A stretch of DNA of 64,000 nt from positions 1-64,000 of the IMG/VR virus record IMGVR_UViG_3300027899_001695, one strand, 5' to 3'. Below are positions 1 through 64,000 of this stretch, one piece after another. Each line of letters starts with the position of its first letter. Within the stretch, counting starts at the first letter, position 1. The position numbers were made by a program, and so were the translations under genes. Under the pieces are notes generated by a model. The model was not told the origin of the DNA. It did no database searches and saw nothing but the letters and a program-made list of their open reading frames with translations. The DNA comes from a virus.

Positions 1-663
1 ATGGAAAAGAAACGTAAGTATCCTAATATTTCTAAAGTTTTAAAAGAAAAATATGCAAATGACGAAGATTTTTATAATATGCATATAAATATACTAAGTA
101 AAAACTGGACTGTAAAAAGACCTTGTTGGAAAACAGGTTTAAATAAAGAAATATCTGAAGGTATACGTAAGTCTATAGAAAGCCAAAAAGCTACTATTGC
201 AAAGAAACAAAAAGAAGGGCTGTCTAATGGAGGGCATCATAAACCTCATTCAGAAGAAGCCAAAAAGAAGATTTCAATTGCAAGAAAGGAAATGTGGATA
301 ACTTATTCAGATGAGAAAAAACACGAATTAATTAAGAATAGGTCTATTAGAAAAGAACCTAGCGGACCTGAAACACAGTTTCAAAAAGAGTATATTGATA
401 AATATAATTTACCTTATATTTATGTAGGAAATGTAAGACAAAGAACATTAATAATTAAAGGAAAAATTCCTGATTTTGTGCATACTTCTGAAAAGAAACT
501 AATTGAAATTTATGGAGACTATTACCATAAAGGACATATCCCAGAAGATAGAATTAATTTCTTTAAAGAAAATGGGTATAAATGTATTGTTATTTGGGCT
601 AGTGAATTAAACAAAGAAGAAACTCTTAGTAAAGTTCTTGAATTTACTAAGGAGGGCAGATAA
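1..663 (+). CDS. Homing endonuclease, Vsr-like EDxHD type
   Basis: A 220-residue protein with the layout of a free-standing homing endonuclease. Residues about 78-96 contain HKPHSEEAKKKIS, a NUMOD3-like DNA-binding motif. The C-terminal 100 residues carry a Vsr/PD-(D/E)XK-like core: E124, PDF at 157-159, E169 in LIEIYG, H176 and R184, then GYKCIVIWASEL. This pattern is known from the EDxHD family typified by I-Bth0305I. The gene begins at the first base of the window, so an upstream extension cannot be excluded. Its last 26 bases overlap the reading frame of the next gene and contain the AAGGAGG ribosome site that may serve it. It is probably a selfish insertion between the capsid gene, expected upstream, and the connector gene. 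Confidence 0.8.
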   Translation: MEKKRKYPNISKVLKEKYANDEDFYNMHINILSKNWTVKRPCWKTGLNKEISEGIRKSIESQKATIAKKQKEGLSNGGHHKPHSEEAKKKISIARKEMWITYSDEKKHELIKNRSIRKEPSGPETQFQKEYIDKYNLPYIYVGNVRQRTLIIKGKIPDFVHTSEKKLIEIYGDYYHKGHIPEDRINFFKENGYKCIVIWASELNKEETLSKVLEFTKEGR

Positions 664-1753
664 CATTTTACGGTTTGATAATATATGGCAGTATAATGCC
701 GCTACAACAGCTACTCCCTATTTAGATTATACTAATAATAGTTATACTAACACGGATTTTACCTTTCTTTCTTCTTCCGCAAATTATATGTACTTGGGTC
801 TTAGTAATAGATTTACGGGAATATATACTGATTTAACTACAGTTGGTTCTTATGCAGGAATGTCCTATAAATATTATGATGGAGATGTATGGCAACCATT
901 GGCACTAATAGATAGTTATTCATTTAGTGAGTCTAAGTATGTGCGTTGGGTGTTGCCCAAATCTAATTGGGTCAAGTATAACTTTGACCAAGATACAGTT
1001 CAGCCCTCTGGTTATCCTGACACAACGGAAAGATACTGGGTTCGCATTTCTGCCAGCGGAGTGACCACTCCTGCAGTTATTAATAAAATTAGGGCAGTTC
1101 CATATGTTTCTTATTCTACCCCTACTAAAGTGTACCAGCTTTTGCAGTTAAAGAAAGATTTCGATTATACTACAAGTCCCACAGATTTAACAGTAGAAGA
1201 TATGATACGAAGAGCAGAAGATTTAATTGATTATAGAACAAGAAAGTCTTGGAGATTTAATGCCATTACAGAAGAAGCCAGTCCTATATTGATAGATTAT
1301 AATAGATACGGAATGTTCTTGAGGTATCGTAATTTTATTAAAGTTTATTCTGTTTCTTTATGGAATGGTGGAAGTTGGCAAGCATTGACAGAAGGACGAA
1401 ATAATGATTTCTTTCTTAATAAAGATTTAGGAATGATTTATATAACCAGGCTGTATTTATTGCCTGCAGCCTATGGAATGACTGGCAGATTTACGAGTTA
1501 TGGCTTTGGCGAATTTAAGAATTCCATTAAAGTAGACTATACCTATGGTAGAGACTCAGAAGTCTTTTCTGAGTTTTATATTGTTGAAGATATTGCTACT
1601 AAAATGGCGGCATGTGATGTGTTAAGACATACAGATTTTAGTGCATTACTAGTATCAGGAACGGATAAAGTTTCGATGGAAGCAAAAATAAGACTAATGG
1701 AAGAGCAGATAGAAGCAAAGATAGATAATCTTACAGGAATTAGCATATGGTAA
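638..1753 (+). CDS. Head-tail connector protein with N-terminal beta domain
   Basis: Residues about 20-155 form a beta-rich domain (FLSSSANYMYLG, then YYDGDVWQPL, then RYWVRISASG) that also occurs inside the tail hub-fibre protein at 5826-9914. Residues about 165-371 resemble the helical head-tail adaptor family (VEDMIRRAEDLIDYRTRKSW). The position just before tail genes supports a neck role. The start is unclear. No ATG precedes the beta domain, 638 is a TTG without a good ribosome site, and the next in-frame ATG (788) would cut the domain. An AAGGAGG site at 649-655 lies nine bases before an ATT codon at 665, so ATT initiation or loss of the original start after endonuclease insertion is possible. 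The fold assignment is inference. Confidence 0.6.
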   Translation: MNLLRRADNILRFDNIWQYNAATTATPYLDYTNNSYTNTDFTFLSSSANYMYLGLSNRFTGIYTDLTTVGSYAGMSYKYYDGDVWQPLALIDSYSFSESKYVRWVLPKSNWVKYNFDQDTVQPSGYPDTTERYWVRISASGVTTPAVINKIRAVPYVSYSTPTKVYQLLQLKKDFDYTTSPTDLTVEDMIRRAEDLIDYRTRKSWRFNAITEEASPILIDYNRYGMFLRYRNFIKVYSVSLWNGGSWQALTEGRNNDFFLNKDLGMIYITRLYLLPAAYGMTGRFTSYGFGEFKNSIKVDYTYGRDSEVFSEFYIVEDIATKMAACDVLRHTDFSALLVSGTDKVSMEAKIRLMEEQIEAKIDNLTGISIW

Positions 1754-2232
1754 GTAGTTTTTCGTACGTGGCGGAGAGCCTACCCCCAGAGCTCTTTAAG
1801 AGTTTGCTGGAAAAGAATTGGATTTCTGTACGAAATATGCCAAAGCCAGATATTATTGTAGTTAATGACCCAGAAGATGCAAGAATTAGGTTTGATATGA
1901 GTACTGGTGATATAATTACAATAGTAACAGGAGGACCTGAGACTATAAAGTATCGTGGTAATGTGAGTTATTATGATAGGGTTTATCCTCTTACGCTTGA
2001 AATTTGGACAAAGGTAGATAGACAAAGATTGCGGGACTTATGGAAACAGATAAAAGGAATTGTGTTTGACCATTTATTTGCTATTCAAGGATACCAGATA
2101 ATAAGACTTCAATCTTATACTGAAATGGTAAATGACGCAGTAAATATCTGGAAAGGACAAGTACGGCTAACAGTCGAGGCCGCTGGTGTTTGTGTAGAAA
2201 CAAATGGAGATTATGATAGATTCAATGTTTAA
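1747..2232 (+). CDS. Putative tail completion/terminator protein
   Basis: A 161-residue protein starting inside the end of the connector gene (7-base overlap). It contains a mixed alpha/beta stretch (YRGNVSYYDRVYPLTLEIWT, then RQRLRDLWKQIKGIV) of the size and position expected for a neck or tail terminator protein lying between connector and tail tube genes. I do not recognise a specific family from sequence. The assignment rests on gene order. Confidence 0.45.
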   Translation: MVSSFSYVAESLPPELFKSLLEKNWISVRNMPKPDIIVVNDPEDARIRFDMSTGDIITIVTGGPETIKYRGNVSYYDRVYPLTLEIWTKVDRQRLRDLWKQIKGIVFDHLFAIQGYQIIRLQSYTEMVNDAVNIWKGQVRLTVEAAGVCVETNGDYDRFNV

Positions 2233-2419
2233 AGACAGAGATGAGTATATTGCTAGTTTAAATAAAACTCTTTCGTTTGAAGAAAAGAGGGTTATTAACT
2301 GGGCTTTTAGATACATGGGCAAGGAACAAGCCAATGAATATTTGGCAAATAAAATTGCGGGAAAAAAGGAAAAGAAAGAAGAGATAGTTAAAGTAAAGAA
2401 TAAAGAAGAGGTAATATAA
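2204..2419 (+). CDS. Small hypothetical protein
   Basis: A 71-residue, strongly charged protein with a Lys/Glu-rich C-terminus (GKKEKKEEIVKVKNKEEV). It overlaps the previous gene by 29 bases and ends one base before the tail tube gene, so it looks translationally coupled. ATG codons at 2213 and 2225 are alternative starts. The Lys/Glu tail coincides with a copy of the dispersed GCGG motif (GCGG at 2357). No function is recognised. Confidence 0.5.
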   Translation: MEIMIDSMFKDRDEYIASLNKTLSFEEKRVINWAFRYMGKEQANEYLANKIAGKKEKKEEIVKVKNKEEVI

Positions 2420-2420
2420 T

Positions 2421-3467
2421 ATGGCTTATCCAATAAGAGGGGAACAATGGAAACTGGGCTGGTGTCCAGAAGTATCTTACGGTGTTGACCCAAGTACTGC
2501 AGGGAGTGGTTATACAAATTTCTTTGGTGTAGTACAAGATGCTACCTTACCAGATATTCAAACAGACTTTCAACCTTTCTATGGACTTGGCACAAATTCT
2601 GTTCGTAATTGGTATGTGATGTATCGTGGAAAACAGCAGATGTCTGGGTCAATTTCCAATTTTTTAATGTTAGATGGAAAATGCCTTTATCTTGCTTTTG
2701 GAGGTACTTCTGCGGCCCCTGTTGAAGCAAATCTTCTTCCTAGTTTTTCTATGCATGCAGGATATGTAGATACAAATGGGGACACTGCATTGAGACGAAG
2801 ATTTCATGGTGGAAAAGTAAATCGTATGACAATTTCTGCTAATGAAGGTGGTTTTTTAACTGCAAGTATTGATGAGATGATGTTTAGTGCTTATCATCAA
2901 AATGCAACTGCGTCTACAGCTTTTCCTTCTGCTTCTGCTACATATTCTGCGTTAACAGATATTCCTCCTACTACAGAAGGAGCGGGGACAGCTACCCCGT
3001 TTACTTGCGACCAGCCTTGGTTGTTCTCACAGGGGTCTTTACAGTTATGGGGGACTACTTTTGCAAGAGTGCGTAATTTTAGATTAAGTGTAAATAATGC
3101 ATGTCAGGCTAAATATTATATAACAGATACTGCAGCTGACCAACTTCCCTATGAAATAAGAGAAGGAAAACGAGACTATTCAATGAGTTGTACTATAGAT
3201 ATTGAAGATTCTAGTATATATAGCGAATTAGTAAGTCAAGGTGTAAATGCGTTAGGGGAGTTAACAGGTTTTCAAACTATTATTTCTTTTACTAGAGCAG
3301 ATGGAGACCATATTACGATTACTTCACCTACAGCAACTCCTGCTTGTGGAGGTGACTCTCAAGGATGTTTTATTAGACAAGCACCTCATAATATATCAAC
3401 TGGAGAAAACTTATTAGGTGTTCCTATTACAATTATGATGAGGAGTGTTGGGATACACTTAGGATAA
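2421..3467 (+). CDS. Major tail tube protein
   Basis: A 348-residue beta-rich protein without membrane segments. It starts MAYPIRGEQWKLGWCPEVSYG and contains repeated beta-strand stretches (SISNFLMLDGKCLYLAFGG, RDYSMSCTIDIED) typical of long-tailed phage tube subunits. It sits directly before the tail assembly chaperone pair and the tape measure gene, the canonical location of the tube gene. At about 350 residues it is longer than minimal tube proteins, so it may carry an extra surface domain. The 25-base gap after the gene contains a weak copy of the dispersed motif and a GGAGGG ribosome site for the next gene. Confidence 0.65.
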   Translation: MAYPIRGEQWKLGWCPEVSYGVDPSTAGSGYTNFFGVVQDATLPDIQTDFQPFYGLGTNSVRNWYVMYRGKQQMSGSISNFLMLDGKCLYLAFGGTSAAPVEANLLPSFSMHAGYVDTNGDTALRRRFHGGKVNRMTISANEGGFLTASIDEMMFSAYHQNATASTAFPSASATYSALTDIPPTTEGAGTATPFTCDQPWLFSQGSLQLWGTTFARVRNFRLSVNNACQAKYYITDTAADQLPYEIREGKRDYSMSCTIDIEDSSIYSELVSQGVNALGELTGFQTIISFTRADGDHITITSPTATPACGGDSQGCFIRQAPHNISTGENLLGVPITIMMRSVGIHLG

Positions 3468-3492
3468 AATAAAAACGGCTAGGAGGGAAAGA

Positions 3493-3843
3493 ATGGATAT
3501 AAATGATATTTATATTTCAGATGGTTTAAAGGAGATAGATTTAACTTATAAAACTGCTGAAATAAAGCTAAAAGTAAAACAGCTTTCTTGGAGCAAGAAA
3601 AACCAGATTCTATCAGCTTGTTTTACATACGGAGCAGATTCTCAGATGAAGTTTAACTTTGATAAATATATCAAGGATATGCTTTGTGAGATGATTGTAG
3701 AAGCTCCTTGGGGACAGACAAATCACATATTTCTAAGTAAGATAAGCCCAGAATTTGGAGCGATGTTGGAAAAGTTAGTGCCGAAGGCCTTTGAGGAAGG
3801 TGTCACAAACGATTTTTTCGCTCTAGAATCAAAAACATCATAA
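3493..3843 (+). CDS. Tail assembly chaperone, short (G-type) product
   Basis: A 116-residue soluble protein between the tail tube and tape measure genes, in the position and size class of lambda gpG-like chaperones that keep the tape measure soluble during tail assembly. It is preceded by GGAGGG with good spacing. Near its 3' end the zero frame reads GAT TTT TTC, which contains a T TTT TTC slippery heptamer. The zero-frame product ends eight codons later at TAA. The -1 frame stays open from there to 4043, giving the longer G-T product listed separately. Confidence 0.7.
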   Translation: MDINDIYISDGLKEIDLTYKTAEIKLKVKQLSWSKKNQILSACFTYGADSQMKFNFDKYIKDMLCEMIVEAPWGQTNHIFLSKISPEFGAMLEKLVPKAFEEGVTNDFFALESKTS

Positions 3844-4043
3844 GAGGGCATAAATCTTCAGGAGATGTTTTAGATTTATATATCTTTAGGAAAGTGATAG
3901 AGTATAGTCTTATGAAAGCTGGGATATCTTATGACAGTATACAACAAATGGGAGAAAATGAAGTAATGGAATTTGTTGCTATCATGAATGAAGTTGGTGA
4001 AATGGAAAGAGAGCATATTGCTCAAGCACAGGCAGGTGTTTAA
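3493..4043 (+). CDS. Tail assembly chaperone G-T fusion by -1 frameshift
   Basis: Joined reading 3493..3819 with 3819..4043. After a -1 slip on T TTT TTC (3813-3819) the frame continues for 74 codons (RSRIKNIIRGHKSSGDVLDL, then YSLMKAGISYDSIQQMG, ending AQAQAGV) to TAA at 4041-4043, directly against the tape measure ATG at 4044. The product is 183 residues. The T-region has no start codon or ribosome site of its own and fills what would otherwise be a 200-base gap. This is the arrangement known in lambda-like tails. The frameshift itself is inferred from sequence. Confidence 0.72.
3813..3819 (+). promoter_or_regulatory. Programmed -1 frameshift slippery heptamer
   Basis: T TTT TTC in the zero frame, a canonical X XXY YYZ slippery sequence, 25 bases before the zero-frame stop. 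It links the G and T reading frames of the tail assembly chaperone. I did not identify a clear downstream pseudoknot by eye. Confidence 0.7.
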
Positions 4044-5372
4044 ATGAGTCCCCCAGAAACGTGGACAATTATACTTCAGTCTGAAGCAGGAGGAGGGGAT
4101 GGGGCTGCTGGTGGTTCAGATGGTGCTACCGACAGAGGCGAAACTCCCAACCAACGAAAGAATCTCTTTGAAGATGCTGGAAAAGTGTTTGGGGCAATTG
4201 CAAGTTCTGCTGGAATTTTAGCCTTACTTATTAGAACTATCTATGGTAGTACTGTCTTTTCTACTTTCTTTGATGCTTTTATGAAAGTACTGTCTGCTCT
4301 GGCAGATTTATTTCTTGTTGCTTTTATTCCGTTGTTTATGGTAGTTTTACAATGGTTATTGAGTCTTTTACCAGTTGCTAAAAGATTAGGGGAAGCTTTA
4401 GAACCTTTAATAAAAATGGCAGCAGAGGCTCTTAAAGAAATTCTTACTGCTATAACTGATTGGATTGTTCCTAGATTATTTACATTAGTAGATGCGATTA
4501 CGGCTTTTGCTACTACTGGGGATATTTCTCCACTACTTGCATGGGGAGAGAAATTCTTCAAAGATTTATTTGAAATTGCTAGTAAGCTTTTTACAGACTT
4601 TATTGAATGGATTAAAACAAATGGTCCAGAAATTGTAGCCTCTATTGGGAAAAGCGTTACTTTATTTGCTGAATGGTTAAAGACAGAAGGTCCAAATATT
4701 GTTAAAACAATTGTTGATGGTATAAAAGTAGTACAAGCTACGTTAGACCCTTTATTTAAACAAATTGTGGCAGTACTAGGACCAATTGTTTTACAGTTTC
4801 TTGCTCCACTAGGAGTTGTTTTTGATAAATTTATGATTTATTTAAAAGATATCTTTAAAATTGTATTAGATGATACTATGGTTTATGCTAAACAGGTAAC
4901 AGATGTATTTATGGTTTTTCTTAAAGATTCAATGGTATGGTTGTTACAATTAACAGTTAAACTTATGGCGATTGCTTTAGACCCCTTAGCTTTTAGAAAA
5001 GCCTACGATATGAATAAAGAAATAGTTAAAGCGTGGGATAGTGTACCAGAACTTGGTAAAATACCAAGTTTAGCAGATTCTGCCCAGAAGACGCTAGAGA
5101 AAATTGAAGCTCTTCCTTTGCCTAATCTGGTAGCTTCTGCAGAAGAGCAGAATGTGTGGCTTGCAAAAGTCGTAGCACAGTTGGAGAAACTAGGTTTTAA
5201 ATTGGATAAAGTGGAGGCCGCTGCAGAAAAAGGGTCTGCAGGAAGCATCACCAATTCAACTCCTCCTACTAGTATTGCTGACCCTGCAGCACGTCAGACC
5301 ACTCAGCCAAGTAATCAACGATGGCTTGATAGACAGAATGGAATAATAAGAGCCAGTTCTTATTATTATTAG
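4044..5372 (+). CDS. Tape measure protein
   Basis: A 442-residue protein following the chaperone pair. It has a Gly-rich N-terminus, then several hydrophobic segments (residues about 50-75 and 85-115: IASSAGILALLIRTIYG, LFLVAFIPLFMVVLQWLL), long helical stretches rich in Ala/Leu/Ile/Lys, and a disordered Ser/Thr/Pro/Gln tail. This is typical of tape measure proteins, which set tail length and are ejected during infection. At 442 residues it is short for the family, which predicts a short siphovirus tail. Its ATG abuts the stop of the frameshifted chaperone product. Confidence 0.75.
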   Translation: MSPPETWTIILQSEAGGGDGAAGGSDGATDRGETPNQRKNLFEDAGKVFGAIASSAGILALLIRTIYGSTVFSTFFDAFMKVLSALADLFLVAFIPLFMVVLQWLLSLLPVAKRLGEALEPLIKMAAEALKEILTAITDWIVPRLFTLVDAITAFATTGDISPLLAWGEKFFKDLFEIASKLFTDFIEWIKTNGPEIVASIGKSVTLFAEWLKTEGPNIVKTIVDGIKVVQATLDPLFKQIVAVLGPIVLQFLAPLGVVFDKFMIYLKDIFKIVLDDTMVYAKQVTDVFMVFLKDSMVWLLQLTVKLMAIALDPLAFRKAYDMNKEIVKAWDSVPELGKIPSLADSAQKTLEKIEALPLPNLVASAEEQNVWLAKVVAQLEKLGFKLDKVEAAAEKGSAGSITNSTPPTSIADPAARQTTQPSNQRWLDRQNGIIRASSYYY

Positions 5373-5383
5373 TGAGGAAATAG

Positions 5384-5818
5384 ATGGCAGTAGAATTAAT
5401 AGTAAAATTATCAAAAAGTGGGCAGTCTTATACTCTTAAAGCAGAAAGAATCACACATAGTTATGATAGAAGTGTTAGCCCAAATCCATTACCTTCGGGT
5501 ACGGCTGGAAGTGCTGGGCAGGTTTTTTATCTTGATTTAGGGCAATGTGTTCAAACTATTATAATTGAAGGGTTGATAGATTCTGTTTCAAAAGTACCAA
5601 GTGGGGCAAATCAAGAACCTACCAAAGTGCAGTTAGGAGATGTAGTTCGTACATGGTATGTACAATATTCATTAACTGGTGAGACTGAAGGTGGGACACC
5701 TGCTCTTTTAACGTATCCAGGAGGGAGTACCACAGTCTTTTTCAAGAGTGTCACATTTACAATGGTTGGAGCTCTAGAAGATAGGTGGCAGTATTCTCTT
5801 GTTTGTTTTGTAACGTAG
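5384..5818 (+). CDS. Putative distal tail/tail tip protein
   Basis: A 144-residue beta-rich protein with a GAGGAAATAG ribosome site. It contains strands such as AVELIVKLSKSGQSYTLKAE, YLDLGQCVQTIIIEGLID and FKSVTFTMVGALEDRWQYSL. Its location between the tape measure and hub-fibre genes matches distal tail or tail tip proteins that join tube and adhesion device. No family was recognised with certainty, and the role is from gene order. Confidence 0.48.
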   Translation: MAVELIVKLSKSGQSYTLKAERITHSYDRSVSPNPLPSGTAGSAGQVFYLDLGQCVQTIIIEGLIDSVSKVPSGANQEPTKVQLGDVVRTWYVQYSLTGETEGGTPALLTYPGGSTTVFFKSVTFTMVGALEDRWQYSLVCFVT

Positions 5819-5825
5819 GTTAGAT

Positions 5826-8800
5826 ATGGCAATTGGTACACAACTATATTATTCTAGTACTAATGACCCTGCTACAGAAACATGGCTTCCAGTAGGAGGG
5901 GAACCCGCAAAGATAAAGATAAAGATAGTAGATTCTGCTATAGGTGTTCCTAGAACAATGGAAGCCTACCTTATTAATACTATGGTAGGTGGGGTGCATG
6001 AGAAGGAAGGTATTTATACGGCATATAGACGTGTTAAAGTAGTAGAGTATGGAACAACTAAAACAATATTTGTTGGAAGAATTAATACTTCTCAACCTAC
6101 CCAAGATGATTCATATGGCCAAATCTTAATTATAACAGCTACTGATTATTTACAAGCTTTTCTTGACCGCAAAATTAATACAGACTATAATTCTGATACT
6201 GCTAATTTAACAGGGTATACACGTAGTCAGATTATTGGGTATATAATTAATGGAAAAAACGCAGATGGTGTGGTATATCCATCTTATAATGTACCTACTA
6301 ATTATATTACGACCAATATTACTGCTTCTCCCTCTACTGAAAAGATTAAAAGACAATACGCCTCTTCTAATAAGACAGTAGCAAGAGCAATTGAAGAATT
6401 GGCCCAAGAAGAGCCTTGGAGCGACAGAACTTGGTCAAAAGTATGGATTAACGGAACTTCTCGTACAGATATTAATACTAACGCTTATTCTTTTTTAACT
6501 GCGGGTAGTCAGTATGCTTATTGGGGTCAGACTGCTCCGTTTGTAGGAGTTAATGTTACTAATGTGTCTGTAGTAGGCAGCTATGGTAGTTTTACTTGGC
6601 AATACTATGCTTCTGATTTAACTTGGAAAAGTTTAACAATACTTCAGACTACTACTTTTGGTACAATTAGCATGGAAAGATGGGAAGTTCCTTCAGATTG
6701 GACCCAAGTTTCTGTGTTAGGTACTACTGCTTATTATGTTAGATGTCTTGCTTCTTCCGTTTCTTCTGTTTCTACGTTAAAAGCGGAGTGTGCGGTTGGA
6801 GTAGGTTTTAATTATTATGTTGATGAAAATGGGGTTTTTCAGTACTTTAGAAAGGGTTCAAGACCTGTAGGAGGCCCTGTTGCAGCAGGACTAACCTTTT
6901 CTCTTAGTCCAAATCCTTCATTACCTCTTACTCAAAGACAGATAATGGCTAATTATGAGTTTACGAATCAGCCTAAAGAGATTGTAACTAGAGTGTATGT
7001 GAAAGGAACTGCTGCAGATACAGGAAATATCGTGAGTGCTAGTGCTTGTAATGCTGCTCTTGAAACGCAGTTAAACACTATAAAAGAAAAATGGGATTTT
7101 ATATCTGGTTCTGGTATGACAACTGCTGAATTAACTACCTATGCTCAAAATAGAGCAAATAGTTTACTCTATTCTAGGTCTTCCACAGTTGAAAGAGGGG
7201 CTGTTAGTGTAGTTCGGTATCCTTATTATACTATTGGTGGAGTAGTTACACTTCTTAGAGCTGGGGATTTAGTTCGTGCCAAGTGTTCAATGACTGGAAC
7301 AGATATGGATTATGAAGTAATTGATATTGAGTATACAGAACCGAATGTTTCAGCTAGAATAAATCTTATCTCTCCATCTGCTGGAAGAGGTTCAGAAGCA
7401 GATGACATGTCAAATATAATAAATCGGTTAAAAGATGGAGATGACAGTGTTATTCCTTCTGCAAGAATTGGTGATTTAATTGCAAAACATATTACAGCAG
7501 GGGATATTGATGCTGGTTCCATTACAGTTGATATTGATTTAGCTAGCGATGGTGAGGGTGGGGGAGGAACTCTACAATCCGCTAACTTTGTTCATGGTAC
7601 TTCTGGGTGGCAAATTAACTATGATGGGGTAGCAGAGTTTCAAGATATATATCTTCGTGGTGAGATTTATAGTGGAAAAACATTAAGTGTTGGTGGTGGG
7701 TCTTTTACTGCAGGTACTGTAACACTTGATTCTTCTGGTGTAAAAATAAAAAATACGGCAGCAGATGCTTCTACATGTTCTTTTTATACTTATGGAAATG
7801 TTTTAAGTGGTGAAATTTATGCTAAATTTCCTGCTACTGGGATGTATTTATATAGTTATGGGACCATTGATTTAGAAGCCGCTAAAGGCGATATATCTAT
7901 TGGAACTGCTTCAGGCTCTGTTGATTTTTATGCTCCTTATGGAGATTATCATTTTCATAATGATGGTTTTACTTCTCCCCCATTTTTAATTCTTCCGAGT
8001 GCTGCAGCTACAGCAACAAAAGCCAACGGCTCTTTGTTTTTTAATTCTGCTACAGATGCTTTTATGGGTAAAACGGCAGCAGGTTGGGTTACTCTTGGTG
8101 CTTTGTCTTTTCCTGCACATGCTTTGGATAGTGCTTCGCACACTAATTCTGCTAATTTAACGAGTTCTTTAACGGCTACATCTGCTCGTACTGGTTTAAT
8201 GAGAGCCTTATCAAATGTTTCTGGTGAATATTTTAATGGTACTGGTGGTTGGACAGTTCCTACTACTGTGGCTACACATTATCTTGATGACACTTCTATT
8301 CATATTGGGTTATCTGATACTATAAATTTAAATACTTCTTCTTTTACTCATGGACTTTGTCCTAAATTAGATGGAAATGTGGCACACTTTCTTTCTGGTA
8401 TGGGTACTTGGCTGACCCCTTCTGTTGGGCATTCACCAAATGCCGATTGGGGGATGGCCTCTGGAGCTGGGGCAGCTTCAGGTACTTTATTTCTTTCTGG
8501 AGCTTTGGTATCTGATTTAACTATTAATAATGGGCTATCTATAAAAAGTGCAGGAGCTTTCAATGTTCAAGGAAATGGTTCTATTACTGTTAGAACTACT
8601 GGAGTAGGGGGTATTACATATATTGGGGATTCTAATATAACCAGTTCATCTGTTCGTATTTATGGTGGATTAAATGCAGACCTGCTTATACAGGCGACTG
8701 GAACTGGTCGTATTTATATGAGAGCGGCACAAGGAATGATAATGCCTACAGCTACAACGGCCCCTACTACGATAACTACTGGGGCCATGTACTATAATAC

Positions 8801-9914
8801 AACTGATAATATAATGTATTATAGAAATAGTACGACATGGGTAGACATGAGTGGTGGAGGAGGAGTGGCCTATCTGCCATTGGCTGGTGGCACAATGACT
8901 TCTCCAGGAAACATTAATATGTTTGCTGGAAGCGTTATGCATGGATTAGGGGCTTTTACTCTTGATGCTATAACCACCCTTAATCTAGCCGCAGGTGCTT
9001 CACAAGTAATAACGATTGGAAATAGTTCTAATACTAATATTATTCAGCTACAAGGAAGTAGAACTCAAATTGTGGGGCCATTTAGATTAAGTCCTTATAC
9101 TGGGAGAGACCCCACACCTGGAGCAGGCTCTTTACATTATAGAACTGATTTAACTAATGGCGTAGGTAACGGTATTATACGATACTATGATAGTAGTGGT
9201 AATTGGATAACTCTTGCAGCTACGGGTTCTAGTAGTATATCTAATCATTCTTTGGATAGTGCTTATCACACTACTCCTGCAGGAGTCACAAGAACAGATT
9301 TATTAGCTACTTCAGCTAGATTTGGCCTTTTACGAAATTTAAATATGGATACTACTACTTATTTAGATGGGAGTGGGTTATTTAGTCAACCTACGCACTT
9401 TTTAGACTCTATTGGTTATCATACTGCTTTACGAAATAATACTGTTTTTAATGTTTCTACTACAGCTCATGGTTTTTGTCCTGCTTTACCAAATCCTGTA
9501 GATACTACAAAGTTCTTATCTGGGGCAGGAACGTGGTTAGTTCCTCCTGGAACTGGTGGAGGTGGAGGGAGCATTAGTGTAACTCAGCTTTTCTATAATT
9601 ACACAGGAGACCCTTATTATGGAACAGGAGGTAGAACGGCATCTACTACATATACTAATGGAACTAAAATACGTATGGTAACAGTTGCAGGATACACTTC
9701 TGGAGGTTCTTACACGACTTTTATGAGGGTTAAAACAGGAGCATCAACTGCAAATCAGATAGTGGCAGTTGCTGGGAATGACCCAGGTATAGGAGCTCCT
9801 GAAAATATTGAAACCATTACTTTTTTAGTTCCCCCTAATTATAAATATATGGTAGAGTTTGGATATGGGTATACTTCTTATATTTTAACTTGGGCCGAAT
9901 GGGATTTAGGATAA
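5826..9914 (+). CDS. Tail hub-fibre (receptor-binding) protein
   Basis: A 1362-residue protein. Residues 1-130 look like a tail hub domain (VFVGRIN-type strand, then ILIITATDYLQAFLDRKI). Residues about 200-330 contain the same beta domain as the connector protein at 638-1753. A hub-type segment closes near residue 515 (YEVIDIEYTEPNVSARINLI). The rest is fibre-like: IGDLIAKHITAGDIDAGSIT, a Gly-rich hinge, and two long repeats each ending FLSG.GTWL.P (near 8393-8420 and 9518-9545). A poly-Gly linker leads to a C-terminal domain likely to contact the receptor. This is a hub fused to a fibre, typical of long-tailed phages. The receptor is unknown. Confidence 0.75.
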   Translation: MAIGTQLYYSSTNDPATETWLPVGGEPAKIKIKIVDSAIGVPRTMEAYLINTMVGGVHEKEGIYTAYRRVKVVEYGTTKTIFVGRINTSQPTQDDSYGQILIITATDYLQAFLDRKINTDYNSDTANLTGYTRSQIIGYIINGKNADGVVYPSYNVPTNYITTNITASPSTEKIKRQYASSNKTVARAIEELAQEEPWSDRTWSKVWINGTSRTDINTNAYSFLTAGSQYAYWGQTAPFVGVNVTNVSVVGSYGSFTWQYYASDLTWKSLTILQTTTFGTISMERWEVPSDWTQVSVLGTTAYYVRCLASSVSSVSTLKAECAVGVGFNYYVDENGVFQYFRKGSRPVGGPVAAGLTFSLSPNPSLPLTQRQIMANYEFTNQPKEIVTRVYVKGTAADTGNIVSASACNAALETQLNTIKEKWDFISGSGMTTAELTTYAQNRANSLLYSRSSTVERGAVSVVRYPYYTIGGVVTLLRAGDLVRAKCSMTGTDMDYEVIDIEYTEPNVSARINLISPSAGRGSEADDMSNIINRLKDGDDSVIPSARIGDLIAKHITAGDIDAGSITVDIDLASDGEGGGGTLQSANFVHGTSGWQINYDGVAEFQDIYLRGEIYSGKTLSVGGGSFTAGTVTLDSSGVKIKNTAADASTCSFYTYGNVLSGEIYAKFPATGMYLYSYGTIDLEAAKGDISIGTASGSVDFYAPYGDYHFHNDGFTSPPFLILPSAAATATKANGSLFFNSATDAFMGKTAAGWVTLGALSFPAHALDSASHTNSANLTSSLTATSARTGLMRALSNVSGEYFNGTGGWTVPTTVATHYLDDTSIHIGLSDTINLNTSSFTHGLCPKLDGNVAHFLSGMGTWLTPSVGHSPNADWGMASGAGAASGTLFLSGALVSDLTINNGLSIKSAGAFNVQGNGSITVRTTGVGGITYIGDSNITSSSVRIYGGLNADLLIQATGTGRIYMRAAQGMIMPTATTAPTTITTGAMYYNTTDNIMYYRNSTTWVDMSGGGGVAYLPLAGGTMTSPGNINMFAGSVMHGLGAFTLDAITTLNLAAGASQVITIGNSSNTNIIQLQGSRTQIVGPFRLSPYTGRDPTPGAGSLHYRTDLTNGVGNGIIRYYDSSGNWITLAATGSSSISNHSLDSAYHTTPAGVTRTDLLATSARFGLLRNLNMDTTTYLDGSGLFSQPTHFLDSIGYHTALRNNTVFNVSTTAHGFCPALPNPVDTTKFLSGAGTWLVPPGTGGGGGSISVTQLFYNYTGDPYYGTGGRTASTTYTNGTKIRMVTVAGYTSGGSYTTFMRVKTGASTANQIVAVAGNDPGIGAPENIETITFLVPPNYKYMVEFGYGYTSYILTWAEWDLG

Positions 9915-9919
9915 AATAA

Positions 9920-9937
9920 AAAAGCGGAGAAAATGAA
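9920..9937 (+). repeat. Dispersed GCGGA-type motif, intergenic copy
   Basis: AAAAGCGGAGAAAATGAA immediately before the start of the gene at 9938. This is one of the intergenic copies of a motif (roughly AAAAWTGCGGARAAAG) that recurs throughout the window. Here its GGAG also acts as the ribosome site. Comparable intergenic copies have their GCGG, or a one-base variant of it, at 15517, 16381, 23819 and 38997. Copies inside genes are listed in the findings. Confidence 0.55.
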
Positions 9938-11155
9938 ATGGCTTGGGGAACAACAATAAAAACAACAAAGGTACCAATTGCAATAAAGGATTTTAAACTT
10001 TATACAATGTCTGGAACTGCTCTATGGACAAAATTAAGTCTTGCAGGAATTGGGACACCGATGGGCATGCTTGATAATACATATTATTATACAGATGAAG
10101 CAGGTTGGAAGTTAATTCTAGGAGATTTAGTGCAGAACTCTTCTCTTTATGTTACCGATAGATATGACTGTCCACTTCCATATGATTTAGCTTTCTCTTT
10201 TGGGCTTTTTTATGCAGATGGAAGTAGTTCTATCAATGAGAAAAAAGGGTATTATAATTGGTATATCTGCAATTCCAATAAAGAGTTGTTGGAACGTTGT
10301 ATAGGGCCTTTGGAACGAGAGTGGGGGTTTAATTTTAAAATACATTCTTATGATTCTGAGAAAAAGGGTACACAAACGAATTTTGGGGAAAGAAATAAAG
10401 ATATCTATAGATTAATTACTAATATTGGTGCAGGAAATAAAAGAAAAAGCCCTAGAAAAGACTTTATTAAAGAATGGCACCAAATGTTTCATACGGAAGG
10501 GGGTAGGAAGAGAGTTCCTGGGTGTATCATGGAAAGCCCCTTGGAAACTAAGCAGGCTTTTATTGATGGGGTTATTGAAGGAGACGCTCATAAGAAAGGC
10601 CATATGTTGGGTGTTAAGAATAAATATACTTTAATGGAGCTTTATATCATTATGGATGAGCTTAGTCTTAATCCAAAAGCTTATCCAGAAAAACGAAGAG
10701 AAGATTTCTGGTATTTGCATTATTCTTTCTTAAATAAGCACGATTCTTATATTGCAAGATTCTTGGAAAATAAAGATTGGACTTCTGTTCAGGCAATAGC
10801 GAATGAATTTAAAATGTCTAATGGAATGGTTGGGGGCATTTTAGAAGGAATGGAAAAGAAAGGAAATATTATATTTCAAAAACCTTGGTCACAAAGAAAA
10901 GAAGTAAAACTAGTAAAAGGAATTGAAGCACATTGTGACAAGTTTGCAATGAAAGCGAGGGTTTTAGCATTTGAAAGGTATGGATTAAATTCTTGTGGTT
11001 TTGTAATTGGTGATGTACCACAAGGAAGACATAGTTTTAATTTAATTGTAACGACAACTGGTTTTCTTTTATTTGAACCGCAAAATACTGTTGCAAACTT
11101 TGGGGTTTTTCCTTTGGGTGGTAGAGATTATAAAACGGACATTGTCTTAATCTAA
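9938..11155 (+). CDS. Cysteine-peptidase-like protein interrupted by LAGLIDADG domain
   Basis: A 405-residue composite. Residues 1-78 and 332-405 read as one protein: SSLYVTDRYDC, then DKFAMKARVL, GRHSFNLIVTTTGFLLFEPQ and GRDYKTDIVLI. Cys, His and EPQ in that order suggest a papain/transglutaminase-like fold, as in MOA-related lectin C-terminal domains. This is inference. Residues about 79-332 are a LAGLIDADG endonuclease with both motifs (AFSFGLFYADG at 85-95, TKQAFIDGVIEGDAH at 204-218) and a winged-helix-like tail (WTSVQAIANEFKMSNGMVGG). The insertion lies exactly at the presumed catalytic Cys, and Cys residues flank both ends. The usual intein splicing blocks and terminal Asn are missing. 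It follows the fibre gene, so a tail-associated or lysis role for the host protein is possible. Confidence 0.65.
   Translation: MAWGTTIKTTKVPIAIKDFKLYTMSGTALWTKLSLAGIGTPMGMLDNTYYYTDEAGWKLILGDLVQNSSLYVTDRYDCPLPYDLAFSFGLFYADGSSSINEKKGYYNWYICNSNKELLERCIGPLEREWGFNFKIHSYDSEKKGTQTNFGERNKDIYRLITNIGAGNKRKSPRKDFIKEWHQMFHTEGGRKRVPGCIMESPLETKQAFIDGVIEGDAHKKGHMLGVKNKYTLMELYIIMDELSLNPKAYPEKRREDFWYLHYSFLNKHDSYIARFLENKDWTSVQAIANEFKMSNGMVGGILEGMEKKGNIIFQKPWSQRKEVKLVKGIEAHCDKFAMKARVLAFERYGLNSCGFVIGDVPQGRHSFNLIVTTTGFLLFEPQNTVANFGVFPLGGRDYKTDIVLI
10169..10933 (+). mobile_element. In-frame LAGLIDADG insertion without intein splicing blocks
   Basis: About 255 codons inserted in frame between the two halves of the cysteine-peptidase-like protein. 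The first LAGLIDADG helix begins only seven residues after Cys78, which leaves no room for an intein N-terminal splicing domain. The 3' border reads GIEAH then CDKF, not the HN/Cys junction of inteins. It may be an unusual or decayed element, or a homing domain tolerated as a surface insertion. Confidence 0.55.
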
Positions 11156-11213
11156 TTTTAAAACACAGACCTTATAGGTTATAATTAGAATAGTAATTAA
11201 GGAGGTAGATTTT

Positions 11214-11306
11214 ATGCTTTGGACTATTACATGGTATGCGTTTTGGGTAATTGTTATCGGTTCAATTGGAACAATTATCTGGACCCTGATTAAAAACAAG
11301 AAATAA
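11214..11306 (+). CDS. Small single-pass membrane protein
   Basis: A 30-residue protein (ending TIIWTLIKNKK) that is almost entirely one hydrophobic helix with a basic C-terminus. A strong TAAGGAGGTAGATTTT ribosome site supports translation. It is followed 12 bases later by another membrane protein gene. Size and placement after the tail genes fit a lysis-associated or inner-membrane peptide, but no function can be assigned. Confidence 0.6.
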   Translation: MLWTITWYAFWVIVIGSIGTIIWTLIKNKK

Positions 11307-11318
11307 AGGAGGATAGAA

Positions 11319-12104
11319 ATGGCAATTAATATAACACCTGAAGAGAGGAATTTCCGATTTAAAGTAACCCAGTTAGGACGTTACCTATTGGCTTTCTTTG
11401 TTGTCGGATTGGCCTTTACTTTAATCTTTTTCTCACCCACTAAAGACCCAGCACCTTATATAGGTCTTGCTGGTACTTTGATTGGGGCTATTGTTATGTT
11501 CTACTTTAGGTCGTCTTCTTCAAATGAAAAGATGCCTGTTGATTCAACTAGCAATAATGAAGATGTCGTAGTTCCTGCGATGCTTCCGTTTGTAGGCAAT
11601 TCACCTGCTGCAAATACCCCAAGAATGTGTTCAACTGGAGAATTACACGCTCCGAATTGTGGATGTGGAGATTGTGAGCCTTATTCAGCTCCTATTGAGT
11701 ATGAAGAGGTTAAGAATTATTCCGCACCTTCTGTAAGTTTTGACTTTAATGCTGTATTAGCTAGACTTGAGAAAGAAGCTAAAGCAGACGGTATAAAGTG
11801 GACAAAGATGAAGGCCGCAATGGAGTTTAAAGTCTGGTTATTCAATAATATCACAATCGGTTCTGACCGTTGGGCAGAAGGTATGGATGTTGCTTTAGAC
11901 TTAGCTAGTAAGGCCTATGCTGATGTAATTGGTATAGCTGCTCCTATTGCTTATTCTGAGGTTGCTAACTATAATGCTCACATGAACAAACTGAAGAAAG
12001 ATGTTAAGAATAAGTACGGTTGTGGCAAAGTTCCTGCAGAAGCAGTAAGAGTTGCTGTAATGACACTAAGGGAAGTTTTAAAATATCATGAAGAGATTAG
12101 CTAA
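11319..12104 (+). CDS. Membrane protein with two N-terminal helices
   Basis: A 261-residue protein preceded by AAAGGAGGATAGAA. Two membrane helices lie at residues about 20-40 and 45-62 (YLLAFFVVGLAFTLIFF; YIGLAGTLIGAIVMFYF). A cysteine cluster follows (CSTGELHAPNCGCGDC, about 106-121), then a mostly helical soluble domain with basic segments. The next gene, a lipoprotein, starts inside its 3' end. Together with the 30-residue membrane peptide this could be a lysis or membrane module. No holin or spanin family is clearly recognised. Confidence 0.58.
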   Translation: MAINITPEERNFRFKVTQLGRYLLAFFVVGLAFTLIFFSPTKDPAPYIGLAGTLIGAIVMFYFRSSSSNEKMPVDSTSNNEDVVVPAMLPFVGNSPAANTPRMCSTGELHAPNCGCGDCEPYSAPIEYEEVKNYSAPSVSFDFNAVLARLEKEAKADGIKWTKMKAAMEFKVWLFNNITIGSDRWAEGMDVALDLASKAYADVIGIAAPIAYSEVANYNAHMNKLKKDVKNKYGCGKVPAEAVRVAVMTLREVLKYHEEIS

Positions 12105-12450
12105 ACCTTTAGTACTAATAGCGATTTTTCTTCTTTTTCTTTCTTCCGCCTTTTTAGGCTGTAACAGAAATTATGAAGAGTTTGCTATTACCGAAGTAAA
12201 GTATGAGGTACAATGTGGCTACGTGTTTCTTTGTTGGTACACTACAGAGCCCGCAATAAGTACTGTGTATACTTGTACTTTACCACCGAATGGGACTTGT
12301 TCAATCATTGCAATAGAACCTGAGATGGGGACTTTACATCAGATAAGTGTTTGTACAGATGAAACTGTGGAAAAATACCAAATTAGGACGGTAAATGCTA
12401 CTGGTGAGGAAGATTGGCAAGAATTTGCCAACCCCTACTTGACAAAGTAA
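12088..12450 (+). CDS. Predicted lipoprotein
   Basis: A 120-residue secreted protein. It has a basic N-terminus (MKRLAKP), a hydrophobic core (LVLIAIFLLFLSSA) and a lipobox-like FLGC with Cys25. The mature part contains five further cysteines and looks like a small beta-sandwich (Ig/fibronectin-like: EFAITEVKYEVQCGYVFLCW). It overlaps the preceding membrane protein gene by 17 bases. Options include an outer-membrane spanin-like partner, which would imply a Gram-negative host, or a superinfection-exclusion lipoprotein. Neither can be decided from sequence. Confidence 0.62.
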   Translation: MKRLAKPLVLIAIFLLFLSSAFLGCNRNYEEFAITEVKYEVQCGYVFLCWYTTEPAISTVYTCTLPPNGTCSIIAIEPEMGTLHQISVCTDETVEKYQIRTVNATGEEDWQEFANPYLTK

Positions 12451-12490
12451 TAAAAATAGAGTAATATAAGTACACCGACTCAATTGGATG

Positions 12491-12530
12491 GGGAGGGGAG
12501 GAGCCGAAACATGCTCGTCACCTTCCCTTC
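12491..12530 (+). terminator. Structured RNA hairpin, possible terminator
   Basis: G-rich GGAGGGGAGG pairs with CCTTCCCTTC (10 pairs including two G-U) around an inner GAGC/GCTC hairpin. It stands between the lipoprotein gene and the replication operon. The following T-tract is weak (TGATTTT), so it may be a poor terminator or another RNA element. The remainder of the 122-base gap contains the promoter at 12548. Confidence 0.4.
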
Positions 12531-12547
12531 TGATTTTGGAGGGGGTA

Positions 12548-12566
12548 TTGACACAGGGTATATAAT
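12548..12566 (+). promoter_or_regulatory. Promoter-like element of replication operon
   Basis: TTGACA at 12548-12553 and TATAAT at 12561-12566 are both perfect consensus hexamers but only 7 bases apart. TATTAT at 12569 gives a 15-base spacing instead. TATAAT is followed by exactly six bases and then the ATG at 12573, so a transcript from it would be leaderless. Confidence 0.45.
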
Positions 12567-12572
12567 AGTATT

Positions 12573-13016
12573 ATGAACTGCACAGATATTCGGAGTTATT
12601 GGGAAGATAAATACCTTAAAAAGTTTAAATATCCCTATTCTTCTCCAAAAGTTATCATGGAATTAACTCTTTTAAAGAGGTTAATAAAGGCATATAATGA
12701 ATATATAGTCTTAGAGGCTATAGATTCATTCTTTAGTGGTAGTAAAACAGCAGATAAAGTAACAATTCCGTATTTTGCCACACCAAAAGTATTCAAAGAT
12801 ATTAATAGAGAGATACTTTTACTTAAAGATGTTGCAAAGTACTTCAGATATTTAAAAGATAACAAAGTAGACAGAAAAAAGCGGAAGAAAATAGAAGAAT
12901 TATTGCATGAATATATAGATTACAAGACAGCGATGGTTCTATTTGATTACGAAAAGCTTAGATTACCAGAGATAATAAACGAATTAGAAGGAGAAATCAA
13001 TGCAACAGGGATATGA
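12573..13016 (+). CDS. Hypothetical protein, first gene of replication operon
   Basis: A 147-residue, mostly helical, basic protein beginning MNCTDIRSYWEDKYLKKF. It has no ribosome site at usual distance. Its ATG lies six bases after a TATAAT, suggesting leaderless translation. It overlaps the helicase gene by 17 bases, so a replication role such as a helicase loader or initiator is possible by position only. A copy of the dispersed motif lies inside (GCGG at 12881) in the frame reading AAG CGG AAG. Confidence 0.55.
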   Translation: MNCTDIRSYWEDKYLKKFKYPYSSPKVIMELTLLKRLIKAYNEYIVLEAIDSFFSGSKTADKVTIPYFATPKVFKDINREILLLKDVAKYFRYLKDNKVDRKKRKKIEELLHEYIDYKTAMVLFDYEKLRLPEIINELEGEINATGI

Positions 13017-14208
13017 AGACCGTTTCCTATCATCAATCAATAATCTAGAAGACCTTTCAGACGTTAATTTAGCAGGGATTACTCCTGAAACCCTTGTAAT
13101 TCGTAGAGAAGTGCTTCAATTCATCATGACATACGCTTCTAGACATCAATCTTTCCCCGCAAGGGACTTAGTAGAGCTAGAATTCTCTGATTTTAAGTAT
13201 ATGGATGGGGTAAAGGCGGAAGAACGGCAGTTCTTGATGAAAGAGCTGATAAAATCCGAAGTTAGACGTAAGGTAGTTAATATTATAGATAAAAGCTCTA
13301 CTATGTTGCATAAAGATACGTATGGAACAATTGATTATCTTCAATCCCAAATTTCTCAAGTTAAAAGGCCCGTTTCTTTCTCTAAAAGTTACACAGATAA
13401 AGAAGCTTTAAGTCGTTTAGTAAAATTGCGGGAAAGAAAAGAAAAATTAAAGAAAGGCGGGATACTTGGAATTAAAACAGGACTATCTTTCTTTGATGCC
13501 CAGCTTCTTGGTTGGCAAGCTGGTAACTTAGTAGCTATTATTGCTAGATTAGGGATTGGGAAGTCTACTTTAGGTACTTATTTATCGTGTTTTGCCTATT
13601 CAGAGGGGTATAGAGTGGCCTATCTTAGTCCTGAAATGACTACAGAAGAAGAAGAATTGAAATGGGATACCACAATGGGTGCTTTAATGGGTTATAAGTT
13701 CTCTACTTCTGGGCTTATGAGAGGAGAAGTAAACGAAAAAGAGTATGAAGAGTTCCTTCTTAAGATGTCAGAACGAAAAGATTGGTTGACAATGGATTCG
13801 GCTCAGAATAAAGCTTTTACTTTACCTGCTATTGAGTCAATTATTGATGAGTTCTCACCAGATGTTGTCGTAATAGATGGCTTTTTGCTACTTAATATTG
13901 GTGATAAATCTCCACAGAATATGGAAAGGGCTGCAAATGAATTAAAAAGCATTGCTTTAAGTCGTAGAGTCGTGATGTTGGTTACATCACAGGCAAACCG
14001 TCAAGCTGGAACTGAGATGCCTGAGATGCATCAGGTCTATGGCACAGATGCTCTTGGGCATGCCGCAGATGTTGTCATTATGATGGCAGATGATGAAACT
14101 AAGCCTAATAAACGGTGGGTTTCTATCGCTAAAAAGCGTATGGGAGCAGGAATCAACAAGAAAGTACTCGTGAATTTTGATGTGGATATCGGCTCGATAG
14201 GTGGGTAG
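13000..14208 (+). CDS. Replicative DNA helicase, DnaB-like
   Basis: A 402-residue RecA-fold helicase. Walker A is ARLGIGKST (182-190), Walker B is VVVIDG (289-294), and TSQANRQAG (329-337) matches the DnaB-type sensor strand. The N-terminal 150 residues are helical and correspond to the DnaB N-terminal/linker region. It unwinds the fork and probably partners the primase encoded just downstream. GAAGGAGAAATCA precedes its ATG. A GCGGGA copy of the dispersed motif falls in the linker coding region (GCGG at 13428). Confidence 0.9.
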   Translation: MQQGYEDRFLSSINNLEDLSDVNLAGITPETLVIRREVLQFIMTYASRHQSFPARDLVELEFSDFKYMDGVKAEERQFLMKELIKSEVRRKVVNIIDKSSTMLHKDTYGTIDYLQSQISQVKRPVSFSKSYTDKEALSRLVKLRERKEKLKKGGILGIKTGLSFFDAQLLGWQAGNLVAIIARLGIGKSTLGTYLSCFAYSEGYRVAYLSPEMTTEEEELKWDTTMGALMGYKFSTSGLMRGEVNEKEYEEFLLKMSERKDWLTMDSAQNKAFTLPAIESIIDEFSPDVVVIDGFLLLNIGDKSPQNMERAANELKSIALSRRVVMLVTSQANRQAGTEMPEMHQVYGTDALGHAADVVIMMADDETKPNKRWVSIAKKRMGAGINKKVLVNFDVDIGSIGG

Positions 14209-14209
14209 A

Positions 14210-14398
14210 ATGGAAGACAAGTTCTATTGTCCTAAAACCTATCTTTATTGCGATAGACCAATGGAATTAAAAGAAATAAAAGGTCCTAATGGGATTATTT
14301 ATTTAATACCTAACTGTCATACAGATACTAGAAAATGTAAGTTTGAAATACATAAAAGAATGGTGCAAGCATTGGAGAAATGTGCAGATGCAAGTTAA
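14210..14398 (+). CDS. Small zinc-binding protein
   Basis: A 62-residue protein read from ATG 14210. Cysteines are arranged C-x7-C, then C-x7-C (YCPKTYLYC and NCHTDTRKC), consistent with a small zinc ribbon. It lies between helicase and primase and overlaps the latter by 11 bases. An upstream GTG at 14201 in the same frame is an alternative start. Its role is unknown. It could be an accessory DNA-binding factor of the replisome. Confidence 0.5.
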   Translation: MEDKFYCPKTYLYCDRPMELKEIKGPNGIIYLIPNCHTDTRKCKFEIHKRMVQALEKCADAS

Positions 14399-15263
14399 AC
14401 AGATTGTAAAAGAATTAGGAATTAAAATATATCAAGAGAATAATCATTCTCATGAGCTTTATTGTTGGTGTCCTTTTCATAATGAGAAGAGCCCCAGTTT
14501 TAATATCAACTATATTACAGGAAAATGGCAATGTCATGCTGCTTCGTGTGCTATAAAGGGGCGTTCAGTAGATGAGCTGTCTCAAAAGTTAGTAGGAAAG
14601 ACATTTAATCTTGAAGAAGAGGATAATTGGGCTGAACGAATTCATGAACAGCTGTATCCTACAATAAAAAGGGAAACACAGCCCTTTATTCCCTTACTGC
14701 CCTTAGCATTAAGAAATGCAGGGCAGGTTTTCTTAAACAAAAGAGGTATAGAGAATACTTCCATTAATAAATGGAATTTAATGTATTGGGAATCTGTAAA
14801 TGCGATTGTGATTCCTATAGCGTTCTACGGATATATACTAAGGTATATAGATGCGGAAAAAACAAAAGAAAAGTACAAATATGTAAGCGGAACTAAGATA
14901 ACAAACGGATTATTTGGTGAAGAAAACTTGACATTTGGGGAAGAAAGTAGTATAATATTAGTTGAAGGTAGTTTAGATGCTATTTCGATGCATCAAAAGG
15001 GATTTAAGAATACTTTGGCTTTGTTACATGCCGATATGTCGGATATGCAAATGAAAGTATTAACAAAGTATATGGTTCCTATATATTTGATGCTTGACCC
15101 TGATGTTGCAGGAATTATGGCTTCTATTAAAATCTACCAAAAGCTTCGCTCTACTTTTGTAGTGAGAACCTGTCTCTTGCCTGATGGTAAAGACCCAGAT
15201 TCTTGCTCAATTGAGGAAATAAATAAAGCGTTGGCGGAAGCCAAACTAGGAGGTGTAGCATAA
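14388..15263 (+). CDS. DNA primase, DnaG-like (CHC2 + TOPRIM)
   Basis: A 291-residue primase read from ATG 14388, which has a GGAG ten bases upstream. A longer reading from TTG 14343 has no such site. The CHC2 zinc finger is C28-x2-H31-x17-C49-x4-C54 (CPFHNEKSPSFN, then WQCHAASC). The TOPRIM domain has IILVEGSLDAISM (acidic motif) and IYLMLDPDVAGIM. The protein is shorter than bacterial DnaG and lacks a helicase-interaction domain, as is common in phages. It synthesises primers for the family A polymerase encoded nearby. A consensus sigma-70 promoter sits within the gene at 14928-14956. Confidence 0.86.
   Translation: MQVKQIVKELGIKIYQENNHSHELYCWCPFHNEKSPSFNINYITGKWQCHAASCAIKGRSVDELSQKLVGKTFNLEEEDNWAERIHEQLYPTIKRETQPFIPLLPLALRNAGQVFLNKRGIENTSINKWNLMYWESVNAIVIPIAFYGYILRYIDAEKTKEKYKYVSGTKITNGLFGEENLTFGEESSIILVEGSLDAISMHQKGFKNTLALLHADMSDMQMKVLTKYMVPIYLMLDPDVAGIMASIKIYQKLRSTFVVRTCLLPDGKDPDSCSIEEINKALAEAKLGGVA
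14928..14956 (+). promoter_or_regulatory. Consensus sigma-70 promoter inside primase gene
   Basis: TTGACA (14928-14933), 17-base spacer, TATAAT (14951-14956). This matches the bacterial housekeeping consensus at every position. Transcription would start near 14963, about 570 bases before the single-strand-binding protein gene, and would include the structured leader at 15264-15533. Confidence 0.5.
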
Positions 15264-15533
15264 GGACTAAGGGGGAACCCTGATGAAGCGTATAAATAAC
15301 TTTAGCTTTTTATGAGTTATTGAAGTGGGAGTAAAACAGACGACAATGGCACTTTATAAGGAGTCTTATAAAGGATAAATTAGGCTACTAATATAAGAAC
15401 ATATACTTTTGAGATTATATAGTATGTAAAAGCGGGAGTTAAACAGAAAAGACATGGCAAATTAATCAAAGGTGAATTCAAACGCCTTTGATGTGGGAAA
15501 CAAAATAAATAAAAAAACGGAGAAAAGAATTAA
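15264..15533 (+). ncRNA. Leader region with tandem structured RNA elements
   Basis: A 270-base gap without a gene. Two similar units occur in tandem. Each has an upstream hairpin (AATAACT/AGTTATT near 15296-15322; ACATA.ACT/AGTATGT near 15399-15427). Each then has a conserved single strand (GGGAGTAAAACAGA with ATGGCA; GGGAGTTAAACAGA with ATGGCA), followed by a second hairpin (CTTTATAAG/CTTATAAAG at 15351-15373; ATCAAAGG/CCTTTGAT near 15464-15491). The region ends with a copy of the dispersed GCGGA-type motif. The duplicated motif plus varying but paired helices suggests selected RNA structure in the leader of the single-strand-binding protein mRNA. Confidence 0.45.
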
Positions 15534-16259
15534 ATGTATACAGGACTAGATGAAATTAGGGAAAAAGTGGCAGACACAGAAAGCATGTTTGAGGGAACTA
15601 GAATCAAGAAGCTGATGATTAACGATGGAGAGACAGCGATTCTAAGGTTCATTACGGATGGAACAGATGTTATATTGGCACACATGCATGAAATGGAAGA
15701 GGTTGGGCCGAAGGGAAAACGCTTTGTGAAGCGTTATTGCACCAAGGAAGACACTGGTGTGTGTGAGTATTGCTCTGGTGGAGATAAACCCAAGGGTTTC
15801 TTGTATCTTTGGTCGTATGTTTATTCCATTATCCATGCAAGGCAGAACCCCCAGTTGGATATTAACCAAAATGCACCTCGTTGGCAACCTATTAAGATAG
15901 GTTCTCAGACCTTCTATAAGGAAGAGGTTAATTATCCTATGGTCTTTGCTACCAAGATTGGTAAGAAGTCCATGTACCGCAATGCAATTACTGGATTTTG
16001 GCAGGAGTATGGTACTCTTGGTGATAGGGACTATAAGTGGTCACGCAATGGGGCAGGTCTCGATACCATTTATACACTTCAGCCCAAAGACCCTACCAAG
16101 AAGTCTAAAGAGGTAGCAGAGTTTACCTTGGAAACGCTTCCCTCAATTACGGATTATATTGTGGGGAATCCGACTTCAATGGAAACTGTTAATGCTCCTA
16201 AGGAAGCTGCTGTAGTGGCTTCTAAGGGCAACGGCTCTTCCAAAGATGACCCGTTCTAA
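15534..16259 (+). CDS. Single-stranded DNA-binding protein, gp32-like
   Basis: A 241-residue protein. It has a His/Cys zinc-binding set (H50 or H52, C69, C77, C80 in YCTKEDTGVCEYC) as in T4 gp32-type proteins, a central beta-rich body, and a disordered tail ending SSKDDPF. The acidic-aromatic tip is characteristic of single-strand-binding proteins and normally recruits replication partners. It lies between primase and polymerase genes. Codon use differs slightly from its neighbours (more GGC, CGC, ACC), consistent with high expression. Its unusually long structured leader suggests post-transcriptional control, possibly autoregulation. Confidence 0.75.
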   Translation: MYTGLDEIREKVADTESMFEGTRIKKLMINDGETAILRFITDGTDVILAHMHEMEEVGPKGKRFVKRYCTKEDTGVCEYCSGGDKPKGFLYLWSYVYSIIHARQNPQLDINQNAPRWQPIKIGSQTFYKEEVNYPMVFATKIGKKSMYRNAITGFWQEYGTLGDRDYKWSRNGAGLDTIYTLQPKDPTKKSKEVAEFTLETLPSITDYIVGNPTSMETVNAPKEAAVVASKGNGSSKDDPF

Positions 16260-16267
16260 GTAAATAA

Positions 16268-16371
16268 TTGGTAATGGTGGTCAAGTTTACGGAATATCTG
16301 AAGTTCTGCTCGTCAGAAGCAGTAGGATAGGATATAGGAGTGACCTTAAAAGTAGAGGGTACCATTATCAA
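16268..16371 (+). ncRNA. Predicted multi-helix structured RNA
   Basis: Outer helix: bases 16268-16278 (TTGGTAATGGT) pair with 16361-16371 (ACCATTATCAA), 11 pairs with one G-U. Directly inside it, GGTCA (16279-16283) pairs with TGACC (16341-16345). Further in, ATATC (16294-16298) pairs with GATAT (16331-16335), and TTCTG/CAGAA (16304-16308/16314-16318) closes a 5-base loop. The nested arrangement spans the whole gap after the single-strand-binding protein gene, just before a dispersed-motif copy. It could be a riboswitch-like leader, a small RNA, or an mRNA-stabilising element. The family is not recognised. Confidence 0.45.
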
Positions 16372-16392
16372 AATAAAAAAGCGGAGAAAGAA

Positions 16393-16551
16393 ATGAAAGG
16401 TTTAGCAATTTATACATGAATCTTAATGGGGCTACTGGTGCTGTATGCAATCCTATCTCCAGATTATGAAGTATTCACCAAGTTATTTTGTTTAGGAATG
16501 TATACACCAGTAGTAATTTTAGCAATTAAAGTAGTAAAAGGAGACAGATAG
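16393..16551 (+). pseudogene. Small membrane protein gene with in-frame TGA
   Basis: A good start (GCGGAGAAAGAA then ATG at 16393) opens a frame that meets TGA at codon 9 (16417-16419) but otherwise continues for 52 codons to TAG. If read through, the product would be a two-helix membrane peptide (ILMGLLVLYAILSPDYEVF, then LGMYTPVVILAIKVVKGDR). It could be a recently broken gene, a sequencing error, readthrough at TGA, or a 41-residue product from ATG 16426 without a ribosome site. Confidence 0.45.
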
Positions 16552-16552
16552 A

Positions 16553-16864
16553 ATGCCAAAAGTAAGCGTAAAGTGTGGGATGACAGTCAAACTATTCAAA
16601 GATTCACAGTATGAGTTTTTCCGTCCTGAAGTTAGCATTGAAGACATTGATACCGATGGTAATGTAGATGAACAACTTAAAATAGCAGTCATGGCTCTTA
16701 ACGATGTATGGGAAACGGTTACTGCAGAAGTAAACAAGAAAATTGTTGCAGAAATTCCTCGTGTAGATGCTGAAATGCAGTTACAGGTAAGCACAAAGAT
16801 GAAGAATATGGAACGTATTATCGGTAGTCTCCAGCGTGAAGTAGAGAGTTTGAAAAAGAAATAA
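16553..16864 (+). CDS. Hypothetical coiled-coil protein
   Basis: A 103-residue acidic protein with AAAAGGAGACAG upstream. Residues 1-40 are beta-like (KVSVKCGMTVKLFKDSQYEF). Residues 45-103 form a long helix with coiled-coil character (MKNMERIIGSLQREVESLKK). The stop overlaps the start of the polymerase gene, so it is co-translated with the polymerase and may be an accessory factor. No family recognised. Confidence 0.6.
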   Translation: MPKVSVKCGMTVKLFKDSQYEFFRPEVSIEDIDTDGNVDEQLKIAVMALNDVWETVTAEVNKKIVAEIPRVDAEMQLQVSTKMKNMERIIGSLQREVESLKKK

Positions 16865-18513
16865 TGAAAATGACCTTGCAGGAAGCCTTACAGGCTCCGA
16901 AGATACTTTCAATCGACCTTGAGACTCCAGATTTAAATTGGTGGAAAGAACGTGCATTGCTTATGGGGATTTATGCACCAGGATTTGAAGGGTATGTAAA
17001 TCTCTTTGAATATGATGATGCCACTCTTTCTTCCTTTTTTGCGGAGTTTGTAAAAGAAAGGTCATTTATATTTCATAATGCTAAATTCGACTTACACTAT
17101 CTACAAAAATGGGTTGATATCTATCCTGTAGAGTTTAGTGATACGATGATTCTTGCATATATGTATAAAGAAAACGTATCTCATAAACTTAAAGACCTAA
17201 GTAAAGAGTATTTTGGTGAGGAAGCATGTATTAATAAGGTATTAGTGGATGATTTTCTTAAAAAGAATACTAAAGGTAGGGGTAGCAAGAATTTCGATTT
17301 TAGTACAGTACCAAATGAAATGTTGGGCAATCGTGCTATAGAGGATGCGAAGAATACCTTTAATCTATTTGGTATTCTTCGTCCTAAAGTCTATAATAAG
17401 GAGATATACCTAACTGAAAAGACTCTGGTAAAGGTATTAATTCGGATGGAAGCCAATGGAATTATGGTGGATAAGAATTATCTAAAGACTTTGGATGAGG
17501 ATTTAACCCATCAGATAGAAATCTTTGAAAAGAAGTATTCAGACATTAATTTAAATTCTACTAAGCAGTTAAGTGAGTGGTTGTTCAATACGTTGGGTCT
17601 TACACCTTCTGAATACACTGGGAAGGGGTCACCATCAACAAAAACAGCCGCTTTGTTGCTTTTAGATTCTCCACAAGCTAGAGATTTGCTTGAATATCGT
17701 AAGATTGGAAAGCTACAAGGTGCTTTTACATCTAATTTATTGCAGAGAATTACAGTAAATGGGCGTATTCATGCTGATTTTAGACAAACTGGAACAGAAA
17801 CAGGTAGATTAAGTTGTTCTAACCCAAATCTTCAGCAAATGCCTAGTAAAAGCCCCATTATTCGTAGAGCATTTCTTGGTAAGAAAGACTTATGGTCATT
17901 TGATTACAGCCAGATGGAAGCGATACTCTATGCCGTCTACAATAAAGAGAAAGATTTATTAAAAGCCATTAAATATGGTGAAGATGTGTATACAGCGATG
18001 GCGGCAAAGATATTTAAAAAGTATGCAGAGGCGGTGACTAAGGACGAACGTAATAGAACCAAGACTATATTTCTTGGTTTAATGTATGGAATGGGAAAAG
18101 AGAAGTTTGAACGAACTACAGGTACTTCTTGGGCTACTGTTAATGGTTATTTTAATAAACGACCATTACAGAAATTGTTAAATAAACAGGTAGAAGAGCG
18201 TGGATATGTCGAAACAATGTTTGGTAGGCAGAGGCATTTACTTCCTGAAGAATCTTATAAAGCTATTAACTCTATTATACAAGGAAGTGCTGCAGATATG
18301 ATAAAAATGTCAATGGCTAAACTTCCATTAGAAATTCAAAATAAAATGCGGCTTACAGTTCATGATGAATTAGTTTTTGAAGATTTAGAAAAAGAGGAAG
18401 TTAAAACGATAAGCGACACAATGACATCTTTTGACCTACCGATTAAAGTAGGTATTGGAACGGGTAAGACTTGGTGGGATTGCAAAGAAAATGAGTACAG
18501 TTTGGAGAGTTAA
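16864..18513 (+). CDS. DNA polymerase, family A with 3'-5' exonuclease
   Basis: A 549-residue replicative polymerase. The proofreading domain has Exo I D18/E20 (SIDLET), Exo II HNAKFDLHYL (71-80) and Exo III around D161 (IEDAKNTFNL). The polymerase domain has TGRLSCSNPNLQQMP (313-327), motif A FDYSQMEAI (346-354, catalytic D347), motif B RTKTIFLGLMYGMG (398-411) and motif C VHDELVFE (499-506, with D501). There is no 5'-3' exonuclease domain, and it is shorter than bacterial Pol I, as in many phages. Motif B has Leu-Gly where FG is usual, a possible fidelity or substrate difference. Confidence 0.93.
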   Translation: MKMTLQEALQAPKILSIDLETPDLNWWKERALLMGIYAPGFEGYVNLFEYDDATLSSFFAEFVKERSFIFHNAKFDLHYLQKWVDIYPVEFSDTMILAYMYKENVSHKLKDLSKEYFGEEACINKVLVDDFLKKNTKGRGSKNFDFSTVPNEMLGNRAIEDAKNTFNLFGILRPKVYNKEIYLTEKTLVKVLIRMEANGIMVDKNYLKTLDEDLTHQIEIFEKKYSDINLNSTKQLSEWLFNTLGLTPSEYTGKGSPSTKTAALLLLDSPQARDLLEYRKIGKLQGAFTSNLLQRITVNGRIHADFRQTGTETGRLSCSNPNLQQMPSKSPIIRRAFLGKKDLWSFDYSQMEAILYAVYNKEKDLLKAIKYGEDVYTAMAAKIFKKYAEAVTKDERNRTKTIFLGLMYGMGKEKFERTTGTSWATVNGYFNKRPLQKLLNKQVEERGYVETMFGRQRHLLPEESYKAINSIIQGSAADMIKMSMAKLPLEIQNKMRLTVHDELVFEDLEKEEVKTISDTMTSFDLPIKVGIGTGKTWWDCKENEYSLES

Positions 18514-18690
18514 ATGACTAACGAAGAAGCAGAGAAAGTTATAAGATTAATGATATGTGCTGATGGCGGGTGTTTTCACTGTGCAGGTACTTTATTAGTA
18601 GATTTTAATGAAACATTTCCTGAACATACGGAATTAGCCAAAATGATTTATAAAAAGAGGTTTAATAAGGAGTTAGAGTTATATGACTAA
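18514..18690 (+). CDS. Small hypothetical protein with CxxC-like motif
   Basis: A 58-residue protein starting MTNEEAEKVIRLM, with TTGGAGAG upstream. It contains CADGGCFHC near residues 15-23, possibly a partial metal site. It overlaps the RecA-like gene by 8 bases. Function unknown. Confidence 0.55.
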   Translation: MTNEEAEKVIRLMICADGGCFHCAGTLLVDFNETFPEHTELAKMIYKKRFNKELELYD

Positions 18691-19687
18691 AGAAGATGTA
18701 GAGAATGCATTAGAAGTAGCAAAGAAATCCATGAAGGGGTCTATTTCTATGGGGGATGCCCCAGAACTGATACTTCAAAAAGTACCTTTTAACATACCTG
18801 TGTTAGATAATTTATTAAAAGGCGGATTAAAAAGAAAAGGAATGCATATATTTACAGGAGCCTTTTCTACTTGTAAGAGTTTTTTAGCTCAGAAAGCAAT
18901 TGCTTCTGTACAAAGTAGAGGAGGGGGAGCTGTTTATATTGATACAGAAAGACGTTTTGACCCTGACTGGTTCACTTTGTCGGGAGTCAATATTAAAGAT
19001 TTAATTGTAGCTACTCCTTTACATGGTGAGGAAGCTGTGGATGTAGCGATTAACTTCTTAGAGGCTGAAATTGACCTTGTGGTTTTTGATTCCTTTGCTG
19101 CTTTAATTCCCATTGAAGAATATGAAGAGGGAATGGAGCAGAAGTTCATAGGTTTACAGGCGAGAATGTTAAATAAAGCTATTAAAAAGATGATTCCAGC
19201 CAATACTAATTCTGTTGTTATTGCAACTAATCAAACTAGGGCCGATATAGGTAGTCATTTTAATGCTGGTATACAAGAAAATCTTGTGGGTGGAAAAGGA
19301 CAGTATTATGAGGCTTCTTTGATTCTACAGACACGTAGAAGGGGATGGTTGACTGAAACTAAAGAAGGCAAAATAGTAGAAAATGAAAAGGCATCAAAAG
19401 ATACCAAAAAAGTTGGTTTTGTTGTAGAATGTTTCTTACAGAAATGTAATTATGCCCCGCCTTTTACATTTTGTCAAATTCCGTTTAATTTCTATAAAGG
19501 AGCTTTGGATAATGTAGCGGCTATTATTGATTTAGCAGTCGATTCAGGCAAGATTATTCAAAAAGGTCCTTGGTATAAGTATAAGGAAGAGAAATTTATG
19601 GGAAGACAGGCTGTTGTAGATTTCTTTGAGAAGCCTGAAAATCAAGAAGCTTTTGAAACGCTTAAATCAGAGATTATTAATAGTTGA
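18683..19687 (+). CDS. RecA-like recombinase
   Basis: A 334-residue RecA/RadA-fold ATPase. Walker A is GAFSTCKS (59-66), the conserved Glu region is VYIDTERRF, Walker B is LVVFDS (132-137), and IATNQTRADIG (about residue 180) corresponds to L2-like and sensor strands. It lacks the long bacterial RecA C-terminal domain and resembles phage UvsX/RecA-like proteins that drive strand exchange in recombination-dependent replication. A Cys in place of the usual Gly before the Walker Lys is unusual. A free-standing homing endonuclease follows directly. Confidence 0.85.
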   Translation: MTKEDVENALEVAKKSMKGSISMGDAPELILQKVPFNIPVLDNLLKGGLKRKGMHIFTGAFSTCKSFLAQKAIASVQSRGGGAVYIDTERRFDPDWFTLSGVNIKDLIVATPLHGEEAVDVAINFLEAEIDLVVFDSFAALIPIEEYEEGMEQKFIGLQARMLNKAIKKMIPANTNSVVIATNQTRADIGSHFNAGIQENLVGGKGQYYEASLILQTRRRGWLTETKEGKIVENEKASKDTKKVGFVVECFLQKCNYAPPFTFCQIPFNFYKGALDNVAAIIDLAVDSGKIIQKGPWYKYKEEKFMGRQAVVDFFEKPENQEAFETLKSEIINS

Positions 19688-19695
19688 TATACTGA

Positions 19696-19725
19696 TTTTA
19701 GTTGTAGAGATAAATAAGGTATAAT
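19696..19725 (+). promoter_or_regulatory. Promoter of the recA-adjacent homing endonuclease
   Basis: A perfect TATAAT (19720-19725) with a weak -35 (TTTTAG, 18-base spacing). Six bases separate TATAAT from the ATG at 19732, so the transcript would be leaderless. The gene has no ribosome site. Confidence 0.45.
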
Positions 19726-19731
19726 TATACT

Positions 19732-20745
19732 ATGATTAAAGAAGACCGTTGGGAATGGCGAGAATGCAAGAAGTGTTCTTATAAATTTAAAGTAAGAATA
19801 AAGCACCCTAAGCAATACTGCTCTTTAAAATGCCGTCTTGCAGATATAGAAGGACCAAAAAATCCTAATTATAATAATAAATGGTCTGTGCAACAGAAAA
19901 CACAGGCGAGAGATAGAGTTAAAAATTGTATTATATTAGGGCAGTTTCCAATTTATACGAATACTAAACCGCATTTAAAATTAGAAAGCTTATTACAGGA
20001 ACTGGATTTCAAAGTAGACAAAGAGGTCTGTTTTGGTGGTTTTTTGGTAGATTGTTTTTTACCTGAGTTCCATGTTGCTTTAGAAGCAGATGGTCCTTTT
20101 CATTCTAAACGAAGAGATAGAAAGAGAGATTCCTTTATATTAGAAAATTATAATGTTCCTATATTACGGTTTGAATCAACTGTATTAATGAATCCAATGA
20201 AAGAGCTAGATATTAAAAACAGTATTCTTAGTTTTGTGGATACTTATAAAGGAAGTGTTAAAGAAAGAGAGCAAGATAGTAAGTTAAAAGAATTTGGAGC
20301 AGTTATAACTAAAGATTTTAAATCATGGAAAAAAGATAAAATGCGAAAACAAGACACTTCAACAGGCGTATTATATTGGGTGGCTCTAGAATACAAACAG
20401 TTTATTTGTCCAACTTGTGGAAAAAACATGTTAGTTGCAGAGACTGATAAAAGAAAGTATTGTTCATCATTCTGTGCTAATAAAAGACCAAATCGTGCTT
20501 ATGCTCTTAAGATAGTGTTGTGCAAGTTCTGTAAAAAAGCGTTTAAAAGCAATGATTGGAAAACTAGGAAGTATTGTTCTCACGATTGTTATAAACAAGA
20601 TATTCCAAGTTGGAATACAGGTTTAACCAAGGAGACTTCAACTAAATTAAAACTAATTGGCGAGCATATTAGTAAAGCTAAATGTGAACAAAGTGCGAAT
20701 AAGTTAAATAAGTGTAAAAAAGAAGGAGATAACCCATTTGAATAA
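19732..20745 (+). CDS. Homing endonuclease, Vsr/DUF559-like with zinc fingers
   Basis: A 337-residue protein. An N-terminal zinc finger (ECKKCSYKFK, then QYCSLKC) precedes a PD-(D/E)XK-like nuclease core: ESLLQEL, FLVDCFLPEFHVALEADGPF with H following, RDRKRDSFIL and PILRFES (about residues 85-145). Two more Cys4 zinc fingers follow (ICPTCGKNM..YCSSFC; LCKFCKKAF..YCSHDC), then a NUMOD-like SWNTGLTKETSTKLKL segment. The combination of Vsr-like nuclease and modular DNA-binding fingers is typical of phage EDxHD homing enzymes. It sits directly after the recA-like gene and is transcribed from its own leaderless promoter, like a self-contained invader. Confidence 0.8.
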   Translation: MIKEDRWEWRECKKCSYKFKVRIKHPKQYCSLKCRLADIEGPKNPNYNNKWSVQQKTQARDRVKNCIILGQFPIYTNTKPHLKLESLLQELDFKVDKEVCFGGFLVDCFLPEFHVALEADGPFHSKRRDRKRDSFILENYNVPILRFESTVLMNPMKELDIKNSILSFVDTYKGSVKEREQDSKLKEFGAVITKDFKSWKKDKMRKQDTSTGVLYWVALEYKQFICPTCGKNMLVAETDKRKYCSSFCANKRPNRAYALKIVLCKFCKKAFKSNDWKTRKYCSHDCYKQDIPSWNTGLTKETSTKLKLIGEHISKAKCEQSANKLNKCKKEGDNPFE

Positions 20746-21436
20746 GGGAATAAAAGCAATTATGGAGACACGAAATCCAAAGCAATGGTTGGAAGGAGCA
20801 ATTGATAACTATCTGGAGACAAAGCCAGTAGAACAACGAATAGGGAGTCATTTTCATCCCTCAAGTGCTGGAAAATGCCCACGAAGTATTCAATTAACAA
20901 TGGCAGGAGTTTTAACTTCCAAGCATGAGGCTAGAATTCTTCGTATCTTTGATACAGGTCATGATATGCATGATAAATATGGTAGATACTTTGAGAAAAT
21001 GGGTATATTAGTCTCTAAAGAAGCGGACGTATTCTATGAAAGAGATGGAGTAGTAATAAAGGGTAATTGTGACTATGTAGTTAAAGATGACACTAATAGG
21101 CCACATATTCTAGAATTAAAGTCTATCAATGCTAGAGGTTTTAATGATTTATGGGTTACAAATGTTCCTCATACGAATCACTTTTTACAATGGAATGTAT
21201 ATTCTGGTTGTTTAAAGATTCCTTTGGGTGAGATTTTATATGAGAATAAAGATGACCAGAATATGAAGATATTTAGTGTTGCTTTTAATGAAGCACAGTT
21301 TGAAGAAACCTTTGCAATATTTAAAAGTATTCATGAGTATACTCAAAAAGGACTATTAGTGCCGATTCCTTCGAAATGTAATGATAAATACTGTCCTGCC
21401 AAGCAAATATGTAGTAAGGAGAGGGCAACAAGATGA
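20738..21436 (+). CDS. Cas4-like PD-(D/E)XK exonuclease
   Basis: A 232-residue nuclease. It starts at TTG 20738, supported by AAGGAGATAACCCA at ideal spacing. The nuclease core includes HPSSAGKCPRSIQL (N-terminal Cys), GNCDYVV (catalytic Asp) and HILELKS (E-x-K). The C-terminus has CNDKYCPAKQIC, which with the N-terminal Cys could form the iron-sulphur cluster of Cas4/AddB-type nucleases. It lies in the recombination cluster beside RecA and probably resects DNA ends. No CRISPR array or cas genes were seen, so it is a recombination nuclease and not part of adaptive immunity here. Confidence 0.75.
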   Translation: MNKGIKAIMETRNPKQWLEGAIDNYLETKPVEQRIGSHFHPSSAGKCPRSIQLTMAGVLTSKHEARILRIFDTGHDMHDKYGRYFEKMGILVSKEADVFYERDGVVIKGNCDYVVKDDTNRPHILELKSINARGFNDLWVTNVPHTNHFLQWNVYSGCLKIPLGEILYENKDDQNMKIFSVAFNEAQFEETFAIFKSIHEYTQKGLLVPIPSKCNDKYCPAKQICSKERATR

Positions 21437-21924
21437 GTGAAGAAATAATCTTAAAACCATTACGAGAGAAGATAAGTAAATTTCCCTTACCCCAAAAACC
21501 AGTTACATTTGGGCAGTCTTATGTCTTTCCAGAAGACGCTACGGTGCTTACATCTCCACAATTGGGTAATTGGATGTTTAAATTGGCGGGATGGAAAGGA
21601 TATGCTTTGCACCAACTCGCTTTTGTAGAGATGGACGTAGCGGTTATGGAAGATGTGTATACAACAAAAATGGAAATGGCGATGTCACAGGTACAATCAG
21701 AGAAAAAGCTTGTAAAAGAAACCCTAAGAGGACAAGTTATGACTTCAAATAGAGAGATAAATGAGTTAAAGGCTCGTTGTATGGAAAGAGCAGGAACATT
21801 AGCTGCTTTAAAACGTATAGTGGAACTTTATACTATACAATTAGAGATTGTTAGTAGGGAACTCACTCGTAGGACGTATGACTTAAAGCTTATGCAGAAA
21901 GGAATACAGAATTTTGACGATTAA
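21433..21924 (+). CDS. Hypothetical protein in recombination cluster
   Basis: A 163-residue protein whose ATG overlaps the stop of the Cas4-like gene (ATGA). The N-terminal third is globular (TSPQLGNWMFKLAGWKGYAL). The rest is a long charged helix with probable coiled coil. Tight coupling to the nuclease suggests a partner in recombination. No family recognised. Confidence 0.6.
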   Translation: MSEEIILKPLREKISKFPLPQKPVTFGQSYVFPEDATVLTSPQLGNWMFKLAGWKGYALHQLAFVEMDVAVMEDVYTTKMEMAMSQVQSEKKLVKETLRGQVMTSNREINELKARCMERAGTLAALKRIVELYTIQLEIVSRELTRRTYDLKLMQKGIQNFDD

Positions 21925-22351
21925 AGTTATATATGGAAAGTATCACTCGGTTCCTTGTAAATTTGTTATTACAGAGGAACAGATTAACGAGGCTAAAGAG
22001 GCTATGCAATATCTAAATAATTGCAAATGGCAAGGAAATTTACAGATTAATATTAAACCAGACAAGATTTATCATGAAAATGCTAAAGAACTGCTACAGG
22101 AACTAAATGCTTTTATTTATGTGGATAAAGAGTTCATGAGTTTATCTTATGATGGCTATGAAGGCGTTGATTATATTACAGAGATGCTGGATATTAGGAA
22201 ACTCCCAAAGATGTGGGCCTCAACCTCTTTTATGGATAACTTGACAGATAAGTACGGTGGTGATATAATAGACAGGCGTTTATTATCAGATGAAGATAAA
22301 GAGAATTTAAGACATTTAACTATTATGTATAAATTAGAGGAGAGCCAATAA
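21914..22351 (+). CDS. Hypothetical protein
   Basis: A 145-residue acidic alpha/beta protein overlapping the previous gene by 11 bases. The start is TTG 21914 with AAAGGAA about a dozen bases upstream. Contains GKYHSVPCKFVITEEQIN and a C-terminal helical part. No function recognised. Confidence 0.55.
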   Translation: MTIKVIYGKYHSVPCKFVITEEQINEAKEAMQYLNNCKWQGNLQINIKPDKIYHENAKELLQELNAFIYVDKEFMSLSYDGYEGVDYITEMLDIRKLPKMWASTSFMDNLTDKYGGDIIDRRLLSDEDKENLRHLTIMYKLEESQ

Positions 22352-22662
22352 TGGGCATGTTTAATATTGTAAAACTTCTTATTCCTTGCCCAAATTGCGG
22401 AAAAGAAGTAGGAGAATTGCAGACAAAAGATGATTATTATGAAGCGTTATATTTGGAACAGGTCGAATTGTGGATGATACGGGAATGCCACACTATTTGT
22501 CCTCATTGTAATGCTTGGATTGAGATTAAATTAAAGAAAGAAAAGATGATGGAATTGACTCTTGCTGATTATGATATAACAACTCGACCATTAGGAGAAT
22601 TTAAAGAGGTGAAATTAAATGAGGAACCCAAACAGAATAGTGCCAATAATGTGTCTAATTGA
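22351..22662 (+). CDS. Zinc-ribbon protein
   Basis: A 103-residue protein with two knuckles, CPNCGK (residues 13-18) and CPHCNAW (about 50-56), forming a zinc ribbon. A copy of the dispersed motif encodes part of the first knuckle (GCGG at 22397, frame TGC GGA). The start overlaps the previous stop. Possibly a transcription or nucleic-acid-binding accessory protein. Confidence 0.62.
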   Translation: MGMFNIVKLLIPCPNCGKEVGELQTKDDYYEALYLEQVELWMIRECHTICPHCNAWIEIKLKKEKMMELTLADYDITTRPLGEFKEVKLNEEPKQNSANNVSN

Positions 22663-22813
22663 AACAATATGGAAACGAAACCCAGATTTAAGACTTTGTC
22701 AGTTGATTGGTAATGCTACGTTTGATAAACGAGATAATTATAGCATTGAAGATGACGAATTAGAGAAAAGATTAAAGGAGTTATATTGTGCCGATAAAAA
22801 AGAAGTTATTTAA
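22619..22813 (+). CDS. Small conserved phage-type hypothetical protein
   Basis: A 64-residue protein (MRNPNRIVPIMCLIETIWKR, then NPDLRLCQLIG and IEDDELEKRLKEL). The pattern is familiar from short proteins of unknown function in many phages. It has AAAGAGGTGAAATTAA upstream and is translated out of frame over the last 44 bases of the zinc-ribbon gene. It contains the GGAG used by the FtsZ-like gene. Confidence 0.6.
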   Translation: MRNPNRIVPIMCLIETIWKRNPDLRLCQLIGNATFDKRDNYSIEDDELEKRLKELYCADKKEVI

Positions 22814-23792
22814 TGCCCCTGTAGTACTCTCATTTGGGAGTGGCGCAGGAAAGATAATCTCAAAGATTGAGACTCCTATGGGGGTTTATAAAATTGCAGT
22901 TAATTCATCTGAAAGAGATTTGCAGATGATTGATACTAGAGTAGATGAAACCGTAGTTTGTGGACAAGGCATTGGTAGTGGTATGGACCCTACACAAGGT
23001 CGTGAGGATTTATATAATGGTCTTCGTAAGGTCTTTAAATACATTGATGACGCTTGTTATGAAGCAAAGGCTACAGATGTGGATATTATTCCAATTATTT
23101 CTTCTCTTGGGCATGGTTTTGGTAGCGGTAGTCTTACATCTGCCATTGGAGAATTACAGAGAAGGTATAAAAATGCTATTATATTGCCTTTTGTGGTGAC
23201 CCCGTTTACTTGGGAAGGTACAGAAGTAATAAAAAGAGCTTATGAAAGCCTAAAAGAGGCTACAGATGTTAGTCCTTGTTTTGTAATTTCAAATGAAGAG
23301 GTAGGAAATGTATACAAAGATATTGGAGCCAGTTATGAATCTATCAATGGGCTTATTGGAGACAGCATTTCTGTTATCCTTAGGAGCTTTTCTGCTACAG
23401 AAGGGGTATTACAAACTATTGATAGGAACGATTTTAGTAAGTTTTTCATTAGGGATATTGCTACTATTCGTCATATGCGTATTAAGTCTGCTAAAGATTT
23501 AACCTTTGATGATATAAAGGAAAACATTGGCAAGAGATGGCTAAAGATTGATGCTAAGATGTTTAAACCTATTAGTAAGCTCAATGTAACCTATATTCTT
23601 GATGGAAAAGGTCCTTTTAGCCCCAAAGTTTTACAGGAATTGCAGGAAAACGCCACAAAGAAAGATTATATCAATAAAGAGTATATTAAACCTTTACTTA
23701 TTGAACGTAAGAAGGTTAAATATTGTGACTTTGTCTGGATGGAATCTGGGTTTAAATTAAAGTGCGATAAAAACATTTATGGTGAATACTAA
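22788..23792 (+). CDS. FtsZ/tubulin-like GTPase
   Basis: A 334-residue protein starting at GTG 22788 with AAAGGAG seven bases upstream. It follows the FtsZ/tubulin GTPase layout: VVLSFGSGAGKIISKI (T1, 12-27), VNSSERDLQMI (T2, 39-49), GQGIGSGMDPTQGRE (T3, 59-73), the tubulin signature SLGHGFGSGS (106-115, GGGTGSG-like), PFVVTPFTWEG (134-144), FVISNEE (165-171), and a T7-like loop IDRNDFSKFF (211-220). The second catalytic Asp of FtsZ T7 (NxDxxD) is not evident, and His/Phe replace Gly/Thr in the signature. It probably forms a cytomotive filament that positions DNA or capsids, as PhuZ or TubZ do. The role is inference. Confidence 0.78.
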   Translation: MPIKKKLFNAPVVLSFGSGAGKIISKIETPMGVYKIAVNSSERDLQMIDTRVDETVVCGQGIGSGMDPTQGREDLYNGLRKVFKYIDDACYEAKATDVDIIPIISSLGHGFGSGSLTSAIGELQRRYKNAIILPFVVTPFTWEGTEVIKRAYESLKEATDVSPCFVISNEEVGNVYKDIGASYESINGLIGDSISVILRSFSATEGVLQTIDRNDFSKFFIRDIATIRHMRIKSAKDLTFDDIKENIGKRWLKIDAKMFKPISKLNVTYILDGKGPFSPKVLQELQENATKKDYINKEYIKPLLIERKKVKYCDFVWMESGFKLKCDKNIYGEY

Positions 23793-23810
23793 TATTTGCT
23801 TTGAAAGAAT

Positions 23811-23834
23811 TAAAAATTGCGGAGAAAAAGAAAG
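23811..23834 (+). repeat. Dispersed GCGGA-type motif, intergenic copy
   Basis: TAAAAATTGCGGAGAAAAAG directly upstream of ATG 23835. A nearly identical copy lies 270 bases downstream (GCGG at 24090) before ATG 24106, there overlapping the end of a gene. The similarity extends well beyond a ribosome site. Confidence 0.6.
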
Positions 23835-24119
23835 ATGATAATAATACCAGATAAAACAAAAGTAGTTTATTTGATAGACTCTCATCCTGACACACCAGAA
23901 GATGCCGAGTATATGGAAGTGAGTGAATGTGATACTATTGAGATAGCAGATAAAGAAGAATGGAATATTATTTATCAAGGGTATAATGCTACGTATAGAA
24001 TTGGATTTTCAAGATGGGCGGATTGGAATTTATATTGGGTGCAATATCCATTTTCTCAATATTTAGAAGACTTAATTAAATTAAAAATTGCGGAGAAAGA
24101 AAAGAATGGAAAAGATTAA
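23835..24119 (+). CDS. Hypothetical acidic protein
   Basis: A 94-residue protein from ATG 23835, preceded by the dispersed motif. It contains VVYLIDSHPDTPEDAEYME and SRWADWNLYWVQYPFSQYL, rich in aromatic residues. No family recognised. Its last codons (KIAEKEKNGKD) are encoded by the next copy of the motif. Confidence 0.55.
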   Translation: MIIIPDKTKVVYLIDSHPDTPEDAEYMEVSECDTIEIADKEEWNIIYQGYNATYRIGFSRWADWNLYWVQYPFSQYLEDLIKLKIAEKEKNGKD

Positions 24120-24264
24120 GATTAGACATATGGCAAATGGTGGCACATATTCTTCTTATGACTTAGCAGTAATGAACGCTTTTAATCAAATGGCTGAATA
24201 TATTAATCCTATGATTGATGAAATTGAGGAAAGATTAAAAAAGTTGGAGGAAGAAAAGAAATGA
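24106..24264 (+). CDS. Small hypothetical protein
   Basis: A 52-residue protein (MEKIKIRHMANGGTYSSYD, then a helical tail ending RLKKLEEEKK). The start lies in the tail of the preceding gene, with GCGGAGAAAGAAAAGA upstream, and the stop overlaps the next ATG. It may be a coiled-coil oligomerisation peptide. Confidence 0.5.
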   Translation: MEKIKIRHMANGGTYSSYDLAVMNAFNQMAEYINPMIDEIEERLKKLEEEKK

Positions 24265-24482
24265 AAACAGAGTTAGATTTAAGATGGGCAAACCCAGAGT
24301 CCAATAATATTGCAGAGCGTCATTCTTTTCTCGGTGTTAGACTATATCCAGAAACAAATGCAGAGTTTGCTGCTTTAAGACAGTTAGTAACTTATTGTGA
24401 GGATATAAAAGAAATGGGTAGTTTTGGTACTATTCATTATTTAATAAAGTTAGAAGAAAAATCGGAGAAAGAAAAGAAATGA
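24261..24482 (+). CDS. Hypothetical protein
   Basis: A 73-residue protein beginning MKTELDLRWANPESNN, ending in EEKSEKEKK, which is encoded by another motif copy (TCGGAGAAAG). ATGA overlaps on both sides place it in a chain of coupled small genes (23835-24634). No family recognised. Confidence 0.5.
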   Translation: MKTELDLRWANPESNNIAERHSFLGVRLYPETNAEFAALRQLVTYCEDIKEMGSFGTIHYLIKLEEKSEKEKK

Positions 24483-24634
24483 AATTAGTAGGATTTGGAT
24501 TAACTCTTGTGTGTCTATCTTTAGGGATGTTTGTATTACTTGTAAACAACCTTCCTCAAACAATCGGTCAATTATGTTTTGCAGTTAATATGATTTGTTT
24601 AGGAATATGTTTTAGGAGTGCTTTAATTGGATAA
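24479..24634 (+). CDS. Small two-helix membrane protein
   Basis: A 51-residue protein with two hydrophobic helices (LVGFGLTLVCLSLGMFVLLV and QLCFAVNMICLGICF) joined by a short loop. ATCGGAGAAAGAAAAGAA precedes the ATG. It could be an inner-membrane peptide. No function is assigned. Confidence 0.55.
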   Translation: MKLVGFGLTLVCLSLGMFVLLVNNLPQTIGQLCFAVNMICLGICFRSALIG

Positions 24635-24926
24635 GATAAAACGTCATAAAGAGATTTGCGATTTGCTTCATGATACTTATAAGAAGAAGAATGAGGCATA
24701 TGGAGACTCCTTTGGGAAAACTTTTAAGGAATTAGGAATAATATCTGCAGTAACTCGTATATATGATAAGGTAAATCGTATATCAGCCTTGACACGGGGA
24801 GCTAAAAATGATATAATAGATGAGTCAATATTAGATACTCTTTTGGACCTTTCGAACTATGCAATAATGAGTATAATTGAGGTTGAAGCGAATGCAAGAA
24901 AAGATAATAATAGCATACCCCAGTAA
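24627..24926 (+). CDS. DUF1599-like (nucleotide modification associated) protein
   Basis: A 99-residue helical protein starting at TTG 24627 with GGAG eight bases upstream. The pattern HKEICDLLHDTYKKKNEAYG, DSFGKTFKELGIISAVTR, YDKVNRISAL and DTLLDLSNYAIM matches the DUF1599/Nmad1 family. Members occur in phages and have been linked by context to nucleotide metabolism or DNA modification. No modification enzyme is obvious nearby, so the role stays open. Confidence 0.65.
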   Translation: MDKIKRHKEICDLLHDTYKKKNEAYGDSFGKTFKELGIISAVTRIYDKVNRISALTRGAKNDIIDESILDTLLDLSNYAIMSIIEVEANARKDNNSIPQ

Positions 24927-25206
24927 TAATATTTGGGCTAAAATAAAGAAATTTATTATTACCCACTTTTTTCCTACTCGTTGTTATGAGTGCAGTTGTA
25001 TTGATTGTCAAATGGGTGAGGATGGAAGAGAATATTGGTACTGTCCACATTTAAATGCTGATATATGCACAATATGTTGTGTTTATGATTCATTGGGTGA
25101 AAATTATCCAGAATGTGTCTCTTGTGAACATGATAAAGATAGAGCACTTTTTGATGATGGCAATGGTTATAGTTTAAATGATTTATGGGAACCAAAGGAG
25201 GAATAG
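24892..25206 (+). CDS. Cysteine-rich protein
   Basis: A 104-residue protein from ATG 24892. Multiple CxxC-type pairs (RCYECSCIDCQM, YCPHLNADICTICC, PECVSCEHD) suggest zinc or iron-sulphur binding. It overlaps the genes on both sides out of frame. Similar Cys-rich small proteins cluster at the right end of the window (60-64 kb). Function unknown. Confidence 0.58.
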   Translation: MQEKIIIAYPSNNIWAKIKKFIITHFFPTRCYECSCIDCQMGEDGREYWYCPHLNADICTICCVYDSLGENYPECVSCEHDKDRALFDDGNGYSLNDLWEPKEE

Positions 25207-25207
25207 T

Positions 25208-26305
25208 TTGAAATACACTTACTTATTACCAGGATTTAGTTTTTATGATGGTTGCATCTTCTACCGCAATTATCAACCAGCATTGGCAATGCAGAAATTA
25301 GGGCATCAGGTAGATTTTACTCTTCTTAACCCGCAATTTAATCGAGAGAAATTGCTTAATTTGGATTTTGTCATATTTAGTAGGTACTACCCAATGGATT
25401 TATCTCCGTTGGTGCTTTATCTTAAAAGAAATGGGGTAAAGATAGTTTATGAGACGGACGATGATTTGGAGAATATCCCACCTACTAATCCCACTAAGAA
25501 AATTATAGAACAGTTCTTAGAATCAGTTTATATGCTAGGAAATGCGTGTGATTTAATTACTACAACTACTCCTTATTATGCTAAACAGTTAGAAAAAAGA
25601 TACCCTACTAAACCTGTAAAAATTGTTCCTAATTGTATTGATTTTAATATGTTTAAACCTAGACAGCATTCTGATAGATTAAAAATAGGATGGGCAGGAG
25701 GTGTTACACATTGTACTGATTTAGCAGAAATGCTTGATGCTATCATTAAACTTCAAACAAAACATGAGTTTGATTTTCTGGTTAATGGTATTAGTGCTAA
25801 TCCTATTGAGGCTCAGGCTTTTGATTGGGAAAAATCATGCGAGCTAGGATTAATGAATCCGAATGATGTTTTTGTTAAAACAGGATTAGCTTTTGTTAGA
25901 AAATTACCGCAAATAAAGAACTTTAATTTTTATCCTTTTTATCCTACTGTAATGTACCCAACTATCCTAACTAAGATGGATTTAGATATAGGTATTGCTC
26001 CAGTTGGAGATAATGTATTTTCTAGGTCAAAAAGCAATCTTAAAATGTATGAATATGCTGCTGTAGAAAGTTTAACACTAGCCTCTAATGTAATTCCCTA
26101 TAATACTGAAATGACCCACCCAGAGTGTTTAGTAGAAAATACAGTAGAAGATTGGCACGATAAATTAGAAATGTTTATTAAAGATAAGTCCTTAAGAGAG
26201 AAAACACAGAAAGAACAAACAAAGTGGGTAAAAGAAAATAGAGATAATGATAAAATTGTAAAACAATGGGAAACAACCTTTGAAGAAATGCTGGATACAA
26301 AATAA
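25208..26305 (+). CDS. Glycosyltransferase, GT4-like
   Basis: A 365-residue protein starting at TTG 25208, seven bases after the GGAGG of AAAGGAGGAATAG. The N-terminal Rossmann-like half has CIFYRNYQPALAMQKLGHQV and VYETDDDLENIPP. The C-terminal half has KIVPNCIDFNMF and LKIGWAGGVTH, then KSNLKMYEYAAVESLTLASN, the acceptor-side E-x7-E-like region typical of GT-B glycosyltransferases of group 4. It probably transfers a sugar to a phage or host glycan or to modified DNA. It is followed by two methyltransferases, forming a small modification cassette. Confidence 0.75.
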   Translation: MKYTYLLPGFSFYDGCIFYRNYQPALAMQKLGHQVDFTLLNPQFNREKLLNLDFVIFSRYYPMDLSPLVLYLKRNGVKIVYETDDDLENIPPTNPTKKIIEQFLESVYMLGNACDLITTTTPYYAKQLEKRYPTKPVKIVPNCIDFNMFKPRQHSDRLKIGWAGGVTHCTDLAEMLDAIIKLQTKHEFDFLVNGISANPIEAQAFDWEKSCELGLMNPNDVFVKTGLAFVRKLPQIKNFNFYPFYPTVMYPTILTKMDLDIGIAPVGDNVFSRSKSNLKMYEYAAVESLTLASNVIPYNTEMTHPECLVENTVEDWHDKLEMFIKDKSLREKTQKEQTKWVKENRDNDKIVKQWETTFEEMLDTK

Positions 26306-26820
26306 TGCATGCTTCTGCTTCAGAAAATATACAAAGATTTATTAATAAATATCTTGAAGATAAAAAAGATAAAGAATTGCTTATATTAGATGTAGGTAGT
26401 TCTAGTAGCGGTGGTTCTTGTAGTAATTTATTTAAGCAAGGGAAATGGGTTTATGAAGGACTTGATATACATCCTGATACTAATACTACTATTGTTGTAT
26501 CTGACCCTTACCATTGGAAGGAAGTTGATTCGAATAAATATGATGTAGTTATTTCTACTTCTACATTTGAACATATTGCGTATTTCTGGGATACAGCCTT
26601 AGAAATGGCACGAGTATTAAAACAAGATGGTTTTTGTTGCATTGTAGCCCCTTCTACTGGGGAGATTCATAATTTTCCAATAGATTGTTATAGATTTTAT
26701 CCAGATGGTATGAAAAGCATTGCTAAATATGCAAACTTAAATGTGCTAGAGGCATATATAGACCCTACAGATGCTAAATGGAATGATTGTGTGTTAGTTT
26801 GTAAGAAAGGAGCTGTTTAA
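26305..26820 (+). CDS. SAM-dependent methyltransferase
   Basis: A 171-residue class I methyltransferase. Motif I is LLILDVGSSSSGGSC (35-49), the acidic loop is YEGLDIHPDTN, motif IV-like is YDVVISTSTFEH, and LEMARVLKQDGFCCIVAPS is the post-motif strand of the Methyltransf_11-type fold. It overlaps the glycosyltransferase stop. Enzymes of this type often modify sugars in biosynthetic cassettes. The substrate is unknown. Confidence 0.75.
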   Translation: MHASASENIQRFINKYLEDKKDKELLILDVGSSSSGGSCSNLFKQGKWVYEGLDIHPDTNTTIVVSDPYHWKEVDSNKYDVVISTSTFEHIAYFWDTALEMARVLKQDGFCCIVAPSTGEIHNFPIDCYRFYPDGMKSIAKYANLNVLEAYIDPTDAKWNDCVLVCKKGAV

Positions 26821-27407
26821 TGGAACCAAAATATATAAGTGGTCATTCTGCTTGGGTAGAGAACATCCCTTTTGTGTTTGAGTTAGTAAAAGAACGAAAG
26901 CCTCAAATTATTGTAGAATTAGGAGTGCACTATGGAGATTCCTATTTTGCTTTCTGTCAAGCTGTTAAAGAGTGTTCGTTATCAACTTCTGTTTTTGGAA
27001 TTGACTTATTTGAAGGGGATGATTTAACAGGATATTATGGTCGTGAGGTATACCAACAAGTTATAAAATATAATGAAGATAACTATGCACCTAATTGTAG
27101 TATCTTCAAAATGTCTTTTGATAAAGCGGCTACTCAATTTAAGGATTTAGATATTGATATCTTGCATATTGATGGAAGTCACTATTATGATGATATTAAA
27201 CATGATTTCTATATATGGTTACCAAAAGTTAAAGAAGGAGGGGTAATTCTTTTACACGATATTAAAGTATTAAAAGAAAGGTATGGTGTATGGAAATTCT
27301 GGAAAGAACTAAAAGAGATTTTTGAATGCAAGGAAATTGATAATCAATATGGTTTAGGTATAGTGTATATAAAAAAAGCGGAGGAAAAGAAAAATGAAAG
27401 CAAGTAA
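26820..27407 (+). CDS. SAM-dependent methyltransferase, Methyltransf_24-like
   Basis: A 195-residue class I methyltransferase. Motif I is IIVELGVHYGDSYFAF, then VFGIDLFEGD, DILHIDGSHYYDDIKHDF and WLPKVKEGGVILLHD, a signature of Methyltransf_24/cephalosporin-hydroxylase-like proteins found in glycan clusters. The C-terminus is encoded by a dispersed motif copy (GCGG at 27378), which also supplies the ribosome site for the next gene. Confidence 0.75.
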   Translation: MEPKYISGHSAWVENIPFVFELVKERKPQIIVELGVHYGDSYFAFCQAVKECSLSTSVFGIDLFEGDDLTGYYGREVYQQVIKYNEDNYAPNCSIFKMSFDKAATQFKDLDIDILHIDGSHYYDDIKHDFYIWLPKVKEGGVILLHDIKVLKERYGVWKFWKELKEIFECKEIDNQYGLGIVYIKKAEEKKNESK

Positions 27408-27582
27408 GTATGATAAGTGTAAGTATCCTCCTTGTAATGGTAGTGTTACAGGGCCTTATGCTCAGGTAGGTCTATGTAACCGTCATGGAGAGCAGTTAGA
27501 GTTCTTGTTATGGGCTCTTAATGTAGTTAAAATGTCAGAAGAAGTACCAGAACAGAAAGACTCTAGTATAAAGATAAAATAA
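27394..27582 (+). CDS. Small Cys-containing protein
   Basis: A 62-residue protein with KCKYPPCNG and LCNRHGEQLEF, a pattern like a small Cys/His zinc site (C-x4-C, C-x2-H). AAAAGCGGAGGAAAAGAAAA stands directly before the ATG. Unknown function. Confidence 0.52.
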   Translation: MKASKYDKCKYPPCNGSVTGPYAQVGLCNRHGEQLEFLLWALNVVKMSEEVPEQKDSSIKIK

Positions 27583-27845
27583 TGAAAGCCTTACTGTATG
27601 ATGATAATAATAAAGTAGTAGCTTACTCTTTGATTGACCCAGTTAATATGTATCCTGGAGATACTTTAACAATAAAATGGAATTTAACTTTTAATAATCA
27701 TAGCATTTGTGACTATTGTGGAAAAGTGATGGCGCATGAAAAAGATGAGAGAATACTACAGATGACTGAAGTTAAGGGGAATTATTATTATTTATGTGGG
27801 CTGAGATGTAAAATATTAACATCCTTAAAACAGGCGTTAGCATGA
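27582..27845 (+). CDS. Small zinc-finger protein
   Basis: An 87-residue protein with CDYCGKVM (about 43-50) and YLCGLRCK near the C-terminus, a Cys4 zinc finger. The start overlaps the previous stop. Unknown role. Confidence 0.55.
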   Translation: MKALLYDDNNKVVAYSLIDPVNMYPGDTLTIKWNLTFNNHSICDYCGKVMAHEKDERILQMTEVKGNYYYLCGLRCKILTSLKQALA

Positions 27846-28318
27846 GGGTAGTAGGTATAGATATAGATAGTAGGAAGTTTGGAGCCGTCTTATTAGAAAA
27901 TGGTAAATGGGCAGGAGATTGTTTTCATCTTTCTACTTCTAAGAATGTAGATGATAGAATTACAGTACTTTATGATGAGGTAGAGAAACTCTTAATAAGA
28001 TGGGCCCCAGATAAGGTTTATATTGAGGAAGTAATTTATATACAGTCATTTAACGCTACAAAAGCGATAGCTGAAGTTGTAGGGAACTGCAAATCTATTT
28101 GTAGAATTCATAAAATTGCTTATGAGACAGTACCAAATAAAACGTGGAAAAAAGAAATAGTTGGTAATGGTAATTGCTCCAAAGAAGATACAAAGAAGTT
28201 TATTGAGAAGTTAAATCCGATGTTCGTAGGAAGAAAAGAAGATTGCTACGATGCCTACGGTTTGTGTTTACTAGGGACAAAAAGAATGAGTAAGGAGAAA
28301 AATGGCAAAGTGGAATGA
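27842..28318 (+). CDS. RuvC-like Holliday junction resolvase
   Basis: A 158-residue RNase H-fold nuclease. The catalytic acidic residues are in VVGIDIDSRKFG (D6/D8), VYIEEVIY (Glu pair near 61) and EDCYDAYGLCLLG (Asp near 139). The linking region FNATKAIAEVVGNCK is typical of RuvC. It resolves branched DNA before packaging. It overlaps the start of the ribonucleotide reductase gene. Confidence 0.82.
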   Translation: MRVVGIDIDSRKFGAVLLENGKWAGDCFHLSTSKNVDDRITVLYDEVEKLLIRWAPDKVYIEEVIYIQSFNATKAIAEVVGNCKSICRIHKIAYETVPNKTWKKEIVGNGNCSKEDTKKFIEKLNPMFVGRKEDCYDAYGLCLLGTKRMSKEKNGKVE

Positions 28319-29912
28319 TTCGGCTAAAGAGATTTTGAAGGCTAGATATTTAAAAAAGGATTCAAATGGGGAAGTTATTGAATCTGAAGATGGTATGTTA
28401 GAGAGGGTAGCAAAGCATGTTGCTAAAAATGAGAAAAATGCGGAAAAATGGGAAAAGAAGTTCTCGGATATCATGGACTCTCTTGAGTTTTTGCCGAATT
28501 CTCCCACATTGATGAACGCAAATAGTCGTACAGGACAACTCAGTGCCTGCTTCTGCTTACCTGTGGAGGACAGTTTAGCTGCTATCTTTGAAGTAGTGAA
28601 AGAGTCTGCTCTAATTCATAAGACTGGTGGAGGGACAGGGTTTAACTTCTCTAAATTGCGTCCTAATGGGTCTATTGTTAATACGACTAAGGGAACCGCA
28701 AGTGGTGTCGTAAGTTTTATGAGCGTATTTGATGCGGCTACGAATGCAGTTAAGCAGGGTGGCGTGAGACGTGGTGCTAACTTAGGAATGCTCTCGATTA
28801 CCCATCCAGATATATATGAATTTATAAATTGTAAGAAAGATTTAACTAAGTTTAATAATTTTAATATTTCTGTAGCCATGACAGGAAAGTTTCTTGATAT
28901 AACCAAGAATGGTAAGAAACATTGGCTTGTTAATCCAAATAATCATGAAGAGAGGTTAGTAACTGATGCTGGAGATTTGTTTACGCTTATTTGTAGTAAT
29001 ATCTGGGAGAATGGCGAACCTGGAGTCATATTTCTGGACACTATTAACGCTTATAATCCTATTCCTTGGATGGGTAAACTCGATGGTGTAAATCCTTGTT
29101 CCGAACAGCCTTTGCTCCCTTGGGAGTCTTGTAATCTTGGTTCTATTGATGTTTCCAAGTTTGTAAACGCCAAAGGGGAGATAAATTGGGAAAAGCTTAC
29201 TAAGACAGTTGAAATAGCTGTTCGATTTCTTGATGATGTTATTGATGTAAATATATATCCTCGTGTTAAGATTGCAAGAAAGACTTTATCCACGAGAAAA
29301 ATTGGATTAGGAATCATGGGTTGGGCAGATATGCTTTTAATGCTGAAGATAAAGTATGATTCGGCTGAAGCCTTAGATTTAGCAGATAAACTGATGTTTA
29401 CTATTAATAAGGTAGCACATGATGCTTCTGAAGAATTAGGAAAAGAAAAAGGAGCCTTCCCTGCAAATAATGGTGTATTTACAAGGCGTAATGCTACATT
29501 GACTACAATTGCACCTACTGGTACGCTTTCAATGCTTGCAGATTGTTCTAGTTCGATTGAGCCTGTATTTGCTAAGAAGTTTACTAAGACTGTTCTTGGC
29601 AACGTTACTCTTGATATATCAAAGAAGTACCAAAAGTTTGATGGGGATTATTTTGTAACAGCACTAGAGATTTCTCCAGAATGGCATATAAAAATGCAAG
29701 CCACTTTTCAGAAACATGTGGACAATGCCATAAGTAAGACTGTTAATTTACCACATGAAGCAACTATTCAAGATATTAAGAATACTATTTATCTAGCACA
29801 TAGTTTAGGTTGTAAAGGAGTAACTTTATATCGACAGGATACACGAGAGGCCCCTATTCAAGTTACGAGTGAAGGGTTGTCGGAATGTATAGGTGACAAG
29901 TGTAGTGTTTAG
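28302..29912 (+). CDS. nrdJ: Ribonucleotide reductase, class II (B12-dependent)
   Basis: A 536-residue enzyme. Diagnostic stretches are LEFLPNSPTLMNANSRTGQL, SACFCLPVEDS (first active-site Cys), GGGTGFNFSKLRP, GVNPCSEQPLLPWESCNLGS (NPCSEQ with radical Cys), and IAPTGTLSMLADCSSSIEP, with a C-terminal redox pair (ECIGDKCSV). No beta subunit gene is nearby. Length and motif spacing fit adenosylcobalamin-dependent NrdJ, which needs no oxygen-dependent partner. It makes deoxynucleotides for replication. It starts in the end of the ruvC-like gene after AAGGAGAAA. Choice of class II is by absence of NrdB and general pattern. Confidence 0.85.
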   Translation: MAKWNDSAKEILKARYLKKDSNGEVIESEDGMLERVAKHVAKNEKNAEKWEKKFSDIMDSLEFLPNSPTLMNANSRTGQLSACFCLPVEDSLAAIFEVVKESALIHKTGGGTGFNFSKLRPNGSIVNTTKGTASGVVSFMSVFDAATNAVKQGGVRRGANLGMLSITHPDIYEFINCKKDLTKFNNFNISVAMTGKFLDITKNGKKHWLVNPNNHEERLVTDAGDLFTLICSNIWENGEPGVIFLDTINAYNPIPWMGKLDGVNPCSEQPLLPWESCNLGSIDVSKFVNAKGEINWEKLTKTVEIAVRFLDDVIDVNIYPRVKIARKTLSTRKIGLGIMGWADMLLMLKIKYDSAEALDLADKLMFTINKVAHDASEELGKEKGAFPANNGVFTRRNATLTTIAPTGTLSMLADCSSSIEPVFAKKFTKTVLGNVTLDISKKYQKFDGDYFVTALEISPEWHIKMQATFQKHVDNAISKTVNLPHEATIQDIKNTIYLAHSLGCKGVTLYRQDTREAPIQVTSEGLSECIGDKCSV

Positions 29913-29917
29913 ACTAC

Positions 29918-29946
29918 TTGACATTTGAACGTATTTGTGGTATCAT
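29918..29946 (+). promoter_or_regulatory. Sigma-70-type promoter, extended -10
   Basis: TTGACA (29918-29923), 17 bases, TATCAT (29941-29946), with TGG before the -10 hexamer. The ATG at 29953 follows after six bases, predicting a leaderless transcript. Confidence 0.6.
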
Positions 29947-29952
29947 ATAAGT

Positions 29953-30204
29953 ATGAGTAAAGAATATAAGAAAGTAGAACGAAATGAAGTCTCAGATATT
30001 ATCTGTGACATGTGCCATCGGTCATGTAAACGTGGCATGACTTCAGAATATATGGAAGTATATGCTAAGTGGGGCTTTTCAAGTGGAAAAGATACTACTA
30101 AATGGGAAGCACACTTTTGTGAAGAATGTGCAGATAAAATAGATGAGTTTGTAACGAAAGAAGGAGGTCAAATACCAAGAGATGTCTATTTCCTTGTTGT
30201 GTAA
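29953..30204 (+). CDS. Small zinc-binding protein
   Basis: An 83-residue protein from ATG 29953, chosen because it is exactly downstream of the promoter. An upstream in-frame GTG would lie inside the promoter. Cys pairs CDMCHRSC and FCEECADK form a probable zinc finger. No ribosome site is present, in keeping with leaderless initiation. Confidence 0.6.
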   Translation: MSKEYKKVERNEVSDIICDMCHRSCKRGMTSEYMEVYAKWGFSSGKDTTKWEAHFCEECADKIDEFVTKEGGQIPRDVYFLVV

Positions 30205-30655
30205 GAATTATTCCTGCCCACATAATGTGCAATTAAAAGAACCTGTTTCTTTTTCTTTTTCCGCAATTTATACACCCTTTGAGGGTGATAAATGTAATGG
30301 TAAATGCTCTATTCAACCACAGTTCTGGAATTTTTATGAAATTATAAATGATTTTGTATATGAAGGAGCCGAATGTAGTATTACTAAAGGAGCAGGGTGT
30401 TATAGACTTGATTGTGTGCATAACCAAAATGGAACTTGTACACGGTCTGAAATATTAGTAGATAAGTTAAATAATCATTGGGCATGCAAATGTTTCTCTT
30501 ATAGAAAGATAAGAGGACACACTGATTGGTCAGCATTATTACAAGGTGGCCATGCCAAAGGTGGGCATATCGATGATAAAGATGCTGAAAAGATGAATAA
30601 ATATGCTAAAACAACTCGTAGTTATCGTACCCACATGAAACAGTTTTCTACGTAA
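30182..30655 (+). CDS. Cysteine-rich hypothetical protein
   Basis: A 157-residue protein with about ten Cys in CKNYSCPHN, KCNGKCSIQ, GCYRLDCVHNQNGTC and WACKCFSY, followed by a basic tail (GGHAKGGHIDDKDAE). This may be an iron-sulphur or multi-zinc protein. It overlaps the previous gene by 23 bases. An opposite-strand copy of the dispersed motif lies in it (CCGC at 30261). Function unknown. Confidence 0.55.
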   Translation: MSISLLCKNYSCPHNVQLKEPVSFSFSAIYTPFEGDKCNGKCSIQPQFWNFYEIINDFVYEGAECSITKGAGCYRLDCVHNQNGTCTRSEILVDKLNNHWACKCFSYRKIRGHTDWSALLQGGHAKGGHIDDKDAEKMNKYAKTTRSYRTHMKQFST

Positions 30656-30661
30656 GGGGAA

Positions 30662-30850
30662 ATGATTATATTTGTTAAAATGAAAGATAAGTCCTTACTT
30701 CACTATGAAGTATGTGATGCTTGTGAGAAACCTATTGATATGGATATCAAGAAAGGACTCATAAAGTATGTTGTTATCAAGAAGCCTTCAGTAGGTCTTA
30801 AGGTTTGTGCAGAGTGCAAAAGAAAGAAGGAGAAGAAAAATGAGAAGTAA
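30662..30850 (+). CDS. Small zinc-finger protein
   Basis: A 62-residue protein with CDACEKPID and KVCAECKRK, a Cys4 zinc ribbon, and a Lys-rich tail. TAAGGGGAA precedes its ATG. Unknown role. Confidence 0.55.
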   Translation: MIIFVKMKDKSLLHYEVCDACEKPIDMDIKKGLIKYVVIKKPSVGLKVCAECKRKKEKKNEK

Positions 30851-30853
30851 TGA

Positions 30854-31072
30854 GTGCATGACGCAGGGCTAACAAATATAGTGTTAGCCATATTTAGGTA
30901 CACCGCACAAGATATACGGTACGGGACTCCTGCAAATAAGAAAGATGCAGAAGAGTTTCTAGAATCTCAATGGTTTGAAGACCTTTGTGGTATATTTAAA
31001 GATATTCCTTCTAAACGAGTAAAGAAAATGATAAAAGAGAACCCAGTATGTTGGAGAGATAAGTATGAGTAA
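30854..31072 (+). CDS. Small hypothetical protein before terminase
   Basis: A 72-residue protein read from GTG 30854 (GLTNIVLAIFRYTAQDIRYG, then AEEFLESQWFEDLCGI). The pattern recalls small phage proteins of unknown function. The start is weak. A separate ATG at 30840 with GGAG upstream opens a 10-codon frame ending at TAA 30870, overlapping this start, which may act as a coupling leader. It overlaps the small terminase gene by 8 bases. Confidence 0.5.
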   Translation: MHDAGLTNIVLAIFRYTAQDIRYGTPANKKDAEEFLESQWFEDLCGIFKDIPSKRVKKMIKENPVCWRDKYE

Positions 31073-31637
31073 CGAAGAACCCTTAATGATTGAGGCACCT
31101 AAGAAAGGTGGAAGACCAAAGGGTGCAAAAACTACTAAGCAACTTTCTCCTGCAGATATTAATAAGGCAAAAACTCTCTTTGTATCTGGTAAGACCCTTT
31201 CTGATATTATGAGAGAGATGGGTCTTTCTAGTACCAATACGCTATATAGATATATGGAGAAGGATAATTGGCTTATTGAACGTGATAAGTTTTTAAGTAA
31301 AGCAACAGATTCGCATCTTGATTCTCTTCTATCTCAGTCATTAGCTGAAACCAATGAGATATTGTTAGATTTAGAAGAAATACGGCAGAAATCAATGGAT
31401 GCTATTACTACAGGAGCTGTAGAACCTCGCAGATATTCCGAAGCAAGCAGTTCTTACATCGATTCTGTGAATACAACAATGAAAATACGTGCTGAGGCTT
31501 TACAGCTATCTTTTATCTCTGAAGTAGGTAAGATATTACGCATTAGGGTGCAAGACCCTAAATTATTAGCGGAAATTAGCAATGATTTACGAGAATTATT
31601 TAAAAAGAAACAAGAAATTGCGACAATAGTAAGATAA
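31065..31637 (+). CDS. terS: Terminase small subunit
   Basis: A 190-residue DNA-binding protein next to terL. It has an AT-hook-like KKGGRPKGAKTTK at 13-25, then a helix-turn-helix (LFVSGKTLSDIMREMGLSS, NTLYRYMEKDNW), and a long helical oligomerisation part. Length, HTH position and gene order fit terminase small subunits that bind the packaging site and regulate the large subunit. Confidence 0.75.
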   Translation: MSNEEPLMIEAPKKGGRPKGAKTTKQLSPADINKAKTLFVSGKTLSDIMREMGLSSTNTLYRYMEKDNWLIERDKFLSKATDSHLDSLLSQSLAETNEILLDLEEIRQKSMDAITTGAVEPRRYSEASSSYIDSVNTTMKIRAEALQLSFISEVGKILRIRVQDPKLLAEISNDLRELFKKKQEIATIVR

Positions 31638-31638
31638 T

Positions 31639-34600
31639 ATGTCTGAAGAATTAATTGATTTTAATCAAGCCTTTGAAGAGTTAGCCAATTCTATCTCAAC
31701 CTCTAAATCTGCCATTGAGATTACTACTTTTGAGGATTTTATTATCAAGGTGTTTTCATTAAGTTACCCTGAGTATAATTTTGATACTTGGCATGTGCAT
31801 TCTATTGGGAATTTCTTAGATAGAGTACTAGCTTCTGAAAATAAGATGTCCGTCTCAGTATTACCTAGATACCATCTTAAAAGTACCCTTTTAGGCTACG
31901 CTTTTTCTATTTACCGTATGCTAACTGCTTTTGGTGATGGTTTGTATATATCTTATAAAGATGAGCTTGCTAATTTCCATTTAAGCAATATTAAAAATGC
32001 TATTAGTCGTAATCCAATTCTTAATCCAATTATGAAAGACCTTAGGCCACAGTCTACAGCAGGAATAGAGTATAAGATAGGGAATAAGCGGGTTAGGATG
32101 TTTTCCTCTGGTATCTTTGCTATGAAACGTGGTTTGCATACAGATTTGTGTCTTGTTCCTGATACAAAGATTAGATGTCATAATGGTTATAGAAATATAT
32201 CAGATATTAATGTTGGAGAGTCTGTATGGACACATACTGCGAAGTGTAAGAAGGTCTCTAAAGTTATGAAAAGAGCAATTAAAGACAGTTTGGTTGTGCT
32301 TTTCTTGAGTAATGGAGAAATAATTAAAGTAACTTCAAACCATCCTATTTTAACTACTAAAGGATGGAAGGAAGCTGGAAACTTAGAATTAACAGATGTC
32401 TTATTTAAACTTGAGTATGATAGTAAATTAAAAGGTAGAACTTATGAAGATATTCATGGTATTGAGAAAGCTAAGATACTAAGACATAAATTTACAACTA
32501 TTGATAGAAGCACTCAGTATAAACCAGTTAAAGGTAAAACATTAGAAGAATATTATGGTGTAGAAAAAGCGGAAGAAATGAAAAAAGCTGTAAGTAATGC
32601 CAATAAAGGAGTGGTTAGATTAGAATGTAGAAAACGAAAGACCGTTACATGTGCATGTGGAAAAGAATTTGAAGTTGTAGCAAGTTCTAAAAGAAAGTAC
32701 CATGCTTTAAAGTGTTACCATAAATATTCTAACTGTGGAAATAACTTTAGGGCTAAGGTTGGTAGTTTCAAATTGCAAAATAACCCTAATTGGAAAAATG
32801 GAGCTTCTTTTGAGCCTTATCCAATTGAGTTTAACTCTAATTTAAAGAAAATGGTTTTAGAACGAGATGGGTATAAATGTGCTGTATGTAGTGGAAATAA
32901 GGTATTACAAATTCATCATATAGACTATGATAAAAATAATTGTTGTGATGAGAATCTAATTACTTTATGTAAATCTTGTCACTCTAAAACTAATAATAGT
33001 AGACTCGAATGGATGGAGTATTTTATTAATGGGGTAATTTCTAATTATATTACTCTTCATAATGGTACTCATATTTTAAAAATTGAACAGGAGCCCTATG
33101 ATGGTTTTGTATATAATTTAGAGGTAGAAGAAGACCATACTTATGTTGGAAAAGGTATTATCTATCATAATTGCACAATTGTTGACGATGTGCTTGGTAC
33201 GGTTGAAAATCCGTTGTCTATGCTGGAACTGGACAAAGCGAAACTTATGTTTAATACAGAGGTACAGAATATTCCTAATAGGGACTGTCCTCTTATTGTA
33301 TTTGGTACTGTTATGTCATATTCAGACTTGTTATTTGATTTGAAAGATAATGCGGAGTTTATGAGTCTTTGGTACCCTGCATTGAATCCAGATAAAGACC
33401 ATGATGTATTATGGGAAGATAAATATCCTAAAGAATGGCTAGAAAAGAAAAAGAGGCAGTCTGGTTGGAAGTCTTTCTCTACTGAGTTCTTACTGATGCC
33501 TGTTATGGCTACAGAGGCTTTCTTTACAAGAGAAGAATTAGACAACAATGCTATAGATTCTACTCTTAAGAACCATTCTATTTACCGCATTTTTAATAAA
33601 GAATGGCATCATGTAGTGGCAGGATTGGATATTGGTAAAAGACGGAACCCTTCTCATCTCGCTATTTTTGTAGACAATGATGAAGGGGTGCTTACGCAAT
33701 TACACCAAGAGTTTTGGGATGGGATGGAGTATACAGAGCAGATTGAGAAAATTAAGGCTGCTGTAGAGAATTTTAAGATAGATAAGTTGTATATTGATGC
33801 TACTCGTGGTGAAATGGAAGAAAGAGGGCTACCTCGTGAGTGTATGATGGTTAAGTTTACTGGTAGAGGTTTTAGAAGCCAGTCTTCGTATGCTACTGAT
33901 TTTGCAAAGTATGTAGAGAACAAAAAGATTAAACTGTTAGATGATACTCGTTTTATAAACCAAATCACGTGTGTAACGAATGATTTGAAAGCTCCAGAGT
34001 CTCCATTAGGGCATGGTGATTGTTATGACCAAGATACTGAAATACTAACAAACAAAGGTTGGAAATTGTTCGCAGACTTAGATAAAACAGAAAAAGTAGC
34101 TACTCTTAATAGTGAGGGGTTTTTAGAATGGCAACAACCTACAGATTATATTGTAAAACATCGTAGTGGGCCAATGTATCAAGTAAAATCAACCCAAGTG
34201 GATTTAATTGTTACTCCTCTACATAAAATGTTTGTAAATGGTACATTAAAACAACCAGAAGAGATATTTAATAAACAAGTTCATTATAAAAAAGATGCCA
34301 AATGGAATGGAGAAGAAGTAGAGTTTATTACTATATTGGATAAACAGATAAAGATGGATGACTGGCTTGAATTTATGGGTTATTATATTAGTGAAGGGCA
34401 TACGACTAAAAGAAAAGGCGATGGCAAGAAGAGCCAATCTTGTATTTCGCAAGGAGAGCAAAAGAGAGACAGAATTAGAGAGTGTTTAAATAGGCTTCCA
34501 TTTAAATATACTGAGAATAAAAGTGGGTTTTGGCTATATAATTCAGACTTGGGAGCTTTATTATTACCATTAGGAAAAAGTTTTGATAAATACATACCTA

Positions 34601-35241
34601 CAGAACTCTTGAACTTATCAACACGCCAATTAAACATTCTTTATGAAGCTTTAATGTATGGGGATGGTACTTTTAATAAAACTTTTAGACAATATTATAC
34701 CTCTTCTATAAGACTCGCAAACCAGTTTCAAGAGTTATTATTAAAAATTGGAAAAAGTGGGAATATATATATTCGTGATTTTATAGGTAGGCAAGCACCA
34801 CATGGTATAACTAGAGGTGTGTGCTATGCTATAGGGATAATTGAGAAAAAGAATAACCCTATGGTAAATAAAGACAAAAAGCGTGGAAAGATTGCGGATA
34901 GTTGGATAAAATATACTGGATGGATTTACTGTGTTACAGTACCTAATCATATAGTGTATGTCAGGCGAAATGGAAAACCCTGCTGGTCTGGGAATAGCTT
35001 TTGGAGCGTTGCTTTGTCTGTAGGAGCCTATCAAGATTACTTTGCTCCAGATAGGGTTAAGGGGTTTAGTTATTTAGGAGATGCTCAGGAAACATTAGAA
35101 ATTAAAAAAGGCGTAGCTTTATCGAAAGATAGAAATGATATATGTAAAATGTGTAATAAACGAACTGTTAGAGTGCTTGAAAATGGTTCATTGCATTGTG
35201 ATAGTTGTTTTACAACATATGCTTTAATGGCAACAAAATAG
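31639..35241 (+). CDS. terL: Terminase large subunit with two inteins
   Basis: A 1200-residue precursor. Removing two inteins (171-511 and 795-1119) leaves a 534-residue terminase. The ATPase domain has SVLPRYHLKSTLLG (Walker A-like, 73-86) and a Walker B strand, DLCTIVDDV, split by intein 1 between Leu and Cys. The nuclease domain has VVAGLDIGKRRNPSHLAIF, then DKLYIDATRGE, and GHGD/SFWSVALS, split by intein 2 directly after the catalytic-type Asp. A C-terminal Cys4 zinc ribbon (CKMCNKRT, HCDSCF) follows. It translocates DNA into proheads and cuts concatemers. Splicing of both inteins would be needed for function. Confidence 0.9.
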   Translation: MSEELIDFNQAFEELANSISTSKSAIEITTFEDFIIKVFSLSYPEYNFDTWHVHSIGNFLDRVLASENKMSVSVLPRYHLKSTLLGYAFSIYRMLTAFGDGLYISYKDELANFHLSNIKNAISRNPILNPIMKDLRPQSTAGIEYKIGNKRVRMFSSGIFAMKRGLHTDLCLVPDTKIRCHNGYRNISDINVGESVWTHTAKCKKVSKVMKRAIKDSLVVLFLSNGEIIKVTSNHPILTTKGWKEAGNLELTDVLFKLEYDSKLKGRTYEDIHGIEKAKILRHKFTTIDRSTQYKPVKGKTLEEYYGVEKAEEMKKAVSNANKGVVRLECRKRKTVTCACGKEFEVVASSKRKYHALKCYHKYSNCGNNFRAKVGSFKLQNNPNWKNGASFEPYPIEFNSNLKKMVLERDGYKCAVCSGNKVLQIHHIDYDKNNCCDENLITLCKSCHSKTNNSRLEWMEYFINGVISNYITLHNGTHILKIEQEPYDGFVYNLEVEEDHTYVGKGIIYHNCTIVDDVLGTVENPLSMLELDKAKLMFNTEVQNIPNRDCPLIVFGTVMSYSDLLFDLKDNAEFMSLWYPALNPDKDHDVLWEDKYPKEWLEKKKRQSGWKSFSTEFLLMPVMATEAFFTREELDNNAIDSTLKNHSIYRIFNKEWHHVVAGLDIGKRRNPSHLAIFVDNDEGVLTQLHQEFWDGMEYTEQIEKIKAAVENFKIDKLYIDATRGEMEERGLPRECMMVKFTGRGFRSQSSYATDFAKYVENKKIKLLDDTRFINQITCVTNDLKAPESPLGHGDCYDQDTEILTNKGWKLFADLDKTEKVATLNSEGFLEWQQPTDYIVKHRSGPMYQVKSTQVDLIVTPLHKMFVNGTLKQPEEIFNKQVHYKKDAKWNGEEVEFITILDKQIKMDDWLEFMGYYISEGHTTKRKGDGKKSQSCISQGEQKRDRIRECLNRLPFKYTENKSGFWLYNSDLGALLLPLGKSFDKYIPTELLNLSTRQLNILYEALMYGDGTFNKTFRQYYTSSIRLANQFQELLLKIGKSGNIYIRDFIGRQAPHGITRGVCYAIGIIEKKNNPMVNKDKKRGKIADSWIKYTGWIYCVTVPNHIVYVRRNGKPCWSGNSFWSVALSVGAYQDYFAPDRVKGFSYLGDAQETLEIKKGVALSKDRNDICKMCNKRTVRVLENGSLHCDSCFTTYALMATK
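32149..33171 (+). mobile_element. Intein 1 of TerL, with HNH endonuclease
   Basis: 341 residues beginning CLVPDTKIRC and ending YVGKGIIYHN before Cys+1. Block B is VTSNHPILT. The endonuclease region has CACGKEFEV, a NUMOD-like NPNWKNGAS, and an HNH core (CAVCSGNKVLQIHHIDYDKN, then LCKSCH). It lies within the ATPase Walker B strand of TerL. It is closely related to the intein in the prohead protease (57558-58436). Confidence 0.9.
34021..34995 (+). mobile_element. Intein 2 of TerL, with LAGLIDADG endonuclease
   Basis: 325 residues beginning CYDQDTEILTNKGWKLF and ending PCWSGN before Ser+1. Block B is VTPLHKMFV. The two LAGLIDADG helices are WLEFMGYYISEGHTT and ILYEALMYGDGTFN. The C-terminal block F is IYCVTVPNHIVYVRRNG. 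The terminal GN lacks the usual His before Asn, a permitted variation that may slow splicing. It interrupts the nuclease active site. Confidence 0.88.
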
Positions 35242-35249
35242 GAGGAGAA

Positions 35250-35624
35250 ATGGACTTTAAAGAGATTGTACCTGAGAGATTCAAAGCAAGGCATGATAGC
35301 AAGACAGATTGTTTTTATATTTTGGATACGTGGCATCCACAGGTAATGAATCTTCCTAATCTAGACGAAGAAATTCCAGAAGCCTCTCCTGCAATGAAAG
35401 TTTTAGCTGGCGCAGAGATAAATGCTATCATTGCTGAAATGAAACGTATTGGTTATTTAGATAAAATTATAAAAGTTAATAGTGGACAGGATATAATTAG
35501 AGAGGAAACTGCACAGCATTTATTGGAATCATTACAGAAGATGGTTGCTGCTTTGGCGACTAAGAACATTCCAGAAAATGCGGAGAAAAAGAAAAGAGAT
35601 AGGATTGTAGTATTGAATCCTTAG
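35250..35624 (+). CDS. Hypothetical protein between terminase and portal
   Basis: A 124-residue protein from ATG 35250, with AGGAGGAGAA upstream. It contains FYILDTWHPQVMNLPNLDEE and a helical C-terminal half ending in a motif copy (GCGG at 35580). Its position between terL and portal suggests a packaging accessory or virion protein. No family recognised. Confidence 0.58.
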   Translation: MDFKEIVPERFKARHDSKTDCFYILDTWHPQVMNLPNLDEEIPEASPAMKVLAGAEINAIIAEMKRIGYLDKIIKVNSGQDIIREETAQHLLESLQKMVAALATKNIPENAEKKKRDRIVVLNP

Positions 35625-35633
35625 GGGTAATTT

Positions 35634-38411
35634 ATGAAATTAAATGAATTCTTGCCTGATTTAGCTGCTCAAAATCAAAGTCTCGTTAAGATGAATACCG
35701 CTATCCAGAATGTATATGATGGTGGTTTTGCGTCTTTTGCTAAAGGACGGATGGGTGGAGGAGTACAGACTTCTTCTCCTTCTCCATTAGGTATTGAACA
35801 GCTTTATTTTGATTGGTTGCGTACTGCCTATGCTTATAGACGACAGTTTATTCAGGATTTATACTTACTAGCATATGATGTTACAGAAATACGTACTCCT
35901 TTATTGCATTTACGTGGTGAAATCTTCAGGAAAGGTTTAGATGCGTGGATTCCTAAATTTGCGGTAAAATGTGAAAGATGTGGGGAAGAGTATGATGAAG
36001 TAAAGAAGAAGTGTGCTAGATGTGGTAATAAAGAGATGAAGAAACCTGACCATAAGCAAGTAGAGTATTTTGATGAAATGCGAAAGTCTTGTAATATCTT
36101 TGGTCAAAGTTTTGAAGAAATTCTTCAAACTTGTGAAGATGATATGAATATTGTTGATGATTGTTTTGTGCATTTGCAAAAACAATACTTATTGGCAAAA
36201 GATACGCTTTGGAGTAGGGTATTGGAGTTAAGGCGTATTCATCCTGCTTTAATGGAATATGATTTAGATAAAGCAGGACTTCCTCGTAATTCGCATTGGT
36301 TATGCCCATTTCATCGTGAAGATGTTGAAATAGCTCCTGGTCCTTGCAAAGAGTGTGGTTTTGAGATGCTTCCTGTCATGTATATTTATAACCATCGTGG
36401 AAAGAGAGTATACTTACTTGAAGAAGAGATTATTCACATGTCTAAGTTCTCTCCTTCGGAAACCTACGGTTACTCTCCTTTACTTACAATCATGCAGAAG
36501 GTTTTAACTATCTCTGGTATGGATAGGTTCTTATATCGTTATTTCTTTGAGAGAAAGGCTCCTACAGGGATGATATTGACCTATACAGATGACCCACAAT
36601 CATTAGAGGTGGAAAGAGCCAGAATTGAGGCTAAGATGATGGAAGACCCAACATACATGCCTTGGGTAGCGGTATCTCAGAAAACAGGACGTGGAAGAAC
36701 TGACTTTGTTAGATTATTTCATACTCTGCAAGAAATGGACTACATGAATGTGCGTAATGAGATTAGGGATAGAATCGCTTCTATGTATGGTGTACCACAA
36801 GTCTATCTTAATATCTTTGAAGGTGTCGGAGCCATGTCTGGTCAGTCTGTTTCTGGTGATACACCATTATGGATACGCAAAGATGAAAAGTTTATTGACT
36901 TGATTCCTATTGAGTCGTTGCATCATAATTCTGCTAACCAACATGACCAGTTCCCCAAGAATTTGGAAGTGCTTTCTCAGGATGGCTGGACTAAGCCTAA
37001 ACATATTTGGAGGCATAAATGCAGGGAAGAGAACACCCTTGCGTTTGAATTTGGTGGAGGTTTTGCTGAGACTACAGTAGACCATTCTCTTATGAAAGAC
37101 AAACAGGAAGTAAAGGCTTCTGATTTGAAGGTAGGCGACAGTATTGATACTGTTGAATACCCTAAATCTGAAGAATATGACTCAATGACTGAAGATTTTG
37201 CTTGGTTGTTAGGTTTTTATTCTGCGGAAGGTTCTATTCTCTTTGAAGAAGCGGGTTTAGACCTATCAAACAACAAAGTAGAGCTCTTAGAAAAGTGCCA
37301 GAGAATATTGGAAGCTAGGTATAATAAAAAGGCTAAAATAGCTTTCTATGAAGGTAATGATTGTGGTAGGGTGCTTATTTATGGTAATAGCATTGTAGAA
37401 GATTTTAAAGGTCTTGTATACTATGCCTATAATACTGTTAGTAGCAAAGACAGCAAGCCTATACGAGTACCTAAGTTAGTCCGAAAGGTTCCTACTCAAG
37501 TTATTAATGGTTCTTCTGCTATTAAGCAATCTTTCTTAAAGGGTTACATTGATGGAGATGGTAGTGTTACTAGTGATGATTCCTATAGATGTGTTTCTAC
37601 TTCATTGCTTCTATTAGCTGGTATTGAGTACTTAGTTAAGATTCTTGGTTACAATACTAACGTAGAGTTTAGAAAGAGCGATAATCAAAACTGGAACCAT
37701 AACTGGAGACTTACATTTGGTAAAGGTAATAGAAAGACAGAATCAAATGTAATCAAAAGAATTCTTTCTTTACCCGCAAATAAATATGTCTATGATATTG
37801 AAACTGAGAGCCATACGTTTGTTGGTGGTATCGGCTGTCTTGTTTTCCATAACAGTCAGCAGTTAAAGGTATTTAGTAACATTATTGACGCTGACCAGAG
37901 ACGCTACAATGAGAAGCTATTTCCACAGCTATTAAAAGCTTTCCATATAACGGATTGGAGTTTGAAGTTATTACCACCTGAAGAGAAAATAGATTCAATG
38001 GTGCTTCAACAGGCACAACAAAGGGTAGCAATAGCTACGCAGATGATGACATTGGGCTTTCAGGTTGAATTAAAACCTGGAACTAAGAATATTAAGGATT
38101 TGGACTTTATCTTTACAGGTAAAGTTGAAAATCCAATGCAGGCCATGATGGGAGGTGCTGGTGGTGCTGGTGGCATGCCCCCGCTACCTCCAGGTGGAGA
38201 AGGAAGCCAAGGTGGAGAAGGCGCAGAGGGTGGAGCATCAGGCATGACCACCGCACCACCTAGAGTTCCAGAAAAGGGTGTGGAAAAAGCAGAAGGAATA
38301 GAACACTATGCTTGGAATAAGCGAAATCCGAAGGAAGAGGCTGTTAGTAGAGATATTGAGGCCGAGAAGATATATCAAGGAAAGAACTTAGAGGAGCAGC
38401 TTGAACCATAA
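35634..38411 (+). CDS. Portal protein with intein and zinc ribbons
   Basis: A 925-residue precursor. Without the intein (405-740) it is 589 residues. Portal features are YFDWLRTAYAYRRQFIQDLY, IIHMSKFSPSETYGYSPL, YRYFFERKAPTGMILTY, and MYGVPQVYLNIFEG near the intein junction GAMSGQ/SQQLKVF. Two Cys4 knuckle pairs (CERCGEEY..CARC at 113-130; CPFHRED..CKEC at 224-241) give zinc ribbons, which are unusual in portals. The C-terminus is Gly/Pro-rich and disordered, followed by VEKAEGIEHYAW. The portal forms the dodecameric DNA gate of the head. Confidence 0.85.
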   Translation: MKLNEFLPDLAAQNQSLVKMNTAIQNVYDGGFASFAKGRMGGGVQTSSPSPLGIEQLYFDWLRTAYAYRRQFIQDLYLLAYDVTEIRTPLLHLRGEIFRKGLDAWIPKFAVKCERCGEEYDEVKKKCARCGNKEMKKPDHKQVEYFDEMRKSCNIFGQSFEEILQTCEDDMNIVDDCFVHLQKQYLLAKDTLWSRVLELRRIHPALMEYDLDKAGLPRNSHWLCPFHREDVEIAPGPCKECGFEMLPVMYIYNHRGKRVYLLEEEIIHMSKFSPSETYGYSPLLTIMQKVLTISGMDRFLYRYFFERKAPTGMILTYTDDPQSLEVERARIEAKMMEDPTYMPWVAVSQKTGRGRTDFVRLFHTLQEMDYMNVRNEIRDRIASMYGVPQVYLNIFEGVGAMSGQSVSGDTPLWIRKDEKFIDLIPIESLHHNSANQHDQFPKNLEVLSQDGWTKPKHIWRHKCREENTLAFEFGGGFAETTVDHSLMKDKQEVKASDLKVGDSIDTVEYPKSEEYDSMTEDFAWLLGFYSAEGSILFEEAGLDLSNNKVELLEKCQRILEARYNKKAKIAFYEGNDCGRVLIYGNSIVEDFKGLVYYAYNTVSSKDSKPIRVPKLVRKVPTQVINGSSAIKQSFLKGYIDGDGSVTSDDSYRCVSTSLLLLAGIEYLVKILGYNTNVEFRKSDNQNWNHNWRLTFGKGNRKTESNVIKRILSLPANKYVYDIETESHTFVGGIGCLVFHNSQQLKVFSNIIDADQRRYNEKLFPQLLKAFHITDWSLKLLPPEEKIDSMVLQQAQQRVAIATQMMTLGFQVELKPGTKNIKDLDFIFTGKVENPMQAMMGGAGGAGGMPPLPPGGEGSQGGEGAEGGASGMTTAPPRVPEKGVEKAEGIEHYAWNKRNPKEEAVSRDIEAEKIYQGKNLEEQLEP
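36846..37853 (+). mobile_element. Intein of portal protein, LAGLIDADG type
   Basis: 336 residues starting SVSGDTPLWIR, a typical Ser-1 intein N-terminus, and ending GCLVFHN before Ser+1. Block B is TVDHSLM. The two LAGLIDADG helices are WLLGFYSAEGS and FLKGYIDGDGSV. Block F is YVYDIETESHTFVGG. All splicing residues look intact. Codon use is less AT-rich than the neighbours, compatible with recent arrival. Confidence 0.9.
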
Positions 38412-38524
38412 TGTATTTATTATGTATAGCATGTAATCAGAGAAGCCATCTTAGTTTATGGAAACGTATTGGCGTTTATACATTTGCTTGCCCACATTGT
38501 GGAGCAACTAGAGTCGTTGATTAA
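38411..38524 (+). CDS. Tiny zinc-ribbon protein
   Basis: A 37-residue protein whose ATG overlaps the portal stop. It has CIAC (5-8) and CPHCGATR (27-34), a minimal zinc ribbon. No well-placed ribosome site, so translation would be coupled to the portal. Function unknown. Confidence 0.5.
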   Translation: MYLLCIACNQRSHLSLWKRIGVYTFACPHCGATRVVD

Positions 38525-38534
38525 GGAGGAAAGA

Positions 38535-38987
38535 ATGTCAGCAGGAGACCCTATTAACTATACAACCAACTCTACAAGTATTAACTATTTTACTACAGGA
38601 GCATACATAGACGACACAGACCCATTTAAACGTTTAATTGCTTGGAAAGGTCTAAAGATTCGTTCTATATCTATTCTTGGTAACACTATCAGTATTGAGT
38701 GTTATAAAGGAAAGAAGACATATTTTGTTACTATAGACGAAGACTTTGTTAAAGTATTTAATAATAAGAAAGAAGTTATTGATACTGTGCCTATTCCAAA
38801 GGTCTATAAGTACCAACCTAGCACAATAACGACTGGAGGGAACACTTGGATTTATCCAACTACTACTGACCATACGACTGCACTACCGTCTAATAGTGTC
38901 GTCTGGAGAGATAGCACCACCCTTGACCCTAAATGGACAACAACCAGCAATAATACTGCTGCAGGGTATAAAATATCATTCGAATAA
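38535..38987 (+). CDS. Hypothetical protein with DPFKR motif
   Basis: A 150-residue protein from ATG 38535 (AAGGAGGAAAGA upstream). The N-terminal part contains YIDDTDPFKRLIAWKGLKI, the same DPFKR tail motif as several small genes at 60-62 kb, followed by a beta-rich part and a Thr/Ser-rich C-terminus. It may be a virion decoration or neck protein. No family recognised. Confidence 0.55.
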   Translation: MSAGDPINYTTNSTSINYFTTGAYIDDTDPFKRLIAWKGLKIRSISILGNTISIECYKGKKTYFVTIDEDFVKVFNNKKEVIDTVPIPKVYKYQPSTITTGGNTWIYPTTTDHTTALPSNSVVWRDSTTLDPKWTTTSNNTAAGYKISFE

Positions 38988-39014
38988 AAATAAAAAAGGG
39001 GAGAAAAGAAAGAA

Positions 39015-39680
39015 ATGATAGCACCTATTAATCGACTACGCAGGGATGAAATCGCAGAACTGGCAAAGGGACGTTGCAAGCATGGGCATACTTACTTGGA
39101 GCATTATAATTGTTTCAAGGCGGAAAAAGGAGAAGGAGAAAAGATTGGCTTCTTTGACATTGAAGCATCCAATCTAAAGGCAAACTTTGGTATAATGTTG
39201 TCGTACTGTATTAAGGAACACAATAGTGAGAAGATGTTGTATGATGTTATAACAGAGAAGGATATGAGGTCTGGTGTAATGGATAAAAGACTGGTTAGAA
39301 ATTGTATACGGGACATGAAGAAGTTTGATAGACTTGTAGGCCATTATTCTACTAAATATGACCTACCTTTTGTACGTACAAGGGCTCTCTCAATGGGTCT
39401 TAAGTTTCCTGAGTATGGTGAGATTAAACATACTGATACCTATTATATGGCAAAGAAATTGCTCTGCTTATCTAGCAATAGACAGGGAGTAGTAGCGGAG
39501 GCTATACAAGGTGAGGACATTAAGACTAGGATTGACCCCAAGTACTGGATACCTGCATTACAGGGTAATGTAAAAGCTTTGGAGTACATTCTTGACCATA
39601 ATAAAAAGGATACTCTTCAGTTGGAAGGAAACTATAAAAAGTTAGTTATATTTGTTAAACCACTACAGAAGAGCATGTAG
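39015..39680 (+). CDS. DEDD-type 3'-5' exonuclease, RNase H-like
   Basis: A 221-residue nuclease. IGFFDIEASNLKANFG has the first two acidic residues (D-x-E). VGHYSTKYDLPFVRTRAL is the second motif, and DHNKKDTLQLEG carries the final Asp. This is the pattern of RNase_H_2/YprB-like exonucleases. The N-terminal Cys/His (CKHGHTYLEHYNC) may bind zinc. Its position in the packaging region suggests DNA processing during maturation, but this is inference. The ribosome site is a dispersed-motif copy (GGGGAGAAAAG). Confidence 0.75.
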   Translation: MIAPINRLRRDEIAELAKGRCKHGHTYLEHYNCFKAEKGEGEKIGFFDIEASNLKANFGIMLSYCIKEHNSEKMLYDVITEKDMRSGVMDKRLVRNCIRDMKKFDRLVGHYSTKYDLPFVRTRALSMGLKFPEYGEIKHTDTYYMAKKLLCLSSNRQGVVAEAIQGEDIKTRIDPKYWIPALQGNVKALEYILDHNKKDTLQLEGNYKKLVIFVKPLQKSM

Positions 39681-39681
39681 T

Positions 39682-39709
39682 TTGAAAGTTGACACAAATG
39701 TGGGATAAT
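39682..39709 (+). promoter_or_regulatory. Promoter with extended -10
   Basis: TTGAAA (39682-39687), 16 bases, GATAAT (39704-39709) preceded by TGG. A TTGACA at 39689 lies too close to pair with it. The downstream ATG at 39721 has only an 11-base leader and no ribosome site. Confidence 0.45.
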
Positions 39710-39720
39710 TAAGTAGTAAA

Positions 39721-40116
39721 ATGAACAGGGAAGAAGCTCAGTCTACTATAGTTCAGGCTTTAATAGAAGCATTAAGAGCTAGGGCACGTAATGGTTTTGA
39801 ACTATCACAATCATCATGCCCCGTTGTTACAATGACTTTGAAGAATTCTGGGTCTATAACAGACATCCCTAATGGTAGTGTGCTTAGTTATAAAGCACCA
39901 TATGCTTCTATTGTAGAAAGAGGAATTGAAGACCATACGGAAATCGTTCCTGGATATGCAAGAAGGGGGCATATGGTGCGTAGCCACACCAGACGAGTAC
40001 GTGCCAAAGAGGGTATTCATTTCATTGAAAACTCTCTTAAAAAGGCTTTTGAAACTTTATCTAATTCAGTAGATGGGGAATTGAGGGTAAAGTTTACAAG
40101 AGTAGAACGTAGTTAA
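39721..40116 (+). CDS. HK97 gp10-like neck/tail completion protein
   Basis: A 131-residue protein. APYASIVERGIEDHTE, then GYARRGHMVRSHTRRVR and EGIHFIENSLKKAF follow the HK97_gp10-like pattern (exposed APYA..vE.G, then a C-terminal helix) seen in head-closure or tail-completion proteins. A protein of this class away from the other neck genes is notable. It could be a virion component made early. Confidence 0.6.
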   Translation: MNREEAQSTIVQALIEALRARARNGFELSQSSCPVVTMTLKNSGSITDIPNGSVLSYKAPYASIVERGIEDHTEIVPGYARRGHMVRSHTRRVRAKEGIHFIENSLKKAFETLSNSVDGELRVKFTRVERS

Positions 40117-40132
40117 AGTAAGGAGGATTGTT

Positions 40133-40450
40133 ATGGATAAGTATCTTGAATATCTTGTGACTCGTTTAATCGAGTGTATGAGTTTATCGGTTCCGAAGGA
40201 TAAATTGGACCAAGTATCGGCATTGATTACACGTCATGCTGCTGAATTGTTAGAACAAGTTAAAGCTTCTAAAGATGCTGAGTTTATTAAAGCCAAATTT
40301 TCCAATTTCATTAATAAAGTACTTAGTACTATAGAAGCACTTGATTTGGCAGAAACGCAGTATAAAGCTGTGCGTAAGTTAGTCTTATCAGAAATTCATG
40401 GCTGTTTGGATATGATAATAATAAATTTGGGGAAAAAAGAAGATGGATAA
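40133..40450 (+). CDS. Hypothetical helical protein
   Basis: A 105-residue, entirely helical protein with TAAGGAGGATTGTT upstream. It may be a coiled-coil scaffold or chaperone. It ends inside the next gene's start. No family recognised. Confidence 0.55.
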   Translation: MDKYLEYLVTRLIECMSLSVPKDKLDQVSALITRHAAELLEQVKASKDAEFIKAKFSNFINKVLSTIEALDLAETQYKAVRKLVLSEIHGCLDMIIINLGKKEDG

Positions 40451-42635
40451 TAATGAACGACCTGAAGACATGTTTATAAATGACCCAGCACAAGCGGAGG
40501 CTATGAAACTTAGTTCTCCGTATGTTGCTATGTTTGATGATTACATGAAGAAGGGTGAGGGATTTTATAAAGATATTCCACAAGTAGGGCAAGTACCAGA
40601 AGTTCCTGGATTAGGAGGTGTGGGTGGAGTACCAGAAATTCCTAATATGTTTAAACGTATGGAGAAATCTAGAGAGGTTAAACATTGGGAACAGAAGATA
40701 AGAAAGCAGGGATTATATAATGAATTGAGCCACATGAATGCCTCTCAATTGGATGGAATGATTAATCGTATTGAGAAGGCGATAGAAAATAAATCTACAA
40801 AGAGGGTTACTATGAAAAAACAAAAAGCAATGATTAAAAGCTTTTCTCCTGACTTGAGGAAAGCCTTATTGCGTAAAGGTATGTCTATAGATGATGTTAG
40901 GCATGTTGAAAATGAATTTAAGACTAATCTTCCTCCTGAAGCTATTAATATAATGAATAGTTATGTTGATACTGCGGTTAGGAAAGGTTGGGGCGGTGCT
41001 GCAGTTGGGGGTCTATTAGGAGCAGGTGGTGGCCCTCTTGGGATTGCTATTGGTGCTTATATTGGTCATAAATTAGGCGAAGCTGTTGGTAGAGGGCAAA
41101 TATCGTCTAAACAGGCTAAAGTAGCGAAAGAAGCAATGCTTCAGAGGTCACAGAATGAGTTAACAAGCCAAAAGATTATTGATAAGGCATTACAACAATA
41201 TTTAAATGGTACGGCTGCTGCAGGTGGCCCTGCTGCTCCGCCTAGTGTGTCACAACAAATACTGGGTAGAGTAATGGATAGATTCTTGCCACCTAAGACG
41301 GCTACTCCTTCTGCAGGTGCAGGACCGACTGCGAGTACTTCTGGTACTACAAGTGGTGCTGGGTCTGCTGCAGGTGCAAGTTCTAATACAAGTACTGGTG
41401 CTCCTCCGCCTCCTACTGCTGGTGCAGGAGCAGGAGCACCTTCTCCTTCTGCTAGTACAGGGGCACCTTCTGCTGGTGCAGGAGCAGGAGCACCTTCTCC
41501 TTCTGCTAGTACAGGGGCACCTCAGACTGGTGCTAGTGCTGGAGCAGCTCGTTGGCAAGCTAATGTTCAAGCAGGTTTGAAAAGGCAAGCTGCTGCACAC
41601 AAAGCAGCACAGACCAAAGCAAATAAGCCAAAACAGTCTACACAACAACCTAGTCAGCAACCTGTAGATGGGGGGGCACCCCCAGGTCCTAAGCCTGTTC
41701 TTGGTGGACGTAAACAAAAGAAAGTAGAGACACCACCTATAGAACCTGAAGTAACACAGTCAGAAAAAGATGCTTCTAAGAAAGGTAGAATACCTAGGAA
41801 ACCGAAGAAACCAATGGATGCAATGAGTGAAGCATCTGCGAGACTTGCTGCAGGAGAGGATGAGGATACTATCATGAAATGGATGTTAGATAATAATATG
41901 ACAGATGACCAAATTGGTCAAGTTATGGAAGAGAGAAATAAACAGGCAATGGGCAAAATGATGAAAGGAGAGGTGAATCCAATGAAACCACAATCACCTA
42001 TTGAATTAAAAAAGGCTATTTATAGTGTAAATAGGGCTATAGAGATGATAAAGAAAGAGGCTCCTTGGACTAAGGAAGACCCATCAATGTCTCCTGCTCA
42101 AGAACAATCTGGCGGAGGAGAAGAGAAAGATATTAAGTGGCTTTCTCATGCATTGGAAGGTGGTGGGCTCGATTCTTTATCTAAACACCCTGTAGTGGGA
42201 GAAAATATTGGGAATGCTGCTGATAAGGTAGGTTCCAAGTTCTTAGAGAAGATACAATCAATGGGTAAAGAAGGTAGTTTTGACCATGCTGACCCTAAAG
42301 CGATTGGTTTAGCTATTCTTGAATCTATTGATGGTATGGCCAATGATGCTGGTGATGAGAAGATAGGAAAAGCTTGGACAGGTGCAATGGCATCTCTTAT
42401 TGATAAATATGGTAAGAAAGTTGTTGCAGATGTTGCACAAGGTCTTGCTCAAGAAGGTGGACAAGGACAATTCCGTAAAGCAGTTGCTGAACCTATTGGT
42501 CCTACGCATTATCCTGCCAAAAATAAAAAAACGGCTAAAACAGATTTTGGTGGGCAATCTGAAGTATATGGTGATGGAGCCAATATGGATACAGAGTCAC
42601 TCACTGAAAATAGCAAGATGTTAGAAACTGAATAA
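40443..42635 (+). CDS. Long low-complexity internal head protein candidate
   Basis: A 730-residue protein. It has a helical N-terminal part, a Gly-rich amphipathic stretch (GWGGAAVGGLLGAGGGPLG, about 180-198, like a membrane-active segment), then a Gly/Ala/Pro/Ser-rich disordered tract (about 270-470) with an exact 54-base tandem repeat. The C-terminal part includes SPIELKKAIYSVNRAIEMI, a form of the amphipathic tag shared by proteins in this region. It begins the block of long charged proteins between portal and protease, and a role inside the capsid or as ejected cargo is inferred. No enzyme motif was seen. Confidence 0.6.
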   Translation: MDNNERPEDMFINDPAQAEAMKLSSPYVAMFDDYMKKGEGFYKDIPQVGQVPEVPGLGGVGGVPEIPNMFKRMEKSREVKHWEQKIRKQGLYNELSHMNASQLDGMINRIEKAIENKSTKRVTMKKQKAMIKSFSPDLRKALLRKGMSIDDVRHVENEFKTNLPPEAINIMNSYVDTAVRKGWGGAAVGGLLGAGGGPLGIAIGAYIGHKLGEAVGRGQISSKQAKVAKEAMLQRSQNELTSQKIIDKALQQYLNGTAAAGGPAAPPSVSQQILGRVMDRFLPPKTATPSAGAGPTASTSGTTSGAGSAAGASSNTSTGAPPPPTAGAGAGAPSPSASTGAPSAGAGAGAPSPSASTGAPQTGASAGAARWQANVQAGLKRQAAAHKAAQTKANKPKQSTQQPSQQPVDGGAPPGPKPVLGGRKQKKVETPPIEPEVTQSEKDASKKGRIPRKPKKPMDAMSEASARLAAGEDEDTIMKWMLDNNMTDDQIGQVMEERNKQAMGKMMKGEVNPMKPQSPIELKKAIYSVNRAIEMIKKEAPWTKEDPSMSPAQEQSGGGEEKDIKWLSHALEGGGLDSLSKHPVVGENIGNAADKVGSKFLEKIQSMGKEGSFDHADPKAIGLAILESIDGMANDAGDEKIGKAWTGAMASLIDKYGKKVVADVAQGLAQEGGQGQFRKAVAEPIGPTHYPAKNKKTAKTDFGGQSEVYGDGANMDTESLTENSKMLETE
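41416..41523 (+). repeat. 54-base tandem repeat in coding sequence
   Basis: Two copies of a 54-base unit (offset 54; second copy begins at 41470) encoding GAGAGAPSPSASTGAP plus two residues. The copies are identical or nearly so, indicating recent duplication by slippage in a disordered tract. Confidence 0.8.
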
Positions 42636-42644
42636 GAGGTAGTT

Positions 42645-42929
42645 ATGGAGCGATTGGCTTCCGAATATGACCCTAAGACAGGGCAGTTTACGTTTACAGT
42701 AGGCGATGAGTTAACGGCTGAGATATCTCCAGAACAATATGTGGAGTTTATATCTCAGTCAATGATGCTTGTCCAACACGTTGTAGAAAATTACTTTAAT
42801 GGGTCAATGAAGAGGTTTATCAAATCAACTGAGCATGCTCCCTCAATACCCATAGATTCGGCAGATTTAGTAGAAGACTTGGATAAATGGTTGAGACATA
42901 AATCAACACATATAGATTTTGGAGCATAA
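42645..42929 (+). CDS. Hypothetical protein
   Basis: A 94-residue acidic protein with GAGGTAGTT upstream. It begins with a beta hairpin (YDPKTGQFTFTVGDELTAEI) and continues helical. It is linked to the neighbouring long proteins. No family recognised. Confidence 0.55.
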   Translation: MERLASEYDPKTGQFTFTVGDELTAEISPEQYVEFISQSMMLVQHVVENYFNGSMKRFIKSTEHAPSIPIDSADLVEDLDKWLRHKSTHIDFGA

Positions 42930-42930
42930 T

Positions 42931-45900
42931 ATGACAGAAAGAACTATATTGTTGTCTAGAATTGAACAGATAATGAGACTTGGTAAAAAGAAAGAGCCTA
43001 CTGTTGCAGACTATTTAAGTCAGTTTGATATGGATCGGCTTATTGATACAAAGAATCCCGCTAATAATGATTATAGAAGAGAGTTTGTTAATAGTTTCTT
43101 TAAACATCTTCCTATAGATAGACGACCTATGCTATTACTAGGAAGGTCAGGTCCCCAGGTTCTAGCCTACATTAATACAGACTCCAGTTTAGCCAAAAGA
43201 CATGCCCCAGTTATGATAAGATATGAAGCTGCTATGGAAAGACAACTTCCTTTAGTTAGTGTGAAGTTATTTAATGATAAATTTAAAGATATGAGTCAAG
43301 TGGCCGCAAATTTGCAACCTTTTAGTGAAACTAAAGCAAATAATGTCAATAAAGAAGCTTTCATAAATAAGTGGGCAACTAGATTAATTTCTGATTTAAA
43401 AGCAGGAGAATTCGCACCTGATAAATTTATAGGACATGGTTTAGATGAACAAGAGTTAGCAAACCTTCCAACTAAAGTAAAACTTGTTCCAGGAAATAAG
43501 AAAGGAAAAGCAGTAAGAATCCCTAAAGAAGAACGAGAGCATCGACATTTATTACCTAAAGTTGATAAACCATTGGGAAGTGGAAAGCAACCTTTAACCA
43601 AATATCATCCTCGTGGAGCAAGTGTTCATAATCAAAAGTTATGGAGAGCTATACATCGTGCTTTACAAACACCAGAAGATATAAAGAAATTAAGTATGGA
43701 AGTAGTCAATGCTACTCCGTCTAATCAGAAGTTTTATAGTCCCTATATTGACCCTGAAACTGGGCAATTAAAAGATAGAGTTCCTAAAGATGTAGACCAA
43801 CAGTTTCATCAAGATATGAGAGACCTTATTGAGAAAAAGGGGCAAGAGTTTCATGATAGGTATATAATATCTCCAGAATATGTAGATGATGATGGTACAG
43901 TGCATCCTGCACATCCAGAGTATAATGGAAAAAAGGGGGATAAAAGCAATGCTGGAGAGTGGTCCAAGAAAACACCAGCGGATGTTAAAAGGGCATATTC
44001 CCAAGCTGAAGGAGAAATAACAGGACATCTAGAGACATATAAGGAAGATGAGAAGCTTAAAGAAGATGCAACTATAGATTCAGGAGAAGAGCCTCCCGTA
44101 ACTCCTTGGTATGAGCAACTTGGAGTAAAGGTACAACGAGAAGGTCAAGTAAAAAATGCAACAGGTATCTGGACAGATTCAAAAGGTAAGAAATACCGTC
44201 TTAAAGGCGATGAGGTTTATCATCACCCAAAAATTGGTGATATTATTGTACGAAATCTAAATGGAATGAGAACTCGTATTTTTGCTCCAGGTATAAATAG
44301 AACCTTTGTTAATAGTAAAGGTATCCAAGATATTATTAGGATGTATTTTGAACGTAACCTTCCGATACCTAAAGATTATAAACCTTATTTAATAGGGTAT
44401 GAGGATTGGAAACAGTTAGCAGTTTTAAGAGAAGAGATTTATCAAGATGATTTAAAAAAGGCAAAAACAGAGAAACAACGTCAGAAACTTACGACTGCTT
44501 ATGAAGATTGGAAAAAGAAATTTAGAGGAGTTAGTCTAAAAGCTAGAGAAGAAGATTCTAAAGAATGGGGAAACCAAGACTTAGAATCGCAGTTACTTAG
44601 AGATAATACAGACCCTAAGTTTGATATCAAGCTTAGAGAGTTTCAAGATTTACAACATGAAGGGAATTCAAATGAGATACAAAGAAAGGATTTCTATGAT
44701 GGTTTTACACCTGCTCAAAAGGACTTCTTTGACCAATTTAAGAAGAATCTTACTACTAAAATAAAAGCCCTTAAACAAAAATTTGATGCAGAACAAGACT
44801 TAAATATACCTAATCCAATGGATATTAATTTTAGTCCATTAGATGCAGGAGAGGCTAGACTTCCTTATATGAGTAATAAGGACCGTTTACAGTCTGATAG
44901 CGATAGAGAGTACCAAGCTCTTAAAGACAAAGCTGCTGAAAGTATAAAAAATACACCTGCCTTTCAAGAGTTCCATAAATGGTCTGCTTTACATGGAGAA
45001 TTAGCAAGTAAGGGGTACAAACATGTAGCATTAGATGATGCTGCAGAGGCTGCTTATGACAAAGCTTTATTAGATAGAACCGAAGCAGAAGAAAAGGCTG
45101 CGGAAAAGAAACAAAAAAATAGATACAAGAAGTACAAGGAAGCGGACGAAAATAAAAAAGGTGCTATAGGAACAACAGAAAGTAGCCAAGGAAAGAGTAA
45201 CCCTACACTTACTAAATTTGAAAAGCGTCAATTAGAATGGTTAAAAGCTAAAAAAGATATAGCAAGAACTGCGGTTAAACTTGAATATCATAAAGCTTTC
45301 GCTAAAATATTACAAGAAGCATCTCCTACTAAAGAACGTAGAATTTCGCATGTTGATAATTTACTAAGTGATGACGGTACTTATACATATGATGCAACTG
45401 TTGATTCAGATGGACAAATAACAGATATTAGGAATAAAAAGCAACTTAAGCCTAATCAAATAAAGGCTTTTAAAGAGGCCAATAGTCCATCTATGTACAA
45501 ACGTTATAATCCTGCAAGTGCTGCAGCTTATGATAAAGCTTATGCAGATAGAATGAAAAGTATGCAAACAAAAGATATTAAAGATATTAAATCAGATAGG
45601 GCAAAGAAAGTAGGCATAGAGCCTCTTTCAGATAACCCAGACCGTGGTTTTGGAGACCCTAGTCCTCATAGAGATTGGCAAGACAGATTAGATAGAGCTA
45701 TAACAGAAGCCATTAAAATTGGTACAGAAACAAAAGATTGGACAGAATTAAACCGATTATACGATGCTTTTCCAAACGAGAAGATGCATTATAGAAATAC
45801 TCAAGACCCACGCAGTAAAAGAAGTGGGGCATATGCAAAACGAGCAAATCTGGCGTTTGATAAGAAAAAACAAGAAGAAGCTGCAGCCAATGCTGCTAAA

Positions 45901-46728
45901 GCTGCTGCTAATGTACCTCCTCCACCTCCTCCAAAAGATAAAACTGCAGAACGAGATTCCGCTATTCGTTGGGAAATTGAAAGAGCCAAAGAAACTTCTA
46001 ATGCAAGCGCAAAAGAATTTGCTCTTGAAGCGAGTCAAAAAGGTATAAGAGACCCAAAAGAAAAACAAAAATATATTGATGATGGAATGGACCAGGCTTT
46101 TAATAGAGAGCTTATGTATATTGGAAAGAAGTTTGGTGTAATTATTACGCCCTCTGCGCCTATAAAAACTAAACCTGAGAAACCGATAAAATCGCCTGAA
46201 GGTAAGAGACGTGAAAAGGACCCTACTAGACCTTGGGTAGAAGAGAATAAAAATAAAGTAACTTATAAGATAGAGGAACTTCCACAAACTGTTAAAGAAC
46301 AAACAAAAGTTAAAGATAAAGCACGTATTAATGCTGGAATTAAACATCTTGAAGATAAAACAAAGAAGCTTACTGCTAAGAAAGTTGAAGCACCTGTTCC
46401 AGAAGAGGAGGTACCTGAGAAACCTAAAACTTGGCAAGAACGGCTAGCTACTATAAAGGCTGAACGAGCAAGTTCAGCACCTGCTTCTACCCATGTGGAA
46501 ACGAAAAAGAAAGAGACTACTTCAGAAGTTGGAGTCACTAAACAACCTAAAACTTGGCAAGAACGGTTAGCTACTATAAAGGCTGAACGAGCAACGGCAA
46601 CTCCTCCTATTCCCAAAGCTGAAAAAGGGCTGACATGGCAAGAAAGATTAGCTAATATAAAGGCTGAACGAGCAAAAAGTACTTCTAAGCAGACTTGGCA
46701 AGATAAGTTATCTACTATAGGGAATTAA
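42931..46728 (+). CDS. Giant charged structural protein with C-terminal repeats
   Basis: A 1265-residue protein from ATG 42931 (TTTGGAGCATAAT upstream). The N-terminus TILLSRIEQIMRLGKKKE is a variant of the amphipathic tag found across this region. A central part includes WTDSKGKKYRLKGDEVYHHP and long charged helices. The C-terminus contains four copies of a motif TWQERLATIKAERA (last copy degenerate) separated by Pro/Ala/Thr-rich linkers. The highly charged, Lys/Glu-rich composition suggests a DNA- or scaffold-associated internal capsid protein. No catalytic motif identified. Confidence 0.6.
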   Translation: MTERTILLSRIEQIMRLGKKKEPTVADYLSQFDMDRLIDTKNPANNDYRREFVNSFFKHLPIDRRPMLLLGRSGPQVLAYINTDSSLAKRHAPVMIRYEAAMERQLPLVSVKLFNDKFKDMSQVAANLQPFSETKANNVNKEAFINKWATRLISDLKAGEFAPDKFIGHGLDEQELANLPTKVKLVPGNKKGKAVRIPKEEREHRHLLPKVDKPLGSGKQPLTKYHPRGASVHNQKLWRAIHRALQTPEDIKKLSMEVVNATPSNQKFYSPYIDPETGQLKDRVPKDVDQQFHQDMRDLIEKKGQEFHDRYIISPEYVDDDGTVHPAHPEYNGKKGDKSNAGEWSKKTPADVKRAYSQAEGEITGHLETYKEDEKLKEDATIDSGEEPPVTPWYEQLGVKVQREGQVKNATGIWTDSKGKKYRLKGDEVYHHPKIGDIIVRNLNGMRTRIFAPGINRTFVNSKGIQDIIRMYFERNLPIPKDYKPYLIGYEDWKQLAVLREEIYQDDLKKAKTEKQRQKLTTAYEDWKKKFRGVSLKAREEDSKEWGNQDLESQLLRDNTDPKFDIKLREFQDLQHEGNSNEIQRKDFYDGFTPAQKDFFDQFKKNLTTKIKALKQKFDAEQDLNIPNPMDINFSPLDAGEARLPYMSNKDRLQSDSDREYQALKDKAAESIKNTPAFQEFHKWSALHGELASKGYKHVALDDAAEAAYDKALLDRTEAEEKAAEKKQKNRYKKYKEADENKKGAIGTTESSQGKSNPTLTKFEKRQLEWLKAKKDIARTAVKLEYHKAFAKILQEASPTKERRISHVDNLLSDDGTYTYDATVDSDGQITDIRNKKQLKPNQIKAFKEANSPSMYKRYNPASAAAYDKAYADRMKSMQTKDIKDIKSDRAKKVGIEPLSDNPDRGFGDPSPHRDWQDRLDRAITEAIKIGTETKDWTELNRLYDAFPNEKMHYRNTQDPRSKRSGAYAKRANLAFDKKKQEEAAANAAKAAANVPPPPPPKDKTAERDSAIRWEIERAKETSNASAKEFALEASQKGIRDPKEKQKYIDDGMDQAFNRELMYIGKKFGVIITPSAPIKTKPEKPIKSPEGKRREKDPTRPWVEENKNKVTYKIEELPQTVKEQTKVKDKARINAGIKHLEDKTKKLTAKKVEAPVPEEEVPEKPKTWQERLATIKAERASSAPASTHVETKKKETTSEVGVTKQPKTWQERLATIKAERATATPPIPKAEKGLTWQERLANIKAERAKSTSKQTWQDKLSTIGN
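46423..46725 (+). repeat. Four-copy coding repeat (TWQERLATIKAERA)
   Basis: Copies begin near 46423, 46546, 46633 and 46693. The first two are nearly identical at DNA level over about 47 bases. The third and fourth diverge (the last reads TWQDKLSTIGN). Unequal linkers between the copies suggest an array of short binding helices. Confidence 0.75.
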
Positions 46729-46730
46729 TA

Positions 46731-48236
46731 ATGGAAGAAGTAATGTATACATATAAGTCTGGGGAAAATGAGGTAACTTTACAGGAACAAAATGGTAAAT
46801 ATACGGTTATTACGAATGGAAGTCCTGTACTATCTACTTCTGTGTTCCCAGATGCTTTAAATAAGTACTATCGTGATATTTCTACTATTTCTGATGCCCA
46901 GCAAAGTGGTCATGATATGGCTATGACCTTATTTGGTAATGAGGTAGTAAAAATAAATAGAGTTATTATTCCTCGACTGGCTCAATTGGGCCATTTAAAG
47001 GAGTCTAGGTATGTTAAAATGCTAACAAAGCAGTTAGAAGATGTTATGAAGTTTGTACCGCCAAGAGAGGCAGGGGCATGGATTCCGTCTCCAAATGATG
47101 GTGATATGAATCAAGGCACAAATGAGATTAATTTACATCCTAGTAGAGAAAGCGGTTATAAAGTAAAGAAAGTTAAACTACGCCAAGCTGATACAGGTAT
47201 GCAACCCTATAATGAGTTTAATGATTTACCGCATTCCGAAGTAGAGAGGCCCACTAAGATATCTAATACATATCAACAGAAGGTTAAAACTAGAGAACAA
47301 AGACCTATTGAGGGAGATTACTTTGAACCCGCCTATTTAAGCAAGGAGTACCAATATAATACAGATTGGACTCCTGAAGAAGAAGCGTTTGCTAAGAAAT
47401 ATTATGAAGAAGAAAGCGGAGAAGGTAGCTGGGATAAGTTAGATGATTGGACTAAAGGAATTGAAATTGCTAGACCCACACACGAAAATATGACCAAAGA
47501 TGACGTTATAGGAACTTTAAGAGATAAATATGTTAAACCTGTTTCAAAAGATAAGGTATTAAATACAATACCTTATAAAAACTTACCTCCGCCTATTTTA
47601 AATATGCGTAAGTCTAGAGTAGCAAGAGATGATGCCTTTGATTTAGGCGAGAAGGTAGGTGTTGATTTTAATAAGGTAGGGTTTGATGATTGGATGGAAG
47701 GGTTAAAGATAGAGCATGAGCATAAAGATGTAGTGCATGATGACCATCTTATGATTGCTAAGATTGCGAATGCCCATCTTAAAGAAGACCCTAAGTATTA
47801 CACAAAGCTTAAGAAATATGTAGAAAAGAGTTTAAGAAAAGAAGCAGAGAAGATGACAGAAGGCGAACAAGCACATCAGAATATGGGATTGGAGAATAAA
47901 CAGCGTAATGGCAGGCCTCAACCACCTATTAGTGGTGGAAAGATGGAGAAAGCCGCATTTTCTCCAGATGCCCCAAAGGTTGTAACTGGCGAGACACAGG
48001 AACCTATTGAAATTCGTAAGGAGGGAATCGGTAGTTTTTCAATTGAAAATGCAGATTATAATCCTGAGATTGACAACAATGTAGGTCGTCCAAAGAAACT
48101 TGTTTTACGCCAACAACTGGAGGACGGAGGCGATGTGGAAGAAAATAAAGGAGAGTTCTTTAAGAACTCAAAGGATTTTTATTCATTGAAGTCTTGGATT
48201 AGTTCAATTATCGAGGAGAAACATGGCAGAGTATAA
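46731..48236 (+). CDS. Structural protein with DUF5661-like domain
   Basis: A 501-residue charged protein. Residues about 305-365 (VDFNKVGFDDWMEGLKIEHE, then IAKIANAHLKEDPKYYTKL) match the DUF5661 pattern of unknown function. The N-terminal 100 residues form a small alpha/beta domain. The rest is disordered, Pro/Glu/Lys-rich. The C-terminus (YSLKSWISSIIEEKH) resembles the amphipathic tag of neighbouring proteins. An internal head-protein role is inferred from location. Confidence 0.6.
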   Translation: MEEVMYTYKSGENEVTLQEQNGKYTVITNGSPVLSTSVFPDALNKYYRDISTISDAQQSGHDMAMTLFGNEVVKINRVIIPRLAQLGHLKESRYVKMLTKQLEDVMKFVPPREAGAWIPSPNDGDMNQGTNEINLHPSRESGYKVKKVKLRQADTGMQPYNEFNDLPHSEVERPTKISNTYQQKVKTREQRPIEGDYFEPAYLSKEYQYNTDWTPEEEAFAKKYYEEESGEGSWDKLDDWTKGIEIARPTHENMTKDDVIGTLRDKYVKPVSKDKVLNTIPYKNLPPPILNMRKSRVARDDAFDLGEKVGVDFNKVGFDDWMEGLKIEHEHKDVVHDDHLMIAKIANAHLKEDPKYYTKLKKYVEKSLRKEAEKMTEGEQAHQNMGLENKQRNGRPQPPISGGKMEKAAFSPDAPKVVTGETQEPIEIRKEGIGSFSIENADYNPEIDNNVGRPKKLVLRQQLEDGGDVEENKGEFFKNSKDFYSLKSWISSIIEEKHGRV

Positions 48237-51200
48237 GTGGCAAAGAAGAGAAAGGAAACAAAAAAAGAATAGAGAACGTATGCCTAAACATGGTAAGGCA
48301 CAGGCACAAATTTATTCTGATAGCTTAGAAAAGCGGGAAAAGGAGAAGAATAAATTGCTTGGTAGGATTGATAAAATGCTTATGAAGCAAACTCCTCTTG
48401 AAGACACTATGGGTAAGAATCTTCAAACTATAAAACCGCAACAGTTAGCAAAAGTAACTAATACAACTATACCTCAAGCAGGACAACAGATTAAACAGCA
48501 ACAAACCCAGAATAGGCAGGTAGGACAAAATGCTCCTCAGCAACCACCCGCACAGAGAAACATATCCTTTGGCCCTAATGGAGCAGACTTATTACCAAAT
48601 GAGATAAAACAACGTCTGGATAAGTTTAATAGTCAGGACCAACTTATGCAGATAAATGAGACTGTAAATCTTAATGCTAAGAATCCGCAAGATTATGAGA
48701 TGGCCAAGTATCTAGCACGGTCTGGTAGTCCAAAGGTGCAAACAATGGCATTGAATAAGCTATCAGCACAGGATTTAGATACAATGATACAACCAACGAG
48801 TCCTAATACAGATGCCGTAGCGATACTTGCTCAAAAGACTCAAAATCCTAGCTATATGCGTAGTATGACAAAACATACTTCTCCCCAAGTACGAATGAAT
48901 CTGTTAAAGAATCCGAATATAACTGACTTGACGATGAGTGAGATGTATGATGATAATGATGACCAGATACGGAATCGGATTGTAGGACAATCAACTAATC
49001 AAGAGCTATTACATTTATTCATTAGTGATAAGAATCCACAAATACGTGCTAGATTAGTAGATAAACTTGACCACGATGGTCTAAAGATTTTACTTACAGA
49101 CTCAGACCCTCATGTACAAGCAATGGCTAAAAAGAAGCTACAAGGTCGTTTTAGTAAAATGGAAAAGTCTGGCAACTTCCAGAAACCTAAACGCCCAATT
49201 TTTATTCAACAAGAGACAGATAGACTTGATAATAATCAGACGACCAGTATCTCTCCTGAGAGACTACCACACTTTAGTCATTTAGGAGATGTAGGTAGTA
49301 ATTCTGTTAATGGTAAGACTTATAATACTCCTTCCTTTAGCAACAAGTCTCTTATATTAAAAGAGATTACTCATTTTATAAAAAAAGCGGAAGGAGAGAT
49401 AGAACATAGGATGCTCAAACCTGAAGATATACAGGCTTGGATTGAGGACCAGATTAAAAGTGCTAAAGAAGAATATCCAGATATAGATATAAATGATATT
49501 AATAGTAAGAATCTGTCTCCTTTACATTCTCGTGTTATCAAACCTATTATATATGCAAAACAATTACTTGTAGATTACCCAGAGTTAAATGCAAAAGATA
49601 GAGCAAATATAACAGGCACCTTCAAAAATGGTAAATTAGAAGCGGTTCATTCAATAAGAGAAAGTGGTCCTTTTGGTTCTCATCTAAATGTGGTACTTTC
49701 TCATATTAAAAATGCTAATCCAAATAACCCAAATGCTTCTAAAGGTATGGGTAAGGCTGCTGCACGTAGAGCCATTGAAATTAGCCGTAATGGTGGAAAA
49801 ACTTTAACAATTAGTCCAGATACGAATGCTGCAGAATGGTGGCGTAAAAATGTAAAAGACCCTACGAATGGGATGATTACAATTAAACCTGCTGAATATG
49901 AGGGGGTGTTATCACGAATGGACACTCCTAAGATTGAAAATGAAATGGATGAAGAGTTTACATCCTATGCAGAACCTTTGAGAAAAGATAAGATAATGAA
50001 AGCTGACAAGCAGAAGACTTTCCCAATAGAGGGGGAACAGTTACCATTGCCAGATGTAGGACATGAGTATGATAAAGAAGCTACACAGTTTCCTGTAAGA
50101 TTGCCTACTAAAGCAAATTCGTATCATAATGCATTTGGTAGATACTATCAAGGTCCAGATGGGGGAAAAAGACGTCTTGTTCCTTTAGATGAGTTAATAG
50201 ATGCGCCAAAAACACATATGGCTACGAATTTAGGTATGACTGAAAGTGGACGATGGTATAGACATAGATTTCCTGATACAATGCAAGATGAAGCTGAACA
50301 ACATGAATCGAATAGAGAGTATGATAGAGAAGAGGAAAGACGTAGACTTCAACAAGAGACAGATGATGATGAAAGAGAAAGAGAATATGGTTATGATTCT
50401 GATAGAGATGATGATGAAGATATAACAGGAGATGAGGATTATAGTAGTAGTGCAAATCTACCAGAAACAGAACTACCAAATGGGGCTATTAAACGAGGTG
50501 ACCATGTGTTCCATAAAGCTAGAAATATACAGATAAATGATGAGGAGAATGAGAAGTTTTTAAGACAGGCCTCACAGGAATGGTCTCGTTATTCTAATTA
50601 CAATCCTTCAACAAGTGGTAAATATGGAGGTAGAGGGGGTCGAGGTGCTGCTAGTGTGAGCATGCTACAGGGGGTTCTCGGTTCTTATTTTAGAGATGTA
50701 CGTGCAAAAGAAGAGGACCCTAGTTATGAACCTTGGAATAAGTATATGTTTGTAACCTCTAAAAGAGGCACAAAGAAAAAGTTAGAAGGGGCGACTCGAT
50801 ATCAGATGGGAGATGGTAATATACATATTGAATATTTAGCGTCTTCTCCACGAAATGAGAAAGGTATGCCTAATAGATTAAATGGAACTGGTAAAAGAAT
50901 AATCTATAAACTTGCTAAGATGTTAGATAAGCAATCTAAAGTTCCTGGTGGGAATCAACTGCCTTATATACATCTAACCTATCTTCCAGATGCTGTTCCT
51001 TTTTATGAAAGGATAGGTTTTAAACATGATGGGTATGGTCTTACTTTAGATACTCAGGGCATTCGTAACTTGCTTAAAAATGTGCGTAAAGATGACAAAT
51101 CAGGTAGTCCTTTCTTTAGAAAGGATGCCGATGATTGGGATAATGGATGGGATGACCCTGATGATTATGCAGAAGACGAAGTTGTTAATAAAGCTGTAGG

Positions 51201-51348
51201 GATGGTTGGTGATGTATCCACTCCTACGTTCAATGGTTCTGCAGGACAGAACTATAAGAAGAAGATTGGTAGTGCTTTGCATTTCAAGGCAAGGGGAGTA
51301 GAAGGAGTCTTTGATGTAATGAAGTCTGTTAAATTTGAGGATGTATAA
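48223..51348 (+). CDS. Large protein with HEAT-like repeats and two GNAT-like domains
   Basis: A 1041-residue protein (GAGGAGAAAC upstream). Residues about 120-310 hold helical repeats (SGSPKVQTMALNKL, NPQIRARLVDKLD, DPHVQAMAKKKL) of HEAT/LRV type. Residues about 372-395 carry the tag NKSLILKEITHFIKKAEGE. Residues about 455-560 resemble a GNAT acetyltransferase (GKGMGKAAARRAIEIS-like acetyl-CoA loop, then TLTISPDTNAAEWWRKN). Residues about 855-945 resemble a second (NGTGKRIIYKLAKML, then YLPDAVPFYERIGF). Between them is a very acidic, Arg/Glu/Asp-rich tract. This could be a virion-packaged modifying enzyme delivered with the DNA. GNAT activity is inferred, not shown. Confidence 0.6.
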   Translation: MAEYKWQRRERKQKKNRERMPKHGKAQAQIYSDSLEKREKEKNKLLGRIDKMLMKQTPLEDTMGKNLQTIKPQQLAKVTNTTIPQAGQQIKQQQTQNRQVGQNAPQQPPAQRNISFGPNGADLLPNEIKQRLDKFNSQDQLMQINETVNLNAKNPQDYEMAKYLARSGSPKVQTMALNKLSAQDLDTMIQPTSPNTDAVAILAQKTQNPSYMRSMTKHTSPQVRMNLLKNPNITDLTMSEMYDDNDDQIRNRIVGQSTNQELLHLFISDKNPQIRARLVDKLDHDGLKILLTDSDPHVQAMAKKKLQGRFSKMEKSGNFQKPKRPIFIQQETDRLDNNQTTSISPERLPHFSHLGDVGSNSVNGKTYNTPSFSNKSLILKEITHFIKKAEGEIEHRMLKPEDIQAWIEDQIKSAKEEYPDIDINDINSKNLSPLHSRVIKPIIYAKQLLVDYPELNAKDRANITGTFKNGKLEAVHSIRESGPFGSHLNVVLSHIKNANPNNPNASKGMGKAAARRAIEISRNGGKTLTISPDTNAAEWWRKNVKDPTNGMITIKPAEYEGVLSRMDTPKIENEMDEEFTSYAEPLRKDKIMKADKQKTFPIEGEQLPLPDVGHEYDKEATQFPVRLPTKANSYHNAFGRYYQGPDGGKRRLVPLDELIDAPKTHMATNLGMTESGRWYRHRFPDTMQDEAEQHESNREYDREEERRRLQQETDDDEREREYGYDSDRDDDEDITGDEDYSSSANLPETELPNGAIKRGDHVFHKARNIQINDEENEKFLRQASQEWSRYSNYNPSTSGKYGGRGGRGAASVSMLQGVLGSYFRDVRAKEEDPSYEPWNKYMFVTSKRGTKKKLEGATRYQMGDGNIHIEYLASSPRNEKGMPNRLNGTGKRIIYKLAKMLDKQSKVPGGNQLPYIHLTYLPDAVPFYERIGFKHDGYGLTLDTQGIRNLLKNVRKDDKSGSPFFRKDADDWDNGWDDPDDYAEDEVVNKAVGMVGDVSTPTFNGSAGQNYKKKIGSALHFKARGVEGVFDVMKSVKFEDV

Positions 51349-52019
51349 TGGATAGTAGAAATAAGATATTAGAAGATTTATATTTTCTTCTTGTTAAAGC
51401 AGAAGATGCGGAAGAAATGATTGAAGAAGAGGCAAAGCCTGTTAAACCAAAGACAGAAATGCAACATCATATTCTTGATAGAGTAAAACATTTTAGTAAG
51501 GAGATGGATAGAATTCTAAAAGAAGAACAGAACATACAGAGTTTCTTACAGGGTTACTCACGATTAGCTTTGTTGTCTAAGTCGTATACTACTGATGAGG
51601 TAGGCGACTTATATGAAACAGCTAAGAGAGTTAATCTCTTTAAAGAGTTTAATATTGCCGAACCTATGGAACAAACAAGGCTTGATAAGGTAATCTTTAT
51701 AGATAACATTGCTCATCATTTACATCAGTTCAAGGAACCTAATGGTGCAGCGGTGTATAAGCAATTAGATAAACTTGCAGATATATCAAAATCTGCGGGA
51801 GAAAAAGAAAGAGATGATAGGTTACTTATTCTTGATAATCCTATGAATTTAAGAAAATTAGCCAAGATGAATAATCTTGAGATAATACAGAAAGGAGCCA
51901 TGCTTGATAGAGGGAGTTCTTTCTGGAGACTATTTGAGAAAGGTCTAAAAGTAGGTGTAGAAAGAATGTCGGATACAGAATTAGTAATTCTTAGAGAATG
52001 GTTGTATTCGAAAGTTTAA
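51348..52019 (+). CDS. Helical protein with N-terminal tag
   Basis: A 223-residue protein whose ATG overlaps the previous stop. The N-terminus NKILEDLYFLLVKAEDAEE is a tag variant, followed by a Glu/Pro-rich linker and a mainly helical domain (FLQGYSRLALLSKSYTTDEV). Possibly an internal head protein whose tag is removed by the prohead protease. No family recognised. Confidence 0.58.
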   Translation: MDSRNKILEDLYFLLVKAEDAEEMIEEEAKPVKPKTEMQHHILDRVKHFSKEMDRILKEEQNIQSFLQGYSRLALLSKSYTTDEVGDLYETAKRVNLFKEFNIAEPMEQTRLDKVIFIDNIAHHLHQFKEPNGAAVYKQLDKLADISKSAGEKERDDRLLILDNPMNLRKLAKMNNLEIIQKGAMLDRGSSFWRLFEKGLKVGVERMSDTELVILREWLYSKV

Positions 52020-52043
52020 TAGTTGAATGTAACGTGGTAAAAT
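52015..52043 (+). promoter_or_regulatory. Possible extended -10 promoter
   Basis: TGG TAAAAT (52035-52043), similar to the elements at 29918 and 39682, with a weak TTTAAT -35. It lies in the 53-base gap before 52073, which also contains a strong TAGGGAGGTACAGTAAT ribosome site. Confidence 0.35.
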
Positions 52044-52072
52044 TAAGTTAGTAATTAGGGAGGTACAGTAAT

Positions 52073-52849
52073 ATGTCACAAAGTGTATGGGATTCTGATT
52101 TTGGTGCTGTGTTTAAGCAAAGGTATGATATTCTTAAAGGAATAGATATAAAAAAAGGTGTCATGGGTGCTGTAGGTGGTGCAGTAGGCCATATGGTTGA
52201 CCCAACTGGTGTAGTTGGTCCTGCGATTGGTGGTGGTCTTGGTGCAGAGTTGGATAAATCGGAGAAAATGGAGAAAGAAAAGATAGATAAGACAGGTTAT
52301 ATGGATAATGAGTATAATAGATTAAATCCTATTGGTGGAGATAAACCTACTGCGACAGGGTATGAGCATGGTGATTCTCTACCGCCTAATCGGCCTCAAC
52401 CATATAATAGCCCACGTAGAAAACAAGATGTAAATGATGAAGATTTAGGTGATTTAAGAGTAGAGAATATGAATAAATCGCTTTATAAAGCTATTCGTTC
52501 TGTTGATAGGGTTCTTAAAGAACTTAGAGTCGTAGATACAGGTCTTAAAGGAGAACGGGTAGGAGAGATACGCCACGACTCCAATCCTAAAGGTAGTTCT
52601 GGTGGAGGTACAACTGCTCCTAGACCCAAAGAAAGAAAATTGCCGATAAAGAAAGAAGAAGAGTTTGCTATGAGTATGAATAAGTCACTTAATAAGTCTA
52701 TTAAGTCTGTTACTAAGATGCTTCATAAGCTTGATTCTTGTGGTGGTTCTACTGCTGGTTTAAATATTAAAAATGTTAAGGCAAAGAAGGATGGTGGAGG
52801 CGTATATCCTTCAAAAACTCCTCCGAAGCCTAAAACAAGGAAGGCATAA
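52073..52849 (+). CDS. Structural protein with two KSL/KSI tags
   Basis: A 258-residue protein. Residues about 20-62 are Gly/Val-rich (KKGVMGAVGGAVGHMVDP) and could insert in membranes. Two copies of the shared tag follow: MNKSLYKAIRSVDRVLKELR (about 133-152) and MNKSLNKSIKSVTKMLHKLD (about 202-221), each after a Pro/Asp-rich linker. Repetition within one protein argues the tag is a functional module. It probably resides inside the head. Confidence 0.6.
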   Translation: MSQSVWDSDFGAVFKQRYDILKGIDIKKGVMGAVGGAVGHMVDPTGVVGPAIGGGLGAELDKSEKMEKEKIDKTGYMDNEYNRLNPIGGDKPTATGYEHGDSLPPNRPQPYNSPRRKQDVNDEDLGDLRVENMNKSLYKAIRSVDRVLKELRVVDTGLKGERVGEIRHDSNPKGSSGGGTTAPRPKERKLPIKKEEEFAMSMNKSLNKSIKSVTKMLHKLDSCGGSTAGLNIKNVKAKKDGGGVYPSKTPPKPKTRKA

Positions 52850-52850
52850 C

Positions 52851-53330
52851 ATGACTGCATGGTATAAAGAACCTAAGTATAACGGTGCTGGTATTATAGA
52901 GCAAATAGACTTAAAGAAAGCTATACCTGCTTTAGCTATGGCTGCCGCTCCTGTAGTTGCTGAAGCTGCAAAACCAGTTGCTCAAAATCTTGGGCAAAGA
53001 GCTTCAAAGCATATAGACAAAAAAGGCATTAATGTTCCTATAACAGGAGTTCCTATTGGACCTAGATTAAAAATTGGCGGGGATAAGAAAATGGAAAAAG
53101 AGCTTCCTACAGATGCTATGACGATGACTAATAAATCCTTAGTCAAATCAATTGACACCTTCCTAATGAGAAAGGGCATTCTTCAGAAGACTGCCAATAA
53201 GTCAGGGATGGCTCTTGGTTCGTATCAAAAATTGGGCGACCCAGTAAAGAGAATGGTAAACAATAGTGCCACCATTCAATCTCCAGATGTGTGGAGTGCT
53301 GGAAAGAAAACAACTAAAACAAAGGAATAA
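52851..53330 (+). CDS. Structural protein with one KSL/KSI tag
   Basis: A 159-residue protein from ATG 52851 (AAGGAAGGCATAAC upstream). The Ala/Pro-rich N-terminal half (LAMAAAPVVAEAAKPVAQN) may be membrane-active. MTNKSLVKSIDTFLMRKG at about 92-109 is the shared tag. It is coupled to the preceding and following tagged proteins. No enzyme motif. Confidence 0.58.
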   Translation: MTAWYKEPKYNGAGIIEQIDLKKAIPALAMAAAPVVAEAAKPVAQNLGQRASKHIDKKGINVPITGVPIGPRLKIGGDKKMEKELPTDAMTMTNKSLVKSIDTFLMRKGILQKTANKSGMALGSYQKLGDPVKRMVNNSATIQSPDVWSAGKKTTKTKE

Positions 53331-53332
53331 GA

Positions 53333-54775
53333 ATGACTGACTTAGATAGCATACGGTATAGGTTAGAATTACTATTAACCAAAGCTACACCTATGTCTGA
53401 ATATGATAGGATGATAAATGAACCAGACTTTGGTGCAGATATTGGTGGTATTCCTAACTTTTCTTCTTCTTCCGCAAAATCTAGAAAACCCAAAGCTCCT
53501 AAAATTCCAGTAGCGGAAGAGGGTGAAGTACAGCCGTATGTGTCTAATAGACAAAAGAAAGCAGAGAAGAGACGAAAAAGACAAGCAAAATTAGACGCAT
53601 TATTTGGTCAGTTTGTTGACCAAGAACAACAAGGGCTTCCTCCTAATCCTAAATTAAAAGGTCAAATAGACAAATATCTTAGAAGAATGTTTAAGGTGGA
53701 TGACTTAGATAAGGAATTAGCAGGAATGTCTCCTGAGGACCCTAATTATGCATCTACTCAAGATAAGAGAGACATGGCTCATAAGTTATGTGCAATTCGT
53801 GTTAATGCGGAGAAAGCAAAAGCCAGAACAAGTATGGGGCATAAAATGGAGAAAGCTTTATGGGGGGGAGACCCAAATGCTGTTCCAGAAGAACACCCCA
53901 ATCAAGCTAAACAAAGCCAACTTAACTTCTTTCCACAACATGAAAAAGCACCGCCTGTTAGACCCCAGTCAACAAAAGAAGGCCGAAGAGTATCAAGACG
54001 CCCTTTACGGAACTCGTTAATAAAGAGCATATTTAATTTTGGTAACATGCTTGAAAAAGCAGAAGGACCAAGAGACTATTCACAACCTGTCGATAGTGCT
54101 GAGGCATTTAAATATCGCAGGAATGTCCCCTCTGAACGAAGGGCTAATTACGAAGTTCTTAGAGAACAGGGTTTTACACCAGAAGAAGCTACTCGCTTAA
54201 AGGATTGGAAACCTGGGCCTTTAAGGACTATCATCCAGAACAAAGATAAACCCAATAGGGGGTTAGACCCTGAATGGATTGATGACCCACAACAGAAAAT
54301 GGATAAAGAGTTTGAGTTACTGGATGATTATAAAAATGCGGGAATAAAGAAAATTCCAGGAATGGAACCAATTGATGCAAATGAAGCACAAAGACTAAAT
54401 CAGTATTACCAACAAGTAGGTAAACCACTTATTCATGTACCTACACCAGAAGAATTTCAATCTCAAATGTTACAATACAAAGAAATGAAGAGAGAGGGTA
54501 AAGCACCCCCTATGTTTAACAAGGCATTAGCATATTTATTTGATTTAGATATCTCTAAAGCAGGAAATGCTATTAAGGAACTTGAAGACTTTATTAGAGA
54601 GTATGAAGCTACAATTAAATCAAGACCAAAGAACTGGTCACCAAAGGATATAGCTTCGCATACTCGTATGTTAAACAATGCTAAACAGCACTTAGAGGGC
54701 TACTATAAAAATAAACTTGTAGCTCCTGAAGCTCCTAAAATGCCCTTACAACAACAGTTACCTTTGGAGTATTAA
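53333..54775 (+). CDS. Structural protein with several tag variants
   Basis: A 480-residue charged protein with tag-like helices at the N-terminus (LDSIRYRLELLLTKATPMSE), at about 226-248 (RNSLIKSIFNFGNMLEKAEG) and about 394-410 (FNKALAYLFDLDISKAGN). Each lies beside a Pro-rich or charged linker, and some end in KAEG or KAT, which could be protease sites. The remainder is Lys/Glu/Pro/Gln-rich. A candidate internal head protein. Confidence 0.58.
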   Translation: MTDLDSIRYRLELLLTKATPMSEYDRMINEPDFGADIGGIPNFSSSSAKSRKPKAPKIPVAEEGEVQPYVSNRQKKAEKRRKRQAKLDALFGQFVDQEQQGLPPNPKLKGQIDKYLRRMFKVDDLDKELAGMSPEDPNYASTQDKRDMAHKLCAIRVNAEKAKARTSMGHKMEKALWGGDPNAVPEEHPNQAKQSQLNFFPQHEKAPPVRPQSTKEGRRVSRRPLRNSLIKSIFNFGNMLEKAEGPRDYSQPVDSAEAFKYRRNVPSERRANYEVLREQGFTPEEATRLKDWKPGPLRTIIQNKDKPNRGLDPEWIDDPQQKMDKEFELLDDYKNAGIKKIPGMEPIDANEAQRLNQYYQQVGKPLIHVPTPEEFQSQMLQYKEMKREGKAPPMFNKALAYLFDLDISKAGNAIKELEDFIREYEATIKSRPKNWSPKDIASHTRMLNNAKQHLEGYYKNKLVAPEAPKMPLQQQLPLEY

Positions 54776-54804
54776 TATGGAAGAAAGACTGATAGGAGAA
54801 TGTT

Positions 54805-55083
54805 ATGAGCCTCCAGACGTTATTGAAGTTGCCAAAGAGAGCAACGCAGAAAAGATACGACACAATAAAGTATATAACGATTGCATTTGGAGCAGTCAGT
54901 ACAGTTATGGACATGTATATAGCGTTCCTGTTCGGAGCAGAGAACTATGTATTGGCATTCACCCTGCTAGGGGTGTCGATTATTCTGACTCTGATTGATA
55001 GTGTCCTATGGGTCTGGGTCTTGGAACAGATGGGAAGGAAAAAAGTGGAGCATGGAAAAAGAAATGGAAAGAGGAAGGAATAG
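54805..55083 (+). CDS. Membrane protein, two helices
   Basis: A 92-residue protein from ATG 54805 (TAGGAGAATGTT upstream) with two membrane helices (ITIAFGAVSTVMDMYIAFLF; VLAFTLLGVSIILTLIDSVL) and a basic C-terminal tail (GRKKVEHGKRNGKRKE). It opens a group of small membrane proteins (54805-56049) and may be holin-like, but evidence is only topology. Confidence 0.55.
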   Translation: MSLQTLLKLPKRATQKRYDTIKYITIAFGAVSTVMDMYIAFLFGAENYVLAFTLLGVSIILTLIDSVLWVWVLEQMGRKKVEHGKRNGKRKE

Positions 55084-55086
55084 AAT

Positions 55087-55455
55087 ATGGATTGGCACGA
55101 TGTAGTAGCAATAGTATCGCCTATTATGACTATATTTATATTTGTAATTGGTGGTCTTGTATCTTATTTTACTATAATTGGGGATATGAAAAATAGACTG
55201 ACGAAATTGGAGACTCAAATGCAACCATTTTGGAATTTAATAGAGAGAGAACTTCCAAAGATTATCCATTCCCCACATACACCAGAAATAGATGCCTTAT
55301 TAGAGAAAATGATAGAGGGCGTATTAACTAGAGACGAGGCGATAGACCTTAAATTTAAATTAAAAGAAGAGATGGAGATACCTGATGTGGCTAAGAAATT
55401 AGCCATAGTACTGATAATAGCGAGATTGGATTCATTAATAAAGGGGGTTAAATAG
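55087..55455 (+). CDS. Membrane-anchored coiled-coil protein
   Basis: A 122-residue protein. One N-terminal helix (IVSPIMTIFIFVIGGLVSYF) is followed by a coiled coil (MKNRLTKLETQMQPFWNLI) and a helical domain. This Nin-Cout or reverse layout resembles phage holin-antiholin or inner-membrane spanin-like proteins. No family assigned. Confidence 0.55.
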   Translation: MDWHDVVAIVSPIMTIFIFVIGGLVSYFTIIGDMKNRLTKLETQMQPFWNLIERELPKIIHSPHTPEIDALLEKMIEGVLTRDEAIDLKFKLKEEMEIPDVAKKLAIVLIIARLDSLIKGVK

Positions 55456-55456
55456 A

Positions 55457-55789
55457 GTGGACTGCTATACTGTATTCGACACACTTGATATTATAACATT
55501 TATAATACTGTGTATTACTAGTTGGTATTCTTATAAAATATATAAGTTATTACCAGCACAAATGGTAACCTTTTTATTTATTGGATTTATTCTTTCCGCT
55601 TTTTTACAAATAGGGTTTGTAATAATTAGTTTTATACCTTTAGATGGGGAGTTTTTGATTGTAAATAGATTTATTGGAGAACTGACAGTAGCTTTAAGAG
55701 TAATACCGATTGCTTTTATTATGATTGGAACGATAAATCTGTATAAAGTAGTTACTAAATATATCAATGGAAATGGAGGTATACACTAA
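55457..55789 (+). CDS. Membrane protein, three or more helices
   Basis: A 110-residue protein starting at GTG 55457. Hydrophobic segments are at about 12-30, 34-62 and 80-98. It lies within the membrane protein cluster. Candidate holin by size and topology only. An opposite-strand motif copy lies in it (CCGC at 55596). Confidence 0.52.
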
Positions 55790-55905
55790 TGGGTTGTTCA
55801 ACATGCCCAATTTGCGGAGAAAGAAAACCTTGTCACGATGAGATTTGCTATAAATGTGAGTTGCAAAATCTCGATATAGGTAGAGATAAAAAGGAAGATA
55901 AATAA
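55789..55905 (+). CDS. Tiny zinc-finger protein
   Basis: A 38-residue protein with C-x2-C-x2-C (CSTCPIC), then C-x5-C-x2-C (CHDEICYKC), a compact zinc finger. It overlaps the stop of the previous gene. A dispersed motif copy encodes ICGERK (GCGG at 55814). No known role. Confidence 0.55.
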
Positions 55906-56049
55906 ATGCCGTTTGGTCTATGTTGTTGTTTCTGGACTAACCTTGGGATGGGATTAGCATTGCTATTTCCTTTTCTTTCTGCCGCAATTTTTTATATAAC
56001 TAGTAAGTTCAAGAAACATGAATGTGAGGACGAAGATGCCTGCTGTTAG
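55906..56049 (+). CDS. Small membrane protein with cysteines
   Basis: A 47-residue protein that starts on the base after the previous stop. It has one hydrophobic helix (MGLALLFPFLSAAIFYI), CCC near the N-terminus and a Cys/acidic C-terminus (CEDEDACC). AAGGAAGATAAATAA precedes the ATG. Function unknown. Confidence 0.5.
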   Translation: MPFGLCCCFWTNLGMGLALLFPFLSAAIFYITSKFKKHECEDEDACC

Positions 56050-56269
56050 TCGTGCACAGCATAGATTTATGGGTTTAGTAGCTTCTGGTAAGAAGAAAGT
56101 TAAAGGGCTATCTAAAGAAGATGCAAAAGAGTACATTCGTGGGCAAAAACGAGAAAATCTACCAGAACGAATTGAGAAATTTGTGCGGGAAAAGAAAGAA
56201 AAGATGAATTTACCATATAATCAAGGAACGTTTGGAGTCTCCCAAGCAGGAGTAGGAGCAAGAATATGA
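56036..56269 (+). CDS. DUF3008-like small protein
   Basis: A 77-residue basic protein from ATG 56036 (GAGGACGAAG upstream). The N-terminus MPAVSRAQHRFMGLVASGKK followed by LSKEDAKEYIRG matches the DUF3008 pattern, a family of small phage and bacterial proteins of unknown function. It overlaps neighbours at both ends. Confidence 0.65.
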   Translation: MPAVSRAQHRFMGLVASGKKKVKGLSKEDAKEYIRGQKRENLPERIEKFVREKKEKMNLPYNQGTFGVSQAGVGARI

Positions 56270-57321
56270 TAAGAAAAGACTTAGGTAACTATATGCGTTG
56301 GAAAACAATCCAACAACAAGGACCTTGTGAAGGACAATTTGATGGAATATGCCAAGGACCGAAGGGTATTGATGTACCAATGAGGCAACTTGCACATCGT
56401 AGACCTAAAGATAGAGAGGATGCTGAAAGAAGACTTATGTCTATGAACCAAGCTCCCAATAAAAAACCAGGGCATAAACCTAGGTTATATGATTCCTTGA
56501 ATAGACCTCATGCGTATCGTCATTTATGCCCTACTTGCCATCTCCATCATGATAACCATATGTTTGATGAAGGCTATCAAGAGCCTAAATGGGTGCTGGA
56601 TAATAAGTTTAGGCAGCTTATTAGAGATAGAAATAAGAATAAACAAAAGATAAAAAGGCATGGTGGAATTGTTAAATCTATAAATGACTTTGTAAGAAAA
56701 TTTGATAATACTATTGACCCAAATGAGCCAAGGCAAACAAGGTATTTACATAATTTACCTTCTAGAGACACTCATATTAAATATGAAGACCCGTTTGACC
56801 CTGAAATTTATATAGAAGAAGAATCAGATGAGGAGTACGTTCCTGAAATGCACACCCAAAATACAAGATTGCCAATAGAAACAAAAAGATATAATAAGAT
56901 AATGGATAGAATAAGCCCTCATGGAAGTCAAAAGATATTGGATAAAATTGTGGGTAAAGAAGATATACCATATGCGAAATCATTATGTAAGTCTATTAAT
57001 CAATTTGTAAGAAAGTTTGATACTTCTTATCTACCACATGAAGGAACGGCTAAATATAAACCACAGAACGAAGCAAGAGCAAGAATAAATAACAAGCTTG
57101 GACCACACTCTATGTCCAATCGTAAGCAAGAAGTAAATCCAGCCTCTTCACCACCTATGGGGTTTGGACAAAAGACTAATCCTGAAGAGCATATAGTACC
57201 TAACTATGTACCAAAGGATAAGACCCATGCTTTCAAGTATCGTGGTAGGACATATGATGCAAGCAGAATGACACCCGAAGAGCTTTCAGACATATTATCA
57301 GAGATGGAGCAACAGATATAA
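56266..57321 (+). CDS. HNH-like zinc protein with KSI tags
   Basis: A 351-residue protein. The N-terminal 100 residues have HNH-like zinc ligands (CEGQFDGICQG, QLAHRRPKD, HLCPTCHLHHDNHM), resembling packaging-associated HNH proteins. Two copies of the shared tag follow: VKSINDFVRKFDNT (about 135-148) and CKSINQFVRKFDTS (about 241-254), each before a Pro/Arg/Glu-rich linker. It directly precedes the protease gene. It may be a nuclease carried in or assembled with the head. Catalytic activity is uncertain because the full HNH pattern is incomplete. Confidence 0.6.
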   Translation: MIRKDLGNYMRWKTIQQQGPCEGQFDGICQGPKGIDVPMRQLAHRRPKDREDAERRLMSMNQAPNKKPGHKPRLYDSLNRPHAYRHLCPTCHLHHDNHMFDEGYQEPKWVLDNKFRQLIRDRNKNKQKIKRHGGIVKSINDFVRKFDNTIDPNEPRQTRYLHNLPSRDTHIKYEDPFDPEIYIEEESDEEYVPEMHTQNTRLPIETKRYNKIMDRISPHGSQKILDKIVGKEDIPYAKSLCKSINQFVRKFDTSYLPHEGTAKYKPQNEARARINNKLGPHSMSNRKQEVNPASSPPMGFGQKTNPEEHIVPNYVPKDKTHAFKYRGRTYDASRMTPEELSDILSEMEQQI

Positions 57322-58775
57322 TGAAGAATATTCTTCGTGACGTAGAACAAGAAATTGAGAGACGTGGCATCCAAGAAGATGATGTTGCAGATATTGTACA
57401 AAGTGTGCCTGCATTAAAGAATCGGAGGATAGTGGGCGGTTATGCAAGTGTAATTATGGTAGATAGAGAAGGCCACAAGATTACCAAAGAAGCTTTAGTT
57501 GATGCTACAAAGAGATTTATGGCTGAGATTTATTATCGCCCCATAAATGTGTTTCATTGCTTGACGGGGGAAACTCAAATAAGAACTACCTCAGGTTATA
57601 AAAATATAGAAGCAATTAAAGTAGGAGATAAGGTTTATACTCATACTGGAAAGAGCCAAAAAGTAACTAAAACGATTATGCATGAAAACAATGGCTTGGC
57701 TTTAAGATTAGAATTAGAGAATGGTGAAGTTATTCGTGTAACAGACGAGCATCCTATCTTAACTAAACGTGGGTGGGTAAAAGCAGGTGACTTAACTACT
57801 CAAGATATTCTTCTGCATTTAGAATCGTCTGCTAAAGAATACCATGATAAAGTACGAGGAAAGTCTTTAGTAGGTATATTTGGTATAGAGAAAGCTAAAG
57901 AAGTGTTATTAAAAATGCGGGGAAAAAGAGAAAGTTATACTGTTACAGAAAAACATAATTCGCAACAAAGAAAAGGGCATACATGGCAAGAAGTATATGG
58001 TCATAATAAACCTGATTATGGTGGCTGTGTTGGAGAAAAGAACCCTCAATTTGGTAACAAGGGTAGAATAACTGGAGAAAAGAACCCTAACTGGAACAAT
58101 GGGGCTTCTCTTATAGCTTATGGAATAGGGTTTACTAAAGAATTAAAAGAAAATATACGAAAAGCGTGTGACAACAGATGCTTCTTATGTGGAGAACAAC
58201 CCAAATATAGTCTTTCAATACATCATATTGATTACAATAAGAAGAATAATCAAGAAGATAATTTAATTGCATTATGTAGAAAGTGCCACATGAAAGCACA
58301 TAATGAAGAACGATTGGCTATTAAGAACGGAACTAATATCAAGTCTATCGAGAAGTTTTGGTATACTGGAAAGGTGTATAATCTTGAAGTAGATATAGAC
58401 CACACATATGTAGGAAAAGGTATTATCTACCATAATTCAGATGTTACAGTTGGAAGGATACTTCCTAAGTGGGCAAACCCAAAAACAGGTCAGATAGTAG
58501 TAACGCATGTAGATGATACTGGATGGTATATAGTTGCAGAAATTCGTGATGATGTTGAGATTGCTGATAAGGTATGGGAAGAGATAGAAAAAGGAAACTT
58601 ACGAAGTTTCTCAATTGCAGGGTCTTCTAAAGATAAAACTGAGGGATATAAAGATGGGAAGTTTATGACTGAAATAACAAAGTTAGACATATACGAAACT
58701 ACGATTTGCGAAGAGCCCGTTTGCCCTATGGCTAAATTTGACTTCTTCTATAATCCTAACGAAACTATAATGTAA
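57321..58775 (+). CDS. Prohead protease (HK97 type, S78) with intein
   Basis: A 484-residue precursor. Without the intein it is 191 residues. N-terminal GGYASVIMVDREGHKITKEA is the typical first strand region. PINVFH carries the catalytic His, and RSFSIAGSS carries the nucleophile Ser. The intein sits immediately after the His (VFH/SDVTVGRI). The protease matures the procapsid, cleaving scaffold and internal proteins. Its position at the end of the tagged-protein block supports those proteins being substrates. Confidence 0.88.
   Translation: MKNILRDVEQEIERRGIQEDDVADIVQSVPALKNRRIVGGYASVIMVDREGHKITKEALVDATKRFMAEIYYRPINVFHCLTGETQIRTTSGYKNIEAIKVGDKVYTHTGKSQKVTKTIMHENNGLALRLELENGEVIRVTDEHPILTKRGWVKAGDLTTQDILLHLESSAKEYHDKVRGKSLVGIFGIEKAKEVLLKMRGKRESYTVTEKHNSQQRKGHTWQEVYGHNKPDYGGCVGEKNPQFGNKGRITGEKNPNWNNGASLIAYGIGFTKELKENIRKACDNRCFLCGEQPKYSLSIHHIDYNKKNNQEDNLIALCRKCHMKAHNEERLAIKNGTNIKSIEKFWYTGKVYNLEVDIDHTYVGKGIIYHNSDVTVGRILPKWANPKTGQIVVTHVDDTGWYIVAEIRDDVEIADKVWEEIEKGNLRSFSIAGSSKDKTEGYKDGKFMTEITKLDIYETTICEEPVCPMAKFDFFYNPNETIM
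57558..58436 (+). mobile_element. Intein of prohead protease, with HNH endonuclease
   Basis: 293 residues from CLTGETQIRTTSGYKNI to YVGKGIIYHN before Ser+1. Block B is VTDEHPILT. The endonuclease has NPNWNNGAS and an HNH core (CFLCGEQPKYSLSIHHIDYN, then LCRKCH). The end matches TerL intein 1 in IDHTYVGKGIIYHN-type residues and in DNA (both read AAAAGGTATTATCTA near the end). It blocks the protease active site until spliced. Confidence 0.9.
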
Positions 58776-58786
58776 GGAGAGTAAGA

Positions 58787-58975
58787 ATGACAGTAGCAAT
58801 AATATGGATGATATGTGTAATAATATTACAAGTAGTACTAACAGTATTAATATGGAACAATGATACAAGATTAACAAGACTTGAAAAGACCAAGAAATCT
58901 TCTCTTTTCCCCGCAAAATTAAAAACAAAAGGTAAGGTAATACCCTATGTCGCACCTATTAGAAAGAATAAATAG
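58787..58975 (+). CDS. Small single-pass membrane protein
   Basis: A 62-residue protein with TAAGGAGAGTAAGA upstream. An N-terminal membrane helix (VAIIWMICVIILQVVLTVLIW) precedes a basic, likely cytoplasmic tail. It may be an assembly or membrane anchor protein. Function unknown. An opposite-strand motif copy lies in it (CCGC at 58911). Confidence 0.52.
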   Translation: MTVAIIWMICVIILQVVLTVLIWNNDTRLTRLEKTKKSSLFPAKLKTKGKVIPYVAPIRKNK

Positions 58976-59564
58976 TTTAATTATTAAAGACGAGAAAACA
59001 AGAGGGCTAGTTACACCTAAAGATGTAATGGCCAAGCCTCATGCTATGGCTGGTAAAGTACGTAAGAAGCTTCGTAACGTAGAAGGAGGGCCACAAGACG
59101 AACCCATAAGTCCTACAAAAGAACGACATAGTGGAAAAAAGGGAAAAGTACCTAAGATAATCATGGAATGGGTAAGACGTAATGGTAAGATGTTTATGCG
59201 TAGGCGGACTATCATGGTAAATCCAGAAGAAGTTGAGTCACATGATAAAGTAGTAAAAGTATATTTGAACAAAAAGCATATAGATAACCCAAGATGGGTA
59301 GAGTTTGCGATGCAGGCCTATGCAAGAAATATTAAATTTACAAAGAAAATGGAAGGGTATGCAGTATGGCATGACCCTGAAGACCCTTTGCAGAAAATAG
59401 TATATAAGTCACATGATGATAAAAAGAAGACTGTACTGGTACATAATACAAAATTATCTGAAAAGGTATTATTGAGAGTATTTAATATTACGCAAAAAGA
59501 AAAACAAGAAGGCCTTGAAGAAGTCGAACAGCAACAAAAGAAACAAGGAATTATTCCTGAATAA
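58947..59564 (+). CDS. Basic protein with N-terminal tag-like helix
   Basis: A 205-residue, Lys/Arg-rich protein. MSHLLERINSLIIKDEKTRG is a variant of the shared tag. A basic linker (MAGKVRKKLRNVEGG) and a folded C-terminal domain (WVEFAMQAYARNIKFTKKM) follow. It is the last gene of the head block and may be a DNA-binding internal protein. It is followed by a terminator. No family recognised. Confidence 0.56.
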   Translation: MSHLLERINSLIIKDEKTRGLVTPKDVMAKPHAMAGKVRKKLRNVEGGPQDEPISPTKERHSGKKGKVPKIIMEWVRRNGKMFMRRRTIMVNPEEVESHDKVVKVYLNKKHIDNPRWVEFAMQAYARNIKFTKKMEGYAVWHDPEDPLQKIVYKSHDDKKKTVLVHNTKLSEKVLLRVFNITQKEKQEGLEEVEQQQKKQGIIPE

Positions 59565-59570
59565 ATGAAG

Positions 59571-59600
59571 AAGCCCAGACTAAAAATCTGGGCTTTCTTT
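59571..59600 (+). terminator. Bidirectional intrinsic terminator
   Basis: AAGCCCAGA / TCTGGGCTT (9 bp, loop CTAAAAA) followed by TCTTT. Because the stem starts with AA and ends with TT it can act in both directions. It separates the rightward head block from the leftward genes at 59628-60069. Confidence 0.85.
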
Positions 59601-59627
59601 CATATACCGACATCGCAACATCGGTAC

Positions 59628-59744
59628 TTAAATTGGTGGTGTACACCACAATGCAAGAGCAGTAAACAAGAGTATTAGTCCGATTGCCCATACAAGTAAT
59701 AACCTACCAAATCCCTGCATACTGTCAGTCTCCATATTATTCAT
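59628..59744 (-). CDS. Small single-pass membrane protein, leftward
   Basis: A 38-residue protein with one hydrophobic helix (RLLLVWAIGLILLFTALALW). AAAGGAG lies upstream on the minus strand, overlapping the end of the two-CW-like gene, with rather long spacing. A second in-frame ATG (MQGFG) is an alternative start. Possible superinfection or regulator peptide. Confidence 0.5.
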   Translation of the reverse strand: MNNMETDSMQGFGRLLLVWAIGLILLFTALALWCTPPI

Positions 59745-59754
59745 CTTATGTCTA

Positions 59755-60069
59755 TTATACTCCTTTAGAGACATCTTTCAAACTATCTAGCTTTGTATTA
59801 ATTCCTTTTCCCCACATTTTTATTTTAATTGGTTCGTTATTTCCAAACTTCTTGTATACTCTGCATATCTCACAGATGGAAGTATCATCCCCTGTTGCAC
59901 CGAAGTCATTGAGTTTGCAGTAAGTCCCTTCAATTTCCCAACAATGTAGGAACGTGTATTTAGGTGCAGGACAGTCACGCTTAATCATCTCAGGACAATG
60001 GCACTTGTCCCAACAGGCTTCTGTGTCTTGCCATACACTTGTTTTGGTTTCCATTTCTATCTTATTCAT
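59755..60069 (-). CDS. Two-CW domain-like Cys-rich protein, leftward
   Basis: A 104-residue protein with AGGAGGAAATC directly before its ATG on the minus strand. It contains CWDKCHCPEMIKRDC, then HCWEIEGTYC and ICEICRVYKKFG, a pattern like the bacterial two-CW domain (CW..C..CP, then C..G..C, C..C). It is likely a metal-binding regulatory or redox protein. Together with the small membrane protein it is the only leftward gene pair in the window, with its own promoter. Confidence 0.68.
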   Translation of the reverse strand: MNKIEMETKTSVWQDTEACWDKCHCPEMIKRDCPAPKYTFLHCWEIEGTYCKLNDFGATGDDTSICEICRVYKKFGNNEPIKIKMWGKGINTKLDSLKDVSKGV

Positions 60070-60082
60070 GATTTCCTCCTAC

Positions 60083-60111
60083 TTGATTTATACCTTATTA
60101 TATAGTATAAT
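60083..60111 (+). promoter_or_regulatory. Rightward sigma-70 promoter
   Basis: TTGATT (60083-60088), 17 bases, TATAAT (60106-60111). It overlaps the leftward promoter on the other strand, so the two should compete for polymerase. Upstream element for the right-end gene cluster. Confidence 0.55.
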
Positions 60112-60126
60112 AGGATGGTGGGTCAA
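60097..60126 (-). promoter_or_regulatory. Leftward sigma-70 promoter
   Basis: Minus strand TTGACC (60126-60121), 18 bases, TATAAT (60102-60097), about 30 bases before the ATG of the two-CW-like gene at 60069. It overlaps the rightward promoter at 60083-60111. Confidence 0.55.
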
Positions 60127-60178
60127 TAGAGCAAAAGGCGTAATCGGATATACGCATAAATGCTTAGAGTATGGGGTA

Positions 60179-60208
60179 GGTAGCTTCAAAACCCCCCTGT
60201 GCTATACT
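60179..60208 (+). promoter_or_regulatory. Repeated early-type promoter element, copy 1
   Basis: GGTAGCTTCAAAACCCC followed by CCTGTGCTATACT. TGC TATACT is an extended -10. The -35 is unclear (GTAGCT at 17 bases). A copy differing at two positions occurs at 63895. The 200-base gap (60070-60273) contains this and the two overlapping promoters. Confidence 0.6.
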
Positions 60209-60273
60209 GTCCACAGAGAGAAAAAATGCGAAGAAAAAGACAAAAAGCAATTAAAAATGTGGAGAAAAAGAAA

Positions 60274-60477
60274 ATGCTTATTAATGAGATTAAATGTACT
60301 CTTGCAGAATGCCCTCATTATCATGCTTGGCATAATGGTAAGTATCCTACTGATGGAAGATTGTGTGCTTATTATCCTAATTTAAGTACTACTCATTGTA
60401 ATAAATGGACAAGGATAGATGAATTTAAGTTGTTTTTAGCAATTCATAAGGAGAAACGAAATGTCGAGAAGTTATAA
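60274..60477 (+). CDS. Small Cys/His-containing early protein
   Basis: A 67-residue protein from ATG 60274, preceded by TGTGGAGAAAAAGAAA, a variant of the dispersed motif. An earlier in-frame ATG at 60226 is less well supported. It contains CTLAECPHYHAWHNG, LCAYY and HCNKWTRIDEFKLFLAI, a Cys/His set followed by a DEFK..L tail that resembles the DPFKR..LL motif of neighbouring genes. Probably a host-takeover or regulatory protein. Function unknown. Confidence 0.55.
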   Translation: MLINEIKCTLAECPHYHAWHNGKYPTDGRLCAYYPNLSTTHCNKWTRIDEFKLFLAIHKEKRNVEKL

Positions 60478-60694
60478 ACATATTGCTTGTTATACAGACC
60501 ATAATGCTTCTACATGGAGAAGAAAGCGTTGGGCATCCAAAGCTATTCGTAGGAAGATACTTGAGTTAGTAGATGGTAATATGTATAAGAAAATATATGA
60601 AACTTGGGCTATTTGTGATTATCGTTTTAAGGTAGGATTTAAGATACCTAACCATTGGTCATACGAAGATTTAGCTAAAGCAAGGAGAAAGTAA
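60461..60694 (+). CDS. Small basic protein
   Basis: A 77-residue basic protein (SRSYKHIACYTDHNASTWRRK, then WSYEDLAKARRK) that overlaps its neighbours. Possible nucleic-acid-binding or ribosome-associated early protein. No family recognised. Confidence 0.52.
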   Translation: MSRSYKHIACYTDHNASTWRRKRWASKAIRRKILELVDGNMYKKIYETWAICDYRFKVGFKIPNHWSYEDLAKARRK

Positions 60695-60910
60695 ATGGAA
60701 TGTAAAGAATGTAACAATGCTATTGTGCATGTTGATGGAGTAACGGCCCATATACAAGGAGAGTGGCACGTAGTAGAACGTAAAGCACGTATGGTTAAAG
60801 CACATAAATGCGGTTATCATTTAAACTGCTTTGAGTATAGGTTTGACCCTTTTAAACGATGTCTATTAATAAAAAAAGCGGAGAAAGAAGAAAATGAAAA
60901 CAGAGATTAG
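60695..60910 (+). CDS. Small Cys-rich protein with DPFKR tail
   Basis: A 71-residue protein with CKECNNAIVHV, HKCGYHLNCFEY, then FDPFKRCLLIKKAEK, the tail motif shared by several genes here. The last codons carry a dispersed motif copy (GCGG at 60878) before the next start. Probably a small metal-binding early protein of a paralogous family. Confidence 0.6.
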   Translation: MECKECNNAIVHVDGVTAHIQGEWHVVERKARMVKAHKCGYHLNCFEYRFDPFKRCLLIKKAEKEENENRD

Positions 60911-61529
60911 ATGGTGTTCAGATATAGGACTGTATGTACTTGATAGGTCGAAAGACTCTTGTGCTTATCGTACTACATTTTGTGTCTTGAACTGTTATAA
61001 CAATAAGATGTATAAGGTATTCAAGAATATGCTCAAGAAAGATGTAAGAAATGAAGCATATTGGGCATCACTTACACCAAAGGAATTTGCTCGTGGATTA
61101 AGATATAAGCGTCATAGTGTAGCAAGATTTAGGTTCTGTGCAAGAGGAGAGCCGTTTGATGATGGTAGTGCTGTTGTTAAGATAGCAGATATAGTATCAT
61201 CATTTCCAAATATACTATTTCAGCTTCCTACAAGGGCATGGCGAAATCCTTTAATGAAACTATTAATTGAAGATAGAGTTATGAAGTTTCCCAATGCAAG
61301 AGTAATAGCTTCAATTGACCCATCAAATACAGAGAAAGAATTATTAAGTGCTCATGAATGGAGAACATTCTTCTTTGGTGATGATACTAAGCATCCATAT
61401 GAGAATGAAAATCCTAATCGAGTATTTAGATGCCCAAAAACATGGCAACATATGAAAGGGCATTGTGAGATATGTGAAGCAGGGTGCTTTAATAAGGAGA
61501 AGAAACACGTATGGCTAAAACAGCATTAG
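60894..61529 (+). CDS. GP88-like radical-SAM-related protein
   Basis: A 211-residue protein. SCAYRTTFCVLNCYNNKMYK has C-x6-C-x3-C like the cysteine set of the GP88/radical-SAM-like phage proteins. ASLTPKEFARGL, RFRFCARGEPFD, NILFQLPTRAWRNPL and ARVIASIDPSN follow the GP88 pattern. The C-terminus adds CEICEAGCF. It is likely an iron-sulphur protein. The reaction is unknown. It lies among early small genes. Confidence 0.6.
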   Translation: MKTEIRWCSDIGLYVLDRSKDSCAYRTTFCVLNCYNNKMYKVFKNMLKKDVRNEAYWASLTPKEFARGLRYKRHSVARFRFCARGEPFDDGSAVVKIADIVSSFPNILFQLPTRAWRNPLMKLLIEDRVMKFPNARVIASIDPSNTEKELLSAHEWRTFFFGDDTKHPYENENPNRVFRCPKTWQHMKGHCEICEAGCFNKEKKHVWLKQH

Positions 61530-61783
61530 AAATAAAAAAAGATAGGTTGTTGGGGAGACGTTATGTGCTTTATAGTGATATAAAGTGGGAATGTACTCAT
61601 GACAATAAAATAATAAATAGGCTTAAAATATCAACAAAAGATGGAAAAAGTTTATATCCAAACCATTTCTATCTAAGCGACCATGACTATCTTACTGTAC
61701 CAATGATGTGTGAACAATGCTTCAAGAAAAAGCGATTGTTACTGGCATTGGGTGGAAGAAAGTTAGAACGGATAGATAAATGA
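61511..61783 (+). CDS. Small hypothetical protein
   Basis: A 90-residue protein with AAGGAGAAGAAACACGT upstream. It contains YSDIKWECTHDNKIINRL and MCEQCFKKKRLLLAL, with one CxxC. It overlaps the GP88-like gene by 19 bases. It may have a beta-sheet fold with a Cys pair. Unknown role. Confidence 0.52.
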   Translation: MAKTALEIKKDRLLGRRYVLYSDIKWECTHDNKIINRLKISTKDGKSLYPNHFYLSDHDYLTVPMMCEQCFKKKRLLLALGGRKLERIDK

Positions 61784-61977
61784 TAAGTATAGAACATGCA
61801 CAAGCCTTATGTGAACTTGTATCAGAAATACCGAAATTTCAAAATTGTAACCATCCTATCTTTTGCAAACTTGCTCCACAAGGTGGTTGTGTTGTGTGGC
61901 ATAATATAGACCCATTTAAACGCAAGTTACTGGAGATAAAATATAAGGAGAAAAATGAGCGAAACAGTATCAAATGA
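61780..61977 (+). CDS. Small Cys-rich protein with DPFKR tail
   Basis: A 65-residue protein with ALCELVSEI, NCNHPIFCKLAPQGGC, then NIDPFKRKLLEIKYKEK. It belongs to the same small family as the genes at 60695 and 61955. The spacing of Cys before the motif is similar in all. Function unknown. Confidence 0.58.
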   Translation: MISIEHAQALCELVSEIPKFQNCNHPIFCKLAPQGGCVVWHNIDPFKRKLLEIKYKEKNERNSIK

Positions 61978-62269
61978 TTATTTCTGTACTTTGGAATTAG
62001 ATAATATCAAGAAATGCAGAGTACGTCTTAATACAGGAAGTCTTATGGGGTTAGGCAATAGGATTGTCTGCTCTCATAAATACAACATGTATAAAGAACT
62101 GAATGACCCAAAGCAGTATGGCTGTGAACGAGTGTCTTCTATTGGGCAAGTAAAGTCAGAACTACTTTGTCTTATTCAAGACCCATTCAAGAAGACTTTG
62201 CTAAAAGCAAAAGCAAAAATACTATTCAAAGAATTGGCACGTAAGGAGAAGAAAAATGAAAATTCTTAA
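61955..62269 (+). CDS. Cys-rich protein with DPFK tail
   Basis: A 104-residue protein (YFCTLELDNIKKCRV, IVCSHKYNMYKEL, YGCERVSS, then IQDPFKKTLLKAKAK). Longest of the DPFK family here, with AAGGAGAAAAATG at its start. Overlaps neighbours. Function unknown. Confidence 0.58.
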   Translation: MSETVSNDYFCTLELDNIKKCRVRLNTGSLMGLGNRIVCSHKYNMYKELNDPKQYGCERVSSIGQVKSELLCLIQDPFKKTLLKAKAKILFKELARKEKKNENS

Positions 62270-62858
62270 AACAGAGGACATTAAAACAGCACTCGTAGCA
62301 TGGCTAAAAACAGCATATACAGACAATTATGAGATAGATGCAGGACATTATTATACATCGATTCGTATGAAAGATGTAGGTAGTGTAGAGTTACATTTTC
62401 TTAAGAGACGCCATATTCGTGTAAAAGGAATGACTGGAGAGCAGTTAATTGGTGGTGGTGTTTCGTTTAATGGTAGGCGTGATGGTGATATGCTTGTTCA
62501 TGGTGGTGCTAAGAGCGATTTTGGCGTCTTTGATGAAGTAGAGTTTAAAAGACGTATTGATGCTCGCTTTAAGGGCAAGATAGAACAAGCCGAAGCTTCT
62601 AAGAAATCACAGCAAGAATGGAAAGATAAATGTGTCACTTTAGACCCAATACTAACAGCCATTGGGTTTACTCTCGATAATAGATATTCTTGGCAAAAAG
62701 CATGGGAGTATGACCGTAAAGTAAGTATAAATCTGCGTCAAGGGTCTAAATTAAGTATAGACCTGCATAGTCAGAATATATCCGAAGAGGAAATACTAAA
62801 ATTGGCTAAAGTAATAAAGGAGACTTTAAGTGGAGAACTTACAAGTAATACTATCTGA
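62256..62858 (+). CDS. Hypothetical early protein
   Basis: A 200-residue alpha/beta protein with TAAGGAGAAGAAAA before the ATG. It contains AWLKTAYTDNYEIDAG, FLKRRHIRVKGMTGEQLIGG and GAKSDFGVFDEVEF, and a Lys-rich linker to a C-terminal part. No family recognised. Confidence 0.55.
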   Translation: MKILKTEDIKTALVAWLKTAYTDNYEIDAGHYYTSIRMKDVGSVELHFLKRRHIRVKGMTGEQLIGGGVSFNGRRDGDMLVHGGAKSDFGVFDEVEFKRRIDARFKGKIEQAEASKKSQQEWKDKCVTLDPILTAIGFTLDNRYSWQKAWEYDRKVSINLRQGSKLSIDLHSQNISEEEILKLAKVIKETLSGELTSNTI

Positions 62859-63213
62859 ATGTCTTAAAATGGTAGATATAACAGGAGAGGTTAAAGCTAC
62901 TGATAGAGAGTTTCACTATATCTTAGATGGTATGGTGGTAGAAAATAAACATGTGATTAAACATATGTCTAAAGATATCATAGCTAAACCTGTCTTTCAG
63001 TTGTTGCATGATTGGCTTATTTGTGATAAAATGGATTATATCATGAATAGGCAACATATCATGACAATAGCATCAGGATATTTAAGCAGATATAAAGATA
63101 TATTTGCTGTTGATTTATATCCTTTAACCGCAAAAATAAAAATAGAAGAACCAGTACTAATTAAGGAGAAAAAACGTGGAAAATTCAAAAAAGCTATGCC
63201 CAAACTGCAATAG
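62830..63213 (+). CDS. Hypothetical early protein
   Basis: A 127-residue protein starting at GTG 62830 (AAAGGAGACTTTAA upstream). Mostly helical (HYILDGMVVENKHVIKHM, then IMNRQHIMTIASGYL) with a basic C-terminus. Overlaps the flanking genes out of frame. No function recognised. Confidence 0.52.
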   Translation: MENLQVILSECLKMVDITGEVKATDREFHYILDGMVVENKHVIKHMSKDIIAKPVFQLLHDWLICDKMDYIMNRQHIMTIASGYLSRYKDIFAVDLYPLTAKIKIEEPVLIKEKKRGKFKKAMPKLQ

Positions 63214-63526
63214 AGAACTCGCTCCCGCAGGAGTAAACAGTGCAAATGAGTTAGCCTATCAATGTGGGCATTGTCTCTTGACTGGTGGTACTCTTGCAGA
63301 AATGGCAAGAATAGCAATAGAGAAAAAGAAGCGAGTAGAAGCTACCGCTTCCTTATTCAAATGCAAGATGTGTAATGAGAGTGTGCCATCTACCAAAATA
63401 AATCTTGCTGATACATTTCCAACTGGAATGTTAGAACTTATACATGTTTGTGATGATTGTATGCCACTTTTGGCTATATCGGAAGCAAAACGTAGGGAGA
63501 AAATAAATGACACAAGAAGAGCGTAA
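63176..63526 (+). CDS. Zinc-ribbon protein with two Cys4 sites
   Basis: A 116-residue protein starting at GTG 63176 (TAAGGAGAAAAAAC upstream). Cys pairs CPNCNREL, CGHCLLTGG, CKMCNESVP and CDDCMPLL indicate two zinc ribbons. A Lys/Arg-rich C-terminus suggests nucleic-acid binding. Possibly an early regulator of transcription. Confidence 0.6.
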   Translation: MENSKKLCPNCNRELAPAGVNSANELAYQCGHCLLTGGTLAEMARIAIEKKKRVEATASLFKCKMCNESVPSTKINLADTFPTGMLELIHVCDDCMPLLAISEAKRREKINDTRRA

Positions 63527-63899
63527 AGAGTTTGATGAACTTATATGTGGTTCAACCTGTTTTTCAAGACCTTGTTGTATAAGACGTACTGCCGCACATC
63601 AATTAGTATATTCTGATGGCATATACCATTGTTCTATGCACTCATATTGTTCACGAGTAACGCCTGTTCGTGGTAAGATTGCTAAATGGGTAGGTCGGTA
63701 TGAGGGCAAGAATGATGCTTTTAAGATTAACTTAATAAATCGTAAACTCAAAGCCTTAAAAACTGAGATTAAGGCAAGCACAATGAAACTGATTACACAA
63801 AATGGTAAAACATGGGTGGAAGTAAATGGTATGGTGGTATCGCCATCACGCTTTTCTTCGCAATGGTGGAAATTCAAGTTTGAGCGAGAAGAGAGGTAG
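63507..63899 (+). CDS. Cys-rich hypothetical protein
   Basis: A 130-residue protein with GGGAGAAAATAA upstream. It has LICGSTCFSRPCCIRRT and YHCSMHSYCSRVTP near the N-terminus, then a helical, basic C-terminal part (MVVSPSRFSSQWWKFKF). Its stop codon lies within the second copy of the promoter element at 63895. Function unknown. Confidence 0.55.
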   Translation: MTQEERKEFDELICGSTCFSRPCCIRRTAAHQLVYSDGIYHCSMHSYCSRVTPVRGKIAKWVGRYEGKNDAFKINLINRKLKALKTEIKASTMKLITQNGKTWVEVNGMVVSPSRFSSQWWKFKFEREER

Positions 63900-63924
63900 C
63901 TTCAAAACCCCTGTGTGCTATACT
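63895..63924 (+). promoter_or_regulatory. Repeated early-type promoter element, copy 2
   Basis: GGTAGCTTCAAAACCCC followed by TGTGTGCTATACT. Matches the element at 60179-60208 at 28 of 30 positions, with extended -10 TGC TATACT. It is positioned to transcribe the gene starting at 63974. Confidence 0.6.
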
Positions 63925-63928
63925 AAAG

Positions 63929-63950
63929 AACAGGTGGAAAACCACCTGTT
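63929..63950 (+). promoter_or_regulatory. Perfect inverted repeat downstream of promoter
   Basis: AACAGGTGG / CCACCTGTT with a 4-base AAAA loop (9-bp stem). It lies right after the promoter at 63895 and before the gene at 63974. No T-tract follows, so it may be an operator or 5' mRNA-stabilising hairpin, not a terminator. Confidence 0.5.
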
Positions 63951-63973
63951 ACTGATAGTAGGAGAGAAAAGAA

Positions 63974-64000
63974 ATGTTTTTATTTATCACAATAAGTTTA
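63974..64000 (+). CDS. Partial gene at window end
   Basis: ATG 63974 with TAGGAGAGAAAAGAA upstream. Only nine codons (MFLFITISL) are visible, beginning a hydrophobic segment. It runs past the end of the window. Confidence 0.5.

Follow-up and report, generated by a model that had tools for sequence, protein, structure and literature searches.

A phage-encoded GTPase of the tubulin/FtsZ superfamily with closest sequence similarity to archaeal CetZ

A gene at positions 22,788–23,792 (plus strand) of a 64,000-nucleotide stretch of viral DNA (the window, bases 1–64,000 of a 100,207-base IMG/VR virus record) encodes, judging from its sequence and from the predicted structure of its product, a genuine protein of the tubulin/FtsZ superfamily. 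By sequence comparison, this 334-residue protein adds a new and isolated branch to a known type of viral cytoskeleton protein, and it lies closest to archaeal CetZ. Phage tubulins as such are already known (reviewed in PMC7950403), and those that have been characterised are of two types, PhuZ in jumbo phages and TubZ in plasmid-like ones. For jumbo phages, a 2021 survey noted two distinct representatives of FtsZ/tubulin (PMC7824862); tubulin/FtsZ-like genes are also carried by Borg elements (PMC12660748). A literature search on CetZ-like phage proteins found no paper.

Results

The gene was recognised as that of an FtsZ/CetZ-like tubulin-superfamily GTPase from the list of open reading frames, Pfam, a phmmer match to the CetZ structure 3ZID, a structural model and a fold search. 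Its reading frame, which a preliminary description made from the DNA letters had placed at exactly these positions, is open throughout, starts with GTG and is preceded by a Shine-Dalgarno region (AAAGGAG, 22,774–22,782, plus strand) located 6–7 nt 5' of the start codon. Codon usage matches that of the neighbouring phage genes in the gene's own frame only (0.175, versus approximately 0 in the other forward frames).

The protein matched the Pfam Tubulin model PF00091 with 42 bits (curated cut-off 33, E 1.6e-10), and against family HMMs it scored 56 bits with archaeal CetZ-like proteins, 54 with CetZ, 41 with phage members and 32 with FtsZ. Because 2,000 shuffled copies of the protein reached at best 4–8 bits against these HMMs, and all other frames of the window stayed at or below 7 bits, the tubulin match is far beyond chance. 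When the PDB was searched with phmmer, 3ZID, an archaeal CetZ, was the top match (E 1.3e-14), with FtsZ at 3.6e-6, while the FtsZ equivalog of NCBIfam (TIGR00065) gave 36.5 bits, far under its cut-off of 295.2. An unrelated Rossmann protein can be ruled out, as the leading sequence and fold matches all belong to the tubulin superfamily. The Pfam and phmmer matches, together with the predicted fold described below, therefore support the earlier proposal of an FtsZ/tubulin-like phage GTPase. PhuZ and TubZ, which it named as known phage tubulins, were not supported as the matching family, the best relatives being of the archaeal CetZ type. The PhuZ profile phrog_4733 gave no match up to E 0.1 and a direct BLAST comparison with phiKZ PhuZ gave E 0.18, on which PhuZ membership was rejected; membership of the TubZ group was rejected since the TubZ-like_C domain (PF22453) was not found up to E 1 and TubZ, like PhuZ and RepX, was absent from the PDB sequence matches up to E 1. 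The order of profile scores is CetZ-like, TubZ-like phage family, FtsZ and, far behind, PhuZ.

All seven GTPase loops, T1 to T7, align in sequence order with those of CetZ and FtsZ; the preliminary description had likewise seen seven GTPase elements in order. Beta strand 1 and loop T1 (VVLSFGSGAGKII) are encoded at 22,821–22,859 (plus strand), the model showing a strand at E12–16 and a helix from residue 18; aligned with CetZ and FtsZ, T1 reads SFGSGAGK, T2 is represented by N39, T3 by G63xG65...G71 and T6 by N169. Loop T5 is PFTWEG (residues 139–144; 23,202–23,219, plus strand), as in FtsZ, archaeal CetZ-like proteins and the Methanothrix-type CetZ. Loop T7, TIDRNDF (residues 210–216; 23,415–23,435, plus strand), had been described as lacking the second Asp, which is wrong, because the two T7 acids seen in FtsZ, CetZ and the phage relatives are matched in the alignment by D212 and D215. 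The Asn found two residues before the first Asp in FtsZ-type T7 loops is missing here, and in CetZ as well.

The unusual element is the T4 signature, SLGHGFGSGS (residues 106–115; 23,103–23,132, plus strand), which we compared across 42 aligned proteins (the window protein and 41 relatives). Relative to the canonical GGGTG[ST]G, the window sequence GHGFGSG is in place and keeps three glycines, with Gly replaced by His109 and Thr by Phe111. The His109 position is occupied by Gly in all 41 relatives, PhuZ included, and the Phe111 position by Thr or Ser in every one of them, so that the two substitutions noticed earlier are real and, among the proteins aligned, found only here. PhuZ, an accepted member of the superfamily, also has a relaxed T4 loop (GGASGST). 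Altered nucleotide use is a possible consequence of the two substitutions, and with T4 altered in this way (GHGFGSGS) the binding or hydrolysis of GTP could be weaker. The G105S substitution of E. coli FtsZ84 lies in what we take to be the same T4 signature motif, and the protein that carries it is impaired. FtsZ84 was studied in PMC4603965.

With an alignment of four sequences AlphaFold2 gave a pLDDT of 41, and with 32 sequences a good GTPase domain (about residues 10–200) with pLDDT mostly 80–96, about 90. As the 32-sequence alignment consists of tubulin homologues, this model and the sequence result are not entirely independent of each other. Foldseek ranked 3ZID CetZ first (2.8e-13) and FtsZ next, and the VIA-align Z scores were 23.5 for M. 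jannaschii FtsZ, 23.4 for CetZ1, a tie, and 21.9 for 3ZID; the best viral models by fold were an uncultured phage entry named 'FtsZ Cell division GTPase' and a 'Cell division protein', and then PhuZ-type proteins. The core helix H7 is predicted at residues 183–202 (23,334–23,393, plus strand). Both points that the preliminary description had singled out for checking came out in its favour, with the profiles leading to the tubulin superfamily and the model containing this H7-like helix. We are confident that the modelled GTPase domain and H7 have the tubulin/FtsZ fold, the predicted C-terminal half being of low confidence: residues 204–334, the C-terminal activation domain, have pLDDT <50, and the model consequently does not show the filament interface. 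In this low-confidence part, there are only nine residues beyond the last predicted strand, and the last 30 residues of the protein carry a net charge of +2.

In genomes of the phylum of Methanothrix, the window protein found a match in 201 of 294, the best being a Methanothrix CetZ (8e-16), and an alignment of the window protein and 3ZID alone, used as query, returned Methanothrix only. Single-protein scans of viral and genome contig collections and tblastn in phages and plasmids found no relatives. The tblastn miss in phages reflects a limit of sensitivity, since gp138 of Bacillus phage G (annotated 'putative FtsZ-like') is a relative by direct comparison (pairwise E 7e-11). Nine contigs matched a DNA pattern built on T4 and T5, but a tubulin-like reading frame was absent at the matched site in all of them; the DNA polymerase as query found no kindred viral contigs and DNA similarity found no phage. 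Overall, the viral, phage, plasmid and genome collections searched held no close relative of the window protein. In a maximum likelihood tree the protein stands beside CetZ and CetZ-like proteins (support 68/40) on a very long, isolated branch, and AU tests rejected none of the groupings tried (p 0.39 with the phage family, 0.35 with FtsZ, 0.14 with CetZ-like proteins and 0.10 with CetZ). Given this long branch and the absence of any rejected grouping, the protein is, by sequence, an orphan on the CetZ/FtsZ side of the superfamily, with a tree compatible with several placements.

The phage relatives were reached stepwise, the first one through alignments, more through a pattern, then gp138 of phage G and, last, 40 IMG/VR loci. 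In IMG/VR, at least 40 contigs of uncultured phages, up to 223 kb in length, encode a separate TubZ/RepX-like family, phrog_17961, annotated as of unknown function (loci L072–L111, and also L057, L061, L062, L064 and L070). Among 32 aligned members, 29 match phrog_17961 and nine match TubZ-like_C, and for the one member compared with the PDB the closest structure was RepX (E 1.5e-16). In the members of this phage family, as in gp138 and the window protein, the GTPase loops are CetZ/FtsZ-like and T7 has the DxxD form; the members differ from the window protein in T5, which is mostly P[TSK]xxE[ST] in the family and PFxxEG here, and the phrog_17961 model does not match the window protein. The gene neighbourhoods of the family are varied, with RuvC, ribonucleotide reductase, portal and protease, or terminase. 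One member (L061:6405–8036) is interrupted by an intein-like sequence exactly at its T7 loop (..NSEYN / CVDAETEALTQRGW..). The tblastn searches made found no isolate with a family member besides phage G.

The tubulin gene lies among genes of a tailed phage, including tail tube, DnaB helicase, Toprim/DnaG-type primase and single-strand binding protein genes, with PolA (a family A DNA polymerase), RecA, a Cas4-like nuclease, RuvC, ribonucleotide reductase and an intein-containing terminase as further neighbours; the setting among replication genes given in the preliminary description is thereby borne out, and for the siphovirus type also given there the check covered the tail-tube match. The large terminase frame (1,200 aa, 31,639–35,241) apparently holds two inteins, of which one contains an HNH endonuclease and the other a LAGLIDADG-like part. 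Sigma-70 promoters identical to the consensus in 12 of 12 positions with a 17-base spacer occur three times in the window, versus 0.05 expected (14,928–14,956, 22,241–22,269 and 24,789–24,817). The latter two lie on either side of a block of small genes, the tubulin gene among them; both promoters are on the plus strand and have a TG before the -10 element, the one at 22,241–22,269 (TTGACA-17-TATAAT) being the probable start of the block and the one at 24,789–24,817 lying downstream of it. In the same block, all on the plus strand, are a 103-aa zinc-ribbon-like protein of unknown function (22,351–22,662), a 64-aa frame that overlaps the start of the tubulin gene (22,619–22,813) and, 3' of the tubulin gene, a 100-aa frame without a family match (23,817–24,119). 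Promoters of this kind around the block suggest transcription by a bacterial host RNA polymerase, and we infer that the block is expressed early. Together with bacterial-type RecA and NusG, these promoters point to a bacterial host.

Near the tubulin gene, in tests of low power, no TubR-like partner or DNA-binding adaptor was recognised by family match, small unassigned frames being present, and no clear iteron array or centromere was seen, the only repeats being weak, A-rich and dispersed. A search of the record for chimallin, the protein of the nucleus shell, made without a positive control, gave no match, and on this weak test we rejected a phiKZ-type nucleus.

Further along the record, outside the window, are a phage NusG-like transcription antiterminator (L002:18398–18904; record 81,398–81,904) and a GDP-mannose 4,6-dehydratase that scores above the NCBIfam equivalog cut-off (L003:13810–14907; record 95,810–96,907). 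The latter adjoins genes that resemble those of glycosyltransferases and methyltransferases, which suggests that the phage modifies sugars. A probable AAA ATPase (L002:2359–3426) and, further down, a metallopeptidase/VWA-like protein (L002:4285–5391), likewise outside the window, look by eye like a pair of the MoxR-VWA type.

Discussion

Among known systems, the CetZ of Methanothrix (Methanosaeta) thermophila represented by 3ZID is the best match both in sequence and by Foldseek, sharing with the window protein N-x4-DL, PFxxEGT, ELxxRYKNA and a DxxDF T7 loop. The two differ in T4, which is SGGTGSS or GGGTGSG in CetZ and GHGFGSGS here, in the shorter N-terminal and C-terminal parts of the window protein, and in that CetZ is archaeal whereas the window protein is found on a virus with bacterial-looking genes and promoters. 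With FtsZ the protein shares the predicted fold and all loops, both T7 acids included, but it lacks the NTD of the FtsZ T2 loop as well as the C-terminal linker and anchor. PhuZ, the TubZ of phiKZ-like jumbo phages, is likewise a phage-encoded tubulin-superfamily GTPase of similar length (327 aa). Its helix H11 and acidic knuckle (PMC3678025) would seem to find little room in the window protein, and it belongs to jumbo phages, whereas the record studied here is only about 100 kb long.

In this superfamily GTP is bound between subunits and hydrolysis is completed by the T7 loop of the neighbour (for phage tubulins, PMC3678025). As the T4 pair is the only element not retained, the window protein probably forms GTP-dependent protofilaments: GTP-bound monomers would stack head to tail, each subunit using its T7 loop to complete the GTPase site of its neighbour, and hydrolysis would make the filament dynamic. 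With less certainty, host RNA polymerase may express the protein from the strong sigma-70 promoter, and the resulting filaments may position or organise phage DNA and its replication in the bacterial cell, analogously to PhuZ and TubZ, with a CetZ/FtsZ-like protein that seems to lack their long C-terminal tail. This role agrees with the placing of the gene among replication genes and with PhuZ and TubZ as precedents for the positioning of DNA or capsids by phage tubulins (PMC7950403, PMC3678025). A phage FtsZ/CetZ-type cytomotive GTPase whose filaments position or organise phage DNA is a proposal that we regard as evenly poised, and it is with the same middling confidence that we rank it over interference with the host, plasmid-style partition and a non-dynamic scaffold.

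The known phage inhibitors of FtsZ are, to our knowledge, small unrelated proteins, which counts against a protein of this kind acting on the host, with its filaments, or co-assembly with FtsZ, blocking or diverting host division or cell shape. Such an action would suit a protein that is FtsZ/CetZ-like and not PhuZ-like and whose promoter block suggests expression by the host polymerase, and there are parallels in phages that target FtsZ, such as lambda with Kil (PMC3961180), and in the cell-shape role of CetZ1 in Haloferax (PMC10606840). However, identity to the archaeal FtsZ proteins compared is only about 21–27%, which makes co-assembly with host FtsZ unlikely, and an FtsZ-type C-terminal linker or tail is missing; we consider this the most plausible of the rival explanations, and an unlikely one. 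Somewhat less probable still is that the protein partitions a plasmid-like prophage in the manner of TubZ, through an unrecognised DNA-binding adaptor and centromere. TubZ of phage c-st carries out such segregation (PMC7950403), other phages have TubZ/RepX-like relatives and small uncharacterised frames flank the tubulin gene; this reading has to contend with the absence of TubZ-like_C, of RepX and TubZ among the PDB matches, and of a recognised adaptor or iteron array. The T4 pair seen in no aligned relative, the very long branch and the short C-terminal domain would also suit a degenerate or repurposed protein that kept the fold and lost dynamic GTPase activity, acting as a nucleotide switch or a static scaffold. 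We give this the least credence, as all other loops and both T7 acids are conserved, as expected under selection for hydrolysis, in a frame that is intact and normal in codon usage.

Positioning or organisation of phage DNA thus remains the reading that we favour. It is tentatively conceivable, though on balance doubtful, that the protein represents a third lineage of phage cytoskeleton, of the CetZ/FtsZ type and distinct by profile from PhuZ and TubZ/RepX, carried by a phage below jumbo size with no recognisable nucleus shell or partition partner, and with a T4 loop that alters the use of GTP. Judging by the phrog_17961 relatives, tubulin-like proteins seem to be frequent among uncultured phages and to have hardly been sampled in isolated ones. 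That a phage of approximately 100 kb carries a CetZ/FtsZ-like orphan suggests, in turn, more frequent recruitment of this cytoskeleton by phages, drawing on another part of the superfamily, and the orphan offers a compact protein in which to test whether the nucleotide-binding signature can change without loss of filament dynamics.

Follow-up and report, generated by a model that had tools for sequence, protein, structure and literature searches.

A short helix of 16 residues recurs in eight supported copies in six genes of a block that encodes large proteins between the portal and the prohead protease of a probable archaeal tailed virus. The helix is confined to the block, recurs in relatives and, among the conserved head proteins, best matches scaffold helices, and these data fit a role as address label for the capsid interior. 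We give about an even chance to the reading that it is an internal docking helix which imitates the scaffold and by which cargo or ejection proteins are loaded into the prohead. The window was the whole stretch of DNA analysed, 64,000 nucleotides long.

Results

The portal and protease genes, each with an intein, bound the block (Table 1). The prohead protease, correctly predicted beside the block, matches the PHROG head maturation protease, and Peptidase_S78 in the protease of a relative (L006) shows that this identity is real. The order portal, large proteins, protease, scaffold, MCP is present with partial contiguity, the neighbouring scaffold-like and MCP genes (87650-89854 of the record) lying about 28 kb from the protease. 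Based on ribosome-binding sites, the true starts of the genes holding peptides 53130 and 42949 are 52851 and 42931, respectively. Some large block proteins have no helix. A DUF5661 member had been proposed and was confirmed, while sequence searches of Pfam and PDB gave nothing in favour of the GNAT-like and HNH-like readings. A search of a phage collection with the 1041-residue protein gave zero matches. Glycine-rich hydrophobic stretches are present in the products of 40443 and 52073 and in the homologue of the former in L008. The AlphaFold model of the 58947 protein (single sequence) had a mean pLDDT of 40.

Table 1 Genes and helix copies of the portal-protease block in the window
Feature	Position	Strand	Evidence or remark
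Portal protein with intein; bounds block	35634..38411	+	PHROG portal, E 7e-38
First large block gene; predicted helix unsupported; relatives in L008 and L029	40443..42635	+	
Large block gene; predicted helix unsupported	42931..46728	+	Leave-gene-out profile; ribosome-binding site
Block gene with DUF5661 domain, without helix copy	46731..48236	+	DUF5661 E 4e-17; combined-profile scan
Gene, 1041 aa, one helix copy	48223..51348	+	
Shared helix KSLILKEITHFIKKAE	49345..49392	+	Internal, residue 375 of 1041, gene 48223
Block gene; predicted helix unsupported	51348..52019	+	Leave-gene-out profile
Gene with two helix copies and glycine-rich hydrophobic stretch	52073..52849	+	
Shared helix NKSLYKAIRSVDRVLK	52472..52519	+	Copy 1, gene 52073
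Shared helix NKSLNKSIKSVTKMLH	52679..52726	+	Copy 2, gene 52073
Gene with one helix copy; start moved from 52773	52851..53330	+	AAGGAAGG upstream of ATG
Shared helix NKSLVKSIDTFLMRKG	53130..53177	+	Internal, gene 52851
Gene with one helix copy	53333..54775	+	
Shared helix RNSLIKSIFNFGNMLE	54008..54055	+	Internal, residue 226 of 480, gene 53333
Possible further copy RENLPERIEKFVREKK, unproven	56150..56197	+	ORF 56018-56269; combined profile 12.1
Gene with two helix copies	56266..57321	+	
Shared helix HGGIVKSINDFVRKFD	56659..56706	+	Copy 1, gene 56266
Shared helix AKSLCKSINQFVRKFD	56974..57021	+	Copy 2, gene 56266
Prohead protease with intein; bounds block	57321..58775	+	PHROG head maturation protease
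Gene with N-terminal helix copy, directly 3' of protease gene	58947..59564	+	
Shared helix MSHLLERINSLIIKDE	58947..58994	+	N-terminus

The original prediction listed eleven peptides, all of which are present in the sequence at the positions given or within a few bases, and placed the helix in at least ten genes. A profile of 16 columns was made from these peptides, each gene being left out in turn, and compared with a background of 23,935 windows from the remaining proteome of the genome. The result was about six genes with eight copies: 48223, 52073 (two), 52851, 53333, 56266 (two) and, as a borderline case, 58947. For peptides 54011, 56986, 52676, 52469 and 53130, 0-1 background windows were equally good, and NKSLVKSIDTFLMRKG (53130) had the top score of the genome with its own gene left out. 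KSLILKEITHFIKKAE (49341) was borderline with two equally good windows, scoring 15.2 when relatives were added to the profile, and MSHLLERINSLIIKDE (58947) had four. HGGIVKSINDFVRKFD (56671) had eight and is supported mainly by copy 2 of the same gene. The shared tag thus stood for eight copies and fell to background for peptides 42003, 42949 and 51360 (31, 71 and 23 equally good windows, respectively).

The pattern KS[LI]..[SA]I, which was picked post hoc, occurred four times in the block compared to 0.02 expected, and not at all elsewhere in the genome (0.13 expected). Among pairs of block proteins, 33 scored at least 35, barely above the shuffles (mean 19.5, maximum 28), and the pairwise comparison alone would not prove a shared helix. 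The consensus is roughly (N/K)-S-L-x-K-S-I-x-x-F/V-h (h, hydrophobic), with hydrophobic residues spaced 4-3-4. Strong amphipathicity and a positive charge mark some of the copies; since the hydrophobic moment is high in several copies and ordinary in several others, it is the position-specific pattern that is conserved rather than amphipathicity. Codons differ widely among the copies, which are therefore not recent duplicates. Judged by sequence statistics, the shared helix is non-random and confined to the portal-protease block.

In a held-out test on relatives, the profile of the window's peptides scored above 12.6 in 5 of the 34 ORFs located in their post-portal blocks and in none of 143 other ORFs (Fisher 2e-4). 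The five ORFs represent three families, and by our calculation the value is about 0.003 when orthologues are collapsed to these. Composition-preserving shuffles gave a mean of 0.2 ORFs and never reached five in 400 trials. The helix is therefore not a random amphipathic helix, and for the core six genes the peptides are, as predicted, more alike than such helices would be. In the reverse test, with peptides of relatives as the profile, the top six proteins of the genome were all in the block; the test is partly circular, as these peptides had been chosen for their likeness to those of the window. MSHLLERINSLIIKDE is close to NSLLVKRIDSFVQN of L008, and both proteins have an R..GK.F.R.RTIMV stretch. 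No helix copy was detectable in a more distant relative with 49 % identical MCP. Scans with the protease, a tagged protein of a relative and a small conserved gene gave one new short locus (L029), and a host search in genome contigs with the portal and MCP gave no match. Other short modules are also common to block proteins in the relatives, and the block proteins are mosaic.

The protein encoded just before the MCP has a conserved N-terminal helix, an acidic disordered middle and C-terminal helices, and looks like a scaffold. Its AlphaFold model, from five sequences, had a mean pLDDT of 57 and served for helix positions only. When 948 family-averaged aligned windows from the portal, MCP, scaffold and one small conserved family were scored with the window profile, the scaffold internal helix (KSLLKDIRSSL) and the scaffold N-terminal helix ranked 1 and 2, followed by the portal N-terminal helix (QNxSLVKxNT) as rank 3. 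Column-permuted profiles reached the top scaffold score with P 0.001. With a profile from relatives only, the scaffold match was weaker (rank 2, P 0.12), and the scaffold helices of this genome itself, scored as single sequences, were within background. The scaffold N-terminal helix is also carried by a zinc-ribbon gene of 75 aa at genome position 78343, distant from the head genes. This copy, with pS 0.70 and pN 0.09 (Fisher 9e-5), is by this measure under selection.

The helices had been described as lying at the ends of proteins or beside disordered linkers. Seven of the eight supported copies are internal, at 36-79 % of the protein length, the exception being 58947 with the helix at residue 1; low FoldIndex flanks place most copies beside disordered linkers. 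Internal starts yielding N-terminally tagged products were considered and rejected, as ATGs precede three copies but none has a clear ribosome-binding site. Some copies end in KAE(G), and KAEG/hxKAE is enriched in this genome. The enrichment is missing in relatives, where no KAEG was found in the blocks compared to 0.28 expected, and KAEG or hxKAE was rejected as a protease site. No conserved cleavage-like motif was found beside the helix in the relatives.

Discussion

The gene position of the block proteins suggests that they are head proteins, and we infer from it and from the scaffold matches how the helix could act. One or two copies of the 16-residue helix would mark several proteins made between the portal and the protease, mimicking helices of the scaffold-like protein that the virus itself encodes. 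As the prohead is built around the portal, the marked proteins would enter the scaffold core, end up within the head and probably be ejected with the DNA. The proposed capsid address is retained in this form, by inference from a helix that is non-random, limited to the block and recurrent in relatives and that best matches scaffold helices. More tentatively, a mobile scaffold-imitating helix may be the internal address throughout this clade of archaeal tailed viruses, recruiting enzymes and large disordered proteins from anywhere in their sequence and without proteolytic removal, with the second scaffold helix likewise reused by the distant zinc-ribbon protein.

It is possible, but in our view unlikely, that the helix docks elsewhere, by binding the portal, pairing block proteins as a coiled coil or building one ejected complex. 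The third rank of the portal helix, the 4-3-4 spacing, the high hydrophobic moment of several copies and the presence of two copies in each of two proteins agree with this, whereas in the window-trained profile both scaffold helices outrank the portal, and gene 78343 reuses a scaffold helix by itself. That the copies only reflect shared ancestry of the head genes or shuffling of modules between them, with no addressing role, seems improbable. The mosaic block proteins and the other short modules in the same block of relatives are what shuffling would leave, but the helix, which also occurs in unrelated proteins of relatives, has been kept with widely different codons between unrelated flanks, suggesting that selection acts on the helix itself. 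We consider a membrane-active role rather improbable, in which the helix would be an amphipathic part of ejection proteins forming a channel across the host envelope. The glycine-rich stretches noted above and the strongly amphipathic, positively charged copies would suit such a segment; however, copies are also found in the products of 53333 and 56266, which have no such stretches, and the ordinary hydrophobic moment of several copies shows that a position-specific pattern is conserved and not amphipathicity.

An N-terminal capsid-targeting propeptide of the T4 type, removed by the prohead protease as originally proposed, is very unlikely. The adjacent protease gene, the KAE(G) ends of some copies and a kinase-like gene with the helix at residue 8 in L008 and at residue 3 in L010 speak for it, but the supported window copies are mostly internal, internal ATGs have no clear ribosome-binding site and the relatives give no KAE(G) signal. 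Chance likeness of amphipathic helices in charged proteins is scarcely credible: the weak pairwise comparison and the three listed peptides at background are what chance would give, but for the core six genes this explanation is largely refuted by the held-out profile test and the shuffles. Running a profile of the listed peptides on the genome and its relatives, as had been proposed, gave an enrichment in block ORFs instead.

Capsid-targeting signals are known from few bacterial phages, and their binding partner is unresolved even in T4, where the localisation signals of the core proteins have been called mysterious (PMC9958956). If cargo and scaffold have a helix in common, the answer in this clade may simply be co-assembly with the scaffold core. 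Such a helix would provide a sequence handle for predicting head-packed, injected proteins of uncultured archaeal viruses and a candidate tag to load proteins into archaeal virus capsids.

As summarised in later accounts, the T4 CTS (Mullaney and Black 1996) is N-terminal, about 10-20 residues long and cut off (PMC5694885, PMC9958956). Similarly, a short peptide is here common to otherwise different proteins, those of six genes and of unrelated genes in relatives, whose location within the head is suggested by position only; a prohead protease is present, and entry into the prohead core is presumed. Unlike the T4 CTS in these summaries, the helix is mostly internal, sometimes doubled and resembles the scaffold's own helices, and we claim no sequence relation between the two. 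The head-protein propeptides of SPN3US and phiKZ are mostly long, N-terminal and cut after AXE, and two SPN3US proteins have an identical N-terminus (PMC5694885, PMC10052503). Like these phages, the virus described here would make a prohead protease together with a group of head proteins that are internal or ejected, but it has no long N-terminal propeptide region and no supported cleavage motif.

In the literature that was searched, we found no proteomic data on virions of this virus or its relatives and no usable text on those of HVTV-1. HVTV-1 and other Druskaviridae (Haloarcula tailed viruses) have a portal about 24 % identical to the one described here, and HVTV-1 shares the order portal, large proteins, protease, MCP and has large proteins with short shared modules. 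Its large proteins between portal and protease comprise MuF and zeta toxin plus ADP-ribosyltransferase. On HVTV-1 the KSLxKSI profile gives no conspicuous signal; the module shared there is a different one, a helix plus a GPxGxxYY hairpin. In HVTV-1 the protease and the scaffold region are apparently fused; in the virus described here, the scaffold has a gene of its own.

Extent of the shared helix

The original prediction listed 11 peptides of the block between portal and protease as copies of one KSLxKSI-type helix. From these, aligned on the central isoleucine, a 16-column profile was built, and each helix was scored with every copy of the tested gene omitted, against the rest of the genome's proteome (23,935 windows). 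Both copies of gene 52073 (genes are named by their start in the window), those of genes 52773 (52851 after start correction) and 53333, and the second copy of gene 56266 were equalled by 0-1 background windows, and the helices of genes 48223 and 58947 and the first copy of gene 56266 by 2, 4 and 8, respectively. The peptides at 42003, 42949 and 51360 were indistinguishable from background (31, 71 and 23 windows equal), and the supported set is therefore eight copies in six genes. When the supported peptides (own gene omitted) were combined with five from relatives, the top five of 152 proteins all lay within the block. The codons of the copies differ widely, so the copies did not arise by recent duplication.

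The reader-peptide profile was also applied, unaltered, to ORFs of related viruses unused in its construction. The top matches were five proteins of the post-portal block in three relatives (Table); scores above 12.6 were reached by 5 of 34 block ORFs vs none of the 143 others (Fisher 2e-4), or about 0.003 by our own calculation for the three families that remain because L008 and L010 have orthologues in common. When residues were permuted inside windows of 16, 25 or 50 positions, so that local composition was preserved, the mean was 0.2 matches and 5 were never reached in 400 trials; column-permuted profiles gave the same outcome. That the helix is more than random amphipathicity, a claim proposed together with this test of it, is thus borne out. 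The tagged proteins of the relatives are unlike those of the window, the first in L008 having a PI3/PI4-kinase-like domain (E 5.5e-9). The KSLxKSI helix was not found in the farther relative L021 (MCP 49 % identical to that of the window virus), and hence belongs to the nearer clade.

Features of the virus record and held-out matches in its relatives
Feature	Position	Remark
Portal	35634-38411	Intein-interrupted; one boundary of block
Prohead protease	57321-58775	Intein-interrupted; other boundary of block
Zinc-ribbon-like protein, 75 residues	78343-78570 of record (= L002:15343-15570)	Far from head genes; C-terminus LKKAEGEN
Scaffold-like protein	87650-88429 of record	Before MCP
Major capsid protein (MCP)	88457-89854 of record	
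Matches in L008 (= L016)	Post-portal block	NSLLVKRIDSFVQNLV and AKPLVKAINNFISKKM
Matches in L010	Post-portal block	NSLLVERIETFIKSVL and QESLLKTIDNFISKKM
Match in L013	Post-portal block	KISIAKSLDNIIKKCE

Likeness to the scaffold and proposed function

The protein before the MCP is built like a scaffold, with a conserved helix at the N-terminus (WGEMLDVLKDIGGYL), an acidic middle of variable sequence, and further conserved helices, one internal (KSLLKDIRSSL) and others C-terminal. Its AlphaFold model from five sequences (mean pLDDT 57) has helices at 2-25 and 139-169, and 45-135 are without order. Scores of the reader-peptide profile were averaged over shallow alignments of relatives, 948 windows in all, covering the scaffold, portal and MCP and a small conserved family; the internal scaffold helix ranked first (9.4), followed by the N-terminal helices of scaffold (4.8) and portal (4.6). 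Permuted profiles matched the top score with P 0.001, but with a profile built solely from relatives' peptides, the scaffold helix ranked second (P 0.12). The resemblance thus has support, though some doubt remains.

The N-terminus of the zinc-ribbon-like protein, MSKKTDTWAEMLDVLKDIGGHLATAD, is almost identical to that of the scaffold, the remainder being unrelated. Over 19 codons there are 8 synonymous and 4 non-synonymous changes (pS 0.70, pN 0.09; Fisher 9e-5): selection has retained the helix since copying. At least one other protein of this virus has thus gained, and retained, a scaffold helix.

The original prediction took the helix for a removable address resembling the T4 capsid-targeting sequence. 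A KAE(G) cleavage signal is suggestive in this genome but was not seen in relatives, and of the eight supported copies all but one lie within the protein, at 36-79 % of its length, which disfavours a T4-like N-terminal tag. Three copies are directly preceded by ATG codons, with no clear ribosome-binding site, unlike the starts of the genes themselves. Most copies are flanked by low FoldIndex values, as flexible linkers would give.

The original observation is thus partly confirmed and its interpretation partly supported, the removable tag giving way to an internal, scaffold-like docking helix as the best reading, with small numbers behind it. Beyond the shared nature, place and scaffold likeness of the helix, which the comparisons show or support, we infer docking of cargo into the scaffold core, packaging and ejection. 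Portal, scaffold and MCP would assemble, and proteins that carry a scaffold-like helix, in one copy or two, would be drawn into the scaffold core; the protease would degrade or loosen the scaffold, DNA would enter, and the cargo would remain in the head and probably be ejected. Capsid-targeting sequences (PMC5694885, PMC9958956) are the closest known kind, of which the docking helix would be a new form.

Virus, relatives and other shared modules

The record totals 100,207 bases, the window being its first 64,000, and almost every gene lies on the + strand. Among named records, those closest in portal and MCP come from archaeal viruses: Haloarcula virus HVTV-1, whose portal is 24 % identical, and one virus each of Methanomassiliicoccales and Methanofastidiosa. 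An archaeal host is therefore likely; no cellular genome of the searched collection had a relative. The terminase gene (31639-35241) has two intein-like insertions in addition to those of portal and protease, and several relatives are without insertions at these sites. The prohead protease of L021 forms part of an ORF of 1243 aa (L021:3598-7329) that also contains an intein and a methyltransferase domain. The window also encodes an FtsZ/tubulin-family protein (22788-23792; Pfam Tubulin E 1.6e-10).

The gene order is shared by HVTV-1: portal gp112, gp113, gp114 (MuF-like), gp115 (zeta toxin and ADP-ribosyltransferase domains), gp116, protease gp119 and MCP gp120. These viruses thus habitually encode large proteins rich in domains in the interval from portal to protease. 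A short module is shared there too: block proteins of Haloarcula viruses (HVTV-1 gp115 and gp116) have in common a helix and, after it, a hairpin-like segment (APEGVQVQQGPSGAWFYY), the gp116 stretch being found again at a second HVTV-1 place and in the HCTV-5 zeta/ParB protein. A similar PPKGVQIKVGPKQGKYYL follows the N-terminal helix of L018:7533-8471, just before the portal.

Directly after the portal, L008 has two PI3/PI4-kinase-like (HipA-like) genes with no match among named phages, L008:4483-5817, with the shared helix at its N-terminus, and L008:6075-7205. Adjoining the L013 portal, one ORF (L013:8526-10313) joins a PI3/PI4-kinase- or HipA-like region to a Phage_Mu_F head-protein domain, both matches being below or near Pfam cut-offs. 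A second common stretch, VPKxIxExVxRxGKxFxRxRTIMV, occurs near or after the helix in L008:4483, L008:6075, L010:10348 and window 58947-59564.
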